NCBI RefSeq assembly: GCF_001983995.1
Contig: NZ_CP019450.1
Span: 744,001-808,000 of the forward strand
Source of the DNA: Halioglobus japonicus
Lineage (GTDB): Bacteria; Pseudomonadota; Gammaproteobacteria; Pseudomonadales; Halieaceae
Direction: 5' to 3'
DNA: 64,000 nt
Position numbers and translations under genes: made by a program
Shown here: positions 1-64,000 of the stretch, one piece after another
How positions within the stretch are numbered: position 1 is the first letter of the stretch
Layout: every line of letters starts with the position of its first letter
Notes under the pieces: model-generated
Databases searched by the model: none
What the model was told of the DNA's origin: nothing
Seen by the model: the letters and a program-made list of their open reading frames with translations, nothing else

Positions 1-389
1 ATGGAGGGCTCATTCCAGTCCAGCACGTTCCATTCGAACCGGCCGCAGCCTTCCACCACAGTCTGCCTGGCCAGGTATTGCAGAAGTGCCTTGCCGGCGC
101 CGTGGCCGCGATAATCCGGGGAGACATACAGATCTTCTAGAAAGATGCCGTACTTTCCCAGCCAGGTGGAGAAATTGTAAAAATAGATGGCAAAGCCCAC
201 GGGCGTGTCGTCGAGGCTGCAGATCAGGCCGTGGGCAAGAGGCTTGTCTCCAAACAGGGCCTCGCGCAGCCCCGCTTCATCGGTGACCACCTCATCGAGG
301 GCTTTTTCATAAATCGCCAGCTCCCGCACAAAGTGGAAGATCAGGCCGCTGTCTTCGGGCACAGCGGCACGGATGTGTATGTCAGCCAT
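1..389 (-). CDS. GNAT family N-acetyltransferase (C-terminus cut by window edge)
   Basis: The minus strand from an ATG at 387-389 stays open to the window edge and gives about 129 residues. The product starts MADIHIRAAVPEDSG and carries a GNAT acetyl-CoA loop (SPDYRGHGAGKALL) after an acidic, aromatic strand. The N-terminal layout and the FEWNVLDWNEPS segment resemble the spermidine/diamine N-acetyltransferase branch of GNAT proteins, so a small amine or amino acid is a likely acceptor; the substrate cannot be read from sequence. The start codon abuts the stop of the upstream DUF2238 gene (390-392), so the two are probably co-transcribed. Confidence 0.85.
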   Translation of the reverse strand, partial: MADIHIRAAVPEDSGLIFHFVRELAIYEKALDEVVTDEAGLREALFGDKPLAHGLICSLDDTPVGFAIYFYNFSTWLGKYGIFLEDLYVSPDYRGHGAGKALLQYLARQTVVEGCGRFEWNVLDWNEPS

Positions 390-971
390 TTACAGTTTCT
401 CCAGCTGTTTGTCGTGAACCCGGCCCAGTGTTACCAGAGCAATGATACTGCCCAATAGCGCCAGCGCCATGTCGGTCTGGGTATCCCATTCGTAGCCCTG
501 GGTGCCAAGGAACGCGTCTGCGGAGCTGCCCATGGCCACGGCAGCCAGCCATTCGAGCAGTTCATAAAAGGCGGAAAAGGCGAGGCAGAAACAAACGATG
601 ACGAAGTTGCGCCAGAAGACGCCGTTAATCACCTGCTGCCTGATAAGTAATTCCCGCGCAATCATGGCCGGCACAAAGCCCTGCACAAAGTGAGCTACCT
701 TGTCATAGTTGTTGCGCTCGGCGCCAAACAGGCCGTCGAACAGGGGCACCTCGGCATAGGTATAGTGGGCGCCAACCATGAGTACAATGCAGTGCAGTAG
801 AATCAGGCCGTAGAGTAGAGGGGTAAGCACAAAGCGCTGGCGCGTGATGACTAGCACCATCAGGCCGACGAGGGCTGGCGCAACCTCCAGCCACCAGGTC
901 ACCCGATCGTTGGGTTCAATGGCTGACCAGACCAGTACCGCTGCAAAAATACCCAGCCACAAAAATCGCAT
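390..971 (-). CDS. DUF2238 / YjdF-like inner-membrane protein
   Basis: The 193-residue product is very hydrophobic, with about five or six predicted membrane spans starting at residue 4. It has the family-typical central segment with a charged NNYDKVAHFVQG motif followed by FYELLEWLAA. This matches the DUF2238 (YjdF) group of integral membrane proteins, whose function is not established. The length is near normal for the family. It lies directly upstream of the GNAT gene with no gap, and is divergent from the lipoprotein gene at 1154. Confidence 0.85.
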   Translation of the reverse strand: MRFLWLGIFAAVLVWSAIEPNDRVTWWLEVAPALVGLMVLVITRQRFVLTPLLYGLILLHCIVLMVGAHYTYAEVPLFDGLFGAERNNYDKVAHFVQGFVPAMIARELLIRQQVINGVFWRNFVIVCFCLAFSAFYELLEWLAAVAMGSSADAFLGTQGYEWDTQTDMALALLGSIIALVTLGRVHDKQLEKL

Positions 972-1026
972 ATGTCGAGCTCCCTGAATCGTATTTTTTA
1001 ATGAAGTATGGTTTGCTTCCAGACAC

Positions 1027-1049
1027 CTGTAAATCTGTAGGCTTTACAG
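1027..1049. promoter_or_regulatory. Inverted repeat in divergent intergenic region
   Basis: CTGTAAA and TTTACAG form a perfect 7-bp inverted repeat separated by 9 bp. It sits in the gap between the divergently read DUF2238 and lipoprotein genes, where an operator would be expected. No regulator is identified, and such a repeat could occur by chance. Confidence 0.3.
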
Positions 1050-1153
1050 ACCGCGGGTACAGTTATAGGCTCAGTCAATCCTGTGCCTTGGGCGCAGGTG
1101 GCCAATATCAATAAACAAGTGCTCAACCTGGCGCTAACGATTTAGGGATTCTT

Positions 1154-1606
1154 ATGAATATTAATAAACTATTTGCCGCGAGTTGTGCGGCCCTTCTCGC
1201 CATGTCGATTACTGCTTGCAGCAAGGAAGACATGGATTCCGCGAAAGCTTCTGCGCAATCAACCGTCGATTCAGTGTCTGAGGCCGCGTCTGACGCTGTG
1301 GATGCCGCCGAGGAAGCCGCCAATGATGCCGCGAAGGCCACCGGCGAGGCCATGGCAGATGCTGGCGACGCTATTGAAGATGCAGCTGATGCGGCCGGCG
1401 ATGCCATTGACGATGCGGCGGACAGCGCCCAGGCTATGGCGGAAGACGCTGTTGATGCCGCTGGTGAAATGGCCAGTGATGCGGCAGATGCAGCGTCTGA
1501 TATGGCCAGCGATGCGGCTGATGCGGCTGCCGATGCAGCTGACGATGCTGAAAAAGCGGCTTCTGATGCAGCCGATGAGGCCAGCAAGGCGCTCGGCCAG
1601 GGCTGA
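1154..1606 (+). CDS. Ala/Asp-rich repeat lipoprotein
   Basis: The 150-residue product has a lipoprotein signal peptide with lipobox SITAC, giving Cys22 as the lipidated residue. The mature part is almost entirely a low-complexity Ala/Asp/Ser/Glu repeat in which alanine pairs recur every three to four residues (units such as ASDAADAA). Such periodicity predicts one long amphipathic alpha helix or coiled coil, like Lpp-type or apolipophorin-like envelope proteins. No catalytic domain is visible. ORFs in other frames here are by-products of the repeat. An AGGGA ribosome site precedes the ATG. Role inferred: periplasmic structural or stress protein. Confidence 0.8.
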   Translation: MNINKLFAASCAALLAMSITACSKEDMDSAKASAQSTVDSVSEAASDAVDAAEEAANDAAKATGEAMADAGDAIEDAADAAGDAIDDAADSAQAMAEDAVDAAGEMASDAADAASDMASDAADAAADAADDAEKAASDAADEASKALGQG

Positions 1607-1616
1607 GCTGATTGAC

Positions 1617-1641
1617 GCGGGGCGCCTGTCCGGAGCCCCGC
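1617..1641. terminator. Hairpin between convergent genes
   Basis: GCGGGGC and GCCCCGC pair as a 7-bp stem in the 41-bp gap between the lipoprotein gene (+) and the M20 peptidase gene (-). There is no clear T tract, so it is only a possible terminator. Confidence 0.35.
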
Positions 1642-1647
1642 TCTCCA

Positions 1648-2943
1648 TCAGGGCTTGAACAGCCCCAGTAGTGTGTCAGTGACTGCCTGTACGCCCGTGT
1701 CGATAGCCGGTGCAGCATCCGGCGCAAACTTTGCTGAATGCAGGCTGGGGAGCGACAGCTCACCGCGCTCCGAAGCGGCATAGTCGGCAGGTTTCACCGC
1801 ACCCAACCACATCAGGCTACCCGGAATGGCGTGTTCGGTGCGCCCGTAGCGGGCAAAGTCTTCACCGCCCATGACCGGACTGGTCTTGATGACCGCGTCT
1901 GCCCCCAGACTCTGCTCCAGTAGCGGCACAACCTGTGCTACCAGCTCCGGGTTGTTGTATACCGCCGGGGTGTATTCGTCCTTGACCTCCACCAGTGGCA
2001 GCCTGTCTTCGGGCATGCCCGCGGTGCGCGCGACGCCCTGGCTGATTTCCTCAATCCGCCTAAGCAGGTAAGCGCGGGATTCATCGGAATAGCTGCGCAC
2101 CGTGAGTTGCAGCTTCACCTCGTCAGAGATGATGTTGTGCTTGGTACCGCCGTGAATTGATCCGACCGTAATAACAGCCGAGTCCAGCGGCGAGATCTCG
2201 CGGCTGATAATGGTTTGTAGGGTGGTGACGATTTGCGCCGCCATGACTACCGGATCTTTGGTTTTATGCGGGTAGGCGCCATGGCCGCCCTGGCCATAAA
2301 CACTCACATCCACGGAGTCGACGTTGGCCATGGCGTAGCCGCTTACCCAGGCAATTTTTCCGGCGGGTAGACCGGCGCTGACGTGCAGCGCCAGGTTGAC
2401 CTCCGGTAGTGGGAAGCGCTCGAACAGACCGTCTTCGAGCATGGCTTTGGCGCCCTTGCCCACTTCTTCGGCAGGCTGGCCCACCAGCATAAGCGTGCCC
2501 TGCCATTCGTCGCGGCGTTCGGCCAGTTGGCTGGCAACGCCGAGCAGCACCGTCATGTGAACGTCGTGGCCGCAGCCGTGCATGACCGGCACTTCATCAC
2601 CGGAGGGGATAACGCCGGTTGCCTGGCTCGCATAGGGCAGGCCGGTGGCCTCGGGTATCGGCAGGCCATCCATATCGGCGCGAAACATCAGCGTGGGGCC
2701 CTCGCCGTTCTCCAGTAGGGCGACGATACCGTGGCCGCCAATGCCGGTGCTGATGGCATAGCCCATACGCTTGAGTTCTGCGGCAAGATAGGCGGCGGTT
2801 TGTTCTTCCTGCAGCGATAGTTCGGGATTGCGGTGCAGGTGTTGGTAGTGCGCTACGAGTGCTGCGTTGTCCAGTGGCGCTGCCTGGAGGGGCAATGCGC
2901 TGCCCAGCACCAGTGCTCCCAGGAGCTTGTAGATATTCTGCAT
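1648..2943 (-). CDS. Exported M20-family amidohydrolase/peptidase
   Basis: The 431-residue product starts with a signal peptide (cleavage near LQA-AP, residue 21-22), so it acts in the periplasm. It has M20 (hippurate hydrolase/aminoacylase-like) metal motifs: FRADMDGLP at about 87-95, MHGCGHD at 121-127 with His122 and Cys124, the general-base region GQPAEE at 155-160, and MGGEDFA near the C-terminus. These indicate hydrolysis of N-acyl amino acids or similar amides using two metal ions; the exact substrate is unknown. The length is usual for the family. It is divergent from the alpha/beta hydrolase at 3120. Confidence 0.9.
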   Translation of the reverse strand: MQNIYKLLGALVLGSALPLQAAPLDNAALVAHYQHLHRNPELSLQEEQTAAYLAAELKRMGYAISTGIGGHGIVALLENGEGPTLMFRADMDGLPIPEATGLPYASQATGVIPSGDEVPVMHGCGHDVHMTVLLGVASQLAERRDEWQGTLMLVGQPAEEVGKGAKAMLEDGLFERFPLPEVNLALHVSAGLPAGKIAWVSGYAMANVDSVDVSVYGQGGHGAYPHKTKDPVVMAAQIVTTLQTIISREISPLDSAVITVGSIHGGTKHNIISDEVKLQLTVRSYSDESRAYLLRRIEEISQGVARTAGMPEDRLPLVEVKDEYTPAVYNNPELVAQVVPLLEQSLGADAVIKTSPVMGGEDFARYGRTEHAIPGSLMWLGAVKPADYAASERGELSLPSLHSAKFAPDAAPAIDTGVQAVTDTLLGLFKP

Positions 2944-3119
2944 AGTCTTCCCTCTGGCGTTGGGTGAATAGCTGTGGACTGAGCCGCAAACCTCTGCTTG
3001 AGTGAACGCGCTCCTCGCAGCGAAGTTTTATTGGTATGCTGCTGCAGCTGAACACGCTGTCAGTGACGGCAATGTACTGACACCCAGAATAAAACAACAG
3101 ACTTGGCAGGTATAGCTAC

Positions 3120-3980
3120 ATGAACCTTCACCAGTGGCGCGACAGCGGCCAGTATTTTGAGCACGCAGGGCACCAGATCTTCTATCGAGTCGAAGGTGAG
3201 GGTGAACTCTTACTGCTGATTCATGGCTACCCCACCGCCAGCTGGGACTGGATCAAGATCTGGCCTGAGCTCACCTCACGGTTTCGCTGCATTACCCTGG
3301 ACATGCTCGGCTTTGGCTACAGTGATAAGCCGCAACAGCCTTACAGCATATTCACCCAGGCCGATATCTACTGCACTTTGCTGGCCCAACTTGAGGGAAG
3401 CAGCTGCCACGTACTGGCCCACGACTACGGTGACACGGTGGCGCAGGAACTGTTGGCGCGTCAGAACGATGGCTCACTGGCGTTCCAGATGAAAACACTC
3501 AATCTCCTTAACGGTGGTTTGTTTCCCGAGACCCATCATGCGGTGTTCATGCAAAAGGTATTGGTAAGCCCGCTGGGTGGGCTGCTGGTCAAGTTCATGA
3601 AGCGCGGCACACTTGCCAAGAATCTCACCAAAGTATTTGGTCCAAACACACCTCCCAGCGAGCAGGAGATCGACGAGTTCTGGGAGATGATGCAGTACAA
3701 GGACGGCCACAAGGTCATGCACCGGTTAATTCATTATATGACCGAGCGCCGCGCCAATCGAGAGCGTTGGGTAGGGGCACTGCAGCAGGCAACTATCCCG
3801 ATACGACTGACCGACGGCGTGCTGGATCCTGTCTCCGGCGGGCATCTTGTGGACCGTTACGAGGCACTGATTCCAAACCCCGACACGGTGCGCCTCCCTA
3901 ATGTGGGACACTACCCGCAGGTTGAGGCGCCTGAGGAGGTGCTGCAGGCAGTGCTGGAGATGATTGACGCTAATCGATAA
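3120..3980 (+). CDS. Alpha/beta hydrolase, MEST/haloalkane dehalogenase-like
   Basis: The 286-residue product is an alpha/beta-hydrolase fold protein. The oxyanion-hole motif LIHGYPTASWDW lies near residues 33-44. The nucleophile elbow is HDYGDTVAQELL with Asp102 rather than Ser, and the catalytic His is in NVGHYPQ (about 264). An Asp nucleophile places it with haloalkane dehalogenases, epoxide hydrolases and, by the HDYGDTVAQELL signature, MEST-like proteins. Substrate is unknown. It has no signal peptide, so it is cytoplasmic. The downstream region loses GC and looks accessory. Confidence 0.88.
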   Translation: MNLHQWRDSGQYFEHAGHQIFYRVEGEGELLLLIHGYPTASWDWIKIWPELTSRFRCITLDMLGFGYSDKPQQPYSIFTQADIYCTLLAQLEGSSCHVLAHDYGDTVAQELLARQNDGSLAFQMKTLNLLNGGLFPETHHAVFMQKVLVSPLGGLLVKFMKRGTLAKNLTKVFGPNTPPSEQEIDEFWEMMQYKDGHKVMHRLIHYMTERRANRERWVGALQQATIPIRLTDGVLDPVSGGHLVDRYEALIPNPDTVRLPNVGHYPQVEAPEEVLQAVLEMIDANR

Positions 3981-4079
3981 CGATATTTGTCGTGATCTAC
4001 GGAGCACGCTAGTGTCTGCCACTACATCAGCGTGAATAGCTATTGCCTGACTTTGGGCAAGAGGACACAACCTGTGAAG

Positions 4080-4104
4080 GTCCGCTTTCGTCCACAAAGC
4101 GGAC
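4080..4104. other. 9-bp stem hairpin
   Basis: GTCCGCTTT and AAAGCGGAC form a perfect 9-bp stem with a 7-nt loop, 30 bp upstream of the small exported-protein gene. There is no T tract. Similar GTCCGCTT text occurs at about 5222, so it may belong to a degenerate repeat family in this patch. Confidence 0.5.
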
Positions 4105-4134
4105 ATCGCTGGATTTCAACAAGGAAGTGAAACA

Positions 4135-4587
4135 ATGCGGCTGTTATTCGGATTGGTTCTCACAATTCAGGTCTTGTTCTCTTCTTCTCTGCACGCTGAA
4201 GGGGAAGGCGAAGCGACTGTACCGATGAGTACGTATCTGCTTCATCAGCAGGTCCGCACTATAAGCATTCTCCATTACTTGCAACTCGGTTTAGATGACG
4301 AAGCTGCTAATCACATTGCAAGCTGGGAAGCGTACAGCACGAAGGACTTACACCAACTTGCTAAGCGTTACGACCTTGGTGATGAGCAAGTGAGGAAGAT
4401 CTACTCGCACATCCGCATCATGGCCGTTCAGAACGAAAAGTTCCCAATAGAGCAATGGCAGGAGGACTCGGAACTGATGGAGATTTTCGAGTACGCGATT
4501 GAGCAAGATCCAGAGCACGCCCGACAGCTGCGGTGTAGTGATTGGAGTAAGCCCAAGTGGGTAGGAAACTATGGCTGTTCAGACTAA
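4135..4587 (+). CDS. Small exported protein of unknown function
   Basis: The 150-residue product starts with a plausible signal peptide (cleavage near LHA-EG, residue 21) and continues as a charged, helix-rich domain with no motif I recognise. Two cysteines lie near the C-terminus (CSDW and the final GCSD). The gene is AT-richer than its neighbours and sits in an isolated patch of small genes, consistent with horizontal acquisition. A real gene is supported by the signal peptide, the GGAAG-like ribosome site before the ATG and the absence of a long competing frame. Confidence 0.6.
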   Translation: MRLLFGLVLTIQVLFSSSLHAEGEGEATVPMSTYLLHQQVRTISILHYLQLGLDDEAANHIASWEAYSTKDLHQLAKRYDLGDEQVRKIYSHIRIMAVQNEKFPIEQWQEDSELMEIFEYAIEQDPEHARQLRCSDWSKPKWVGNYGCSD

Positions 4588-4613
4588 AGTGAGCGGCAGG
4601 TCTTGGCCCCAGA

Positions 4614-4641
4614 GCTGCCATTCACGTTGAAAAGGATTTTC
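4614..4641 (+). repeat. Degenerate intergenic repeat, copy 1
   Basis: GCTGCC-TTCAC-TTGAAAAGGAT text here recurs at 5292-5318 with only a few differences. Each copy follows a small gene and lies just downstream of TTGGCCCC/ATGGCCCC text. It looks like a decayed, recurrent intergenic sequence rather than a coding feature. Confidence 0.5.
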
Positions 4642-4688
4642 GATGCATGTAACACAATTTTCTTTCCTCACCCGGATGGCAGGCTTCG

Positions 4689-5012
4689 ATGAACCCTGCC
4701 ATTGATAAGCTGAAAGACTATCTGGTCGAGCTTCAATCCACTGAGGCACTTGGCTCGATAGCCGACAGGGCTGAACACATAGGGTTAATCAATAGAATTG
4801 ACACTGCTATTCAGCAATTAGAACTATGCGAGAGTTACGGCATAACGGGTGGCTCCAAGTTCTTTACGCTGCCAGGTACTGGTGATCCAAATTATGACAA
4901 TTATGTCGTTGCACATGATTGTGAGTCACATAGGCCTGAGAATTGGGAGGAAGTTTTATTTGATGGAAGATCAATCAGACTTCAACAGGGCGACCTGGTC
5001 ATCCAGAAATGA
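4689..5012 (+). CDS. Hypothetical protein, 107 residues
   Basis: This soluble product has a helical N-terminal half (residues 1-50, acidic/leucine-rich) and a C-terminal half with Gly, Asp and aromatic residues (around TLPGTGDPNYDNYVV). I recognise no domain. It has low GC like the surrounding patch. Its TGA overlaps the ATG of the next small ORF by 4 nt (ATGA), suggesting translational coupling. Function unknown. Confidence 0.5.
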   Translation: MNPAIDKLKDYLVELQSTEALGSIADRAEHIGLINRIDTAIQQLELCESYGITGGSKFFTLPGTGDPNYDNYVVAHDCESHRPENWEEVLFDGRSIRLQQGDLVIQK

Positions 5013-5218
5013 CAGCTTTTGGCCCCAAGGATGACATGCACATGAAGCGCAAGCGTAAAGTGGACGCAGAGCGAGCCAGTGCTAAGCCCAGGTGGGCTGA
5101 CAAGAGGAACCTTATACCTGTCTTGATATTTGTGGCTATTCTAGTACTGATGTTCATTATGGCTATGGGTGGTCACATAGGGACAGGAGCGGGAGTGTCG
5201 CGTGGTGCCACGTACTGA
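5009..5218 (+). CDS. Small single-span membrane protein (hypothetical)
   Basis: This ORF of 69 residues has a basic N-terminal segment (KRKRKVDAER) and one strong transmembrane helix at about residues 36-54 (NLIPVLIFVAILVLMFIMAM). It starts by a 4-nt ATGA overlap with the preceding ORF, though internal ATGs at about 5036 or 5042 are alternatives. The short length and lack of recognisable homology make it tentative. Confidence 0.4.
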   Translation: MTAFGPKDDMHMKRKRKVDAERASAKPRWADKRNLIPVLIFVAILVLMFIMAMGGHIGTGAGVSRGATY

Positions 5219-5291
5219 ACAACGTCCGCTTATGGCCCCTTAGCTGCCCATGGGGAATGAGGTAAGTTTGAGGGCAGATAACGTTCACAAA

Positions 5292-5318
5292 GCTGCCCTT
5301 CACATTGAAAAGGATCTT
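5292..5318 (+). repeat. Degenerate intergenic repeat, copy 2
   Basis: This copy matches 4614-4641 (GCTGCCC-TTCACATTGAAAAGGATC). It lies between the small membrane ORF and the MAPEG gene. The upstream 5215-5290 stretch carries further GTCCGCTTATGGCCCC text related to the hairpin at 4080. Confidence 0.5.
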
Positions 5319-5382
5319 TAAAGCACACTGACTTTCTCATATACCTAGCGGTTAGGCTCAAAATTTACTATTTGAGGGATTT

Positions 5383-5775
5383 ATGACTACTGATCTATGG
5401 ATGCTTATCTTTACAGCTTTCATTGGCTTATTTATGCCTTTCATTTATGGAGCAGGCAGATCATTACAGCCAGGCGGTTTTAGTTGGAGTGCAGGAAACC
5501 GCGATACTGAGTTAGCTGTTCCACCTTGGACGCAACGTGCAGTTCAGGCTCACTCCAATCTCATGGAAAGCCTCACAGCATTTGCTATTTTAGTGATCGT
5601 GGCTCATATCTCAGGTAAAGCCAATGAGATGACCGCTCTTGGTTCGACTATTTTCTTTTGGAGCAGGGTTGTCTATGTAGCCGTCTATACGGCGGGTATC
5701 ACCTATCTACGTACACTCGTTTGGTTTACATCTTGGGCGGGTGGCATCCTTATATTTATGCAACTTTTCAAATGA
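5383..5775 (+). CDS. MAPEG family membrane protein
   Basis: The 130-residue product has four predicted membrane spans and the MAPEG signature region (WTQRAVQAHSNLMESLTAF, residues 50-67), which contains the Arg, Asn and Glu residues typical of membrane-associated eicosanoid/glutathione metabolism proteins. The length is normal for a bacterial MAPEG protein. It may be a glutathione-dependent membrane enzyme, but substrate and activity are not known for most bacterial members. It belongs to the AT-rich patch; no operon partner is evident. Confidence 0.8.
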   Translation: MTTDLWMLIFTAFIGLFMPFIYGAGRSLQPGGFSWSAGNRDTELAVPPWTQRAVQAHSNLMESLTAFAILVIVAHISGKANEMTALGSTIFFWSRVVYVAVYTAGITYLRTLVWFTSWAGGILIFMQLFK

Positions 5776-5962
5776 ATGGGCAGCTCAGCCTACACTATGC
5801 CGATCCGGTGATGGAGAACGGTAATCAACACAAGGACTCGCTGAGGTTCTCGCTGGACCTGTGAATAGCTGACACAGTTACACAGGCGAGTAATAGTAAA
5901 TAGTAGATGAGGCCCGCCATCGGTCGTAGCCGCTGAGACTCTAGCAACAAAAGGAGTGATAT

Positions 5963-6370
5963 ATGCCCCTTAACTTCAAAGAAGTCGATGGCGTCGAAAT
6001 TAAGGCCAGGCACACAGCGAGTTGTCACTGCGGCGCTGTTGAAATTGAGCTGAGCCTACCTGACGGCCTGGTGGATGTGCGCCGCTGCGACTGCTCCCTG
6101 TGCCGCCGCCGGGGCGCTATCGCAGCCTCGGTGCCACTGTCGGGCATTAATATTCTTCGTGGCGAAGATGCGCTGACCCTGTATCAGTTCAATACCTGCA
6201 CGGCGAAACATTATTTCTGCAGCCATTGCGGCATCTACACCCACCACCAGCGCAGATCAAACCCTGAGCAGTACGGGTTTAATGTGGCGTGCCTGGAAGG
6301 AATCAACCCTTTAAAGATCGAGGGAATCCCGACTTATGATGGTGTAAACCATCCGGCTGATCGGGAGTAG
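5963..6370 (+). CDS. GFA-domain protein (Gfa/CENP-V type, zinc-binding)
   Basis: The 135-residue product has the GFA-fold cysteine pattern: SCHCGAVEIEL near residue 19, CDCSLCRRRGA at about 40, and FCSHCGIYTHH at about 78. These ligate zinc. Members have been called glutathione-dependent formaldehyde-activating enzymes, but most have no proven activity, so only the fold is claimed. A good AAGGAG ribosome site precedes the ATG. GC returns to the chromosomal norm here, marking the end of the accessory patch. It is followed by a bidirectional terminator. Confidence 0.88.
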   Translation: MPLNFKEVDGVEIKARHTASCHCGAVEIELSLPDGLVDVRRCDCSLCRRRGAIAASVPLSGINILRGEDALTLYQFNTCTAKHYFCSHCGIYTHHQRRSNPEQYGFNVACLEGINPLKIEGIPTYDGVNHPADRE

Positions 6371-6391
6371 GGGCTTCTGGCTGGGATAAAC

Positions 6392-6425
6392 AAAAAAGCC
6401 CCGTCATGACTGACGAGGCTTTTTC
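6392..6425. terminator. Bidirectional rho-independent terminator
   Basis: AGCC(C)CGTCA and TGACGAGGCT form a stem with a TGAC loop, flanked by an A run on the left and a T run on the right. It can end transcription of the GFA gene (+) and of tRNA-Phe (-), which end 22 bp before it and 7 bp beyond it respectively. Confidence 0.8.
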
Positions 6426-6431
6426 AAAATA

Positions 6432-6507
6432 TGGTGCCCGGAGACAGAATCGAACTGCCGACACGGGGATTTTCAATCCCCTGCTCTACCAACTGAGCTA
6501 TCCGGGC
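6432..6507 (-). tRNA. tRNA-Phe (anticodon GAA)
   Basis: The minus strand folds as a 76-nt cloverleaf: acceptor GCCCGGA/TCCGGGC, D arm with AGCTCAGTTGGTAGAGC, anticodon loop TTGAAAA with GAA, T arm with GTTCGATTC, and an encoded 3' CCA (TGG at 6432-6434 on the plus strand). All stems pair. It is a single-copy tRNA with no neighbouring tRNA or attachment-site remnant visible. Confidence 0.97.
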
Positions 6508-6585
6508 CAAGTCGCTATTCGCGAGAGGCGCGTATTAAACCTGTATGAATCCCCGGAGTCAAGGGTATTTCCGGGGCTTCTGGGC

Positions 6586-6858
6586 CTACTCTGAGGGGGG
6601 TACGTAACCCTCGGCCTTGTCGTAGTCCTCACCGGCAAAAAACTTGTCCATTTCCTGCTGCAGGTATTTGCGCGCTTCGGGGTCGACCAGTGACAAGTGC
6701 TTCTCATTAATCAGCATGGTCTGGTGTTCCTGCCAGTCCTGCCAGGCTTTCTTGGAGACGTTTTCGAAGATCTCCTGACCCTTGGGGCCGGGGTAGGGCG
6801 GCGCATTCAGGCCTTCCAGCTCTTCCTGGTACTTCTTGCAGAATACGGTGCGGGACAT
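6586..6858 (-). CDS. yggX: Fe(2+)-trafficking/oxidative damage protection protein YggX
   Basis: The 90-residue product matches Ygg[18 protein letters not shown] with the conserved Cys7, [16 protein letters not shown] and a LINEKHLSL central helix. YggX helps protect iron-sulphur clusters, and is linked to MutY, itself a 4Fe-4S enzyme. It follows mutY with a gap of only 3 bp, the usual mutY-yggX operon. Confidence 0.96.
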
Positions 6859-6861
6859 CGC

Positions 6862-7914
6862 TTACTCCTGGGCGGTCAATTGTTGCAGCAGCCCGACCAC
6901 GGGTGCCGCGAGCCCGATCTGGGGCGGTTGGCGCACGTTATACCAGAGCTGCCGGTCTGCTTCCATGATTGCAGCCGGGCTGGCATCGAGTTGGACCAGT
7001 AGCGGCTCGATATCCAGGTGGTAGTGGCTGAAGGTATGCCGGAACACGGGCCACGGCTCGATAGATGCCGGTGCCAGGCCAGTGAGATCGAGCACGCTGG
7101 CTTCTGGCGTGAGGTCGGGGGATTCAGGGAAGCACCACAAGCCGCCCCATATCCCTGGTGAGGGCCTTTTTTCCAGCCACACATCGCCGCTGGCATTGCG
7201 CAGCATGAGAAAGCGGGTGGTGCGCACCGGGATGACTTTCCTGGGTTTCTTGCCCGGAAAATCTGTCTCACGGCCCAGGGCATGGGCCTCACATTCGGTC
7301 TGTAGCGGGCATTGCGGGCAGCTTGGCCGGGTGCGAGTGCAGAGCGTGGCGCCCAGGTCCATCATCGCCTGGGTGTAGTCGGCGCAGCGTTCGTGCGGTG
7401 TGTAGCGGTCGGCAATACGCCAGAGCTCATCGTGCACCGCCGTTTTGCCGGGCCAGCCGGCCACGGCCGCGTAGCGCGCCAGCACCCGTTTGACGTTGCC
7501 ATCGAGAATGGTGGCCCGCTGGCCACTTGAAATGCTGAGAACCGCGCCGGCGGTGGAGCGGCCGATGCCGGGCAGGGCTTCCAGACCCTCTACTGAATCC
7601 GGGAACACGCCGTCCAGTTCCTGCGCCACCTGGCGCGCGGCCTTGTGCAGATTGCGCGCCCTCGCGTAATAGCCCAGCCCGGTCCACAAGTGCAGGACTT
7701 CATCTTCTTCCGCGGCCGCCAGGTTTTCCACGGTGGGGAAGGCGTTCATAAAGCGGTGAAAGTAGGGGATGACGGTTTTCACCTGGGTTTGCTGCAGCAT
7801 GGTTTCCGATACCCACACCCGGTAAGGGGTGGTGTCTTCCTGCCAGGGCAGGTCATGACGGCCGTGCTGGTCGAACCAGGTGAGGACTTTTTGCGCGAAT
7901 TCGGGTGTCGACAT
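6862..7914 (-). CDS. mutY: A/G-specific adenine DNA glycosylase MutY
   Basis: The 350-residue product removes adenine mispaired with 8-oxoguanine or guanine. Catalytic Glu37 (VSETMLQQT) and Asp138 (ILDGNVKR, after the helix-hairpin-helix [11 protein letters not shown]) match the E. coli positions, as do the 4Fe-4S ligands Cys192, Cys199, Cys202 and Cys208. The C-terminal NUDIX-like domain for 8-oxoG recognition starts at about residue 225. The length is full for the family. It is the first gene of a two-gene operon with yggX, divergent from hisB. Confidence 0.97.
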
Positions 7915-7953
7915 GGTGCCCGCAAGGGTACCGGTGGAGGGGTATTTCTGCCA

Positions 7954-7982
7954 GTGAATTCAAGCACTTGTTCCCTTATAAT
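7954..7982 (+). promoter_or_regulatory. Putative sigma-70 promoter for the his genes
   Basis: A perfect -10 box TATAAT lies at 7977-7982. A weak -35 (GTGAAT, 7954-7959) lies 17 bp upstream. The site is 51 bp before the hisB ATG in the mutY-hisB divergent gap. The -10 is convincing; the -35 is poor. Confidence 0.45.
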
Positions 7983-8032
7983 GGCCGCCCGATGCGGGGG
8001 TTGGCCCCGTTAATTCTGCTTGGGAGAGCACC

Positions 8033-8626
8033 ATGGCTGAGCGCAAGGCCGCTGTAGAACGCAACACACTGGAAACTCAGATCACCGCTGCGGTGAACCT
8101 GGACGGTACCGGTGTGGCTAATCTGGACACGGGAATTCCGTTCCTCGAGCACATGCTCGACCAGATTGCGCGCCACGGTCTCATGGATCTCGATATCAAA
8201 GCGGTGGGCGATCTGCACATCGATGACCACCACACGGTGGAAGACATCGGTATCACGATGGGCCAGGCCTTTGCTCAGGCGGTGGGCGACAAGAAAGGCA
8301 TCATGCGCTACGGCCACGCCTATTGCCCGCTGGATGAAGCGCTGTCACGGGTGGTGATCGATTTTTCCGGCCGCCCCGGGCTGACGTTTAACGTGGAGTT
8401 CACCCGCGCCACCGTAGGCGGGTTTGACGTGGATCTGTTCATGGAGTTCTTCCAGGGCTTTGTGAACCACGCCGCAGTCACCCTGCACGTGGACAACCTG
8501 CGTGGTGACAATACCCATCACCAGGCCGAGACGATCTTCAAAGCCTTCGGTCGCGCCATGCGCATGGCCCTGTCCGAAGATCCGCGGATGGCCGGTGTCA
8601 CCCCATCCACCAAAGGCGTACTCTGA
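8033..8626 (+). CDS. hisB: Imidazoleglycerol-phosphate dehydratase HisB (monofunctional)
   Basis: The 197-residue enzyme catalyses the sixth histidine step, IGP to imidazole acetol phosphate. It has the repeated manganese-binding His motifs: [24 protein letters not shown], then [16 protein letters not shown]. It lacks the N-terminal phosphatase domain of the enterobacterial bifunctional protein. Start at the ATG after GGAGAGC. It is followed by hisH after 9 bp, then hisF. Confidence 0.97.
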
Positions 8627-8635
8627 GGTAATTCC

Positions 8636-9286
8636 ATGAGTGGTGTCGTTGCCGTTATCGATTACGGCATGGGTAATCTGCACTCGGTAGCGAGCGCACT
8701 CGAGCATGTGGGCGCTGACAAAGTCGTGGTTACCCACGATGCCGAGCAGATTCGCCAGGCCGACCGGGTAGTTTTTCCCGGTGTGGGTGCCATGCGCGAT
8801 TGCATGGCGGAAATCCGCCGCCTCGAATGTGACAAACTGCTGGCAGATGCGCTGCTGGAACAGCACAAGCCGGTGCTGGCTATCTGCGTGGGTATGCAGG
8901 CGCTTCTGGGTCATTCCGAGGAAAACAACGGCGTTGACTGCCTGAACCTGGTCGACGGCCAGGTGCGTTACTTTGGCAACCCGCTGACCTCTGTCGATGG
9001 CGAGCGCCTGAAAGTGCCGCACATGGGCTGGAACGAGGTGCGCCAAACCCGCGATCACCCGCTCTGGCAGGGCATTGAAGACGGCACGCGGTTTTATTTC
9101 GTCCACAGCTACTATGTACAAGCCAATGACCGCGAGCTGGTGGTTGGGGCGCTGGACTATGGCGTCGCCGCCGATGCCGCGTTGGCCCGCGACAACCTGT
9201 TCGCCACCCAGTTCCACCCCGAGAAGAGCCACACTGCGGGCCTCAAATTGCTGAAAAACTTCCTGGCCTGGGACGGCCAGCGCTGA
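8636..9286 (+). CDS. hisH: Imidazole glycerol phosphate synthase, glutaminase subunit HisH
   Basis: The 216-residue class I glutamine amidotransferase supplies ammonia to HisF. The nucleophile is Cys84 in [11 protein letters not shown], and the His/Glu pair lies in QFHPEKSH (His194, Glu196). The P-loop-like PGVGAM is present. It lies between hisB and hisF with about 9-bp gaps, one operon. Usually hisA lies between hisH and hisF; here it does not. Confidence 0.97.
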
Positions 9287-9295
9287 GGAGTCGTT

Positions 9296-10069
9296 ATGGG
9301 TCTGGCGAAACGAATTATTCCCTGTCTCGATGTCGAGAACGGGCGTGTGGTGAAAGGCGTCAATTTTGTCGATATCCGTGACGCCGGCGACCCCGTGGAA
9401 GTGGCGATTCGCTACAACGAACAAGGCGCCGACGAGATCACCTTCCTCGACATTACCGCCAGCCACGAGGGCCGCGACACCACTGTCCATACGGTAGAGC
9501 AGATTGCGGAGAACGTATTTATCCCGCTGACCGTGGGCGGTGGTATTCGCACCGTGGACGATATCCGCACCATGCTCAATGCCGGGGCCGACAAGGTCAG
9601 CATTAACACCGCCGCCATTCACAACCCGGAACTGGTGCGTGAATCAGCCCTGCGTTTTGGGTCGCAGTGCATTGTGGTGGCGATTGATGCCAAGCGCGTG
9701 GACGACGTTGACGGCGAGCCGCGCTACGAGATTTTCACGCATGGCGGGCGCAAGCCCACGGGTATCGATGCTGTCGCCTGGGCGCGCAAGATGGCGGATC
9801 TCGGGGCCGGGGAGATTCTGCTGACCAGCATGGATCGCGACGGGACCAAAAACGGTTTTGAGCTGGGCGTGACTCGCGCCATTACCGACGCTGTCGAGAT
9901 TCCAGTGATTGCCTCAGGTGGCGTCGGGAATCTCGATCACCTCGTGGAGGGCATTACGCTCGGCGGTGCCGACGCCGTGCTCGCCGCCAGCATCTTCCAC
10001 TTCGGTGAGCACACTGTGCCCGAAGCCAAGGCCTATATGGCCGAGCGCGGGATCGAAGTCCGCCTCTGA
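9296..10069 (+). CDS. hisF: Imidazole glycerol phosphate synthase, cyclase subunit HisF
   Basis: The 257-residue (beta/alpha)8 barrel enzyme makes IGP and AICAR from PRFAR plus ammonia. The catalytic aspartates are Asp12 (IIPCLDV) and Asp131 (VVAIDAKR). Phosphate-binding glycines occur in LTVGGGIR and IASGGVG. It is the last his gene in this operon. Its final 156 bp overlap, convergently, the 3' end of the yibQ reading frame on the other strand. Confidence 0.97.
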
Positions 10070-10909
10070 TGGCAGCGTCGCCGGCTTCGCGTCGGCGGCC
10101 AGCGCAGTGCGCGAACCTTGTTCTTCCAATACCTCAGACACCAGTGCCAGCGCTATGCCCCGGCATGCCAGCGCCGGTATCGCCTGTTGCAGGAAGTCCG
10201 CTGTTTCACGGTAGGGGTGACCAATGCCCACCGCCAGGCCACGCTGCTCTGCCAGGGTGACCAGTTCCTCAAAGTGCTGGCCGATAGCCTCGGCACTGCG
10301 CTCGTTATCCAGAAAAACTGTGCGCGATAAGTGTGGCACGTTGTAGGCGGCCGCAGTGCGCGCGGCCACACTGTCACTGGTGGTGCGCGAGTCGACAAAG
10401 TACAGCTCACGCCGGAGAAGTGTCTGCATGACCCAGCCCATTTGCAGGGGCATTTCAGTGAGCTCTGACCCCATATGGTTATTCACACCGCGCAGGTGCG
10501 GAATGTCTTCGATGGCCGCAGTGAGGGCGCGATCAAAGTCGTCCCGGGCCAGGGTTGGGGTCAGACCCCCGTGGCCGAGTGCCATGCCGCGATGGTTGCT
10601 CATGGGGGCGTGCAACAGGATTTCCTTGCCAGCGGCAAAGCCGGCCTCGGCCAGATCCCGGCCGTGGGGGGTGTGCGGCAATACCGCCAGGTTCACCTTG
10701 CCGGGGAGCTCAACCATGGCCATGCCGTTGCGCCACTGATGGCCGATGTCGTCGATAATCAACACCACGGTGGCCCGCGGCTGTGATGCGGCAAAGGCGG
10801 TGGGCGGTGGACTCTGGCAGGCGTCAGCCCAGTGCGGCGCTGCCTGGCCGGGGAGGGCCAGCAGCGCGATTAGCAGGGCGAGTAGGGTTGTCAGGCGTTC
10901 AGGATTCAC
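9914..10909 (-). CDS. Divergent polysaccharide deacetylase family protein (YibQ-like)
   Basis: The 331-residue product has a signal peptide (ALPGQAA, about residue 23) and a NodB-like divergent polysaccharide deacetylase domain: [10 protein letters not shown] (about 48-57), [23 protein letters not shown] and [10 protein letters not shown]. It should act in the periplasm, with unknown substrate. The domain seems to end near the VSEVLEEQ segment (about residue 252). The last roughly 70 residues are largely read antisense through hisF and are not family-like, so the true end may be earlier or a frameshift may hide the stop. It overlaps the ctpA-like gene stop by 11 bp. Confidence 0.85.
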
Positions 10910-12215
10910 CCTGCTCCGCCGTGTCAGTGGCGGAGGGCTGTGCCCGCATGCCCAAAATATTAATGCCTTTGAGCAGGGTCAGCGCTTCGTAAAGCTGGTT
11001 GTCCCGGGCCAGCAGTTCACTGGCAGGTTTCTTCGCAGCTTTCTTCTTGCTGTTGCCGTTGGCGTTATCCAGATGGCCGGACAAATCGGCCTCGGATACC
11101 CGACGGGAGCTTTCATATGCGGTGACGCGGGCGCGTTCCACCTCGATGTCCGGTTCAATCCCCTCGGCCTGGATTGAACGGCCGTTGGGGGTGAAATAGA
11201 GCGCTGTGGTCAGTTTGACGGCCCGCGATTCGGAGATCGGCAGCACGGTTTGCACCGAGCCCTTGCCGAAACTGCGGGTGCCCATAATGACTGCGCGGCT
11301 GTGATCCTGCAGGGCGCCGGCGACAATTTCCGAGGCTGATGCAGAGCCTGCGTTAATCAGTACGACCAGCGGTGCACCGGCGGTGGTGTCGGTGGCCTTG
11401 GCGTCGAAGTGATGATCGGAGTTGGGCAGCCTGCCCTCGGTGTACACCACGGTGCCACCGTCCATAAACAAGCCGGCCACGTCGACGCTGGAGCGCAACA
11501 CGCCGCCGGGGTTGTTGCGCAGGTCGAGTACCAGGCCCTTGAGATCCTGCTCGTTCATCAGCTTGTCCAGGGCCTCGGCCACGTCGTCGCCTGTAGCGCT
11601 CTGGAACTGGGCAATGCGGATATACCCGTAGCCGGGCTCAAGCCAGCGCTGGCGTACGCTGGCGACCTTGATGACATCACGGGTCAGGGTTACTTCGAAG
11701 GGCTGGCTTTCTCCGGGGCGGCCAATGCTCAATTCGATGGAGGTGCCCGCGGGGCCGCGCATGAGTTCGATAGCTTCCTGCAGGCTCATGCCTTTCACTG
11801 GCGCATTGCCCAGCTTGAGGATGACATCGCCGCTTTGCAGGCCGGCCTCGGAGGCGGGTGAACCGTCGATCGGCGAGATGATTTTCACGTAGCCGTCTTC
11901 CATGCCCACTTCGAGGCCCAGCCCGGTGAACTCGCCGCTGGTGGCGTCCTGTAAATCCTGGAAGGCGTCCTTGGTGAGGTACACAGAGTGAGGGTCCAGC
12001 CCCATGAGCATGCCCTGAATGGCGTATTCGAGCAGGGTGCTATCGTCGATGTCCTCGACGTAACCCACCCGAATCTGGTTGTAGACGTCAGCGAAGGTGC
12101 GCAGGTCGTCCAGCGGCAGCGCCGCATTCTCTTCTACAGCGGCGTGCGCCGGAAGCGTCAAAAAAAGTGCACAACAGGCGCTCGCGAGTAATCTTGGAGT
12201 GTTCTTAAAGGCCAT
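10899..12215 (-). CDS. ctpA: Carboxy-terminal processing protease (S41 family)
   Basis: This exported serine protease has a signal peptide after MAFKNTPRLL (cleavage near AHA-AV), a PDZ domain (GLGLEVGMEDGYVKI to VKGMSLQEAI) and the S41 catalytic core. The nucleophile Ser lies in NAGSASASEIV and the general-base Lys in SFGKGSVQT. It trims C-termini of periplasmic proteins. I prefer the ATG at 12213-12215 because it puts the basic n-region directly before the hydrophobic helix; a GTG at 12240-12242 would add nine residues. It is in one minus-strand run gpmI-envC-ctpA-yibQ. Confidence 0.93.
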   Translation of the reverse strand: MAFKNTPRLLASACCALFLTLPAHAAVEENAALPLDDLRTFADVYNQIRVGYVEDIDDSTLLEYAIQGMLMGLDPHSVYLTKDAFQDLQDATSGEFTGLGLEVGMEDGYVKIISPIDGSPASEAGLQSGDVILKLGNAPVKGMSLQEAIELMRGPAGTSIELSIGRPGESQPFEVTLTRDVIKVASVRQRWLEPGYGYIRIAQFQSATGDDVAEALDKLMNEQDLKGLVLDLRNNPGGVLRSSVDVAGLFMDGGTVVYTEGRLPNSDHHFDAKATDTTAGAPLVVLINAGSASASEIVAGALQDHSRAVIMGTRSFGKGSVQTVLPISESRAVKLTTALYFTPNGRSIQAEGIEPDIEVERARVTAYESSRRVSEADLSGHLDNANGNSKKKAAKKPASELLARDNQLYEALTLLKGINILGMRAQPSATDTAEQGES

Positions 12216-12275
12216 CGTAACTGCCAGGTGGCGCAGGGCCACATATCCCTATGGCCCGGTAGTGTAACCCATTGC

Positions 12276-13432
12276 CTAACGGCGGCACCATTTGGCAGGA
12301 TTGGTCGGTTTGCCGTTGTGGCGGATCTCAAAATACAGCGCCGGACGTTCCAGGCCACCGCTATCGCCCAGAGTGCTGATGGCCGTGCCGGCGGTCACCC
12401 ATTCGCCCACCTCGCGCAATAGCGTCTGGTTGTGGGCATAGAGGCTCATATAGCCGTCGCCATGATCGATAATCAGCAGCAGGCCCATGCCCCGTAACCA
12501 GTCGGCGTAGACCACCCGGCCGTGGTGAATGGCCTTGACCTCTGTCCCGGCCTTGCCCGGAATTTTTACCCCCTGCCACTTCATCTTGCCCTGGTTGCGG
12601 GCGTTGCCAAAGCGGTGGCTGGCGCGCCCTGATACGGGCCAGGGCATCTTGCCCCGGGCCGCTTTAAAGGCCTGGTAGTTCTCAGGCACTTCCAGATTGA
12701 CCACCGCTTTTTCAATGGCGTCGATCAGTTGTTGCAGTTCCTGTTGGTCCTGCTCCAGCTTTTTCAGCTGGGTGCCCTTGTCGGCAATGCTGGTATTGAG
12801 CTGGTTGACCGCCTGCTGTCGGGTTGCCTGCGCTGCCACCAGCCGTTCCTGCTGGCGGGTCAGTTCGCTGGAGCGCTGCTCCAGGGTGGCAATGGTGGTG
12901 TCGATCTTGGCCTCATTGGCGGCGAGTTGCTCCAGAGTCTGGCGGTACTCTTCGAGCAATTCGTTGCGGGCGCGGAAGAAATAGCGGTAGTAGCCCATGA
13001 CCCGTGCCACGGTGTCGGGGCTCTCCTGATTGAGCAACACTTTCAGCTGCCCCTGCTGGCCCATTTGCCAGGCAGTTCGCAACTCCACCGCAATGCGCGA
13101 CTGTTGCTCGTCCAGCGCGGATCGCAGCGTCTGTTGTTCGGCCCGCAATGCGTCCAGCTGTGCTTCCTGTTTTCGAATGTCGGCCTGGGTCCCATCCAGG
13201 GCCTTCTGGATTCTGGCCTGCTCGAGTTCTGCTTCGCGCAGCTGGCTCTGCAGTTTGTTGCGGCGGGAGTTGGCGGAGCTGATCTCGCGATTAATACGCG
13301 AGATGTCGGCCTTGAGCTCCTTCATCTGGGCCTTGGCGCGCTCCTCGTCGGATTGTGCCCAGGCAACTGGCGATAGAGCTATCGCCAGCCCCAGCAGGAG
13401 GCCGGTGAGCCACCGGCTTGCGGGTCGGTGAT

Positions 13433-13436
<4 letters not shown>
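12276..13436 (-). CDS. envC: Murein hydrolase activator EnvC (CTG start)
   Basis: The 386-residue periplasmic protein has a long coiled coil (about residues 30-240) followed by a C-terminal LytM/M23 domain (from about [18 protein letters not shown]). It activates septal amidases rather than cutting murein; the domain lacks a clear set of zinc ligands, as expected for EnvC. The first ATG, at 13325, would omit the signal peptide. The frame stays open upstream and encodes [18 protein letters not shown], a clear signal sequence. The only start before the in-frame TGA is CTG at 13434-13436, preceded by AGGTGA at good spacing and overlapping the gpmI stop. Confidence 0.88.
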
Positions 13437-14992
<1,556 letters not shown>

Positions 14993-15200
14993 GGGTGGTC
15001 CGGCTGTGGGAGATCAAAGGCCGGCATTTTACCCTGTCCGCTCGCTGTGCGCACCGCCGGGGGCCCCACAGTTGCTGGTTTTGCCAAGGATTACCGGGGC
15101 TGGTTGCGGGGGGGATGAAGCTGTATACTTGCGGCCTTTTGGCATTCCCCCGCAGGCCTGGTCCGGCGCGGGTTCACAGCGCACTTATTGAAGTAAAGCC

Positions 15201-15620
15201 ATGGCTCTATTTTTCGAATTTCTGGCCCAGCAGTGGTTGCTGGTGGCGGCCTTGCTGGCTGTCGTGATCATGTTGTTCATGCACGAAACCCGCAAATCAG
15301 GCACCTCACTGACACCACAGCAGGCAATTAACCTGGTCAACGCCGAAGACGGCGTGTTCGTGGATTTGCGCGATACCGCGGAATTTCGCGCGGGACATAT
15401 CGTCGATGCGATGCATGTGCCCACGACCAAGCTCATGAATAACACCGGCCTCCTTGAAAACTACCGCGACAAACCCATTGTATTGGTATGCAAGATGGGA
15501 CAATCCGCTGGCGCAGTGGGCAAAAAGCTCAATGCTGAGGGTTATGCCAAGGTGAATATCATGACCGGCGGCATGATGGAGTGGAAGAATCTCCAGTTGC
15601 CTGTGGTTAATAACGGATAA
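15201..15620 (+). CDS. yibN: Membrane-anchored rhodanese-like protein (YibN type)
   Basis: The 139-residue product has one N-terminal membrane helix (residues 9-28, QQWLLVAALLAVVIMLFM), then a single rhodanese domain with VDLRDTAEFRAGHI and the active-site loop CKMGQSAG, whose Cys would carry a persulphide. The domain faces the cytoplasm by the positive-inside rule (HETRKS after the helix). It starts the conserved yibN-grxC-secB run and is divergent from gpmI. Confidence 0.92.
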   Translation: MALFFEFLAQQWLLVAALLAVVIMLFMHETRKSGTSLTPQQAINLVNAEDGVFVDLRDTAEFRAGHIVDAMHVPTTKLMNNTGLLENYRDKPIVLVCKMGQSAGAVGKKLNAEGYAKVNIMTGGMMEWKNLQLPVVNNG

Positions 15621-15625
15621 AGCGC

Positions 15626-15888
15626 ATGAGTAATGCAGTCACGCTGTATACCACCCGGTTCTGCCCCTACTGCATCCGGCCCGATTCCTGCTCGACAGCA
15701 AGAACGTGGAATACACCGACATTGGTGTGGACGCGAACCCGGAGCTGCGCAGGGAAATGATGGAAAAGAGCGGCCGCCGCACGGTGCCGCAAATATGGAT
15801 CGGTGATCGCCATGTAGGCGGCTACGACGATCTGGCTCTGCTCGAACGGCAGGGCAAGCTCGATGAATTACTTCAACTGGTGTCATAA
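15626..15888 (+). CDS. grxC: Glutaredoxin 3, frameshifted in this sequence
   Basis: The gene begins MSNAVTLYTTRFCPYCIR, with the CPYC redox motif, five bases after the yibN stop. It then loses frame: the expected continuation (RFLLDSKNVEYTDIGVD, then the cis-Pro TVPQIWIG and GGYDDL) is read in another frame. One base is missing near 15678-15682, in the run ccggcccg. Restoring one G gives an intact 87-residue Grx. It reduces disulphides with glutathione in the cytoplasm. The lesion matches five other single-base losses in the window and is probably a sequencing artefact. The downstream ATG at 15706 is not the real start. Confidence 0.88.
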
Positions 15889-15925
15889 GCGCCGTTAACA
15901 GATAAAACCGAAGGAGGACGGCAAC

Positions 15926-16393
15926 ATGGCCGACGAACAGGTTCAACCCCAATTCCAGATGCAGCGCATCTACACTAAGGATATCTCTTTTGAGTCTCCT
16001 TCCACGCCGGAAGTGTTCCGCAAGCCCTGGCAGCCCAAGGTCAATGTTGACCTGAACACCAAGAGCGATAAGGTAGACGATGAAGGCAACTTCGAAGTGG
16101 TTCTGTCTATCACCGTGACCACTAAAATCGAGGAAGAGACTGCGTTCCTGGTGGAAGTACAGCAGGCAGGTATCTTCAACATCCAGGGCTTTGAAGGCGA
16201 AGAACTGCGCCGTGTTCTGGGTACCGCGTCGCCGAACATTCTGTTCCCCTACGCGCGTGAAGCCATCGACACCCTGTGCGTGAAAGGCGGTTTCCCGCCC
16301 GTCATGCTGGCGCCGGTTAACTTCGATGCTCTGTACCAGCAGGCGCTGGCTCAGGCAGCACAAGCCGGTGAAGCGGAGGCGCCTGCTCACTAA
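15926..16393 (+). CDS. secB: Protein-export chaperone SecB
   Basis: The 155-residue acidic protein binds unfolded preproteins and delivers them to SecA. It has the SecB core: [19 protein letters not shown], the QAGIF groove segment and FPYAREAI, with [14 protein letters not shown] near the end. A strong AAGGAGG ribosome site precedes the ATG. It is the third gene of the yibN-grxC-secB operon and is followed by a strong terminator. Confidence 0.98.
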
Positions 16394-16414
16394 GAGCAAC
16401 GCACTTTCGCTGAT

Positions 16415-16441
16415 GAAAAGGGGCCTTTTGGCCCCTTTTTT
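16415..16441. terminator. Terminator between secB and trmL
   Basis: AAAAGGGGCC, TTTT loop and GGCCCC followed by seven T form a classic rho-independent terminator for secB. The A run on the left lets it also serve the convergent trmL transcript. Confidence 0.92.
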
Positions 16442-16449
16442 GTGGGCGC

Positions 16450-16914
16450 TTAGCCCAGCTCCTCAAACCCCAGCTGGCGCAAGGCCTCATAAGTGACGAT
16501 GGCCGCAGCATTGCTCAGGTTGAGGCTGCGGCTGTTCTCGCGCATCGGTATGCGAATGCGCTGTCCGGCGGGCAGCGCATCGCGGATCTCAGCGGGCAGG
16601 CCGCGGGTTTCCGGCCCAAACAGCAGCGCGTCACCCGTCTGGTATGTCACCTGGTGATAGGCGGTGGAGCCCTTGGTGGTCATGCCCATGAGCCGGGCAT
16701 CCGGATAGGCCGCTACAAAATCGTCGAGCTGGGGGTAGGTTTCAACCTCGGCAAATTCGCGATAGTCCAGCCCCGCCCGGCGCAGCTTTTTCTCATCGAG
16801 ATCAAAACCCAGTGGTTCGATCAGGTGCAGGGCGCAGCCTGTGTTGGCACACAGGCGCATGATATTGCCGGTATTGGGCGGGATTTCAGGTTGGTACAGG
16901 ACAATGTGCAGCAT
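16450..16914 (-). CDS. trmL: tRNA (cytidine(34)-2'-O)-methyltransferase TrmL
   Basis: The 154-residue SPOUT-class enzyme methylates the wobble nucleotide of tRNA-Leu isoacceptors using S-adenosylmethionine. It has the SPOUT motifs: [21 protein letters not shown] at the N-terminus, [10 protein letters not shown] in the middle, and [19 protein letters not shown] at the knotted C-terminus. The length is normal for TrmL. It is convergent with secB and 32 bp downstream of ntrC. Confidence 0.95.
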
Positions 16915-16946
16915 GGCCGCATACTACCGGCGGCCCGTCGCACAGG

Positions 16947-18352
16947 CTACATCTGCAGATCTTTCATTTTTCGGGTCAGGGTATTGCGCCCCCAGCCGAG
17001 CAACTCCGCGGCATCGCGTTTGCGCCCCTGTGAATGCTGCAGGGCGACTTCGATCATGACTCTTTCGAAGGCGGGGGTGGCCTGTTGCAGGATGTGGTCC
17101 TTGCCCTGAATCAGCTCGTTGCGGGCCCAGCGCTGCAGCAGATCCTTCCAGTCGGTGTCACCGCGTTCGGTGACCTGCTCGGCCACATCTTTACTCAGCT
17201 CGGGGGGCAGGTCTGCCAGGTGCACCTCGCGGCCGGAGGCCATGACGGTTATCCAGCGACAGGTATTTTCCAGCTGCCGCACATTGCCCGGCCACTCCAG
17301 TGAGCTCAGGTAATCCTGGGTCTCCGGCAGCAGAATCTTTGGCTCGCCACCGAGTTCCTCTGCGGCCCGGTTAAAGAAGTGCTGCATCAGGCGCGGAATA
17401 TCCTCGCGGCGTTCCGCGAGTTTCGGAATGTGGATTCGAATGACGTTCAGGCGGTGAAACAAGTCTTCCCGGAAGTCGCCTTTGCGCACCAGTGCCTCGA
17501 GGTCCTGGTGGGTGGCGGCGATGATACGTACGTCGACTTTGACCGGGGTGTGGCCACCGACGCGATAGAACTCACCATCGGCCAGTACCCGCAGCAGGCG
17601 GGTCTGGGTTTCCGCCGGCATGTCGCCGATCTCGTCGAGGAACAAGGTGCCACCGTTGGCCTGTTCGAAGCGGCCCTCGCGCTTGTTATTGGCACCGGTA
17701 AACGCGCCTTTCTCGTGGCCGAATAATTCAGACTCCATCAGTTCGCGAGGGATTGCCGCCATATTCAGGGCAATGAAGGGGTTGGCTGCCCGGGGGCTGT
17801 GCCGGTGCAGGGCATGGGCCACCAGTTCTTTACCGGTGCCTGATTCGCCGTTGATCAGTACGGTGATATTGCTGTGGGCGAGACGGCCGATGGCGCGGAA
17901 GACTTCTTGCATGGCCGGCGCTTCGCCAATGATTTCGGTCTGGGGCAGCTCAGCCAGTGGCGCGGGGTCGTGGCGGGTTTCGCGGGCGTGCGCCAGGGCG
18001 CGCTCGGTAATCGCGACGACTTCATCCAGGTCGAATGGCTTGGGCAGGTATTCGAAGGCCCCTGCTGGTAGGAAGCCACGGCGCTGTCCAGGTCGGAGTG
18101 GGCCGTGGTAATGATGACAGGCAGCTCCGGGTGAGAGCTGTTGATGCGGCCCAGCAGTTCGAGGCCGTCAATGCCCGGCATGCGGATATCGCTGATAATC
18201 ACCTCGGGTTGGTCGTTGGCGAGACGTTGGAGTAGCTGATCGCCGTCGGCGAAACTCTCGTTGTCGATACCGGCCTGGTTCAGGGCGCGCTCCAGAACCC
18301 AGCGAATCGAGCTGTCGTCGTCCACGATCCAGACTTTGGCCTGCTTATACAT
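16947..18352 (-). CDS. ntrC: Nitrogen regulator NtrC, frameshifted in this sequence
   Basis: This is a sigma-54 activator. The receiver domain carries phospho-acceptor Asp55 (IISDIRMPGIDG). The AAA+ domain has GESGTGKELVAHALH and the sigma-54 contact loop GAFTGA. The C-terminal Fis-type helix-turn-helix ends in RDAAELLGWGRNTLTRK. The receiver and AAA+ parts are in different frames: one C is missing in the run at 18059-18062, just after SAVASYQQG. Restoring it gives 468 residues, the usual length, reading on into an AFEYLPKPFDLDE continuation. Its ATG overlaps the ntrB stop by 8 bp. Likely a sequencing error rather than a dead gene. Confidence 0.9.
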
Positions 18353-19406
18353 GTTGGGTTTCCATTGGTAGGTAAATGCTGAATAGGGTTTTGCCCGGCT
18401 CGCTGCTGCACTCGAGCAGGCCGCCGTGGCGGGTAATGATCGATTGGGCAATCGTCAGGCCCAGGCCTGTGCCCTCGGCGCGACCGGTCACCATAGGCAT
18501 GAAGATGGTCTGTAGCATATCGGCCGGTATGCCCGGGCCGTTGTCTTCTATGTCCATACGGCACAACAGTCGATGGCGGGTGGTGCCGATCGTGAACTGG
18601 CGTTGCGGGCGTGTGCGCAGGGTAATTTTCGCCTGCACTGTTTCGTCGCAGGCCTGCAGCGCATTGCGAACGATGTTGAGAACCGCCTGCACGAGCTGGG
18701 CGCGGTCGCCAAAAATTTCCGGCAGGCTTGGGTCGTAGTCCCTGGCCAGTGTCAGCTGGTTGTTGGACTCGGCGACAATCAGGTTGCGCACGTACTCGAG
18801 CACCTCGTGCACATTGAGCGGCTTGTTCTTCAGCTGTTGATTGGGTCCCAGTAGTCGATCAACCAGGTCGCGCAGGCGGTCGGCCTCGCGGATGATAATG
18901 TTGGTGTACTCCGCCAGTCCTTCATCGGGGAGTTCGCGGGCGAGTAACTGGGCCGCGCCACGGACGCCGCCAAGCGGGTTCTTAATCTCGTGTGCCAGGC
19001 CGCGAATCATTTCCTGGGTAATGGCCTGGGCATTGACCAGGCTCTCTTCGCGACTGATCTTCAGCAGCCGGTCTACCGGTTGCAACTCCAGCAGCAGGTT
19101 CACGTCGCCTCTGCCGTCACCCACCGGCGTCATGATCAGGTCGGTCTGGATTTCCTTGCCGCTGAGCAGCAATAGCGGCATACCCCGCCGTGACGTGGGG
19201 CTGCGTTCGTTGCGCACCCGCTCCAGGGCTTCGACGAGCGCCCCGGCGTTGGCCACCAACTTGGCGACGGGCTGTCCGAGCGCTCGGCCCTCCGATGACT
19301 CAAGCAAGTCCTGGCATGAGCTGTTGAGCGAGATCACCTTCAGCTCGCCATCGAGCGCGATAATTGAGGTGCTGAGGTTGTCCAGTATGTCCCGCGTAAT
19401 CTGCAT
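18345..19406 (-). CDS. ntrB: Nitrogen sensor histidine kinase NtrB
   Basis: The 353-residue cytoplasmic kinase/phosphatase of NtrC is controlled by PII proteins. An N-terminal PAS domain (1-110) precedes the H box GLAHEIKNPLGG with His139, an N box (NIVRNALQAC), and ATP-lid motifs DNGPGIP and GTGLGLTIAQ. No membrane helix is present, as in GlnL. It overlaps ntrC by 8 bp. A sigma-54 promoter and two NtrC-type sites upstream indicate autoregulation. Confidence 0.96.
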   Translation of the reverse strand: MQITRDILDNLSTSIIALDGELKVISLNSSCQDLLESSEGRALGQPVAKLVANAGALVEALERVRNERSPTSRRGMPLLLLSGKEIQTDLIMTPVGDGRGDVNLLLELQPVDRLLKISREESLVNAQAITQEMIRGLAHEIKNPLGGVRGAAQLLARELPDEGLAEYTNIIIREADRLRDLVDRLLGPNQQLKNKPLNVHEVLEYVRNLIVAESNNQLTLARDYDPSLPEIFGDRAQLVQAVLNIVRNALQACDETVQAKITLRTRPQRQFTIGTTRHRLLCRMDIEDNGPGIPADMLQTIFMPMVTGRAEGTGLGLTIAQSIITRHGGLLECSSEPGKTLFSIYLPMETQHV

Positions 19407-19462
19407 TTGCTGTCCTGAAGCGGCACGTCCGTGTTGTTGCCGACTGTATTCGATATACCGAA

Positions 19463-19478
19463 AGCAAAAATAGCGCCA
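19463..19478 (-). promoter_or_regulatory. Sigma-54 promoter of ntrBC
   Basis: Read on the minus strand the site is TGGCGC-TATTT-TTGCT, with the invariant GG and GC exactly 10 nt apart and one mismatch to the -24 TGGCAC. The expected start point is near 19452, 46 bp before the ntrB ATG. Confidence 0.72.
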
Positions 19479-19511
19479 CTTTGGCCCCTAAGCAGTAATT
19501 TATTGCTCGGA

Positions 19512-19528
19512 TGCATGAAATTAGTGCA
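19512..19528. promoter_or_regulatory. Weaker NtrC-type site
   Basis: TGCATG-N5-AGTGCA is an imperfect match to the NtrC palindrome TGCACC-N5-GGTGCA. It is centred about 68 bp upstream of the predicted sigma-54 start of ntrBC. Confidence 0.5.
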
Positions 19529-19627
19529 TCGCAGGTATGTGACCGCTCACTCTCGGCGGATTTTCAGTGGTTTTGGGTTTACGCAGTGATCAAACGGTGT
19601 CGGTGGGGGTGGGGCTTAATGACTGCG

Positions 19628-19644
19628 TGCACCAATATGGTGCA
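19628..19644. promoter_or_regulatory. Perfect NtrC-binding palindrome
   Basis: TGCACC-AATAT-GGTGCA is a perfect 6-5-6 match to the NtrC consensus. It lies about 184 bp upstream of the predicted ntrBC start and just after the 3' end of the DUF4124 gene. Confidence 0.75.
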
Positions 19645-19688
19645 CTCTTTGATGGGGTATGTCCACTTCAGGGCGAAGGAGGCATCGA

Positions 19689-20216
19689 TCAGTTTATGGA
19701 TGGGCGCATGACATAGACACGCAAGGGCTCGGAGGTGGACAGCGTCTCGCCGTCGGGGCTGACCACGGTGACTTCCAGGTCGTGGGCGCCGCGGAATACA
19801 TTGGTGAGATCCCAGAAACCGGCAGCCTGTGGCTCGCCCTGTGGCTCGCCGTCCATGAGTAGTTGCATGGCCTGGCCTTTACTCAGTGCTGGGCTGACCG
19901 TGGCACTGACACTGAAATTCCCAGGCCCCATGGGTATCGTGGTTTCCTGTTCTGGTGCGGTGATTGTCGCCACGGGTACTGCCGATTCATCAGCTTTGGT
20001 ATCAGCGGCGGTAGCAGAGGTGCCGTAAGCCGGAATATCGGGTGGCGGGGCAGTGCTGTTGGTCTGCTGCAATTGCACCTGCTCGGTGTTGGAATCCGGC
20101 GGCGGGGTGTCGGTAAAGCTGACGTTGCCGTTCTCGTCGACGGTTTTATAGATTTGCGACCAGGCCTGGGCAGACGCCAGTGCCAGAATCGTGAGCGTAA
20201 GGGCGGATCTCTTCAT
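19689..20216 (-). CDS. Periplasmic DUF4124-domain protein
   Basis: The 175-residue product has a signal peptide (MKRSALTLTILALASAQAWS) followed by the DUF4124 motif IYKTVDENGNVSFTDTPPP, then a Pro/Thr/Ala-rich linker and an Ig-like beta-rich C-terminal part (VSATVSPALSKGQ, GAHDLEVTVV). Function is unknown; the family often sits beside glnA-ntrBC. The frame extends upstream to 20279, but MKRS at 20214-20216 is the first start giving a proper signal sequence and avoids the glnA terminator. Confidence 0.85.
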   Translation of the reverse strand: MKRSALTLTILALASAQAWSQIYKTVDENGNVSFTDTPPPDSNTEQVQLQQTNSTAPPPDIPAYGTSATAADTKADESAVPVATITAPEQETTIPMGPGNFSVSATVSPALSKGQAMQLLMDGEPQGEPQAAGFWDLTNVFRGAHDLEVTVVSPDGETLSTSEPLRVYVMRPSIN

Positions 20217-20263
20217 AGGGTTATCCCGCGGGTGATTGCGATCTATTAACCCTAGCAGAAAGG

Positions 20264-20294
20264 TAAAAAAAAGGCCCACGAAAGCGGGCCTTTT
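20264..20294 (-). terminator. Terminator of glnA
   Basis: On the minus strand AAAAGGCCCGC-TTTCG-TGGGCC is followed by eight T. It begins 18 bp after the glnA stop codon. Confidence 0.88.
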
Positions 20295-20311
20295 CAGTGC
20301 TTGGCGGGTAC

Positions 20312-21718
20312 TTACACGGAGTAGTACATCTCGAATTCCACCGGGTGGGTGGTCATGTCGAGCTTCTCGATCTCCTCACACTTGAGCGCGATGTAGCCGT
20401 CGATCATGTCGTCAGTGAACACGCCGCCGGCGGTCAGGAATTCACGGTCGGCATCCAGTGCTTCCAGAGCCTGGTTCAGGCTGGAGGCCACAGTGGGGAT
20501 GGCCAGTGCCTCTTCGGCAGGCAGGTCATACAAATCCTTGTCGGCGGCATCGCCGGGGTGAATCTTGTTCTGGATGCCGTCGATACCAGCCATCAACATG
20601 GCGGCAAACGCTAGGTAGGGGTTGCCAGTGGGGTCGGGGAAGCGCACTTCAATGCGCTTGCCGCGGGGACTGGGCTCGTAGGGAATCCGAATCGATGCAG
20701 AGCGGTTGCGGGCCGAGTAGGCCAGCATGACCGGAGCCTCAAAGCCCGGTACCAGGCGCTTGTAGGAGTTGGTTGAGGCGTTGGTGAAGGCGTTCAGCGC
20801 CCGGGCGTGTTTGATGATGCCGCCGATGTAGTACAGGGCGGTGTCTGACAAGCCCGCGTAGCCGTCACCTGCGAAGGTGTTCTCGCCGTTCTTGGCGATG
20901 GACTGGTGTACATGCATGCCGGAGCCGTTATCGCCTACCAGGGGCTTGGGCATGAACGTGGCGGTTTTGCCGTAGGCGTGGGCCACATTGTGCACGCAGT
21001 ACTTGAGGATCTGGGTGTCGTCGGCTTTGTTGACCAGGGTGTTGAAGCGAATGCCGATCTCACATTGGCCGGCAGTGCCCACCTCGTGGTGATGCACTTC
21101 GACTTCAAGGCCCATTTGCTCCATGGCGCCGCACATAGCTGCGCGGATGTCGTGCAGTGAGTCGACGGGCGGTACCGGGAAATAGCCGCCTTTCACACCG
21201 GGGCGATGGCCAATGTTGCCGTCGTCGTAGTGTTCGGCAGAAGACCAGGCGGCCTCTTCGGAAGAGATCGCGTAGTGGGCGCCGGACATATCGACCTTCC
21301 ACTTCACATCGTCAAATACGAAGAACTCGGGCTCATTGCCGAAGAACGCGGTGTCACCGATGCCGGTGGACTTGAGGAATTCCTCGGCGCGCTTGGCCAC
21401 GGAGCGGGGGTCGCGCTCATAGCCCTGCATGGTAGAGGGCTCAACGATGTCACAGCGGACAATCAGGGTCACGTCGTCGGTGAAAGGGTCGAGCACCGAC
21501 GCATCGTCGTCAGGCATCAGAATCATGTCGGACTCGTTAATGCCTTTCCAGCCGGAGATCGACGAGCCGTCGAACATTTTGCCGCCTTCGAAGAAATCTT
21601 CGTCGACTTCAGTGGCGGGGATGGTGACGTGCTGTTCTTTGCCGCGGGTATCAGTGAAGCGCAGGTCGATCCAGCGTACTTCGTTGTCTCGGATCAGGTT
21701 CAGAGTGTTCTCTGACAT
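20312..21718 (-). CDS. glnA: Glutamine synthetase, type I
   Basis: The 468-residue cytoplasmic enzyme forms glutamine from glutamate, ammonia and ATP; it is a dodecamer in the family. It has the GSI core: [37 protein letters not shown] and [13 protein letters not shown]. The adenylylation loop KDLYDLP near residue 398 marks the GSI-beta type controlled by GlnE. MSENT at 21716-21718 after GGAGGAAA is preferred to the upstream ATG at 21751. No NtrC box or good sigma-54 site was found in its own upstream region, unlike the type II gene. Confidence 0.97.
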
Positions 21719-21947
21719 CGGTTTTCCTCCATGGGATTGTCGGCAAGCCATTGACGGCCGGCCTTAGAAGAGCTGCAGCGAGCGAATTTTGGCGGCAACT
21801 AATTGAAACTAAGAAGTTTTATGGCTTAGGGCATGATACTGCCCGCGAGCGGCACTATTGTGGACGGACGTGTTATCGCCTCTCTGGGATGCGATGTCAA
21901 GTTAGCGCTGTGGGTACGTCGGGGAGGAAATATCGGTAAGAGGGGTG

Positions 21948-21977
21948 AAAAAATAAGGCCCGGCGAGTGCCGGGCCC
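21948..21977 (-). terminator. Terminator of the type II glutamine synthetase gene
   Basis: On the minus strand GGCCCGGC-ACTC-GCCGGGCC is followed by TTATTTTTT. It begins about 20 bp after the gene's stop codon and separates it from glnA. Confidence 0.88.
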
Positions 21978-21996
21978 GATCGAAGGTGGCGTGCGA

Positions 21997-23012
21997 TTAA
22001 GCTTCCGCTTCCTTGCAGGTCTTAACGATGGCAGCGGCCACCTTGTAGGGATCCGCGTTAGACGCAGGACGACGGTCTTCCAGGCGACCTTTCCAGCCGT
22101 CTTCTACAGTACCCACAGGGATACGGATAGACGCGCCGCGGTCAGATACGCCGTAGCTGAACTCGTCGATAGACTGTGTCTCGTGCTTACCGGTCAGACG
22201 CTGGTGGTTGTCGGCACCGTAAACGCTGATGTGGCGCTCGATGTTCTTGCCGAACTCGTCACAGATCTTGTGGAAGACAGCTTCGTCACCGCTGTCGCGC
22301 ATTGCGGCGTTAGAGAAGTTGGCGTGCATGCCGGAACCGTTCCAGTCGGTGTCGCCCAGGGGCTTGGGATGCCACTCGATAGCGTAGCCGTATTTTTCGG
22401 CGGTGCGCTCGAGCAGGTAGCGGCCCAGCCAGATTTCGTCGCCGGCACGCTTGGCGCCCTTGGCGAAGATCTGGAATTCCCACTGACCAGCGGCTACTTC
22501 AGCGTTGATGCCTTCAACGTTCAGGCCGGCTTCCAGGCACAGGTCCAGGTGCTCTTCGATGATGGCGCGACCAAAAGCGTTTTTGCCTCCCACGGAGCAG
22601 TAGTAGGGGCCCTGAGGGTCAGGGAAACCGCCGGCGGGGAAGCCGGGGGGCGGTTGGTTTCGGTGTCCCACAGGAAGTATTCCTGCTCGAAGCCGAACCA
22701 GTACTCGTCGTCGTCATCTGCTTCATCAATGGTGGCGCGGCCGTTGGATACGTGGGCAGAGCCATCAGCGTTCAGTACTTCGGTCATAACCAGGAAGGAG
22801 TTGTTGCGATCCGGATCGGGGATGATGGCAACCGGCTTCAGCAGGCAATCGGAGTCGCTGCCGTCGGCCTGTTCAGTGGAGCTGCCATCGAAAGACCACA
22901 TGGGGCATTCTTCCAGGGTGCCTCCAAAGTTTTCGCGAACCATGGTCTTGCTGCGCAGGCTCTGAGTGGGGGTGTAGCCATCGAGCCAAATGTATTCCAA
23001 CTTACTTTTCAT
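21997..23012 (-). CDS. glnII: Glutamine synthetase, type II (GlnII), frameshifted in this sequence
   Basis: This is an eukaryotic-type GS: LEYIWLDGYTPTQSLRSKT, MWSFDGSSTEQADG, FGFEQEYFLWD, GLNVEGINAEVAAGQWEFQI and DWNGSGMHANFS are all GSII features. GSII is not adenylylated. Two frames carry the halves. One base is missing in the G run at 22645-22650 (plus strand), within the segment encoding NRPPPGFP. Restored, the protein has 338 residues, the usual GSII size. It starts at MKSK (23010-23012). Upstream lie a sigma-54-like promoter and two NtrC boxes 31 bp apart, so it should be induced on nitrogen limitation. Confidence 0.9.
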
Positions 23013-23090
23013 CTTGCGTATCTCTTGTACTAAGGATTGATCTTTGAAGAGCGCCTTAGCGGCTGCTCGACTCTCGCAGCCCCTGAGAAA

Positions 23091-23106
23091 GCAAATTCCA
23101 TTCCAA
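23091..23106 (-). promoter_or_regulatory. Sigma-54-type promoter of glnII
   Basis: The minus strand reads TTGGAAT-GGAAT-TTGC(T), with invariant GG and GC 10 nt apart and a full -12 element; the -24 element matches only TTGG. The predicted start near 23080 leaves a leader of about 68 nt. Confidence 0.6.
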
Positions 23107-23211
23107 CTTTTGTCCGCCTGCACCAATCGGAAGAAATGCCCCTAAAAAGAGCGGCTTACGATGGGTGTTGCTTCTTTGTGGGGAAGAGGCAGGGCAGTTC
23201 TATGACATATT

Positions 23212-23228
23212 CGCACCATTTAAATGCA
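23212..23228. promoter_or_regulatory. NtrC-type site A upstream of glnII
   Basis: CGCACC-ATTTA-AATGCA matches the NtrC palindrome with three deviations. It is centred about 140 bp upstream of the predicted start, close to the enhancer distance known for glnA of enterobacteria. Confidence 0.6.
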
Positions 23229-23242
23229 TTGAGGACCGCTAT

Positions 23243-23259
23243 TGCACCATTTTAGTGCA
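23243..23259. promoter_or_regulatory. NtrC-type site B upstream of glnII
   Basis: TGCACC-ATTTT-AGTGCA matches the NtrC consensus at 11 of 12 arm positions. Its centre is 31 bp (three helical turns) from site A, the spacing expected for cooperative enhancer binding. It ends one base before the phosphatase stop codon. Confidence 0.72.
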
Positions 23260-24063
23260 TTAGTCTGATTCAGAGGCTTGCGCGTCAATGACAATCACCG
23301 TGATATTGTCGGGCCCGCCGCCTGCCAGGGCCAGGTCGACAAGGGAGATACAGGCCGCCTCCGGCGACCCTTGGCCCAGCTGACCGCCCAGTTGTTCGGC
23401 ATCGATGGGGTTGTACAGACCGTCGCTACATAGCAAATAGCGATCCCCTGGTTCGACCGCGGTGAAGAGCATATCCAGTGACAGCGTTTTGTGGGCGCCA
23501 ACGGTGCGGGTCAGCACGTGGGCAGACTTGTCGGTGGCCAGTTCTTCCTCGGTGAGTTCGCCGCGGCTGAATTTTTCCTGGGCCAGGCTGTGATCGCACG
23601 TCAATTGTTCAAGTTCGTTATTGCGCAGGCGATAGGCTCTGCTGTCACCTGCCCACAGGAAAAAGCAGTGATTGCCATGAGCGAGCATTGCCGCCACCGT
23701 GGTACCGGGGCGGTGCTGGCGGAAGGCGGTGCGGCACTTTTCGTGGGCAGATTGCAGCCGTGTTTCCAAATCCTGGAGATTGGCAAGTGCGGCGTGCTGG
23801 TGTGGGAAAGCACGTAGTTCTGCGACTACCTTGCTGCTGGCATAGTCGCCGCGGCTCTGCCCGCCGATGCCGTCGGCTACGACCCACAGGCGCTGCTCCG
23901 GCGAATCGAGAAAGGCGTCCTCGTTCACCGGGCGGACGCGGCCAATATCCGTGTGGCTGGCACTCTCCCAGCGCAGAGAGGCTGCGGCTGCTCCCCCGGC
24001 TCTGGCTTTGGCTTCCTCGAGGTCGGCGAGTTGGGCGATGTCTTGTAATTGGGTATCGGTCAC
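23260..24063 (-). CDS. PP2C-type serine/threonine protein phosphatase
   Basis: The product (about 267 residues) is a metal-dependent phosphatase: HTDIGRVRPVNEDAFL, VVADGIGGQSRGDYAS with metal-binding Asp, AGDSRAYRLRNNELEQLT, LCSDGLYNPI, and GGGPDNITVIVI. The open frame runs upstream to 24276, but the first 60 or so residues there are only a shadow of the kinase gene. I chose the GTG at 24061-24063; a TTG at 24079-24081 is nearly as good. It is cytoplasmic. It follows the kinase gene directly, so it probably reverses that kinase's phosphorylations. Confidence 0.9.
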   Translation of the reverse strand: MTDTQLQDIAQLADLEEAKARAGGAAAASLRWESASHTDIGRVRPVNEDAFLDSPEQRLWVVADGIGGQSRGDYASSKVVAELRAFPHQHAALANLQDLETRLQSAHEKCRTAFRQHRPGTTVAAMLAHGNHCFFLWAGDSRAYRLRNNELEQLTCDHSLAQEKFSRGELTEEELATDKSAHVLTRTVGAHKTLSLDMLFTAVEPGDRYLLCSDGLYNPIDAEQLGGQLGQGSPEAACISLVDLALAGGGPDNITVIVIDAQASESD

Positions 24064-24085
24064 GTCAGAGGCAATCCGCAAGCGT

Positions 24086-25033
24086 TCAATCCTTGAGCCA
24101 ATCGTCGCGCAGCACCCTGACCATTCGGTCGGCGGATTCGGGGCGATCATTGGGGTCTTTTTGCAGGCATTGCATGGCCAGCTCGGCGAGCACGTCGGGG
24201 ATGGGGTGCTTACAGACACTGCGCGGGTCGGGGGGAATATCGTCGCGAATCTGGTCCAGGAGCTTGTGGACGACATCGCCCTGAAAAGGCGTTGTGCCCG
24301 TCAAGGTTTCGTACAGCAGGGCGCCAAGACTGTATACGTCGGAGCTGAAGCCAATGCCCGGGTCGCGCGCAATTTGTTCCGGTGACATATACATCACGGT
24401 ACCCTGGAGTTTGCCTTCGCCGGTCATGCCGGGGTCGCCTTCAGCCTCCTCGTTATCCTCGTCATCGGCCCGGAGCGCGCCCTGGTGCCAGACCTTGGCC
24501 AGCCCCCAGTCGAGCAATAGCACTTCGCCGTAGGGCCCGATAAGAATATTGTCGGGCTTGATATCGCGGTGCAGAACGCCCATGGAATGGGCGTAACCCA
24601 GTGCCTGTGCTACCTGAACAAGTACATCCATCAGCTGAGTGAGGTCGTAGCGTTCGCGGTACTCCAGTACCTCGCGCAGGGTATACCCGTGAACGAGCTT
24701 CATGGTGAAGTAGAGGTTGCCCCGGTTGTCTCGACCCAGTTCGTAAGTCGGCATCGTATTGGGGTGCTGCAGGGCGGCGGATATTCGCGCCTCACGCAAT
24801 AGACGTTTATTCTCGATGGGATCGTCGATGAACTCCGGCCGCAGGGTCTTGTAGCAGACGGTGCGCCGCAGGTGCAGGTCGCGACAGGACTTGATCAGCG
24901 ACTTACCGCCCTTGGCAATAGTCGAGAAATAGGCGTAGCGGGTCTTGGGGTTGAGTGTGGTCGGCAGAGGGGCATCCATCTCCTCCGCATAAAGCGCGTG
25001 CTCAGCATTCCTCTGCTGCTGAAATTCAGGCAT
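24086..25033 (-). CDS. Hanks-type serine/threonine protein kinase
   Basis: The 315-residue soluble kinase has its ATP lysine at Lys62 (CYKTLRPE), a catalytic loop HRDIKPDN (155-162) and a DWG in place of DFG (175-177). The APE-like motif MSPEQ lies near 216-220 and the FSSDVYSLGALLYE helix follows. The glycine loop is degenerate (IAKGGKSLIKSC). An acidic insert (about 189-200) sits in the activation segment. It has no membrane helix or sensor domain. The next gene is a PP2C phosphatase, a stk-stp pair; the pair lies immediately upstream of the NtrC-controlled glnII. Targets are unknown. Confidence 0.92.
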   Translation of the reverse strand: MPEFQQQRNAEHALYAEEMDAPLPTTLNPKTRYAYFSTIAKGGKSLIKSCRDLHLRRTVCYKTLRPEFIDDPIENKRLLREARISAALQHPNTMPTYELGRDNRGNLYFTMKLVHGYTLREVLEYRERYDLTQLMDVLVQVAQALGYAHSMGVLHRDIKPDNILIGPYGEVLLLDWGLAKVWHQGALRADDEDNEEAEGDPGMTGEGKLQGTVMYMSPEQIARDPGIGFSSDVYSLGALLYETLTGTTPFQGDVVHKLLDQIRDDIPPDPRSVCKHPIPDVLAELAMQCLQKDPNDRPESADRMVRVLRDDWLKD

Positions 25034-25282
25034 TAGTCACTCCGTGTAACAGCGTGTTTTACTCTGGCCGGTTCATGGCTTTGGCAGTATACCCATATCC
25101 CGGCGGATCAAGCATCGCGATCACGAGGAATTTAGCCCGGTTCCGACTGTGCAAAAAATCGGCAATTGTTGGCGTTTACACTCGCTGCAGCGGGTACCCT
25201 TTGGCGCTATAATCGGCGCCCATTTTGCCCGCCCCATAGGGGTTGGCCCGACCCAGCAGCGCCGTATGGCCATACCGATCCC

Positions 25283-26731
25283 ATGAAATTCGTCGTCAAA
25301 TTCTTCTCTGAAATTACGATCAAGAGCAGGCCCGTGCGCAAGCGCCTGGTGGCCAAGCTTCATTACAATCTGAATGCGGTCGTGCGCGAATATGATCCGG
25401 ATGTAGTTATCAAGCACGGCTGGGACAAGCTGCAGGTTCACACCGAGCTACAGGACCCCCAGCAGATTGCGGCAATGGTGGGTGCCATGCGCAATGTAGC
25501 AGGCATCTCCTACATTCTCGAAGTGGCTGAATTCCCCTTGCCGGAGCTCGATAACATCGTCGACTACGTGCTGCCCATTTATGCAGACCGGCTGAAAGGC
25601 AAAAACTTTGCCGTGCGCTGCAAACGCAATGGCGACCACCCCTTCAAATCCGTGGAGGTAGAGCGCAAGGTCGGTGGGGCGCTTTTGGCCCGCACCGAGG
25701 CCGCGGGGGTGAAGCTCAAACAGCCTGAGGTGCCGGTTGAGCTTGAGATCAGCCGCAAGACCTTATTTGTGATTAAAGAGCGGCATCGTGGGCTTGGCGG
25801 CTTCCCGGTGGGCAGTACCGACCCGGTGATCTCACTGATTTCCGGTGGCTTTGACTCCCCCGTGGCGACCTACCTGACCATGAAGCGCGGCATGCGCAGT
25901 CATTTCCTGTTCTTTAACCTGGGTGGGCGCGATCACGAGATCGGCGTGAAGGAAGTGGCCCTGTACCTGTGGCAGAAGTTCGGGTGCAACCAGCGCGTGT
26001 TGTTCATCAGTGTGCCCTTTGAAGAGGTGGTTGCAGAACTGTTGACCCGTGTCGAAGACAGCCAGATGGGCGTGATTCTCAAGCGCATGATGCTGCGTGT
26101 GGCTAACCAGATTGCCGAAGAGCTGGAAATTGATGCGCTGGTGACAGGTGAGGCTGTGGCACAGGTGAGCAGCCAGACCCTGCGCAACTTGTCGGTGATC
26201 GACGAGGTGAGTGAGCGCCTGGTCCTGCGACCGCTGGTGGCTACGGACAAGGGAGATATTGTGCGCACGGCGAATGACATTGGCACCGGCGAGTTCGCTG
26301 CCAGTATGCCGGAGTACTGTGGCGTTATTTCGGTGAATCCGACCACGCGTGCACGCCTGGAGCGGGTTCGCGCGGAAGAGGAGTGCTTCGACATGTCGAT
26401 TCTCGAGCGGGCGGTGACGAACGCCAGCCGCACGCGCATCGATCGGCTCGCCGAGGAAGAACTGGAGCGCACCGAGGTTGAGGTGTTGTCCGTACCGTTG
26501 GCTGAAAGCGTCATCATCGATATTCGCCACCCGGACGAGGAAGAGCTCGCGCCGCTGGCTGTCCATGTACCGGTGGAGAAGATCCCGTTTTACGAGCTGC
26601 ACAGCAAGGGCGATAGCCTTCATCCGGACAAGACCTACATGCTGTACTGTGGCAAGGGCGTCATGAGTCGCCTGCATGCCAGCCATCTGGTGGAATCAGG
26701 GTGTTTGAACGTCAAGGTTTACGCCCCGTAA
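25283..26731 (+). CDS. thiI: tRNA 4-thiouridine synthetase / sulphurtransferase ThiI
   Basis: The 482-residue enzyme makes s4U8 in tRNA and supplies sulphur for thiamine thiazole. It has an NFLD-THUMP RNA-binding region (1-165), the PP-loop ATP site ISGGFDSPVA, and a C-terminal rhodanese domain with the persulphide Cys in TYMLYCGKGVMS. MKFVVKFFSEITIKS at 25283 is the family-like start; the frame extends 39 codons upstream without support. It is divergent from the kinase gene. Confidence 0.96.
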   Translation: MKFVVKFFSEITIKSRPVRKRLVAKLHYNLNAVVREYDPDVVIKHGWDKLQVHTELQDPQQIAAMVGAMRNVAGISYILEVAEFPLPELDNIVDYVLPIYADRLKGKNFAVRCKRNGDHPFKSVEVERKVGGALLARTEAAGVKLKQPEVPVELEISRKTLFVIKERHRGLGGFPVGSTDPVISLISGGFDSPVATYLTMKRGMRSHFLFFNLGGRDHEIGVKEVALYLWQKFGCNQRVLFISVPFEEVVAELLTRVEDSQMGVILKRMMLRVANQIAEELEIDALVTGEAVAQVSSQTLRNLSVIDEVSERLVLRPLVATDKGDIVRTANDIGTGEFAASMPEYCGVISVNPTTRARLERVRAEEECFDMSILERAVTNASRTRIDRLAEEELERTEVEVLSVPLAESVIIDIRHPDEEELAPLAVHVPVEKIPFYELHSKGDSLHPDKTYMLYCGKGVMSRLHASHLVESGCLNVKVYAP

Positions 26732-26863
26732 AACTACCAGCATTTATTGGCGGCGCTGGTGTATAATCCGCCGCCGATTTCCTAGCTGATTCCCCCTCTG
26801 CAGGGCCAAGCGACACAAACACGTGCGCTGCGGTCGCTGAAGTGCGGGCTAAAGGTGAGACCC

Positions 26864-28675
26864 TTGAGAGATAAACTACGTAATATCGCGATCATTGCCC
26901 ACGTTGACCACGGTAAAACCACCCTGGTGGATTGCCTATTGCAGCAATCAGGCACCCTGGACCGCCGCAATGAAGGCGCTGAGCGCATCATGGACTCCAA
27001 TGACCAGGAGAAAGAGCGCGGTATTACCATTCTGGCCAAAAATACGGCCATTGAGTGGAACGACTACCACATCAATATTGTGGACACTCCCGGGCACGCC
27101 GACTTTGGCGGCGAAGTTGAGCGGGTGCTGTCTATGGTGGACTCCGTTTTGCTGCTCGTGGACGCCGTTGATGGCCCCATGCCGCAGACCCGCTTTGTGA
27201 CATCCAAAGCATTTGAGCAGGGCCTGAATCCGATTGTGGTCGTCAACAAGGTTGACCGCCCCGGCGCGCGCCCCGACTGGGTGATCGATCAGGTGTTCGA
27301 CCTGTTTGACCGCCTCGGTGCCACCGAAGAGCAGCTCGACTTCCCAGTGATCTATGCCTCTGCCATCGAAGGTATTGCGGGCCTGGATCACGAGGACATG
27401 TCGGCTGATATGCAGCCTCTGTTCGAGACCATTGTTGAAAAGGTACCTTCACCGGAAGTCGATACCGAGGGCCCCCTGCAGATGCAGATCAGTGCCCTGG
27501 ACTACTCCAGCTACGTCGGCGTTATCGGCGTGGGCCGCATTACCCGCGGCAAGCTGACCCCCAACACCCAGGTGGTAATCGCCGGTGCTGACGGTGAGTA
27601 TCGCAAGGGCAAGGTGCTGCAGGTGATGGGTTACCTGGGCCTGGAGCGGGTCGATGTCGACAGCGCTGAAGCGGGCGATATCGTCTGTATTACCGGTATC
27701 GATGGCCTCAATATCTCTGACACCCTGTGTGATCAGGACGCGGTTGAGGCTCTGCCTGCGCTGACCGTGGATGAGCCCACTGTGAGCATGACCTTCCAGG
27801 TGAACGATTCACCTTTCGCCGGAAAGGAAGGCAAGTACGTCACTTCGCGCAACATCAAGGAGCGCCTTGATCGCGAGTTGATTCACAACGTTGCCCTGCG
27901 TGTCGAGCAGGGTGACAGCCCCGATAAGTTCAAGGTATCCGGCCGCGGCGAACTGCACCTGTCGGTACTGATTGAATCCATGCGCCGCGAAGGCTTTGAG
28001 ATGGGCGTATCCCGCCCTGAAGTGATTCAGAAAGAAATCGACGGCGAGTTGCAGGAGCCCTACGAGCAGTTGGTCATCGACTGTGAAGAGGAGCACCAGG
28101 GCTCACTGATGGAAGAGCTGGGCCTGCGCCGCGCGGAGCTCGAAAACATGGTTCCGGACGGCAAGGGTCGAGTGCGGCTGGAATTTATAATCCCGGCGCG
28201 CGGCCTGATTGGCTTCCGCTCCCAGTTCCTGACTATGACCTCCGGCAGCGGCATCATGACCCACGTGTTCGATCACTATGGGCCGGTGAAGAATGCCGAG
28301 ATCATCCACCGCACCAATGGTGTTCTCGTGTCCATGGTGAAGGGTAAGACCCTGGCCTATGGCCTGTTCAACCTGCAGGACCGCGGTCGCCTGTTCATCG
28401 ATCCCAATATCGAGGTATATGAAGGCCAGATTGTTGGCTTGCACAGCCGCAGCAATGACCTGGTGGTTAACCCCACCAAGGCCAAGCAGCTGACCAACGT
28501 GCGCGCATCCGGTTCTGACGAAGCCCTTACCCTTACCCCGCCTGTTAAGCACACTCTGGAGCAGGCGCTGGAATTCATCGAAGACGATGAGCTGGTGGAA
28601 GTGACGCCTGAGAGTATTCGCCTGCGCAAGAAGCTGTTGCAGGAGCACGAGCGCAAGCGCGCCTCTCGCGGCTGA
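26864..28675 (+). CDS. typA: Ribosome-associated GTPase TypA/BipA (TTG start)
   Basis: The 603-residue translational GTPase of the EF-G family aids ribosome assembly and stress responses. It has G1 [13 protein letters not shown]2 RGITI, G3 DTPGHADFG and G4 NKVDRPGA, then EF-G-like domains and the BipA-specific C-terminal domain. Two starts are in frame: GTG at 26855 and TTG at 26864. I choose TTG because AAGGTGA lies 5 nt before it and the product then starts like other TypA proteins ([16 protein letters not shown]). Confidence 0.95.
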
Positions 28676-28680
28676 TCCGC

Positions 28681-29118
28681 TTGAAAGCCCTGCTACAGCG
28701 TGTGTCCACGGCCAAGGTCGAGGTCGGCGGTGAGACAGTAGGCGAAATCGGGGCCGGGCTACTGGTGTTGCTCGGCCTCGACAAAGGCGACGACGAGGCC
28801 AAGGCCCAGCGTCTGCTGGATAAGCTGCTCGGCTATCGGGTGTTTGCAGACGATGAAGGCCGCATGAACCGCTCGGTGGCAGATACCGGTGGAGGGATAT
28901 TACTCGTCTCCCAGTTCACACTCTCCGCCGATACACGCAAGGGTACCCGCCCGAGCTTTTCCTCGGCCATGCCGCCGGCAGAGGCTGAAGGCCTCTATAA
29001 CCTGACGCTGCAGATGCTGCGGGACAAGCATGCCGACGTGGCGGCCGGTTCCTTTGGGGCCGATATGCAGGTGAGCCTTACCAACGACGGACCGGTCACG
29101 TTCCTGCTGGAGCTTTGA
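28681..29118 (+). CDS. dtd: D-aminoacyl-tRNA deacylase Dtd (TTG start)
   Basis: The 145-residue enzyme hydrolyses D-aminoacyl-tRNA. It has the two Dtd signatures: LLVSQFTLSADTRKGTRPSF and the C-terminal Gly-cisPro motif in NDGPVTFLLEL. It starts at a TTG 5 bp after the typA stop, in line with the family N-terminus (MKALLQRVSTAKVEV). It is coupled with typA and convergent with the GNAT gene, overlapping its 3' end by 23 bp. Confidence 0.94.
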   Translation: MKALLQRVSTAKVEVGGETVGEIGAGLLVLLGLDKGDDEAKAQRLLDKLLGYRVFADDEGRMNRSVADTGGGILLVSQFTLSADTRKGTRPSFSSAMPPAEAEGLYNLTLQMLRDKHADVAAGSFGADMQVSLTNDGPVTFLLEL

Positions 29119-29569
29119 ACACCATTTCCAGGTGCGGGATACCGTCGAGGATGTACTCCTCTCCCTCGGTGTAAAACTCAAAGGCGTTATAAAACTTCTC
29201 CAGGTGGGCCTGGGCGTGCATGCGGATATTGTGACCGGGCCAGCGGGCCAGATTGTGCTCGACCCCGCGGCGTACCAGCTCACGCCCGAGATTCCGCCCC
29301 CGGGCGGCCGGGGCCACCACAATCCGACCGATGGTGCTCTCGGTTTCCTGCAGGCCAGGGGGCAGGCAGCGCTCGTAGGCCAGCAGCTCATCCCCCTCCC
29401 ACAAGCTGATATGCATGGCCTCCTGGTCCAGGCCGTCGACATCCAGGTAAATACTGGTCTGCTCCACGGCAAACACTTCCTGCCGCAGTTTCAGAATCTC
29501 GTAGAGTTGCCGGGTATTGAGCTCGTCAAAGCCCACAGTCTGCCAGTCGGGGGTCACGTTCGTATCCAT
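29096..29569 (-). CDS. elaA: ElaA-like GNAT acetyltransferase
   Basis: The 157-residue product is a small GNAT protein of the ElaA type: LYEILKLRQEVFAVEQ at the N-terminus, then IGRIVVAPAARGRNLGRELV (acetyl-CoA loop) and FYNAFEFYTEGEEYILDGIPH near the end. The substrate is unknown. MDTN at 29567-29569 is chosen; the frame extends 43 codons upstream with no family-like sequence. It overlaps dtd convergently by 23 bp. Confidence 0.88.
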   Translation of the reverse strand: MDTNVTPDWQTVGFDELNTRQLYEILKLRQEVFAVEQTSIYLDVDGLDQEAMHISLWEGDELLAYERCLPPGLQETESTIGRIVVAPAARGRNLGRELVRRGVEHNLARWPGHNIRMHAQAHLEKFYNAFEFYTEGEEYILDGIPHLEMVFKAPAGT

Positions 29570-29709
29570 TGCAATAGTCGCCCGGTGAAGTTCTCGCCGC
29601 GCTGAGAAGTTGCTACTATAGGCCTCATCGCGTGGCAGGCATAGCCCGGTCACCTTAGAACAACACAATATCCGGGGTATACCACGCCCCCTCCGCAAGA
29701 GGTTATTAG

Positions 29710-30507
29710 ATGCTGGCGAAAGCAGAGCTCTCCCAGGATTTCACCATTCTCGGCCGTCAGTACAAGCAGTTGGTCGCCGCCTTACTCGAAGCGGTGAATA
29801 TGCCGGGCATTCCTATGGAAGTGGGCCCGACTGACCGCGGCAACTTCCGCGGATTCGACGGCAACCAGTTCTATGTCATCGAGCGCGGTTCGCTCACCGC
29901 TCGCTATCAGGGCAAGCTGATTTACGTGATGGAACAGGGCGAAATTCTCCTCCCGGATATCGCTGGCAACCAGGAAGAAGAGGCCGCGGTGTACTTTGGC
30001 AGTGACGCCGGTGCCCGTCTGACGGCCTACTCCGCCCTCGAGTTCATGCGCCAGGTGTTTGAAGACCCGGCGGCCATCCGGCTGTGGACACGCCTGCTGA
30101 TTACCTACTCTGGATTGATGCTGAGAATCACCTCAGGCAGCGTCGAAGCCGACGCCGGTGCGACACCGGGTTTCGAGATTTATGAGCCGGGTGAAATCAT
30201 TATTCGCCAGGGCGATCGTGCCGACTATGTATTCAACATGTCTGTCGGTACGGCAGAAGTCATCGTCGACGATGTGCCGGTAGGGCGGATTGTCGACGGT
30301 GAAATATTTGGCGCCATGGCGGCGCTGACTCAAGCAGACCGCAGTGCCACCGTGCGGGCCAAAACGACCTGTTCAGTGGTGAAAGTACCCAAAGAGCAAT
30401 TCACGGAGCTGATTCAGCGCAACCCGGCCACTATTCACAGCCTCCTGATCGATATGGCCAACTCCATCGTTAATCTCAACGAGCAGTTGGTCGGATTACG
30501 GGGCTGA
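29710..30507 (+). CDS. Cyclic nucleotide-binding domain protein
   Basis: In the 265-residue product the C-terminal half (about 145-260) is a CAP-type cNMP-binding domain: [55 protein letters not shown]. The last segment includes the RSATVRA arginine that contacts the cyclic phosphate in family members. The N-terminal half looks like a second, degenerate beta-roll ([25 protein letters not shown]). No DNA-binding helix-turn-helix is visible, so it is more likely a sensor or scaffold than a CRP regulator. It precedes parC. Confidence 0.82.
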
Positions 30508-30512
30508 CCCAT

Positions 30513-30529
30513 CGCCCGCAGCGCGGGCG
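30513..30529. other. Compact GC hairpin upstream of parC
   Basis: CGCCCGC-AGC-GCGGGCG is a perfect 7-bp stem with a 3-nt loop, between the cNMP-binding gene and parC. It has no T tract, so an attenuator or mRNA-stability role is only possible. Confidence 0.4.
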
Positions 30530-30553
30530 AACCCAAGCAACAAACGGAACATC

Positions 30554-32806
30554 ATGTCAGACATAATAGAAATCGACGACGACGGCATCGAACAGGTGTC
30601 GCTCAAGAGCTATACCGAGAAGGCCTACCTGGATTACTCCATGTATGTGATTCTCGACCGGGCCTTGCCCCATGTGGGCGATGGCCTGAAACCGGTACAG
30701 CGGCGCATCGTCTACGCCATGAGCGAGCTGGGCCTGAAGGCCTCGGCGAAATTCAAGAAGTCAGCCCGCACCGTGGGCGACGTTATCGGTAAATTCCATC
30801 CCCACGGAGACAGCGCTGCCTATGAGGCCATGGTGCTCATGGCGCAGGACTTCAGTTACCGCTACCCGCTGGTAGATGGCCAGGGTAACTGGGGCTCGCC
30901 GGACGATCCCAAGTCCTTTGCGGCCATGCGCTATACCGAATCGCGCCTCACCGCCTATGCCGATGTTCTGCTGGGCGAACTGGGCCAGGGCACCGTCGAC
31001 TGGGTTCCCAACTTTGACGGCACCCTCGAGGAACCCTCGGTGTTGCCGGCCCAGGTGCCGAATGTGCTGCTCAATGGCACCACCGGCATCGCTGTAGGTA
31101 TGGCGACCGATGTGCCTCCGCACAACCTTAATGAAGTAGTCTCTGCCACCGTACACCTGCTGGAAAATCCCAAGGCCACTGTCAGTGAGCTGTGCGAATT
31201 CGTGCAGGCACCGGACTTCCCCACCGAAGCGGAAATCATAACGCCTCGTGAAGATATTCTGGCCATGTACGAGAGCGGTCGCGGTGCGTTAAAAATGCGT
31301 GCCCGCTGGGAGAAGGAAGACGGCGACATTGTCGTCAGTGCCCTGCCGCATCAGGTGTCCGGTTCCAAGGTGCTGGAGCAGATTGCCCAGCAAATGCAGG
31401 CCAAGAAGCTGCCCATGGTGGCTGACTTGCGCGATGAATCCGACCACGAGAACCCCACGCGCCTGGTGATTGTGCCGCGCTCTAATCGGGTGGACATTGA
31501 AGGGGTGATGAATCACCTGTTTGCCACCACGGATCTGGAGCGCAGCTACCGGGTCAATCTGAATGTGATTGGCATCGATGGTCGTCCCGGGGTAAAAGGC
31601 CTGGACCGTATCCTCAAGGAGTGGCTGTCTTTCCGCACCGACACGGTTCGCCGCCGGCTCGAATTCCGCCTCGAGAAAGTGCTGCGTCGCCTGCACATTC
31701 TGGAAGGCTATCTGGTGGCCTTCCTAAACATTGACGAAGTCATCCACATTATTCGCACCGAGGAAAAGCCCAAGCAGGCCCTGATGGATCGCTTTGGCAT
31801 CAGCGACATCCAGGCAGAAGCCATCCTCGAACTGAAGCTGCGCAACCTCGCCAAGCTCGAGGAAATGAAAATTCGCGGCGAGCAGGATGAGCTCGAAAAA
31901 GAGCGCGATAACCTCGAGAAGATTCTCGGCAGCGCGGCGCGCCTCAAGACGCTGATTAAGAAAGAACTGCTGGCCGTGGCAGAACAATACGGTGATGACC
32001 GTCGCTCGCCGCTGGTAACCCGCGACGAGGCCAAGGCCTTCAGCGAACTGGAGCTGATGAGCTCCGACCCGATTACCGTGGTTATGTCGCAAATGGGCTG
32101 GATTCGTGCGGCGAAGGGTCATGAAATCGACCCGACCACACTCTCCTACAAGTCTGGCGACGGCTACAAGATGTCGGTGCGAGGCCGCAGTAACCAGCCC
32201 ACCGTCATACTGGATTCCACCGGCCGGGCCTATACCGTCCCGTCCCACAATCTACCCTCGGCCCGAGGCCAGGGCGAACCGGTGACCGGGCGCATTAACC
32301 CACCGTCCGGTGCCACGTTCGAGGGCATGATGACCGGCGGTGACGAACAGCTGTATCTGCTCGCTTCCGACGCGGGCTATGGCTTTGTCGGCAAGCTCAG
32401 CGATCTTCAGACCAAGAACAAGGCCGGTAAAGCCGCCCTGTCTCTGCCCAAAGGTGGCAAGGTCATGCAACCGGCTGCCATTGGTGAGACTGAGGGTGCC
32501 TGGGTGGCCGCAGTGTCCAATGAGGGCCGCCTGCTGGTGTTCCCGTTGGCCGATCTGCCGCAGATGGCACGCGGCAAGGGCAACAAGATCATTGGTATTC
32601 CGCCGGCCCGGGTACAGGCCCGTGAGGAATGGGTGGTCTCGGTGCAGGTGTTGAGGGCAGGCGATACGCTGGTGGTTCACGCCGGCAAACGTCACCACAA
32701 GCTGAAGTTCTCTGACCTCGAGCACTACCGAGGTGAGCGCGGGCGGCGCGGTAACAAGCTGCCGCGTGGGTTCCAGAAGGTGGATGCCATGGTGGTTGAG
32801 GGCTGA
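30554..32806 (+). CDS. parC: DNA topoisomerase IV subunit A ParC
   Basis: The 750-residue subunit breaks and rejoins DNA to unlink daughter chromosomes. The catalytic Tyr127 lies in [10 protein letters not shown]. The quinolone-determining region [10 protein letters not shown] has the sensitive-type Ser87 and Glu91. Coiled-coil tower and gate segments follow, and the C-terminal beta-pinwheel starts at about 500. No parE is adjacent. A highly structured 3' region follows the stop. Confidence 0.97.
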
Positions 32807-32817
32807 CCCCCCCAATT

Positions 32818-32840
32818 GCGGGTAGGCTTTGGCTACCCGC
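32818..32840 (+). other. Hairpin after parC
   Basis: GCGGGTAG and CTACCCGC form an 8-bp perfect stem with a 7-nt loop 11 bp after the parC stop. It lacks a T tract, so any terminator role would be weak or rho-assisted. Confidence 0.5.
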
Positions 32841-32930
32841 GCCAGGGCTGGGCTGAAAGCCCTCCGCCGTCTCCACAAATCATAAGCACGACCTGATGGT
32901 GCGAAAACCCTTTCAGCCCAGCCCCGGCGC
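32839..32930. repeat. Long inverted repeat (second hairpin class)
   Basis: Arms at 32839-32859 and 32910-32930 are complementary over 21 bp with a single mismatch. They enclose a 50-nt loop starting CCCTCCGCCGTCTCCACAAA, with an inner GCAC/GTGC pair. The loop differs from the three hairpin elements described elsewhere, so it is a separate structure. It lies between convergent parC and the ytjB-like gene. No ORF is supported here. Confidence 0.75.
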
Positions 32931-32993
32931 TCGATTCCGTTATCACCAGGAGTGACAGTTTTGGATATCCCAGTTGAGAACTGAGTCGAGGTT

Positions 32994-33102
32994 TGGAAGT
33001 CGGTTGAAGCTTCCTGAAATCGTCGAGAGGCATGGATGCCGCACGCCGAAGCGCGCCATGGATGGCCTTGCAGCGGTTTCAGGAAGCTTCAACCGACTTC
33101 CA
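32994..33102 (+). repeat. Hairpin element copy 1 (conserved core, private arms)
   Basis: Two perfect 26-bp arms (32994-33019 and 33077-33102) flank a 57-nt core. The core contains GGCATGGATGCC and CCATGGATGG mini-palindromes joined by ACGCCGAAGCG. The core recurs at 49618-49675 (inverted) and 49922-49980, but the arms do not. It lies between the convergent parC and ytjB-like genes. Confidence 0.85.
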
Positions 33103-33120
33103 GACCGGATTGCAGGAGCA

Positions 33121-34370
33121 CTACAACAAGGCAGGATTGAGCAGTCGCTTCAGAATGAGTTGTAGCTGCCGCTCGAGCAGATCGTCATAAGGCCCAGCAA
33201 ACCCTTCCACCATCGTGTAGTCCATGACCTCAGTTGCCTGCTGCTGAATGCGGCCCGCAACGTCAGTATCTTCACACACCGCCGGTGACAGCAGAATTTT
33301 TGGGGCTTGCTGGCGCAGACCTGCTGCAGTTCATCCAGGGTCGATTGCATATACAGCCCCGGGTAGATGTCCTTGTGGTCGCCCACGCCCAGCTCGCTCA
33401 GGGATGCGGCGATGGAAATATTCAGGGACAGTGGCATGTGTTTTTCGAGCTCCGCGGCCACCGCGTGTATCAGCCAGGCGCAGGAGGCGGCGCGGAAAGG
33501 AGCGCTGCCCGCATTGCCCCGGCCCGAGAAATACACTGCCAGGGCAAACTGGCGGGTGACCTGGATTTCGCCGCCGTAAAAGCCTGCCGAGGCATAGACG
33601 ACCTGATGGAGGCGATCCGTATAGCGGTGCAGAGATTGTTCGTCGAGGGTATCCACATAGGCCATCAGGCTGTCCAGCTGCAGATACAACACCGCCGTAG
33701 TGCGGTAGTTCTCGTCGCTGGCCACCGGCTCGCTGTTGGTGCGCAGCAATTCCATGGGCAGGTCGTCCACCCGGCGCGCGAGGAGGTCCAGCTCATTGGT
33801 ATTGGGTGGAGTGGGGCCCTGGCCTTCCAGGGCAATCTGTTTGGACAGTGACGATACCCGGGCGCCGACACGCTTGCCCAGGTGCAGGCCAACGCCGTAT
33901 AGGGTCAGGCTCAGCAGAATGGCGAGCCCCAGCAGGCTCAGCACGAAGCGCAGGTGGGCGGCGCTGGCGGAGTCGGTGTTAACCGTAATGACTACTTCAC
34001 CGGCAATGTCGGATTCGATGCGCAGAGGTGCGCGATACTCGAACAGGTTCTGGCCGGCAGCATCGCCTGCCTGCCCGAGGGCTTTGCCCTCCACGTCGAA
34101 GATAGCGACCCGTGCGGCAGACGAGGTCTCTACGAAACGCTGCAGTGAGGCGGAGACGCTGAGCAGGTCGCCGGTTTCCAGGGAGGTGCTGATTCGGCGC
34201 GCAATCTGGTGAGCCAGGGCATTGCCGAACTCTGCCTGCTGCTGTCTCTGCAGGTGTTTGCTGGAAATGCTCCCCAGGGCGACGAGGGCAAGGCTGACCG
34301 CCAGACAGAGGCCAGCGGTAAAGGTGGCGAGCTGTTGGCCGAGGGGTGCGTTATTGAGGCGTTCTATCAC
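33121..34370 (-). CDS. YtjB/AhpA-like membrane protein, frameshifted in this sequence
   Basis: The product has an N-terminal membrane helix (ATFTAGLCLAVSLALVALG), a periplasmic region, a second helix (LRFVLSLLGLAILLSLTLYG) and a cytoplasmic domain. This layout and its position divergent from serB match the YtjB (Smp) family of unknown function. The open frame ends at 33150 with a non-family tail. One base is missing in the T run at 33297-33301; restoring it gives ILLSPAVCEDTDVAG and a C-terminus ending at TAG 33121, about 416 residues. Start uncertain: GTG at 34370 is chosen, a TTG at 34463 is possible. Confidence 0.75.
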
Positions 34371-34505
34371 GGCGTCGCTGTCTGCTAATGGTCGCGGACC
34401 AGTATAAACCAGCCCGCCCGGATGTGTCCGGGTTGTCGTGGAAGTTTTCAGTGCTGCGGGCAAACGGTTAGAATAGCGGCGCTTTCACAGACCCTGGACA
34501 GTCCC

Positions 34506-35723
34506 TTGAGCGAAATCCTGCTGATTACCATCTCCGGCGAAGATCACCCCGGCGTCACTGCTGGCGTTACTGCCATTCTGGCGCAACACCGGGTTAATAT
34601 TCTGGATATTGGCCAGGCAGTGATTCACGCCACCTTGTCCATGGGCATATTGATTGAACTTCCCGCTGGCGTTGATCGCGAGGCGGTTACCGCTGCCGTG
34701 GATGCCCAGGCTGAAGCCCAGGGCATGCGGGTGAAAGTAAGCCCTGTGGCGAGCGTGGCCTACGACGAGTGGATCCAGGCCCAGGGTAGAGCGCGCTATA
34801 TCATTACGCTGCTGGCGCGCAAGATTACTGCGGATCAATTGGCCCGAGTGACCGAGGTTGTATCGCGGCACAACCTGAATATAGACAGCATTAACCGCCT
34901 GTCCGGGCGTATTCCGCTGGGTGAGTTGCCCGCCCTGAGTAAGGCCTGTGTGGAATTCTCGGTGCGTGGTCCGCTCGCTGATTCCAGTGCTTTCCGGCGC
35001 GATTTGTTGGAGGTCGCCGGGGCGCTGGATGTCGACCTGGCGTTCCAGGAAGACAATATGTTCCGTCGCAATCGGCGCCTGGTCGCGTTTGATATGGACT
35101 CAACCCTGATCGAGGCCGAAGTGATTGACGAGCTGGCTGTTCACGCCGGTGTGGGTGATCAGGTCAGTGAAATCACTGAACGGGCGATGCGCGGTGAGCT
35201 GGATTTCTCTGAGAGTTTCCGGGCTCGGGTTGCCTTGCTCGAGGGTTTAGGCGAAGAGGCCCTCGAGCGGATTGCGGGAGAGCTGCGCATTACCGAGGGT
35301 GCCGAACACCTGATCAGCACACTGCGCAAGCTGGGCTATAAGACCGCCATTCTTTCAGGCGGCTTCACGTATTTTGCCCGTTACCTGCAGCAACGCCTCG
35401 GCATTGACTATGTGCATGCCAATGAACTGGATATCGAGAATGGTCAGGTCACCGGCAAGGTCACCGGCACAATTGTCGATGGCGAGCGCAAAGCGTTTTT
35501 ATTGCGTCAGCTGGCGGAACAGGAAGGCCTGGATTTGCAGCAGGTAATCGCGGTCGGTGATGGCGCCAACGATTTGCCCATGCTCAGTGCTGCGGGCCTG
35601 GGCATCGCATTCAGGGCCAAGCCACTGGTGAAGCAATCGGCCGAGCAATCCATTTCCACGCTTGGCCTTGACGCCATTCTCTATTTGCTGGGCTTTAGCG
35701 ATCGCTACCAGAGCGATCACTGA
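34506..35723 (+). CDS. serB: Phosphoserine phosphatase SerB (TTG start)
   Basis: The 405-residue enzyme performs the last step of serine synthesis. Two N-terminal ACT domains (about 1-180, starting LSEILLITISGEDHPGVTAG) precede the HAD phosphatase domain with the nucleophile motif FDMDSTLIEAE, LSGGFTYF and VGDGANDLPML. The two-ACT architecture is that of Pseudomonas SerB and is longer than the E. coli enzyme. TTG at 34506 fits the family N-terminus; the frame upstream is not family-like. It is divergent from the ytjB-like gene. Confidence 0.94.
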   Translation: MSEILLITISGEDHPGVTAGVTAILAQHRVNILDIGQAVIHATLSMGILIELPAGVDREAVTAAVDAQAEAQGMRVKVSPVASVAYDEWIQAQGRARYIITLLARKITADQLARVTEVVSRHNLNIDSINRLSGRIPLGELPALSKACVEFSVRGPLADSSAFRRDLLEVAGALDVDLAFQEDNMFRRNRRLVAFDMDSTLIEAEVIDELAVHAGVGDQVSEITERAMRGELDFSESFRARVALLEGLGEEALERIAGELRITEGAEHLISTLRKLGYKTAILSGGFTYFARYLQQRLGIDYVHANELDIENGQVTGKVTGTIVDGERKAFLLRQLAEQEGLDLQQVIAVGDGANDLPMLSAAGLGIAFRAKPLVKQSAEQSISTLGLDAILYLLGFSDRYQSDH

Positions 35724-35728
35724 GTCGC

Positions 35729-37543
35729 TCAGATATTACTCCACACAGAGTCGTAGGCTGAGTCCACCAGGCCGCTGGTGTCATCGGCGATGACGTCACC
35801 AAGCATGCGCACGTAGCGAAAATCAAATTGCGAGAAACTGCCTGTGGCGGCCAATTGCCGGTTGAGCTGCAGGTGCAGTTCCTCACCGGGGCGCTGCAGA
35901 GTGATCTTCTGGTTTTCCCGAAAGCTCGTGCGCGGCGTGATCAGGGTTTGCGGTTGCCCGACCAGGTTGATTTCAGGCAATAGCAGGGCGCGTTGAGGCT
36001 CAGTTTCTTCGCCAGTTTTGCTGCGGGTCACTGCGCCATAGGCTTTGACCTGTGGGCTCAGCAACTCGATGCCCATGAGGGTGCGCTTATTTTCAAGCTG
36101 GCTGATCCAGCGTATGACCGCGAGCACCCACTGGTCATGCTGACCTTCCTGGGCGGAGACCAGATCGCCCACTTTCAGCTCCGCTGGAAGTTCCTCTTGC
36201 CAATCGAGGCAATAGCCGCCGGGGCTGGCGTTGACCATCATGGGCATATACAGCGGGTAGTTGCGCTCCAGCTGCGGGTCGTCGTCGCCACTGAGGATGG
36301 CGGCGGCAGAGCGGGCGTCCAATTGCACCTGGTGGTCGAGATAGGCCTCGGCTTCGGAGTCGCTATGTTGTCGCTCGAAATCAGTCTCCGGGTTGGCCCT
36401 GCTCCAGACATCACTACCACTTTGCTCGCCAAAGGGCGTGGTCTCCCGGCGCTCGGTGGGATGGTTTAGATACTCGCTTCCATACACCGCTTCGGGAAAA
36501 CTGCGATCGCCTGCGGCGTGATAGTGGGCCGCGCTCAAGCCAATGCTGACGGCCAGTGGCCCCTTGGCCGGTTTGCGGACGAAATTGCGCACACTGACTG
36601 AGCCCAGTGCGTCGATCATGTGCGAGATTAGACCCTGGGTAAGGTTGGTGCCGTCATCGAGGGTGACGCCTGAGCGTTGACTGGATGCCTGCAGGTTTTT
36701 CATGTGCGCCACCAGCGGCGCGGTGTTGACCTTGCGCGCTGTGGCGGGGATGGTGTCGCGAAATAGTGAGGCGTAGAGCGGTGGCTGGTCGTGGTCCAGA
36801 TCGACCAGGAACAGGCCGTCCTCACCGCCAATCTCGACCAGGTCCGACCACTGCAATAGTGCCTGGTGCACAATCGCCAGATCGGCCTGGCGCAATTGAT
36901 TGGGTTTGCAGCAACCGGTAAGCATGGCCACCAGATAACACTGGCGAATACTGATCTGGGTGTCACCCGGGCCCGGCAGTGCAATCTCCGCCAGCTCCTG
37001 GCGCTCGCCGAGGGCGTACAGCTGGTGCATGGTTAGCCAGCCATGGGGCTCCATAGGTTTGTGCAGCTGGAACTCCAGCAATCTTTTCCTGCCGCAGTAC
37101 TGCAGGGCTCGTAGCAGGGCTTCGCAGACCAGCCGCGCCGGGTTGATGCCGCGGACGCTGTCGCGCTGCTGCAGTGCCTCTACAGCGGTGCAGTTATAGG
37201 CGGAAATCGAGAGGGCGTATAAGCGGTCGATCAAGGCCGCCACGCGTCTCGGTTCTTCGGGCATGACCAGCGGCTGGTTGAGAAAGCGGCGGGAGAGGCT
37301 GGTACAGGCGATTTGCAAATTGGATTGCAGTGCTTCCAGCAGGCTGAAGCGCAGCTCCGGTTGCAGCCGACAGCGGCACAGTTGTTCCAGTGCAGAGGCG
37401 AGTCTGTTGGCGACTACTTCCGGGTTGGCCACGGGCAGTTGTGCTGCCCATTGGTGTGCGCTTTCCTCCCGGGCGGCGAACACAGATAATTCTGCCAGGT
37501 CCTGCGCAGGCAGTTGCAGACGAATTGGTGTCTCGCTGGCCAT
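35729..37543 (-). CDS. Large conserved protein of unknown function, possible C-terminal PilZ-like region
   Basis: The product has 604 residues, no signal peptide and no membrane helix. The N-terminal two thirds is helix-rich with a repeated Leu/Arg/Gln pattern. The C-terminal 200 residues are beta-rich; MMVNASPGGYCLDW, LKVGDLVSAQE and LMGIELLSPQVKAY resemble parts of a PilZ-type beta barrel, but I cannot see a clear RxxxR c-di-GMP motif, so the call is tentative. ATG at 37541-37543 is preceded by AAGGAGG. It is convergent with serB, with only 5 bp between them. Confidence 0.75.
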   Translation of the reverse strand: MASETPIRLQLPAQDLAELSVFAAREESAHQWAAQLPVANPEVVANRLASALEQLCRCRLQPELRFSLLEALQSNLQIACTSLSRRFLNQPLVMPEEPRRVAALIDRLYALSISAYNCTAVEALQQRDSVRGINPARLVCEALLRALQYCGRKRLLEFQLHKPMEPHGWLTMHQLYALGERQELAEIALPGPGDTQISIRQCYLVAMLTGCCKPNQLRQADLAIVHQALLQWSDLVEIGGEDGLFLVDLDHDQPPLYASLFRDTIPATARKVNTAPLVAHMKNLQASSQRSGVTLDDGTNLTQGLISHMIDALGSVSVRNFVRKPAKGPLAVSIGLSAAHYHAAGDRSFPEAVYGSEYLNHPTERRETTPFGEQSGSDVWSRANPETDFERQHSDSEAEAYLDHQVQLDARSAAAILSGDDDPQLERNYPLYMPMMVNASPGGYCLDWQEELPAELKVGDLVSAQEGQHDQWVLAVIRWISQLENKRTLMGIELLSPQVKAYGAVTRSKTGEETEPQRALLLPEINLVGQPQTLITPRTSFRENQKITLQRPGEELHLQLNRQLAATGSFSQFDFRYVRMLGDVIADDTSGLVDSAYDSVWSNI

Positions 37544-37691
37544 AGGCCCTCCTTGCCCACTGCAGATTGCCACCTGAGTAACCATTATGGTCGTAAACCA
37601 CGGTCCTCGCCAGCTGACCGGGGATGCTCCCCAAGGGGCGCCCGTTGCGGTATTATTAGCGCCCTTTTTTTAACCGTAATGGACAAGCACC

Positions 37692-38264
37692 ATGGGGAAC
37701 TATTCCACCAACGAATTCCGCTCGGGTCTGAAGGTCATGCTCGATGGCGAACCTTGCTCTATCCTCGATAACGAGTTTGTAAAGCCCGGTAAGGGTCAGG
37801 CATTCAACCGGGTCAAGCTGCGTAACCTGAACACCGGTCGGGTCTGGGAGCGGACGTTTAAATCCGGTGAATCCCTCGAAGGCGCCGACGTGATGGACCG
37901 CACGATGGAGTATCTCTACACCGACGGCGAATTCTGGCACTTTATGGAGCCCGACACCTTTGAGCAGTTCCAGGCCGATGCCAAAGCCGTGGGTGATTCA
38001 CACCTGTGGCTGAAGGAACAGGACAAGTGTGAGGTCACTCTGTACAACGGCGCGCCGCTGTCTGTTGCTCCGCCCAACTTTGTCGAGCTGGAAATTGTTG
38101 AAACCGATCCTGGTCTCAAGGGCGACACCGCCCAGGGCGGCAATAAGCCCGCCAAACTCAGCACGGGTGCGGTGGTGAAGGTACCGCTGTTCCTCAGCGA
38201 AGGTGAGGTTGTTCGCGTGGACACCCGCACCGGTGAATACCAGGGCCGGGCTAGCAAGTCCTGA
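37692..38264 (+). CDS. efp: Elongation factor P
   Basis: The 190-residue factor relieves ribosome stalling at polyproline. It has the KOW-like domain I with the modification site Lys34 in [12 protein letters not shown], then two OB domains ending [16 protein letters not shown]. Lys34 together with the epmA gene immediately downstream indicates beta-lysylation. The epmB aminomutase gene is not adjacent. Confidence 0.97.
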
Positions 38265-38271
38265 TCTGCGC

Positions 38272-39225
38272 TTGAGCGAATCTGATGCAGCCCTGACGGA
38301 GGTCCTGCGCGCCCGGGCAGGGTTGTACCGTCAGATTCGCGAATTTTTCGAGCACCGCCAGGTACTCGAAGTGGAGACACCGCTGCTCTGTTCCAGTGGT
38401 GTGACCGACCCCTCGATAGAACCCCTTATGGTTGAGCGTGGCCAGTCGCTGAGCGCGCCGCGCTACCTGCAGACCTCACCTGAATACGCCATGAAACGCC
38501 TGCTGGCGGCGGGGAGCGGTGCGATCTTCCAGATTGCCCGGGCCTTTCGCGACGGCGAGGCGGGCTCGCGCCACAATCCCGAGTTCTCAATGTTGGAGTG
38601 GTACCGGCCCGGCATGGATCACCACCAGCTTATGGCTGAGGTGGAGGCGTTCCTGCATCACTGCCTGCCGGGTCGTGCAGCTCACTACTTCAGTTACCGG
38701 GCGTTGTTCCTGGAAACGCTGTCGCTCGACCCCTTTACCGCGACCGATGCCGAACTTGAGAGCAGGGCCAGGGAGACGCTCGACCTCGGCGATCTCAGTG
38801 GTGACCGGGATATGTGGCTGGACGTGTTAATGAGTCACCTGGTTGAACCTGATCTCGCCGATCGCGGAATGTGTTTCGTCTATGACTACCCCGCCAGCCA
38901 GGCCGCGCTGGCGCGGATTGGCCGTGTCGACAGCGTTAATGTAGGTCATCGCTTCGAGGCCTATGTCGATGGTGTAGAGCTGGCCAATGGTTACTGGGAG
39001 CTGACCGACCCTGCAGAACAGCGGCGGCGTTTTCAGGCTGACAATGCCCGGCGCAGGGGGCTGGGGCTGACTGAGCGGCCCCTCGATGAATACCTGCTGC
39101 AGGCATTGGAGCGGGGAATGCCGGCGTGTGCCGGTGTGGCTCTGGGATTGGATCGGTTGTTAATGCTCGCCACCGGCATCGATGATATTCGCCAGGTCCT
39201 GTGTTTCGACTGGCAGCGCAGTTAG
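38272..39225 (+). CDS. epmA: EF-P beta-lysine ligase EpmA (PoxA/GenX)
   Basis: The product resembles the catalytic core of class II lysyl-tRNA synthetase without the anticodon domain. It has EVETPLLCSSGVTDPSIEP, LQTSPEYAMKRLL, FQIARAFRDGEAG (motif 2), ELANGYWELTDP and GVALGLDRLLML (motif 3). It ligates R-beta-lysine to Lys34 of EF-P. The frame opens with GTG at 38203 inside efp. I prefer TTG at 38272, 8 bp after the efp stop, which gives the family-typical start and 317 residues; the start is uncertain. Confidence 0.92.
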   Translation: MSESDAALTEVLRARAGLYRQIREFFEHRQVLEVETPLLCSSGVTDPSIEPLMVERGQSLSAPRYLQTSPEYAMKRLLAAGSGAIFQIARAFRDGEAGSRHNPEFSMLEWYRPGMDHHQLMAEVEAFLHHCLPGRAAHYFSYRALFLETLSLDPFTATDAELESRARETLDLGDLSGDRDMWLDVLMSHLVEPDLADRGMCFVYDYPASQAALARIGRVDSVNVGHRFEAYVDGVELANGYWELTDPAEQRRRFQADNARRRGLGLTERPLDEYLLQALERGMPACAGVALGLDRLLMLATGIDDIRQVLCFDWQRS

Positions 39226-39229
39226 GCGT

Positions 39230-39679
39230 TCAGGGAGTACTCTCGAGTACCGCCGGTCCGTAGCCCTCTATGAATTCGCGGGGCAGGCGTCGCGGTCGGC
39301 CGGTGCTGAGCTCAATGCACGCGAAGCGCACAACGCCTCGCAGCAACGTTTGTGCGTCGCCCTTGCGCAGGATTTGAAAGTTGCGCTCCATACTCAAGCG
39401 CCCGTCCCAGGACACAATCCAGGTGCCTACCACCAGTTCATCGCCCTCCCTTGAGGCCTGTAGGTAGTCGTATTCGCCGCGGATGACGGCCATGGCACGA
39501 TCCAGCTGTTGATAGCAGGCCAGATCCAGCCCCAGCGCGGCGGAGTGTGACCAGGCCGTCTGTTCACACCACTGCACGTAGACCGCATTGTTGGTGTGCT
39601 TTAGTCCATCTATATGGTCCGGGCCGACGGTGAGTTCCAGCGTATGGGGATTGGGGTGATCCCAGGGAAAATCAGCCAT
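39230..39679 (-). CDS. Acyl-CoA thioesterase, 4HBT hotdog fold
   Basis: The 149-residue single hotdog protein resembles YbgC/4-hydroxybenzoyl-CoA thioesterases: LTVGPDHIDGLKHTNNAVYVQWCEQ contains the catalytic-helix region, and RGEYDYLQASREGDELVVGTWI the beta sheet. The usual Asp near the helix start is present in the DHIDG motif. Acyl substrate unknown. The ATG at 39677-39679 overlaps the end of the nhaC gene, so they are probably translationally coupled. Confidence 0.87.
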   Translation of the reverse strand: MADFPWDHPNPHTLELTVGPDHIDGLKHTNNAVYVQWCEQTAWSHSAALGLDLACYQQLDRAMAVIRGEYDYLQASREGDELVVGTWIVSWDGRLSMERNFQILRKGDAQTLLRGVVRFACIELSTGRPRRLPREFIEGYGPAVLESTP

Positions 39680-41159
39680 GGGCACCTTCAGGCTCGCGGA
39701 TCTCCTCATCGTAGCTTGCAGGTTTCAGGGCGAAGTGCAGGTAGCCGTAGATGATGGCGATGATGGGGCAGGCGAGATTGAAGAACGCGTAGGGTGCGTA
39801 GGTAAATGTGGCGACCCCCAAGGTGGCAGACATATAGGCGCCACAGGTATTCCAGGGGATCAGGGCCGATGTCAGCGTGGCCGAGTCTTCCAGGGTGCGG
39901 GACAGGTTCAATCGGGACAGGTTTTTGTTGGCGAACTCATCCTTGTACATGCGTCCCGGCAGGGCGACAGCGATGAACTGGTCTGCCGCGAGGATGTTGG
40001 TGCCAATACAGGTCAGCACCGTGGTGGTAATGAGCGAGCCCACACTCTTGACGCCGCGCAGGGCCAGGTCGAGCAGATAGGCGAGAATGCCGGTGCGTTC
40101 GAGAACGCCGCCGAATCCGAGGGCACTGATGATCAGCCACACCGTGTTGAGCATGCTGCTCATGCCGCCCTTGCTGAGTAGCGCGTCGAGAAACTCATTG
40201 CCGCTGGCGGACTCATACCCCTGGAAGAGCGCGATCCAGACTCCTTTGAACTGGACAAAAAATGCTGAGAGGCCCGCGGTATCGCCCGCCAGGCGCGCGA
40301 CCTGCTCCGGTTGGAATACGATGGCAAACAGCGCGCCAACCAGCGCACTGATGACCACCGCGGGGTAGGCGGGGAAGCGTTTGAACACCAGCGCCAGCAT
40401 CAGCACCAGCGGCAGGAGCAGGTGCAGGCCAATCGAAAACTGTTCGCTCAGCGCCAATTGCAGCGCGGCGATCTCTTCCGGCGTGGCGCCGCCGCTGCCA
40501 CTGCCGATTAACGCGAACAGCACCAGTGCCAGTGTGAAGGCGGGCACTGTGGTCCAAAGCATATGGCGGATATGGTCGAACAGGTCCACCCCGGTTGCCG
40601 CCGCCGCCAGGTTGGTGGTGTCCGACATGGGCGACAGTTTATCGCCGAAGTAGGCACCGGAAATAATTGCACCGGCGGTAATGGCGGGGGAGAGATCGAA
40701 GCTGCCGGCAATGCCCATCAGGCCAATGCCCAGGGTGCCGGCGACGGTCCAGGAACTGCCGATGCTGATCGCCACGATAGCGCAGATGGCCGCACTGGCG
40801 GCGTAGAACACCGACGGGTTAAGAATCTGCACACCGTAGTAAATCATCGCCGGCACAGTGCCAGACAGAATCCAGGTGCCGATCAGCATGCCTACCGACA
40901 GCAAAATCAGGGTCGGACCCAGGCCTACCCCAATGCCGTTAACAATGCCCTCCTGGGCTTCCTTCCAGCCCTGGCCGTTAAATTTGGCGACCAGCGCGGC
41001 GACGCAGGTCGCCAGCACCAGGGCGATCTGGTTGGCGCCATAGGACGAATCCGCGCCGAACAGGTAGACCGAACAGGCCAGTAATACCACCAGGAAAACA
41101 ATGGGCGTGAGGGCCATCCATGCCTTCATTTGTATGCGATCGGGGCTGCTGTCTGTCAA
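39672..41159 (-). CDS. nhaC: NhaC-type Na+/H+ antiporter
   Basis: The 495-residue membrane protein has about 11-12 predicted helices. The family region IGSSWTVAGTLGIGLMGIA, SGAYFGDKLSPMSDTTNLAAA (conserved Asp) and NILAADQFIAVALPGRM fit NhaC. It exchanges sodium for protons at the inner membrane, as expected for a marine bacterium. A TTG at 41157-41159 is taken as start; ATG at 41129 is an alternative. It overlaps the thioesterase gene. Confidence 0.93.
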   Translation of the reverse strand: MTDSSPDRIQMKAWMALTPIVFLVVLLACSVYLFGADSSYGANQIALVLATCVAALVAKFNGQGWKEAQEGIVNGIGVGLGPTLILLSVGMLIGTWILSGTVPAMIYYGVQILNPSVFYAASAAICAIVAISIGSSWTVAGTLGIGLMGIAGSFDLSPAITAGAIISGAYFGDKLSPMSDTTNLAAAATGVDLFDHIRHMLWTTVPAFTLALVLFALIGSGSGGATPEEIAALQLALSEQFSIGLHLLLPLVLMLALVFKRFPAYPAVVISALVGALFAIVFQPEQVARLAGDTAGLSAFFVQFKGVWIALFQGYESASGNEFLDALLSKGGMSSMLNTVWLIISALGFGGVLERTGILAYLLDLALRGVKSVGSLITTTVLTCIGTNILAADQFIAVALPGRMYKDEFANKNLSRLNLSRTLEDSATLTSALIPWNTCGAYMSATLGVATFTYAPYAFFNLACPIIAIIYGYLHFALKPASYDEEIREPEGAHG

Positions 41160-41302
41160 TGTGTTGTACCTGAACGGGTGAAGTAGCGCAGAATGCCCTA
41201 ATTGAGCCGGTTGGTACAGTTTGCTGACAGGGTTCTGACATTGGCGATGTGATCACGTACCATTGGCGGCTGCACCAAATGTACCGCCTTTGGAAGTCAA
41301 CT

Positions 41303-42469
41303 ATGAGTTATTTGCGCCGCGTTTTTGTTGTCCTGGCAACGTTCTCGTGTCTGTTCTTCATTTCTGCATGCACTGCCACTGAAGGCGGTGCGGGCGAGTC
41401 CGAGCCCCTGTTGGAGGGGGCGGCGGAGCAATCCGGGCCGGGACAGCCGACCGGGTTGCAGGCCAAGACGTTGCTCACCTGGCTGCGTGAGCCCTGGGGT
41501 ATGGATTTCCTGCCCGACGGCCGGCTGCTACTCACAGAAAAAGAGGGGGTGTTGAAGATCGTCACCCCCGCTGACTGGAGCACCGTTGACGTCGGCGGTC
41601 TGCCCGAGGTCTTCTCTGAGGGCCAGGGGGGGCTGCTGGATGTCCTCGTACACCCTGATTTCAGTGACAACGGCCTGATCTACCTGAGCTACAGCATTGC
41701 CCTGGACGGCGGCTCCACCACCCGGGTTGCCCGCGCCCGCCTGGCCGGCGAGCAGTTGGAAGGACTTGAGGTGTTGTTCACTGCGCTGCCCGCATACAAC
41801 GAACGCCGCCACTATGGCTCCCGGTTACTGCTAGATGACGGCTACCTCTATATCACCGTTGGCGATCGCGGCAATCGCAAATTGGCCCAGGACCTGTCTA
41901 CCCACAACGGCAAGGTCATGCGGCTTACCGAGAGTGGCGGAACCCCGGAGGATAACCCCTTCGTCGGCCAGGCAGGTGCTCGTCAGGAAATATACAGCTA
42001 CGGCCATCGCAACCCCCAGGGTATTGCCAAGAACCCTGTCACCGGTGCGATCTGGGTGGCCGAGCACGGCCCCCAGGGTGGCGACGAAATCAATATCCTC
42101 AAGGCCGGCGCCAATTATGGTTGGCCGGTGATCACCTATGGCGAGGAATATGGCGGCGGCAAAATTGGTGAGGGCACCCACAAAGAAGGCTTGGAGCAGC
42201 CACTGGTCTACTACACGCCGTCCCTTGGTGTAGGTGGCATAGACTTCTACGTCGGCGACCACTACCCCCAGTGGCAGCCTTCACTGCTGGTTTCAGGCCT
42301 GCGCCTGAAGCGCCTCAATCGTCTCGAACTTGACGGCGAGGGGGTGGGGCGTGAGACCCGCTTGCTGGGCAATTCCGACATGCGGATTCGCGATGTACAG
42401 GTGGGCCCCGACGGCCTGATTTACCTGTTGGCAGACCGCAGCCGCCTGATCCGAGTGGAGATCGACTAG
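41303..42469 (+). CDS. PQQ-dependent aldose sugar dehydrogenase-like lipoprotein
   Basis: The 388-residue product carries a lipoprotein signal with lipobox FISAC (Cys about 20). It has the six-bladed glucose/sorbosone dehydrogenase fold: LREPWGMDFLPDGRLLLTEKEG, GGLLDVLVHPDF, YGSRLLLDDGYLYITVGDRG, YGHRNPQGI, and WVAEHGPQGGDEIN. These match YliI-type soluble aldose dehydrogenases, which oxidise sugars with PQQ in the periplasm. MSYLRR at 41303 is preferred to the upstream ATG at 41249. Confidence 0.92.
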   Translation: MSYLRRVFVVLATFSCLFFISACTATEGGAGESEPLLEGAAEQSGPGQPTGLQAKTLLTWLREPWGMDFLPDGRLLLTEKEGVLKIVTPADWSTVDVGGLPEVFSEGQGGLLDVLVHPDFSDNGLIYLSYSIALDGGSTTRVARARLAGEQLEGLEVLFTALPAYNERRHYGSRLLLDDGYLYITVGDRGNRKLAQDLSTHNGKVMRLTESGGTPEDNPFVGQAGARQEIYSYGHRNPQGIAKNPVTGAIWVAEHGPQGGDEINILKAGANYGWPVITYGEEYGGGKIGEGTHKEGLEQPLVYYTPSLGVGGIDFYVGDHYPQWQPSLLVSGLRLKRLNRLELDGEGVGRETRLLGNSDMRIRDVQVGPDGLIYLLADRSRLIRVEID

Positions 42470-42477
42470 CAGCGGGT

Positions 42478-44118
42478 ATGGACGCTACTGCCCCGGTTGA
42501 ACTGGCGCCACATTACTATCGGGACAACTTCCTGCGCCTGCTGGATACGGTTGAGCGCAACTACGAGGACCTGCTCGCGCCCGCCGAGCAGGCATTTGTC
42601 AGCGCCTACCGGGCATTGGCCTTCGATGCCCAATGCCTCTATGTGCGGCTGATCTCGCGAGTTGGTCCCTGGTTCCGCGAGGAACAGCTCGATTACCCAG
42701 AGCTGAATGCGCTGCCGGCGGCAGTGGAAGCATTGCTCAGTGCAGGCCTGTTGGTCGAGACAAACGTGTTGTCGGTTGCGGAAACGGGCTCGCTGTTCTC
42801 GCGCCAGTCGCTGGCGCAAGCAATGGGGCTTGACCACAAACTGCGCAAAGCAGAATTGCTGGCGGCGCTGCCTGAAGATGAGCCTATACCGGTGGCGTTG
42901 TTCACCGCGGGTCGGGTGATTGGCCCGGTCGGGGCAGACATCGTTGAGGTGCTCTCGCTACTGTTCTTTGGCAATCGCCATCAGGGCCTGACGGATTTTG
43001 TGCTCAGTGATCTTGGGGTTGCGCGCCACTACCCGTATACCGTCGATCGCAGCCAGCGTCTGTTCTGTGACCGCGGTGCACTGGATGAATACCTCGGCTG
43101 TGCTGCCATTGCCGACGCCTGGTGGGCGTTGCGCGAGGGCGCGATCGACGCAATCGACCTGCCGTCGCTGGCCGCGCTTGCGCTGGATTTTTCACCGAGC
43201 TACTCGAGCTCGTTAAGGCGATATGCCCGGCTTTGTAACAGCCTGGCGCGCGACCTGGAACGGGCCGGCGAGGGCGAGGCGGCGCTGGCCCTATACGCAC
43301 GTAGCGATCTGCATCCTGCCAGAGAACGCAGTGCCCGTATTCACGAGCGCGCAGAGCGCTATGGGCAGGCCGCAGAAATCTGCGAGACGATTATTGAACA
43401 ACCCTGGGGTGAGGAGGAGCGCGATGCAGCGCAGCGCATTATGCCGCGTTTGCAGCGTGCCCTGACGGGGGCGAGTCAGCGCCGACCCCGCGACAATTTC
43501 GCCCGTATTGAGCTGGCGCTGACGCGCGACAACCAGAGCGTCGAGTTGCTGGCAGCCAATGCGCTGGCGGCGAATTGGCCCGATGTGTACTACGTGGAAA
43601 ACCAGCTGATGAACAGCCTGTTCGGGCTCGCATTCTGGGAGCAGATTTTCGCGCCATTACCCGGCGCATTTCATCATCCGTTCCAATCCGTGCCGGCAGA
43701 TATGTATGAGCAGGGATTTGCCGAGCGTCGCGAGGCGTTATTGGCGGCACGACTCGATGAGCTGGCCACCACGGATCTCTCGGCTGAATTGTCCGCGGCC
43801 TGGTGCCGCTATCAGGGTTATCAGTGTCGCTGGGTGAATTGGCGCTATGTCGACGAGCAGCTGATAACCCGGGCAGCAAGCATTATCCCGCGAGAGCACT
43901 TGCTGGCGATCTGGCGGCGGATGCTGTTCGATCCCGGCGAAAACCGCCGGGGCTTCCCTGATTTACTGGCATTAGGTGAGAGTCCGGGCCAGTACTGCAT
44001 GATTGAGGTAAAGGCGCCGGGGGATACGCTGCAGGATAGCCAGAAGCGTTGGCTGCGCTTTTTTGCGAGCCACGATATTCCGGCGCAGGTGGCCTGGGTG
44101 ACCTGGAACCATGATTGA
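42478..44118 (+). CDS. FAN1-like VRR-NUC nuclease
   Basis: The 546-residue product matches bacterial FAN1 homologues. The C-terminal VRR-NUC domain holds the catalytic triad in RRGFPDLLAL (Asp495) and MIEVKAPGD (Glu510, Lys512), then DSQKRWLRFF. The N-terminal part is a helical DNA-binding region, and an RSDLHPARERSARIHERAE TPR-like segment precedes the nuclease. FAN1-type enzymes cut flap structures and act on interstrand crosslinks. The 3' end overlaps the next gene, a nuclease-helicase, by 8 bp. Confidence 0.93.
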   Translation: MDATAPVELAPHYYRDNFLRLLDTVERNYEDLLAPAEQAFVSAYRALAFDAQCLYVRLISRVGPWFREEQLDYPELNALPAAVEALLSAGLLVETNVLSVAETGSLFSRQSLAQAMGLDHKLRKAELLAALPEDEPIPVALFTAGRVIGPVGADIVEVLSLLFFGNRHQGLTDFVLSDLGVARHYPYTVDRSQRLFCDRGALDEYLGCAAIADAWWALREGAIDAIDLPSLAALALDFSPSYSSSLRRYARLCNSLARDLERAGEGEAALALYARSDLHPARERSARIHERAERYGQAAEICETIIEQPWGEEERDAAQRIMPRLQRALTGASQRRPRDNFARIELALTRDNQSVELLAANALAANWPDVYYVENQLMNSLFGLAFWEQIFAPLPGAFHHPFQSVPADMYEQGFAERREALLAARLDELATTDLSAELSAAWCRYQGYQCRWVNWRYVDEQLITRAASIIPREHLLAIWRRMLFDPGENRRGFPDLLALGESPGQYCMIEVKAPGDTLQDSQKRWLRFFASHDIPAQVAWVTWNHD

Positions 44119-46384
44119 AATCGCAGTCAGCGTGCGTGACCTGGCGGCGTTTTGCCACCGGCGGGGTGATATCGATCATCGCTTTACCCCTTCACCTACA
44201 GCGGCCCAGGGTATCGAGGGTCATCAGCGAATTTACCGGCGTCGCCCGGCGTCTTATCAACCTGAATACGCCGTGGAAATGCGCGAGGCTTTCCCTGGAT
44301 TCAATCTGCTGGTGCGAGGGCGTGCCGATGGTTTTGACGCCCAGGCGGCGCAGGTGGAGGAGATCAAAACCTGCCGGGTGGATCCGGCGGACATTCCGGA
44401 GGCGGTCACCCGGTTGCATATCGCCCAGGCTACAATCTATGCGGCGTTGATTGCCCGCAGTGAGGGGCACGATAGCCTGCAGGTGCGCCTGACCTGGCTG
44501 AATATAGAGCGCGACGAGGAGACGTATGTCGATCGGGAATACAGCGCCGCCGAACTGGCGAGTTTTCTGGAAGAAACCCTGGCGGCCTTCGGCGGCTGGT
44601 TGGCAACCCTGGCCGATATTCGCCGGCAACGCGACGCCTCACTGACCAACCTGCCATTTCCCCACGGTGACTTTCGCCCCGGCCAGCGCGATATCGCTGA
44701 ATTGGTCTACAAGTGCATCGACCGCGGTGGTGAGTTAATGGTTGAGGCTCCCACGGGCATTGGCAAAACAGCGGCGGTGCTCTATCCCGCCCTGCGCGCG
44801 CTGGAGCGGGGTAAGCATGACGGCCTTATTTTTGCGACGGCACGCACGGTAGGGCGCCGCGCGGCTGAGGAGTGTCTGACTTTGATGGCAGGTGCGGGCC
44901 TGAGCATGCCGTGGCTGAGCCTGACGGCCAAGGACAGCATTTGTTTCTCGCCGGGTAAGGCATGTCATGCACAGGATTGCCCCTATGCGGAGGGGTATTA
45001 CGATCGTCTGTCCGGCGCGCTCCAGGACGCAATAGCGCGCGGCGCGCTGTCCCGGGCGGCGATTGAGGAAGTGGCCCGGGAGCACAGGGTCTGCCCCTAC
45101 CAGTTGGCGGACGATCTGTTGCCCTGGGTAGATGCGGTGATTGCCGACCTCCATTATCTCTACAGCCTCTATCCGCGCCTCGGACGACTCGCTGAGCACA
45201 GTGGCAGGCGATTCACAGTGTTGTTGGACGAGGCTCACAATTTGCCCGAGCGAGCTCGCGGTATGTATAGTGCGACGCTCTCCAAGCCCCAGCTGATGCG
45301 CGTTAAGCGTGGCGTGCCAAAGTCGCTGAAGCGTCCCTTGGAGCGGATTAATCGGCAGTTTCTCGTGCTGCAAAAAGAACCCTGGCCAGAGCCGGACTAC
45401 TACTGCCGGCCGGAGCTGTCAGACAAGTTGCAATTCGCGCTGCTGAATTTCACCGCCGCCGTGGGTGAGCAGCTCGCCGAGCAGCCGACCTTGTTTCAGC
45501 GCGAATCAGCCCTTGGTGACTTCTACTTCAATGTGCTGCATTGGCTGCGCGTGGCAGATTATTGGGGAGAGGACTTTGTGTTCGAGCTGCAGTGTGATGC
45601 CGATGGCCGCAACCTGGCGCTGGCGCTGAATTGTCTGGATGCGTCGCGCATACTCAGTGCCGGCCACGCCCGCACTCACGCGGCGGTGGCTTTCTCCGCC
45701 ACCCTCTCGCCGGCCCACTGGATGCGCCAGACTCTGGGTCTTACCGAGAATTCGGTGTGCCGGCGACTGGACTCCCCCTTTGCCAGTGAACAACTGGAGG
45801 TGCGGCTGGAGACAGCGGTGGATACCCGTTTCCGGGCCCGGGCTGACAGCCTCGATCGGCTGGTGCAGGTTCTGCAGGAATGGCTGGCCAATACCGAAGG
45901 GAACTGCATGATCTACTTTCCCTCCTATGCCTATATGCGCGATGCACTGGGCCACATCGACCTGGGTGAGCGAACCCTGTGGCAACAGGAGCCCGGACAG
46001 GACCTCACTGCCAGGGAGGAATTACTTGCAGCGTTTGTCGCCCGGCGCAATCTCGCTGCGTTCTGTATTCTCGGGGGTGCGTTCGGTGAAGGCATCGACC
46101 TGCCCGGTGACCAACTGCGGGGCGTGGCTATTGTCGGGGTAGGGTTGCCTCAGGTGGGACGTGAGCGGGAGCTGTTGCGGTCCTGGTATGAGGCCCACTA
46201 TGGCAGCGGTTTTGAGTACGCCTATCTCTATCCCGGCATGCAGAAGGTGGATCAGGCCCTTGGCCGGGTCGTGCGCACCGCCGACGATCGCGGTCACGCC
46301 CTGTTAATTGATACCCGCTATGCCTGGTCGCAGTACCGCGAGCTTTTGCCACCCTGGTGGGAGTACCGTCACCAGCCCAGCTGA
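44111..46384 (+). CDS. XPD/DinG-type helicase with N-terminal PD-(D/E)XK nuclease domain
   Basis: In this 757-residue protein residues 1-175 look like a Cas4/RecB-type nuclease: GIEGHQR (Glu36, His38), RGRADGFD (Asp73), VEEIKTC (Glu84, Lys86) and a QATIY motif (Gln106, Tyr110). A superfamily 2 helicase follows: Walker A APTGIGKT (213-220), four iron-sulphur cysteines (Cys278, Cys285, Cys290, Cys328), DEAH (373-376), and late motifs AFGEGIDLPGD and QALGRVVRT. It should unwind DNA 5' to 3' and cut it. It overlaps the FAN1-like gene by 8 bp. Confidence 0.92.
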   Translation: MIEIAVSVRDLAAFCHRRGDIDHRFTPSPTAAQGIEGHQRIYRRRPASYQPEYAVEMREAFPGFNLLVRGRADGFDAQAAQVEEIKTCRVDPADIPEAVTRLHIAQATIYAALIARSEGHDSLQVRLTWLNIERDEETYVDREYSAAELASFLEETLAAFGGWLATLADIRRQRDASLTNLPFPHGDFRPGQRDIAELVYKCIDRGGELMVEAPTGIGKTAAVLYPALRALERGKHDGLIFATARTVGRRAAEECLTLMAGAGLSMPWLSLTAKDSICFSPGKACHAQDCPYAEGYYDRLSGALQDAIARGALSRAAIEEVAREHRVCPYQLADDLLPWVDAVIADLHYLYSLYPRLGRLAEHSGRRFTVLLDEAHNLPERARGMYSATLSKPQLMRVKRGVPKSLKRPLERINRQFLVLQKEPWPEPDYYCRPELSDKLQFALLNFTAAVGEQLAEQPTLFQRESALGDFYFNVLHWLRVADYWGEDFVFELQCDADGRNLALALNCLDASRILSAGHARTHAAVAFSATLSPAHWMRQTLGLTENSVCRRLDSPFASEQLEVRLETAVDTRFRARADSLDRLVQVLQEWLANTEGNCMIYFPSYAYMRDALGHIDLGERTLWQQEPGQDLTAREELLAAFVARRNLAAFCILGGAFGEGIDLPGDQLRGVAIVGVGLPQVGRERELLRSWYEAHYGSGFEYAYLYPGMQKVDQALGRVVRTADDRGHALLIDTRYAWSQYRELLPPWWEYRHQPS

Positions 46385-46717
46385 TTGGCGCCGTTAGCCT
46401 CTCTCCAAGTATTTCTCCGGTCTATTAATTTGGGCCCGAGGTCATTGTTTGAGCGAATAGCTCGGGTAGATTGGCCACTCCCTGCGTGGCTGCGATAGGG
46501 TGCGTCTCGCCAATGGTTTAGGGCAAGTCAATTCAGGTCGTGAATAATGGTCATTATTCCGGCGGTATTTGCCCTGTGCTAGAGTGGTCGCCCCCTCTTG
46601 ATTGAGGGTGATTAAGTTGTAGGGACAAGGGCTCAAAGAGGCTCGCTCCGAAAGTGCCGTCGGCCAGATCAGGCCGCGGTGCATAAACAGAAACAGGCAA
46701 CGGGGGTAAACACCGTT
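46385..46717 (+). other. 333-bp noncoding region upstream of pntA
   Basis: This stretch holds no supported gene. It contains the 18-bp palindrome at 46542-46559 and probably the pnt promoter, though I see no clean -35/-10 pair. The frame of pntA extends 13 codons into it (GTG at 46679) without family support. Confidence 0.6.
46542..46559. promoter_or_regulatory. Palindrome upstream of pntA
   Basis: GAATAATG-GT-CATTATTC is a perfect 8-bp inverted repeat with a 2-bp centre, 158 bp before the pntA ATG. It looks like an operator for a dimeric regulator; the regulator is unknown. Confidence 0.45.
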
Positions 46718-47860
46718 ATGCGCATCGCGATACCCAGGGAAACTCAACCGGGCGAAAACCGGGTTCCCATCACGCCAGACGTGGCCAAGAAATTGGTCCG
46801 TATGGGGGCAGACCTGCACGTGGAGTCCGGAATGGGCACCACTTCAGGATTCACAGACGAGCAGTACACCGAGGTAGGGGCAAGCATTGCCGCTGACCGC
46901 AGTGAATTGTTTGCTAATGCAGACATGTTGCTGCGATTGAACAAACCCACCGCAGAAGAAATCGCGCTGATGAAGCGCGGTGCCATTCACATCAGCTACC
47001 TGGACCCCTTCAACGAGCACGCGCTTGTGAATGCGTTCAAGGACGCGGGAATAACCGCCATCTCCATGGAGATGATCCCCCGTACCACGCGCAGCCAGAA
47101 AATGGATGCCCTCAGTTCCCAGGCCAACCTGGCCGGCTATGTGATGGTCATGAAAGCCGCGGCTGCCCTGCCGCGCATTTTCCCGATGATGATGACACCG
47201 GCAGGCACCTTGAAGCCGGCCAATGTTTTTGTCATTGGCGCCGGCGTGGCGGGCCTGCAGGCCATTGCGACCGCCAAACGTCTGGGCGCCAAGGTTACTG
47301 CCTTCGACACCCGTCCCGTGGTGGCCGAGCAGGTGCAGTCCCTGGGCGCAAAATTCCTGGAGATCGACCTGGGCGAGACCGGCGAGACCGCCGGTGGCTA
47401 CGCCAAGGAACTGACCCCAGAGCAGGTGGAAATGCAGCGCCAGGCGCAGAAAGACGTGATCGCCAAGTCCGACGTGGTGATTACCACGGCCCAGGTCTTC
47501 GGTCGCAAGCCTCCGGTACTGGTCACCAAAGATATGGTCGATGGCATGATGCCCGGCTCCGTGATTGTCGACATGGCGGCGGAAACCGGCGGTAATGTCG
47601 AGGGCTCCGTGCCCGGCGAAACCGTGGATTGCGATGGCGTCACCCTTATCGGCACCGGTAACTGGGCCAGCGACGTCGCCCGGGATGCCAGCCAGATGTA
47701 CTCCTCCAACCTGTTTAACCTCGTCGAGGACAACTGGAGCGAAGAGCAGAAAGCGTTCGAGGTCGATTTCGAAGACGACATTCTGCCCGGTTGTATCATC
47801 ACCCATGGTGGTGAGATCACTAACGAGACCATTAAGAACATCATTGAAGGGGAGGGCTGA
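46718..47860 (+). CDS. pntA: NAD(P) transhydrogenase subunit alpha part 1 (domain I)
   Basis: The 380-residue soluble subunit binds NAD(H). It begins MRIAIPRETQPGENRVPITP, has the nucleotide-binding glycine motif VIGAGVAGLQAIATAKRLGA and the LIGTGNWASDVA region. The enzyme couples hydride transfer from NADH to NADP+ to proton entry. The alpha subunit is split: the membrane part is the next gene, as in Rhodospirillum and Pseudomonas. ATG at 46718 is chosen. Confidence 0.96.
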   Translation: MRIAIPRETQPGENRVPITPDVAKKLVRMGADLHVESGMGTTSGFTDEQYTEVGASIAADRSELFANADMLLRLNKPTAEEIALMKRGAIHISYLDPFNEHALVNAFKDAGITAISMEMIPRTTRSQKMDALSSQANLAGYVMVMKAAAALPRIFPMMMTPAGTLKPANVFVIGAGVAGLQAIATAKRLGAKVTAFDTRPVVAEQVQSLGAKFLEIDLGETGETAGGYAKELTPEQVEMQRQAQKDVIAKSDVVITTAQVFGRKPPVLVTKDMVDGMMPGSVIVDMAAETGGNVEGSVPGETVDCDGVTLIGTGNWASDVARDASQMYSSNLFNLVEDNWSEEQKAFEVDFEDDILPGCIITHGGEITNETIKNIIEGEG

Positions 47861-47862
47861 GC

Positions 47863-48153
47863 ATGGTTCCCGCAGAAGTATTCCTGACGTTCATCCTGTT
47901 GCTGTCTATTTTCCTGGGCTTTGAACTGATCAACAAAGTGCCGGCCACCCTGCACACACCACTCATGTCCGGCGCGAACGCGATCTCCGGCATTACCCTG
48001 GTGGGCGCGGTTGGCCTGGTAGGCGCGGTCGACGATCCTGACCTGTCCAAATGGCTTGGCGTTGCCGCCGTGGCCTTTGCCTCCATTAACGTGGTGGGCG
48101 GTTACCTGGTAACCGACCGAATGCTCGCCATGTTTAAGAAAAAGGAGGGCTAA
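47863..48153 (+). CDS. pntAB: NAD(P) transhydrogenase subunit alpha part 2 (membrane)
   Basis: The 96-residue product has three predicted helices, with the family motif FELINKVPATLHTPLMSGANAISG and LGVAAVAFASINVVGGYLVTDRML. It forms part of the proton channel with PntB. It follows pntA after 2 bp and precedes pntB by 6 bp. Confidence 0.96.
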   Translation: MVPAEVFLTFILLLSIFLGFELINKVPATLHTPLMSGANAISGITLVGAVGLVGAVDDPDLSKWLGVAAVAFASINVVGGYLVTDRMLAMFKKKEG

Positions 48154-48159
48154 GCGGTC

Positions 48160-49512
48160 ATGGAAAATGCAATCCAATTTGCCTACGTGGTATCGGCAGC
48201 GCTGTTCATCTTTGGCCTGAAGCAACTCGGCTCACCGGACACCGCCCGCCGCGGCAACATGATCTCCTCCATCGGTATGCTGGTGGCGGTTGTCGCCGCG
48301 CTGCTGTCCCAGGGCATCGACTACACCTGGATCCTGATCGGCGTTGCCATCGGTGGTGTGGTTGGCGCGCTCGCCGCACGCCTGGTTGAGATGACCTCCA
48401 TGCCGGAAATGGTCGCCCTCTTCAACGGCTCAGGCGGTATCGCCAGCCTGTTGGTCGGCGCCGCTGCGCTGGATCCCGAGAACAACGGTACCTTCACTCT
48501 GGTGACCATTGTTCTGTCCATCCTGATTGGTGGCCTGACCTTTACTGGCTCACTGGTGGCCTACGGCAAGCTGAGTGAGAAAATCTCCTCGGCCCCGCTG
48601 ATGTTTGTTGGCCAGCAGGTCGTGAACGGCGCTATCGTGGTCGGTATTCTTGGCAGTGCAGTGATGTTCTGCATGAACCCAGCCGATCCTACCTGGCTGT
48701 ATGTGGTTATCGGTCTGTCGCTGCTGTTCGGCATCATGGCGGTTATCCCCATTGGTGGTGCCGACATGCCTGTTGTGATTTCCCTGCTGAACTCCTACTC
48801 CGGCCTCGCGGCCTGTGCGGCGGGTTTCGCGGTGAACAACAACATCCTGATCGTAGCCGGCTCCCTGGTGGGCGCGGCGGGTATCATCCTGACCCAGATC
48901 ATGTGTAAGGCGATGAACCGCTCCCTCTCGAACGTGCTGTTCTCCGGCTTCGGCTCTGGCAAGCAGGACACCACCGAGGTGGAAGGTGAGATCAAGCCGA
49001 TCTCTGTCGAAGACGCTTACTACGTGCTCGAAGCTGCCTCCAGCGTGGCCATCATCCCCGGCTACGGCATGGCGGTTGCCCAGGCACAACACGTGGTGAA
49101 AGAACTGACTGAGATCATGGAAGCCAATGGCGCAGAAGTGAACTTCGGTATTCACCCTGTGGCCGGTCGTATGCCAGGACACATGAATGTGTTGCTGGCG
49201 GAAGCCGACGTTCCTTACGATCAACTGCTGGAGATGGACGACATCAACCCGCGGATGGAATCGGTCGATGTCGCCATCGTGATCGGCGCCAACGACGTGG
49301 TGAACCCGGCGGCACGCGAGAGCGAAGGCAGCCCGATTTATGGCATGCCGGTGATCAACGTGGACCAGGCCCGCACGGTCTTCGTCCTCAAGCGCTCCAT
49401 GGCCTCTGGTTTTGCCGGCATCGAGAACCCTCTGTTCTATAAGGACAATACGCGGATGCTGTTTGGCGATGCGAAAGAGTCTATCGGAGGGCTGGTTCGC
49501 GAGTTTGGTTAA
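48160..49512 (+). CDS. pntB: NAD(P) transhydrogenase subunit beta
   Basis: The 450-residue subunit has an N-terminal membrane half with about nine helices (residues 1-260) and a C-terminal NADP(H)-binding domain: VAIIPGYGMAVAQAQH, HPVAGRMPGHMNVLLAEA and VIGANDVVNPAARE. It is the last gene of the pnt operon and has a strong terminator 25 bp downstream. Confidence 0.97.
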   Translation: MENAIQFAYVVSAALFIFGLKQLGSPDTARRGNMISSIGMLVAVVAALLSQGIDYTWILIGVAIGGVVGALAARLVEMTSMPEMVALFNGSGGIASLLVGAAALDPENNGTFTLVTIVLSILIGGLTFTGSLVAYGKLSEKISSAPLMFVGQQVVNGAIVVGILGSAVMFCMNPADPTWLYVVIGLSLLFGIMAVIPIGGADMPVVISLLNSYSGLAACAAGFAVNNNILIVAGSLVGAAGIILTQIMCKAMNRSLSNVLFSGFGSGKQDTTEVEGEIKPISVEDAYYVLEAASSVAIIPGYGMAVAQAQHVVKELTEIMEANGAEVNFGIHPVAGRMPGHMNVLLAEADVPYDQLLEMDDINPRMESVDVAIVIGANDVVNPAARESEGSPIYGMPVINVDQARTVFVLKRSMASGFAGIENPLFYKDNTRMLFGDAKESIGGLVREFG

Positions 49513-49536
49513 GTTGCGAATCGCTACTCTTTGATG

Positions 49537-49568
49537 AAAACGCCGGCCTGTTGGTCGGCGTTTTTTTT
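49537..49568 (+). terminator. Terminator of the pnt operon
   Basis: AACGCCG and CGGCGTT pair around GCCTGTTGGT and are followed by a run of T (49561-49568). Confidence 0.92.
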
Positions 49569-49592
49569 GGTGGTGTTCTTTACGCGCCGGCA

Positions 49593-49699
49593 TGGAGACT
49601 GTTTAAGCCTTTTGAAACAGCTACGAGCCCATCCATGGGGTCGCTTCGGCGTCCGGCATCCCTGCCTCCCGACGATTTCAAAAGGCTAAACAGCCTCCA
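49593..49699 (-). repeat. Hairpin element copy 3 (inverted orientation)
   Basis: Arms at 49593-49617 and 49676-49699 are complementary apart from one bulged base and one mismatch. The core (49618-49675), read on the minus strand, matches the cores at 33020 and 49922: TCGTCGGGAGGCAGGGATGC, then CGGACGCCGAAGCG, then CCATGGATGG. Arm sequence is unrelated to that of the other copies. It lies between convergent pntB and the msbA-like gene. Confidence 0.83.
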
Positions 49700-49895
49700 A
49701 ACCTCGATAGTTCGTAATCTCCGTATTGGGCATCTCAGTGACTTGAGTTGCGTTAGCGCTTGGCGAGCGATCTATGACCGTACTGTCGGCGGTTAATTCG
49801 CAAATTTGGTGTAGGAGACCAGAGCCATTGTCTTTGGTTGCTCCCTTCATACCTCCTGCCTAAAAAAGCTCTGGAGATGGTGATGTGAATCGAGC

Positions 49896-50006
49896 TCTGA
49901 GGGCTGATAGTTTGGTTTGAAATCGTCGGCAGGCATGGATGGCGGACGCCGAAGCGCGCCATGGATGGCCTTGCAGCGGATTCAAACCAAGCTATCAGTT
50001 CTCAGA
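49896..50006 (+). repeat. Hairpin element copy 2
   Basis: Arms at 49896-49921 and 49981-50006 pair over all 26 positions if three G-T (G-U) pairs are allowed. The core between them is nearly identical to that of copy 1 (about 52 of 57 positions). It is in direct orientation and about 200 bp from the inverted copy 3. No ORF is supported in 49513-50094. Confidence 0.85.
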
Positions 50007-50094
50007 CCGCCCTGCACCTGAACCAACTCAAAACGAGTAAGCTGCTCGCAGGCCGCCCGGCAGCGGACCTCACCCAACCCACAGCGAATCACAA

Positions 50095-51851
<1,757 letters not shown>

Positions 51852-51855
<4 letters not shown>

Positions 51856-53498
51856 GAGGCGCTGGCTTGCTCTTCGGGATGTTCGAACTCGATCAACTGG
51901 CGCGGCCCGTCGAAGCGGGCGCCGGATGCGTCGCCGATTTCGACGATGCCGAGGTTGAGCTCTTCGGCCACGACGAGAAACTCCTGGAAGATTACCGTGT
52001 CTACGCCGGCGTCGAGGCGCAGTATGGCTGTGCCTGCCTGGATATTCTCAAAGCGCACGCTGACCGTGTCTGCCAGCACCTTTTCGTGTTTGCTCATCAT
52101 CTCCCGCACGGCCTCGAGCACGTGCTCCAACTGTTCCCGCGAGGGCAGAATCATCTGGTAACGGCGGAAGAAGCGGATGCGATCACGCTGGGTGAAGTTC
52201 TCGATTTCGACCGAGGAGAATACCGAGTTGGGGATGACCACCATGGAGCGATCCAGGGTGCGGATGAGGGTAGAGCGCAAACCGATTTCCTCTACCGTTC
52301 CAGTGACATCGCCGAAGCGGCAGAAATCTCCTGCGCTCACCGGGCGGGCGGTATAGAGGGTGATTGCGCCAATCACATTCTCGAGAGTCTTCTGGGCTGC
52401 CAGGGCCACTGCCAGTGAGCCCACGCCGAGGCCGGCGAGAATCGTCGACATGTCATAGCCGGCCTGCTTGGCCCAGTACAGGGCAATAATGGTGACCACC
52501 ATAACTTTGACGATGGTCGTGAAGGGCTTGAGCAGGGCGACGTAGTGGGTATTGCCAGCATACTGCATTTTGCGGATCTGGTAGTCGCGCAAGAGGGACA
52601 GCAGCCCCATGATGAGCACGGTCCAGGCGATGTAGTCGAAGCCGGCGGATTCGATCAGAATGCGTGCGGTGAGCGACAGGCCCAGTTCGCCGATGAAATA
52701 GCGCACCAGGTGCAGAAACAGGAAGAACCGGAAGGAGCCCTTGAAGAAGCGCTTGATGCCCAGGGGGAACCGGTTGGGAATGAGCAGTGCGATGCGCATC
52801 AGTACATAGCTGATGATGGCGGCGGCCGGCCAGGCGAGTATAAAGGCGATCACCGCGCCCAGGACCTGCCAGTTCTGCATTCCCATGAAAGTGAACTCGG
52901 GCAGGAAGTTGGACACTTTGATGGCCGCTTCGTTAAAGCCCAGTTCGTCCCACATCAAGGGGATCTTGGCGACGGTCGCGTTCGACAGCTTCCAGATGCG
53001 ACCACCTTTGCCGTCCGGTACCCGTTGGAGATAAATCGGTACCTCCTCATCGCTAAGGGTCACCAGGCCAATCTGGTCGCGGTAGTTGGGCAGACCGTCG
53101 TTGAGCTTGCCTTCCGGCGCGTCGCTAATGGCGGTGATGTCGAGAATATTCTGGCGGTTCCAGACGTAGCTGAGTGCCCTCAGGAGTTGCTCGTCCGTGA
53201 AATCGCCAATTTCGTCCTCGATATAGCGGCGGTCCAGGAATTTACCCGCGGCTTCGTAATCGTGTTTACGCATGGCCTCGCGCAGGCCCAGCATGGCGGC
53301 GAGGGGTGAGGCCTGATCTTCCAGGGCGTTTGGGTCGGTCGAGGAGATCTCTTCTACCAGTTGTTCAGACTTCTGCGCGGTCTCGATCAGCTCGCGAGCA
53401 GAGACATCCGGCGCTGGCTCATCGCCCTGCGCCCAGCTGAGTGTGGCGGGGAAAATGAGTATGGCGAGCATCGCCATGCACTTGCTGATATTCCACAT
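51852..53498 (-). CDS. MscS-family mechanosensitive channel
   Basis: The 548-residue product has a signal peptide (cleavage near SWA-QG), a periplasmic region of about 180 residues, at least four helices and an MscS core. The pore-lining TM3 is GLGVGSLAVALAAQKTLENVIG with Gly/Ala packing, followed by the beta domain GDFCRFGDVTGTVEEIGLRST and VVIPNSVFSS. It should open under membrane tension and protect against osmotic downshock. MWNISK at 53498 is preferred over the GTG/ATG further upstream at 53528. It is coupled to the msbA-like gene. Confidence 0.92.
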
Positions 53499-53557
53499 GA
53501 GGTTTGGTCCTGTTCCCTGAGGCCCCATGTTAGCGCAAAGCGCGAGCTTGTGTTGTG

Positions 53558-54310
53558 TCAGGTCGGGTCCGGCTGTTGATTGCGCTGTTGGATAAAGCGT
53601 CCAAAGAACACACCGAACTCAAACAGAATCCACATGGGGATTGCCAGCAGTGACTGGGAGATCACATCTGGCGGTGTCAGCAGCATGCCGAAAATAAAGC
53701 AGCCGACGATGATATAGGGCCGTTTGCGGGCCAGGCTATCGGCGTCGGTAATGCCCGCCCAGATCAGGATGACGGCGGCGATGGGAATCTCAAAGGCAAT
53801 ACCGAAGGCGAAAAACAGCTTGAGCACAAAGTTCAGGTAGCTATTGATGTCGGTCATGATGGTAATGCCCTCGGGCCCCACGCTGGTAAAAAACGCGAAG
53901 ATCAGGGGGAACACGACGAAATAGGCAAAGGCCGCGCCTGCATAGAAGAGCAGAATGCTCGACACCAACATGGGAATGGCGAAACGCTTTTCATGTTTGT
54001 ACATGCCCGGCGCAACAAAGCTCCAGATCTGGTAGAGCACGTAGGGGATGGCGATAAAGACGGCGGTGACCAGAGTGAGCTTGAACGGCGTCAGAAAAGG
54101 CGATGCCACTTCGGTAGCAATCATGGTTGCGCCTTCCGGCAGCAGCGCGCGCAGCGGCTCCGACACGAAGGCATAGATCTCGTTGGCAAAGGGGAACAGG
54201 CAGATAAACACTATGAGTACTGCCAGCAGCGCGCGAAGAATACGGTCGCGCAGTTCGGTAAGGTGGGCTACCAGCGGCAGGGGCTGGTCGTCGATATCCG
54301 CTTCGCTCAT
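53558..54310 (-). CDS. tatC: Twin-arginine translocase TatC
   Basis: The 250-residue membrane protein has six helices and is the signal-peptide receptor of the Tat pathway. It contains the N-terminal HLTELRDRILRALLA motif with conserved Glu and Arg, PFLTPFKLTLV and YAGAAFAYFVVFP. It overlaps tatB by 4 bp (ATGA). Confidence 0.97.
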   Translation of the reverse strand: MSEADIDDQPLPLVAHLTELRDRILRALLAVLIVFICLFPFANEIYAFVSEPLRALLPEGATMIATEVASPFLTPFKLTLVTAVFIAIPYVLYQIWSFVAPGMYKHEKRFAIPMLVSSILLFYAGAAFAYFVVFPLIFAFFTSVGPEGITIMTDINSYLNFVLKLFFAFGIAFEIPIAAVILIWAGITDADSLARKRPYIIVGCFIFGMLLTPPDVISQSLLAIPMWILFEFGVFFGRFIQQRNQQPDPT

Positions 54311-54612
54311 TCGGCTTTGTCTGTTGGTTTTTCGCTGCCCAGTGGGTTCAGGTCGTGACTTGCCCGCTGCACGTCAGCGTTGATGTTGGTCGCCTCGTCG
54401 CTCAGTTGCTGCTGGGTTTTCTTGAGCTCCTGCATGACGGCGTCGTTGTGCAGTTCCTGTTCGACTTCACGCTTGATGTCGGTGAAGCCACGTTTAATCC
54501 GTGCCAGCCAGGCACTGCCGGTGCGGATAGCCCCCGGCAACCGCTCGGGGCCGATCACCAGCAGGCCGACAACGGCCACGATGACCAGTTCGGTAAAACC
54601 GATGTCGAACAT
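54307..54612 (-). CDS. tatB: Tat translocase subunit TatB
   Basis: The 101-residue product has MFDIGFTELVIVAVVGLLVI with conserved Glu8, the hinge GPERLPG, then an amphipathic helix and a charged tail. It partners with TatC in substrate recognition. It lies between tatA and tatC. Confidence 0.96.
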   Translation of the reverse strand: MFDIGFTELVIVAVVGLLVIGPERLPGAIRTGSAWLARIKRGFTDIKREVEQELHNDAVMQELKKTQQQLSDEATNINADVQRASHDLNPLGSEKPTDKAE

Positions 54613-54618
54613 CGGGGC

Positions 54619-54819
54619 TTACTTGTCCTTGGCTTCTTCTTCGGTCGCGGCCTGCTCCTGCGGGTCCGCCTTGTCGTCCTCAGACATGCTGCTGCGGAAG
54701 CCTTTGACGGCACTGCCCAGGTCTGAACCCAGCGTCCGCAGGCGCTTGGTGCCAAACAACATCACTAGAATGGCGAGGATAATGAGCAACTGCCATACAC
54801 TGATACCACCTAAACCCAT
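54619..54819 (-). CDS. tatA: Tat translocase subunit TatA
   Basis: The 66-residue product has one membrane helix ([15 protein letters not shown]), an amphipathic helix ([15 protein letters not shown]) and an acidic, Lys-rich tail. It forms the translocation pore. It is the first tat gene and lies 22 bp after hisE. Confidence 0.96.
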
Positions 54820-54841
54820 GACTAACTCCCGTTATCTTGTG

Positions 54842-55180
54842 TCAATCTTGTTGCTCGGATCTCGCGGCCTTTTCGTCCAGGCCTGAGATACCGAATCGTT
54901 GTGCCAGGCAATCCATAACTTCGCTGTGATCGACGTCCAGCTGGGCCATGGCGACCATGCTGTGAAACCACAGGTCGGCCACTTCTCCGACAAATTCGCT
55001 GCGGCTGCCACCCGCTTCCAGGTCCTTGGCCGCGAGAATGACTTCGGTGGCCTCTTCGCCCACCTTTTCGAGAATCTTGTTCAGGCCTTTGTGGTACAGG
55101 CTGGAAACGTATGATTCTTCCGGTGCGGCATTCTTGCGTTGCTCCAGGGTGGTGGCCAATTCAGCCAGTACATCGCTCAT
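54842..55180 (-). CDS. hisE: Phosphoribosyl-ATP pyrophosphatase HisE
   Basis: The 112-residue all-helical enzyme performs the second histidine step. It has the MazG-like metal motif [15 protein letters not shown] and the [11 protein letters not shown] helix. In Pseudomonas hisI lies immediately upstream; here the upstream gene is ubiB with no hisI between. Confidence 0.95.
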
Positions 55181-55317
55181 GCCTGCTTTCCTACCTTTGC
55201 TGCCGCTGGTGTTTGCCGTTAGCAGCGGTCCATGTTTCTCGTATCACGTCGAATTTCCGGAGGCTGATGTCACCCCTTCCGGAGACGGTGCAACATTATG
55301 GCACAGGGTGCGCTTTG

Positions 55318-56961
55318 TCACGACTCCCGCGGCCACAGCAGAGCCAGGCCCAGGGCCGCCAGTAACCAGGTGGCCAGCGGGGCCTGCTGAAGCTGAGTCC
55401 AGGCGCCTGGCACAGCCATTAATGCGGCGGCGCCAGCGGCAAGGCCAGCAACGATGTAGCGGCGCTGGCGCTGGACGGATTTGTGGGCGGCCTGCTGAAT
55501 TTGCTGAACGTGTTGCTGCTGTGCGTCGAAGCGTTGCTCGAGCTCCCGGGTGTGCTGCAGGTTGTCGATGACGACATCGGGTAACTGCGGGAGTTGCTCC
55601 AGCCAGGACGGTGCGTGGCGCTGCAGTCGGCGGATGACCGACTGGGGGGAATAGCGCTGTGCCACCCATTCCTCGAGGAATGGCATGGCGGTATCCCACA
55701 GATTGAGTTCGGGGTAGAGCTGGCGGCCCAGCCCCTCGATATTCAGCAGTGTCTTCTGCAGCAGTACCAGTGAAGGTTGCACTTCCATGTCGAAGCGACG
55801 GGCGGTGCGGAACAGGTAAATCAGTAGTTCTCCGAAGGAAATTTCGCTGATCGGGCGCTCAAAGATGGGTTCACATACCGCGCGCATGGCGGATTCGAAA
55901 TCCTGTACCCGGGTGTGTGGCGGTACCCAACCGCACTCCACGTGCAACTGGGCCACTTCGTGGTAATCGCGGCGGAAAATGGCCAGTAGATTGCGAGCGA
56001 GGTAGTACTGATCTGACTCCGACAGCGCACCGATAATGGCACAGTCCACGGCGATGTAGCTGGGATTGGCCGGGTCGGTAGCGTCAACGAAAATGTTTCC
56101 CGGGTGCATGTCGGCGTGGAAAAAGCTGTCGCGCAGCACCTGGGTGAAGAATATCTCGACGCCGCGCTCGGCCAGCACTTTCAGGTCGACGCCGCGCTCG
56201 CGCAGTGCGGCCATGTCAGTGACAGGAATGCCCGAGATGCGCTCCATAGTGAAGACGTCACGACAGCTGTAATCCCAGTAAACCTTCGGCACATAAACCA
56301 GGTTGCTGCCCTCGAAATTGCGCCTAAGCTGGGAGGCATTGGCGGCCTCGCGTCCGAGGTCGAGTTCATCGAGAATGACCAGTTCATAGTCGTTGACCAC
56401 CTCTACCGGCCGAAGCCTGCGACCATCCGGGACATGGCGTTCAACGAGCCGGGCCAGGGTATACAACAGCGCAATGTCCTGGCGAATCACCGGCTCAATA
56501 TCGGGGCGGACCACCTTGACCACTACCTCTTCGCCGCTGTGCAAGGTGGCCGCGTGTACCTGGGCGACGGAGGCGGAGGCCATTGGGGCCGCTTCGAAGC
56601 TTGCGTAAAGCGTATCGATGGAGCGTCCCAGTGCGGATTCGATAATGGCCAGGGACTGCTCCTGGGGGAAGGGCGGCACATTGTCCTGAAGGCGCGCCAG
56701 TTCATCGGCAATATCTTCCGGGAGTAAATCCCGACGGGTCGATAGCATCTGGCCGAACTTGATAAATACCGGGCCGAGTTCTTCCAGGGCCTTGCGCAGG
56801 CGCTCTCCCCGCGACATGGCCGGGCTGGGGGTTAATCGCCAGGGTGATAGTTTCAGGCCCCAGCGCAGCGCCCGGGGCAGGCGCTCGGTATCGATGAGTT
56901 CGTCGAGCCGATAGCGTCCGACCGTGCGGATAATTTTGGTCAGGCGCAGGACGCGGGACAT
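55318..56961 (-). CDS. ubiB: Ubiquinone biosynthesis accessory protein UbiB
   Basis: The 547-residue atypical kinase-like protein (ABC1/ADCK family) has the invariant KxGQ motif in [16 protein letters not shown], the Ala-rich loop ASASVAQVH, the HADMHPGN loop and IAVDCAI. Two C-terminal membrane helices anchor it (about 490-545). MSRVLR at 56961 is chosen; the frame extends 15 codons upstream into ubiJ. It overlaps or abuts ubiJ (stop 56963). Confidence 0.95.
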
Positions 56962-56962
56962 G

Positions 56963-57613
56963 TCAGTTGCGCTCCCTGGCCGCGGTTGCCAGTTTGCGCT
57001 TAGCACGCGCGATGCGAGATTCCAGACGCTCTACCTGGAGCGCGAGCTCCTGTACATCGCCATAAAAATCTTCCAGCTCAAGTCGTGGTGGTGCCAGCCG
57101 CGCTTCCTCGTGAATAAATTCGCCCAGCTGGCGTTCGAAGCTGGTGCCGGCCTGTTTTCCCCAGGTAAATCCGGCGCGCAGCAGCTCGGCTAACTGGTGA
57201 CCGGCGACATCGCCCATGGCATCTACCAGGGGCGCTTCCCAGTCCAGGTCGAGGCTGGCGAGTGCGGTTTGCAGCGCAATGAGCGGGGCGCTGTCGCCGT
57301 GCAGTTCGAGCTTGCTGTTGATCAGCGTGGCTGCCGGGTCGGCGGAGGTGGCCAGTTCAGCAAAGTCACTGGCCTCGCCGGTGATGCTGGTGGTGACCGG
57401 GCCATCGTAGATGCCCATAAACTGCAGTTCGCCGGCGCGCGGCTGCAGGTAGACGTCGACCAGTGGCGCCGTGCAGTGCAAGGCAAAGACAGCGTCTTCC
57501 AGTGGCGCAAGCGTCGCCGCCGCCTCCGGTGCGAGCGCGAGCGCCCGATTGGCTGCGGCTTCCAGCGCGGCCATGCTCGCTGTGTGAATCGTGGGATTAA
57601 TTTCCCCGGTCAT
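56963..57613 (-). CDS. ubiJ: Ubiquinone biosynthesis protein UbiJ (SCP2 domain)
   Basis: The 216-residue product has an SCP2 sterol-carrier-like lipid-binding domain (about 40-130, with [20 protein letters not shown]) and a C-terminal coiled coil ([15 protein letters not shown]). It helps hold ubiquinone intermediates in the soluble Ubi complex. Its position between ubiE and ubiB supports the call. Confidence 0.93.
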
Positions 57614-57614
57614 C

Positions 57615-58364
57615 TCAGGCCTTAATACCCTTGTGCAGGGCGACGATGCCCCCCGTCATATTGTGGTATTCGACCTTGGCGAAACCGGCGTCTTCCATCA
57701 TGTCCTTGAGCGTGTCCTGGTCTGGGTGCATGCGGATTGATTCGGCCAGGTACTGGTAGCTGTCGGAATCTCCGGCGACCAGTTTGCCCATGAGCGGCAG
57801 TACCCGGAATGAATAGGTGTCATAGGCCTTGCTGAGCAGTTCGTTGTCCGGCTTGGAGAATTCCAGTACCAGCAGGCGTCCGCCGGGCTTGAGGACTCGC
57901 AGCATGGAGCGCAGGGCGGTTTCCTTGGCGGTCACGTTGCGCAGGCCAAAGGCAATGGTAATGCAGTCGAAGCTGTCGTCCGGGAAGGGTAGGAACTGTG
58001 CGTCTGCCTGGACAAATTCGATATTGCCCTGGTGGCCGGTATCCAGCAGTTTGTCGCGACCTACTTTGAGCATGGAGTCGTTGATGTCGGCCAGTACCAC
58101 GCGGCCTTCGTCGCCAACAATGCGGGAAAATTTCGCCGCCAGGTCGCCGGTACCGCCAGCAATGTCCAGCACGCTGTGGCCTTTGCGCACCCCGGATAAC
58201 TCGATGGTGAAGCGTTTCCAGATACGGTGAACGCCACCTGACATCAGGTCGTTCATCAAATCGTAGCGCGACGCCACGGAGTGGAATACGTTTGCCACCA
58301 TGCCGGCCTTGGCATCGGTGTCGACTTCGCGGTAGCCGAAGTGGGTTTTCTGTTTCTCGCTCAT
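57615..58364 (-). CDS. ubiE: Ubiquinone/menaquinone C-methyltransferase UbiE
   Basis: The 249-residue SAM-dependent methyltransferase has motif [15 protein letters not shown], post-[12 protein letters not shown] and the family signature [17 protein letters not shown]. It methylates the benzoquinol ring. MSEKQK at 58364 is the family-like start with an AGGAGG ribosome site. The ubiE-ubiJ-ubiB order is the standard operon. Confidence 0.96.
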
Positions 58365-58421
58365 GAATCCTCCTGAGGGCCGGGCATTGTACCTCGATAG
58401 CACCGGCGCCGTCAGTGGTCA

Positions 58422-58811
58422 CTAGAGTTCGAGCTTGACCACCTGTACATCGGGGTCGCGGCTGGCGCCGGCCTCACTCAACTCGTCCAGGTAGGTCTGC
58501 CATAACTGGTCGCGATCGCGGCACAGTGTGTGCAGGTAATCCCAGGAGTAGAGACCGCTGTCGTGACCGTCATCGAAGACCAGTTGGAGCGCGTAGTTGC
58601 CGACCGGGCGGATAGCCGTAATGGCCACATTGAGCTTGCCGACCTGCAACACTTCCTGGCCGGGGCCGTGGCCTTTTACTTCGGCAGAGGGCGACATTAC
58701 CCGCAGGAACTCACAACTCAGGCGAAAGCTTTCACCCCCGGGGTAGGAAAGTTCCAGTTCCCGGGAGCGGGTGTGCAGTTGAATGCCCTCAGGGCGCGTC
58801 GCGTCGTTCAT
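58422..58811 (-). CDS. DUF971 / GBBH-like N-terminal domain protein
   Basis: The 129-residue product has the DUF971 pattern: LHTRSRELELSYPGGESFRLSCEFLRV, VAITAIRPVGNYALQLVFDDGHDSGLYSW and DYLHTLC. The domain occurs in gamma-butyrobetaine hydroxylases and iron-sulphur proteins; as a stand-alone protein its role is unknown. It follows hslU by 2 bp, the usual hslVU-DUF971 order. Confidence 0.92.
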   Translation of the reverse strand: MNDATRPEGIQLHTRSRELELSYPGGESFRLSCEFLRVMSPSAEVKGHGPGQEVLQVGKLNVAITAIRPVGNYALQLVFDDGHDSGLYSWDYLHTLCRDRDQLWQTYLDELSEAGASRDPDVQVVKLEL

Positions 58812-58813
58812 GT

Positions 58814-60136
58814 TTAGAGGATAAAGCGCGACAAATCTTCGTCGGCGCTCAGAACTTCGAGTTTGTCGCTGACGTACTGCGCGTCGATGATCAGCGGTTC
58901 GCCTGACAAGCCGGCATCCGCCGCGCCAAACGATGCTTCGTCGAGTAGGCGCTCCATAACGGTATGCAGGCGTCTTGCGCCGATGTTTTCGGTCTTCTCA
59001 TTGACATGCCAGGCTGTCTCGGCAATCTGGCGCAGGCCGTCCGCGGTGAACTCAATGTGCATGCCTTCAGTTTGCAGGAGTGCCTGATACTGCTCGGTCA
59101 GCGAGGCGCTGGGTTCGGTGAGGATGCGTTCGAAGTCCTCAGGTGTCAGTGCGTTCAGTTCCACGCGTATTGGCAGGCGACCCTGAAGTTCGGGAATCAG
59201 GTCCGATGGTTTGGCCAGATGGAAAGCGCCCGAGGCAATGAACAGGATGTGATCTGTTTTAATCATGCCGTGCTTGGTGCTGACGGTTGAGCCTTCGATC
59301 AGCGGCAGCAGATCGCGCTGGACGCCCTCGCGAGAGACATCTGCGCCGGCGCCTTCGCTGCGCTTGGCGACCTTGTCGAGCTCATCGATGAATACGATGC
59401 CGTTCTGTTCGGCTGCATCAACAGCCTTTTGCTTGAGCTCGTCCTCGTTAACCATTTTGGCCGCTTCCTCGTCGCACAGGGCGGCAAAGGCGGCTTTCAC
59501 CGGCATCCTCTGAGTTTTGCTCTGGCCCTTGGACATATTGGAGAACATGCTCTGCAGCTGGTTGGTCATCTCTTCCATGCCGGGAGGCGCCATGATTTCC
59601 ATGCCCATGGACGGAGTATTGACGTTTACTTCGATTTCTTTCTCATCCAGATCGCCCTCGCGCAGCTTTTTACGCAGTAACTGCCGGGCAGTTTCCCCGG
59701 TGCTGCCTTCCTTGTCCCTGGCGGGTGGCAGGAGGATATCGAGAATGCGTTCCTCGGCGGCTTCTTCGGCGCGGAACCGTACCCGGGTCATTTCCTGCTC
59801 CCGCAACATCTTGATGGAGACGTCCACCAGGTCGCGAACGATGGATTCCACGTCGCGGCCCACGTAGCCCACCTCGGTAAACTTGGTGGCTTCGACTTTG
59901 ACAAAGGGCGCGTTGGCCAGCTTGGCCAGGCGGCGAGCGATTTCGGTTTTGCCAACACCGGTGGGGCCGATCATCAGAATATTCTTGGGGGTGATTTCTG
60001 CCCGCAGCTCTTCCGGCAGCTGCATGCGGCGCCAGCGGTTGCGCAGGGCAATGGCCACTGCCCGTTTGGCCTCATCCTGGCCGATAATGTGTTGATCGAG
60101 TTCCGAGACAATTTCCCGGGGGGTCATATTGGACAT
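58814..60136 (-). CDS. hslU: ATP-dependent protease ATPase subunit HslU
   Basis: The 440-residue AAA+ unfoldase feeds HslV. It has Walker [18 protein letters not shown], pore loop GYVGRDVES, the inserted I domain (about 110-240), Walker [11 protein letters not shown] and the C-terminal activating tail ending DLSRFIL. It follows hslV with a 3-bp gap. Confidence 0.97.
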
Positions 60137-60139
60137 GGG

Positions 60140-60697
60140 TTACGCCTGGTTGGAATCGCCGCAGTCGAGCTCTTCGACGGTGCGGTTGTGATTGGTGTAA
60201 ATACAGATGTCGCCGGCAATCGCCAGCGCTTTTTCCACGATTTCCCGGGCCTCGAGCTCGGTGTTGTCGAGTAGCGCACGGGCGGCTGACTGGGCGAACG
60301 GACCGCCCGAGCCGATGGCAATGAGGTTGTCCTCGGGTTCGATGACGTCGCCATTGCCGGTGATAATGAGCGATGTTTCCTTGTCGGCGACTGCCAGCAG
60401 TGCTTCCAGTTGGCGCAGAGAGCGCTCTGTGCGCCAGGCCTTGGCCAGTTCGACAGCCGCCCGTACCAGGTGGCCTTGGTGTTTCTCGAGCTGCGCTTCA
60501 AACAACTCAAACAGGGTGAATGCGTCGGCGGTGCCGCCGGCGAATCCGGCGATGACCTGGTCTTTATAGAGTCGGCGCACTTTGCGGGCATTGCCCTTCA
60601 TCACGGTATTGCCAAGGGTAACCTGGCCATCGCCGCCAATGACGACTTTACCGCCGCGGCGTACCGAAAGAATAGTTGTGCCGTCTGGTTGTTTCAC
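60140..60697 (-). CDS. hslV: ATP-dependent protease peptidase subunit HslV
   Basis: The 185-residue proteasome-like peptidase has [21 protein letters not shown], whose first Thr of TTILSVRR (residue 7 or 8 of this ORF) is the nucleophile after removal of a short leader. [15 protein letters not shown] is present. This form, with a six-residue leader MKQPDG, is seen in some proteobacteria. It is the first gene of hslVU-DUF971. Confidence 0.96.
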
Positions 60698-60790
60698 GGT
60701 GAATCTCCTGCTGTGGTCAGCTGGATATGGGGGTGAACTGCGCCCAGTTCAAGGCGCGAGAGTCATTTGAATGGCGGGATACGCCTAGGC

Positions 60791-61371
60791 TCAGCTGCTG
60801 CGCTTGAGCACCAGAGTGTCGATGTTTTGTGCAGCGGTGAGGCTGCGAGCCTTGGACATCTTGGAGCGTGTGTCGAAGGGGCCGAGATAAACCCGGAACC
60901 AGCGCCCATTGTCGCCGTTACTCTCGCGGACATTGGGCTCGAGGCCGAGTAATAGCAGCTCTGCCCGGCGCCGGTCGGCGTCTTCACGCTGGCGGAAGGA
61001 GCCGGCCTGGAGCAGGTAGTATTCGGAGGGGCTGGTTGTCTCGGTCACCGGCTTGGCAGGCTCTGGTGCCGGCAGGTCCTCTTCCATGCTCTGCTCGGGC
61101 AACATGGTGTAAAAGTCGAAACGCGGCTTGGGCGGCTCCTGGCTGTCGGTGCCAGCGGTGGGTTCCGCAGTGGACGCCGGCCCGGTTGACCCAGTTGGTG
61201 GCAAGGTGCCCAGGTAGAACAGCAGGCTCAGGAACATGCCAGAGAGCAGGCCTGCGCCATACCACTTGAGGCCGCTGACGAACCCGCCCCGGATTTCTGG
61301 GCGGGTTGCTTCTTGCGCGCGGGGGCCTTTTTGCGGGTGCTGCCTTTTTTCTTGGCGAAATCCTGGGCCAT
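60791..61371 (-). CDS. FtsN-like SPOR-domain protein, frameshifted in this sequence
   Basis: The gene starts MAQDFAKKKGSTRKKAPARK 3 bp after the argS stop. A basic N-terminus leads to a membrane helix (GLLSGMFLSLLFYLG) and a C-terminal SPOR domain (YYLLQAGSFRQREDADRR, WFRVYLGPF) that binds denuded septal peptidoglycan. The basic start and the helix are in different frames; one base is missing in the GGG run at 61303-61305 (plus strand). Restored, it has 193 residues. The argS-SPOR-hslVU order is the Pseudomonas order. Probably a division protein. Confidence 0.85.
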
Positions 61372-61374
61372 GTT

Positions 61375-63059
61375 TTACATGCTCTCCGGTGCCGATACGC
61401 CCAGCAGATCCAGGCCATTGGCAATCACCTGACGCACTGCTTCGCTCAGGGCCAGGCGCGCGTTGCGCACCTGGGTATCTTCAACCAGGGTCTTGTGGGC
61501 GTTGTACCAGGCGTGGAAATCGCCCGCCAGGTCCTTGAGATAATTGGCTACGGTATGTGGTTCGCTGTCACGGGCCGCGTTGGCGACCACTTCCGGGTAG
61601 CGGTCGAGGCGACGCAGCAGGGCCGTTTCGTGTTCTTCCTGTAACTGGTCGAGGTCGGCGAGTGCCGCTTCCCGGTCCCAGCTGCCGCCTTCTTCGGCGA
61701 GCTTGCGCATGATGGAGCAGACACGGGCGTGGGCGTACTGGATGTAGTACACCGGGTTGTCGTTGCTCTGCGACAGTGCCAGGTCAATATCGAACGTGAG
61801 TTGTGAGCTGGGCCCGCGGGCCACCAGGAAATAGCGTGTGGCGTCGCGGCCCACTTCGTCGATCAGGTCGCGCAGGGTGACATAACTGCCGGCCCGTTTG
61901 GAAATTTTGACTTCCTCGCCGTCGCGCATCACGGTCACCATCTGGTGCAGTACGTAGTCGGGCCACCCGGCCGGAATGCCCTTGTCCAGGGCCTGCAGGC
62001 CGGCGCGCACGCGGGTTACGGTGCTGTGATGGTCGGCGCCCTGTTCATTGATGACCCGTTCGAAACCGCGCTGCCACTTGTTCAGGTGGTAGGCAACGTC
62101 CGGCAGGAAGTAGGTATAGCCGCCATCGGTTTTGCGCATCACCCGATCTTTGTCGTCGCCAAAATCCGTTGTGCGTAGCCACAGCGCGCCACCGTCTTCG
62201 TAGGTGTGGCCCTGGTCGATAAGGCGGGCGACGGTCTCTTCCACTGCGCCGGATTCGTACAGTGAGGACTCGAGGAAATACAGGTCAAAATTGACGGCGA
62301 ATGCCTTGAGGTCGAGATCCTGTTCGCGGCGCAAATAAGCCACAGCAAACTGGCGGATTGCTTCCGTATCGGCGGGGTCGGTCGCGCCGGTGACATGTTT
62401 GTCGGCCGCATCAACGGTTTCGCCCGCAAGATATGCCTTGGCCACGTCAACAATATAGTCGCCGCGATATCCGTCTTCGGGCCACTCGGGGCTCTCCGGG
62501 CTCAGGCCCTGGCAGCGCGCCTGGACCGAGCGGGCCAGGTTGTCGATCTGGGCGCCGGCGTCGTTGTAGTAAAACTCGCTGGCTACGTCCCAGCCCGTGG
62601 CGGCCAGTAGTCGGCAAATACTGTCGCCGACTGCTGCGCCGCGGCCGTGACCGACGTGCAGAGGGCCGGTGGGATTGGCGGACACAAATTCCACCTGCAC
62701 CCTGCGGCCCTCGCCGGTGTTATTGCGGCCAAAGGCCTCGCCCTGTTCGAGCACCTGGCGGACGACCGCGCGGCTGCTGCCCTGGGACAGGAAAAAATTG
62801 ATAAAGCCGGGCCGGCAATCTCAGTGCGATCGAGAATATCGGAGACAGGCAGAGCCTCACAGATCAGCGTGGCCAGATCCCTGGGCTTCATGCCGGCGGC
62901 CTTGGCCAGGGTCAGCGCAATATTACTGGCCAGGTCACCGTGGCTTTTGTCTTTGGTGCGATCAATCTGGATGCGAGGGGTGGTGTCGGCCGGGAGCTGT
63001 TGCTGCTCGACCAGTGCCGCCAGCGCCTGTTCAATCAGCTGGGAGATTTGTTCCTTCAT
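61375..63059 (-). CDS. argS: Arginyl-tRNA synthetase, frameshifted in this sequence
   Basis: The class I synthetase has an N-terminal additional domain ([13 protein letters not shown] onward), the HIGH motif [10 protein letters not shown], and [10 protein letters not shown] corresponding to KMSK, with the anticodon domain at the C-terminus. The two parts are in different frames. One base is missing near 62807-62808, where a CCGGGC run should be; the encoded segment should read [12 protein letters not shown]. Restored, it has 561 residues, the usual length. argS is essential and single copy, so a sequencing error is far more likely than a pseudogene. Confidence 0.92.
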
Positions 63060-63159
63060 TGCGGGGGAGATTACCTGCGTGTATTGGTTCTGGCGCCGCG
63101 ATTGGCGCAATGGGCGTATTATCGCCGCTCGCGGCGCCGAAGGCCAGACACAGGCGGTC

Positions 63160-64000
63160 TTAGAACATGTCCTGGGGGTCGATGTCGACCGACCAACTGA
63201 GATTGCGGGCCACTTTCTGGCGCTGGGCGATACTGACCAGTAGCCGCGCGGCCCGGTGAACCTGGGCTCGCTCGCCGCCGTGAATCAGCAACTGGGCCCG
63301 GAACCGACCGGCCCGGCGCTGCATGGGGGCGGGTAGCGGGCCAATCAGGGCCACGCCGGCGGGCATCTGACGCTGGGCGTTGTGACGCAGTGTCTGCAGG
63401 AAGTGTTCGCCCTGGCGGGCGTCGGTGCAGTCGCTGCGCAGCAGGGCGAGGTTGCCCGTCGGTGGCAGGTTGCGCTCTAAGCGCTCCGCCAGCATGGCCA
63501 GTGCTTGCTCGTGATAGGTCTGGCTCAGGGTGCCCTGCAGGCACGGATGCTCAGGGTGGTGGGTCTGGATCAGTACCTGGCCACCGGTGTCAGCGCGTCC
63601 GGCGCGTCCGGCCACCTGGGTCAGCAGTTGGGCAGCGCGTTCTTCACCGCGAAAATCGCCGCTGAATAACAGCGCATCCATGTCGATGACGCCCACCAGG
63701 GAGACCGCGGGGAAATGGTGGCCCTTGGTAAGCATCTGGGTGCCCAGCAATATGCAAGGCTGGCCTTCATTAACCTGATCGACCAGCGCCTGCATGGCCT
63801 CCCGGCCCTGCATGGAATCGCTGTCGACGCGATACAGGGCGGTGTCCGGGAATCGTTGCCTTAGAAACTCTTCTGCTTGTTCTGTGCCCACTCCCTGGGT
63901 AAGTAATTGCTCACTGCGGCACTGTGGGCAGCTACCCGGCAGTGGCTCGCTGTGACCGCAGTGATGGCAGCGCAGACGGCGCTGGCGGCGATGCAGCGTC
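63160..64000 (-). CDS. priA: Primosomal helicase PriA (C-terminal part, cut by window edge)
   Basis: The frame is open through the window end and gives the C-terminal 280 residues. It has zinc-binding cysteines LRCHHCGHSEPLPGSCPQCRS, then VGTEQAEEFL, LLGTQMLTKGHHFPAVSLVGV and VAGRAGRADTGGQVLIQT. PriA restarts stalled replication forks. The N-terminal helicase motifs lie outside the window. Confidence 0.95.
   Translation of the reverse strand, partial: TLHRRQRRLRCHHCGHSEPLPGSCPQCRSEQLLTQGVGTEQAEEFLRQRFPDTALYRVDSDSMQGREAMQALVDQVNEGQPCILLGTQMLTKGHHFPAVSLVGVIDMDALLFSGDFRGEERAAQLLTQVAGRAGRADTGGQVLIQTHHPEHPCLQGTLSQTYHEQALAMLAERLERNLPPTGNLALLRSDCTDARQGEHFLQTLRHNAQRQMPAGVALIGPLPAPMQRRAGRFRAQLLIHGGERAQVHRAARLLVSIAQRQKVARNLSWSVDIDPQDMF

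Follow-up and report, generated by a model that had tools for sequence, protein, structure and literature searches.

The small RNAs CsrB/CsrC and RsmX/Y/Z are encoded by a few dedicated genes. In Alteromonas, three CsrA-sequestering sRNAs, Aln1a-c, come from one 404-bp region (PMC5864184, accessible part), and the hairpins described for CsrA carry a GGA and are usually paired (PMC4383904 and PMC4333381, openly available passages). The Rfam family TwoAYGGAY (RF01731, Rfam type Cis-reg) belongs to clan CL00106, the same as CsrB and RsmY; it was scored as a probable RNA, not as cis-regulatory, and found in human gut, gamma-Proteobacteria and Clostridiales (PMC2864571, accessible passages) and is listed among the structures improved by R-scape (PMC11701678, accessible passages). 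REP/BIME sequences are intergenic palindromic repeats that occur mostly as head-to-head dimers, many of them downstream of genes, and the MITEs ERIC, YPAL, NEMIS and RUP are small, non-coding, dispersed and transcribed into hairpins (both PMC3733652, in the part available).

The window, a 64,000-nucleotide stretch of DNA from Halioglobus japonicus (the host), contains three copies of an element that has traits in common with all of these. As judged from its sequence, it is a repeat family with a strand-specific RNA structure, conserved paired GGA hairpins and a mostly intergenic dispersal, in a genome that contains csrA. Like CsrB/CsrC, RsmX/Y/Z and Aln1a-c it has GGA hairpins, which are paired if the strand that the G·U bias points to is taken as the RNA, but it differs from CsrB-type sRNAs in that it occurs in tens of copies with two sites each and has no promoter or GacA-box signal. 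Like REP/BIME it is intergenic, palindromic and mostly head to head, but REPs measure 20-40 bp whereas the element is about 115 nt long, its arms covary and its loops contain GGA. The copies extend over 32990-33106 (+), 49592-49700 (-) and 49896-50006 (+), with the following parts and neighbours:

30554-32806, +, topoisomerase IV subunit A gene (parC-like), upstream of copy 1 (Pfam PF00521)
32990-33019, +, copy 1 left arm, 30 nt; partner 33077-33106, with 29 Watson-Crick pairs and 1 G·U
33020-33076, +, copy 1 core, predicted junction with two small hairpins
33031-33038, +, copy 1 hairpin 1 octamer CATGGATG (CANGGANG), from sequence and conservation
33057-33064, +, copy 1 hairpin 2 octamer CATGGATG (CANGGANG), from sequence and conservation
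33077-33106, +, copy 1 right arm
33150-34463, -, gene converging on copy 1, 437 aa, without Pfam family; homologous ends in congeners
48160-49512, +, NAD(P) transhydrogenase beta subunit gene (pntB-like), upstream of the pair of copies 2 and 3 (Pfam PF02233)
49592-49617, -, copy 2 right (3') arm
49618-49675, -, copy 2 core, 58 nt, octamers CAGGGATG and CATGGATG
49676-49700, -, copy 2 left (5') arm; element on the minus strand
49703-49894, no strand, spacer of the head-to-head pair copy 2 (-) / copy 3 (+), 192 nt between model ends
49896-49922, +, copy 3 left arm, 27 nt
49923-49979, +, copy 3 core, 57 nt, octamers CATGGATG at 49934-49941 and 49960-49967
49980-50006, +, copy 3 right arm
50095-51855, -, ABC exporter gene converging on the pair of copies 2 and 3 (Pfam PF00664 and PF00005)

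R1, a covariance model built on 13 own (host) copies with a 57-nt core, recovered all three copies where the earlier note had placed them, at 32992-33104 (+, 119 bits), 49895-50007 (+, 106 bits) and 49590-49702 (-, 93 bits), and up to E=10 it matched in the window, beyond these, just the opposite strand of copy 1. The common core of about 57 nt, starting with TCGTCG and containing two CATGGATG-type palindromes around ACGCCGAAGCG, had been described correctly, except that hairpin 1 of copy 2 reads CAGGGATG and not CATGGATG. A spaced pattern found 20 copies in the host genome, among them the 13 on which R1 is built. The genome-wide search for the core that had been proposed revealed a true repeat family, with 34 non-overlapping R1 places at E<1e-4 in the 4.1-Mb host genome, three of them in the window; these are 42 R1 rows minus 7 rows on the opposite strand and minus one place at E=0.1, which was retained in the set of 35 own places used for the counts of context, pairs and octamers. 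Host and five congeners together have 108 places (134 rows minus 25 opposite-strand rows and one weak place of 16.6 bits). The suspected recurrence in related bacteria was borne out across genus, family and class: counting the host each time, R1 matched in 22 of 38 genomes and a further model, R2, in 63 of 140 genomes from 26 of the 28 genera of the family. For the class, R2 matches came from 73 of 369 genomes, and copy numbers there are lower bounds since the best 10 (R2) or best 7 (RF01731) candidates per genome were scored. In a set of named genomes that may omit the nearest kin of the host, a core pattern of the own type gave four matches and R2 found no element there. One congener, G007, had no copy by R1 and one by R2. 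The congener with the most similar ParC (G002, 94%) had no copy by R1 or R2, yet csrA is present, and therefore the function of the element cannot be essential.

RNAalifold folded the 13 own copies into a junction that bears two small hairpins and is closed by a single long stem, in which the arms form 25-31 RNA pairs. Two-sided changes were found in 29 of 46 pairs, including 27 of the 32 pairs of the long stem, and paired cells amounted to 96.5% compared with 73.1% after shuffling and 33-43% with the partners slid, a comparison that is somewhat favourable because these very sequences had yielded the structure, although the slid controls are nevertheless far lower. None of 500 shuffles equalled the observed pairing or covariation of these 13 copies on any measure. 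Both the complementarity of each left arm to its own right arm, noticed before in the three window copies, and the arm covariation for which a covariance model had been called for are thus upheld. With 45 sequences from genus, family and order, two-sided changes appeared in 35 of 39 pairs; both alignments were hand-picked, and copies of odd core length were omitted from them.

The arms had been said to have no sequence in common. By eye this holds for the three window copies, but a weak common arm became visible when 29 own copies were aligned at the edge of the core: for positions -10 to -2 the z-values of the arm columns lie between 11 and 23, position -1, which adjoins the core and is always A, reaches 31, and the mean pairwise identity at positions -28 to -5 was 0.37 versus 0.27 in shuffled arms. 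In relatives the inner 20 arm positions are alike to a graded extent, with 51% in G276 (shuffled 29%), 53% in G126 (34%), 51% in G223 (25%), 75% in G242 (28%) and 100% in the two copies of G104 (45%), and the arm differences among the copies of G276, G126, G223 and G242 are matched on both sides. Arm likeness that ranges from identical to half, with matched changes, shows that the arms share descent and drift in step. The column signal, the excess identity and the graded likeness in relatives rule out that the arms are wholly new sequence in each copy. Of the two routes once offered for the arm pairs, compensatory upkeep therefore stands, while extraordinary joint renewal is not needed; arms conserved genome-wide, which had been thought fatal to the family, occur in some relatives only and leave the structure unharmed.

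Upkeep of the arms at the level of DNA would make G·T as frequent as A·C among the mismatches of the core strand, and the scoring treats both alike. In the 108 places the core strand has 3008 Watson-Crick pairs; G·U pairs number 230, A·C pairs 29 and all others 164. The host by itself contributes 105 G·U versus 14 A·C. This excess argues that the core strand acts as RNA. Further, the core strand folds more stably in 16 of the first 20 copies and the other strand in 4. The G·U to A·C tallies were 10:0 in G242, 10:5 in G126 and 17:6 in G223, and in the more distant G276, with its near-perfect arms, the excess is absent (5 G·U versus 12 A·C over 11 copies).

Each of the two core hairpins has a CANGGANG loop, an octamer which we take to be the CsrA/RsmA consensus, and the palindromes look like CsrA/RsmA sites. 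GGA is present in both hairpins of all 45 hand-picked sequences, and the N positions vary. In the 108 unselected places two CANGGANG octamers were found in 84, one in 21 and none in 3, and in 76 of the 84 two-octamer places they are spaced by 23-27 nt; the 35 own places, the weak one included, have two octamers in 22, one in 10 and none in 3. Thus, at least one octamer is missing in 24 of 108 and in 13 of 35 places, in several cases because the loop is one base shorter (CAGGACG, CAGGATG) or because there is a single hairpin. All three window copies, and each of the 12 class-wide loci of the best matches, have two CANGGANG octamers. The host has two csrA genes, and csrA is present in 36 of 38 genomes (host counted), the two misses being incomplete assemblies.

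The earlier note had recognised no named family, but a related one exists. At the Rfam gathering level the window contains just a tRNA. At E up to 10, TwoAYGGAY matched the element strand in 11 of 17 loci (12 places), spanning the whole model on the core strand, with at best 39.4 bits against a gathering cut-off of 43 bits, so that own copies stay outside by the cut-off and the weaker own matches would not convince alone. At R1 places in relatives the cut-off is passed with 52.7 bits (G003, contig 19) and 47.4 bits (G020, contig 45). Copies that pass it were found in 7 of 38 genomes and in 15 of 369 genomes drawn from the class. By sequence comparison the window copies are tied to RF01731 via the copies of congeners and are not members by the strict rule. 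TwoAYGGAY resembles the element in having a long external closing stem that encloses two hairpins whose loops are of the AYGGAY type (GGA), all of which was found here, and in that Rfam's own matches are multicopy and include opposite-strand neighbours in head-to-head order, for example 460963(-)/461240(+) in G306. CsrB itself (RF00018) has no match in the host genome. What is new here is the dispersal of the element as a repeat, which frequently forms head-to-head pairs and in one genome is MITE-borne; in the open-access titles, abstracts and passages, TwoAYGGAY was not found as a dispersed repeat or MITE. Matches to microRNA families, all under their cut-offs, were rejected as long-hairpin artefacts.

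The explanation we favour, and hold to be moderately probable, is that of a transcribed junction RNA with a putative double CsrA site, scattered by mobile repeats and serving as a decoy or clamp for CsrA. The core strand of each copy would encode a structured RNA whose long stem, nearly free in sequence as long as pairing is kept, leads to a junction from which two short hairpins project. Both hairpins would offer a CANGGANG loop of the type bound by the dimeric regulator CsrA/RsmA, and the rigid double site could serve both faces of one CsrA dimer, so that transcripts with the element would be CsrA decoys or would be clamped themselves. The copies are probably transcribed together with their neighbours, in untranslated parts of those transcripts, and not from promoters of their own. 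In a crude consensus scan the mean best match to a sigma-70-like signal was 7.12 of 12 upstream, 7.20 in shuffled and 7.04 in downstream sequence; a similarly crude scan with a GacA-box sequence gave no excess over shuffles upstream of the elements (best 9 of 12, in 3 of 108). In this the elements look unlike csrB/rsmZ-type genes. The family itself is probably a divergent TwoAYGGAY branch, amplified as a dispersed and in places MITE-borne repeat. Transcription, CsrA binding and titration by the element are what we infer from these features.

A selfish, non-autonomous mobile repeat of the MITE or REP type, in which the hairpins serve transposition or host tolerance and the RNA features make an insertion harmless, is a plausible reading that we place slightly on the improbable side. 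The copies are dispersed, and of 25 neighbours within 700 bp in the host and its congeners 23 are head to head (-,+), 2 have the same direction and none is tail to tail, which resembles the dimers of REPs (PMC3733652, accessible part); 17 of the 23 head-to-head spacers measure 37-86 nt. The site downstream of parC is occupied in the host (gap 343 bp) and in G004 (231 bp) and is empty by R1 in six other congeners, where the gaps are 34 (G002), 35 (G007), 32 (G006), -4 (G001), 73 (G003) and 126 bp (G005). The gap of G003 contains a lone CATGGATG hairpin. In G242 the element lies, as in bacterial MITEs, inside a 234-bp unit with terminal inverted repeats of about 18 bp and target duplications in 5 of 9 loci (9 bp in four, 8 bp in one), the remaining loci having the unit without a clear duplication (two), one recognisable end (one) or neither (one). 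The two copies of G104 share a unit of about 370 bp (96% identical) in which there are two additional GGA hairpins and a T run after the last of them, and in G306, G195 and G278 loci of the Rfam type have about 250-730 bp in common within the genome. These differing units indicate that the RNA travels in different packages. The own copies, however, have no terminal repeat or target duplication that was recognised in a flank profile, empty-site gaps not being alignable, and ERIC, YPAL, NEMIS and RUP differ from the element by its conserved internal CsrA-type double hairpin. A mobile repeat would also leave unexplained the invariant GGA among variable N positions and the strand-specific G·U pairs.

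The vehicle of such mobility was sought as well. The element shares CGTC at its core start with CGTC-tagged REPs, but the stem of 8-9 bp starting with AT after CGTC, by which these are described in the available part of PMC3733652, is absent from the core sequences. In the family, R1 matches and tyrosine transposase genes (Y1_Tnp) co-occur: 13 genomes have both, 7 the element without Y1, none Y1 without the element and 5 neither (Fisher p 0.015; 13/8/0/4 and p 0.039 if the single R2 match of G007 is counted). This is suggestive, but 12 loci around Y1_Tnp genes contained no model match, and mobilisation by RAYT was rejected. A phage or plasmid origin was rejected too: copy 1 gave only partial blastn matches to annotated phages and plasmids (E about 0.1), blastn being poorly suited to arms that vary this much, and viral contigs contained no match to one exact pattern.

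REP/BIME sequences are thought to block 3' exonucleases or to be cut by RNase III. An element of mRNA 3' ends, with a long stem that acts in one of these ways and loops of secondary importance, is conceivable here but rather unlikely. The folds are very stable, and the 3' end often lies no more than tens of bases from the stop codon of the converging gene. The earlier note had all copies in convergent gaps, which is true of the window; among 24 own sites (one weak) a simple ORF call gave 12 convergent, 8 tandem and 4 divergent, with a Pfam family in 32 of the 48 flanking ORFs, the other 16 being less certain genes for lack of a match. Half of the own sites are thus not convergent, some elements lie upstream of genes, as at a tyrosine-recombinase site (L096), and a mere barrier needs no two conserved GGA loops.

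Template switching between the arms is known as quasi-palindrome correction. That it keeps the arm pairs perfect at the DNA level, in place of selection for RNA pairing, we consider unlikely, although it is compatible with the other readings and may help in genomes such as G276, in which the stems of 5 of 11 copies are perfect over 32-39 bp and free of G·U while the inner arms are on average 51% alike. No strand preference would be expected from it, yet the arms of host and congeners have many G·U and few A·C, and an orthologous site has a difference of U·G versus U-A. Chance or ordinary intrinsic terminators, suggested by the mostly intergenic position and the stable hairpins, have practically no standing and were ruled out by the shuffles, the core common to several genera, the 34 host places, the 73 of 369 class genomes and the lack of a T run directly after the stem in 20 copies examined.

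A structured RNA so far catalogued as a minor motif is in fact repeated abundantly, at dispersed places, in many genomes of the host's class, and there is a clear candidate for its partner. Should CsrA bind the element, bacteria would derive global regulatory RNA from mobile repeats, and copy number would be a regulatory variable. Speculatively, the element might even be a transposable CsrA sponge, a class-wide mobile repeat whose double CsrA site and copy number partly set the pool of free CsrA and the processes under its control, and whose long private stems prevent recombination or annealing between copies. With so many copies, each with arms of its own, the family is, besides, a rich natural data set on the compensatory evolution of RNA stems. 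At the orthologous site, assigned by synteny, G005 and G004 differ in 5 of 26 pairs: U·G/U-A, A-U/G-C, A-U/U-A, U-A/G·A (non-standard in G004) and U·G/C-G.

The element, with its ~57-nt core and two GGA hairpins, was found to vary in length in both directions. In three places the core comprises 25-29 nt with one hairpin, as if recombination had merged both GGA hairpins into a single one, and four variants carry ~15 additional nt (CGCGGCCGGCG..CCGG) 3' of hairpin 1, which perhaps form a third hairpin (positions are local to each extracted locus):

L092:306-392, - strand, short one-hairpin variant
L086:4290-4376, + strand, short one-hairpin variant
L126:4016-4104, - strand, short one-hairpin variant
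L096:4198-4324, ~15-nt-longer variant
L099:4160-4288, ~15-nt-longer variant
L100:4011-4140, ~15-nt-longer variant
L101:4090-4217, ~15-nt-longer variant

Between the two copies of one pair in the host, the spacer (L081, 4118-4287) holds an apparent third core in a degenerate state. Loci bearing Rfam-type TwoAYGGAY copies (L254-L266; genomes G306, G400, G195 and G278) have long stretches in common within genomes. These loci can in addition be matched to one another in the inverted direction, which would fit a unit that is an inverted duplication in its own right.

Two inverted repeats, neither with a T run, are located upstream of copy 1, between it and the parC-like gene:

window 32817-32840, inverted repeat, arms GCGGGTAG/CTACCCGC
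window 32846-32921, inverted repeat, arms GGGCTGAAAG/CTTTCAGCCC

In the congener G003, the 73-bp gap 3' of parC (L243) contains a single GCAGCCATGGATGGCAGC hairpin without a partner, perhaps a remnant of the element or a small CsrA-type site.

A Y1 tyrosine transposase is encoded by one gene each in the six element-bearing genus members and is absent from both members (0/2) lacking the element at the level of R1, the covariance model from 13 host copies. No element was found adjoining the transposase gene, neither in the host (G000:C1:130790-131113) nor at the kin loci. Besides the canonical CsrA-family gene at 1897194, the host contig (G000:C1) encodes a divergent one at 1720215-1720385, and a second, weaker CsrA-family match is also present in the congener G002.
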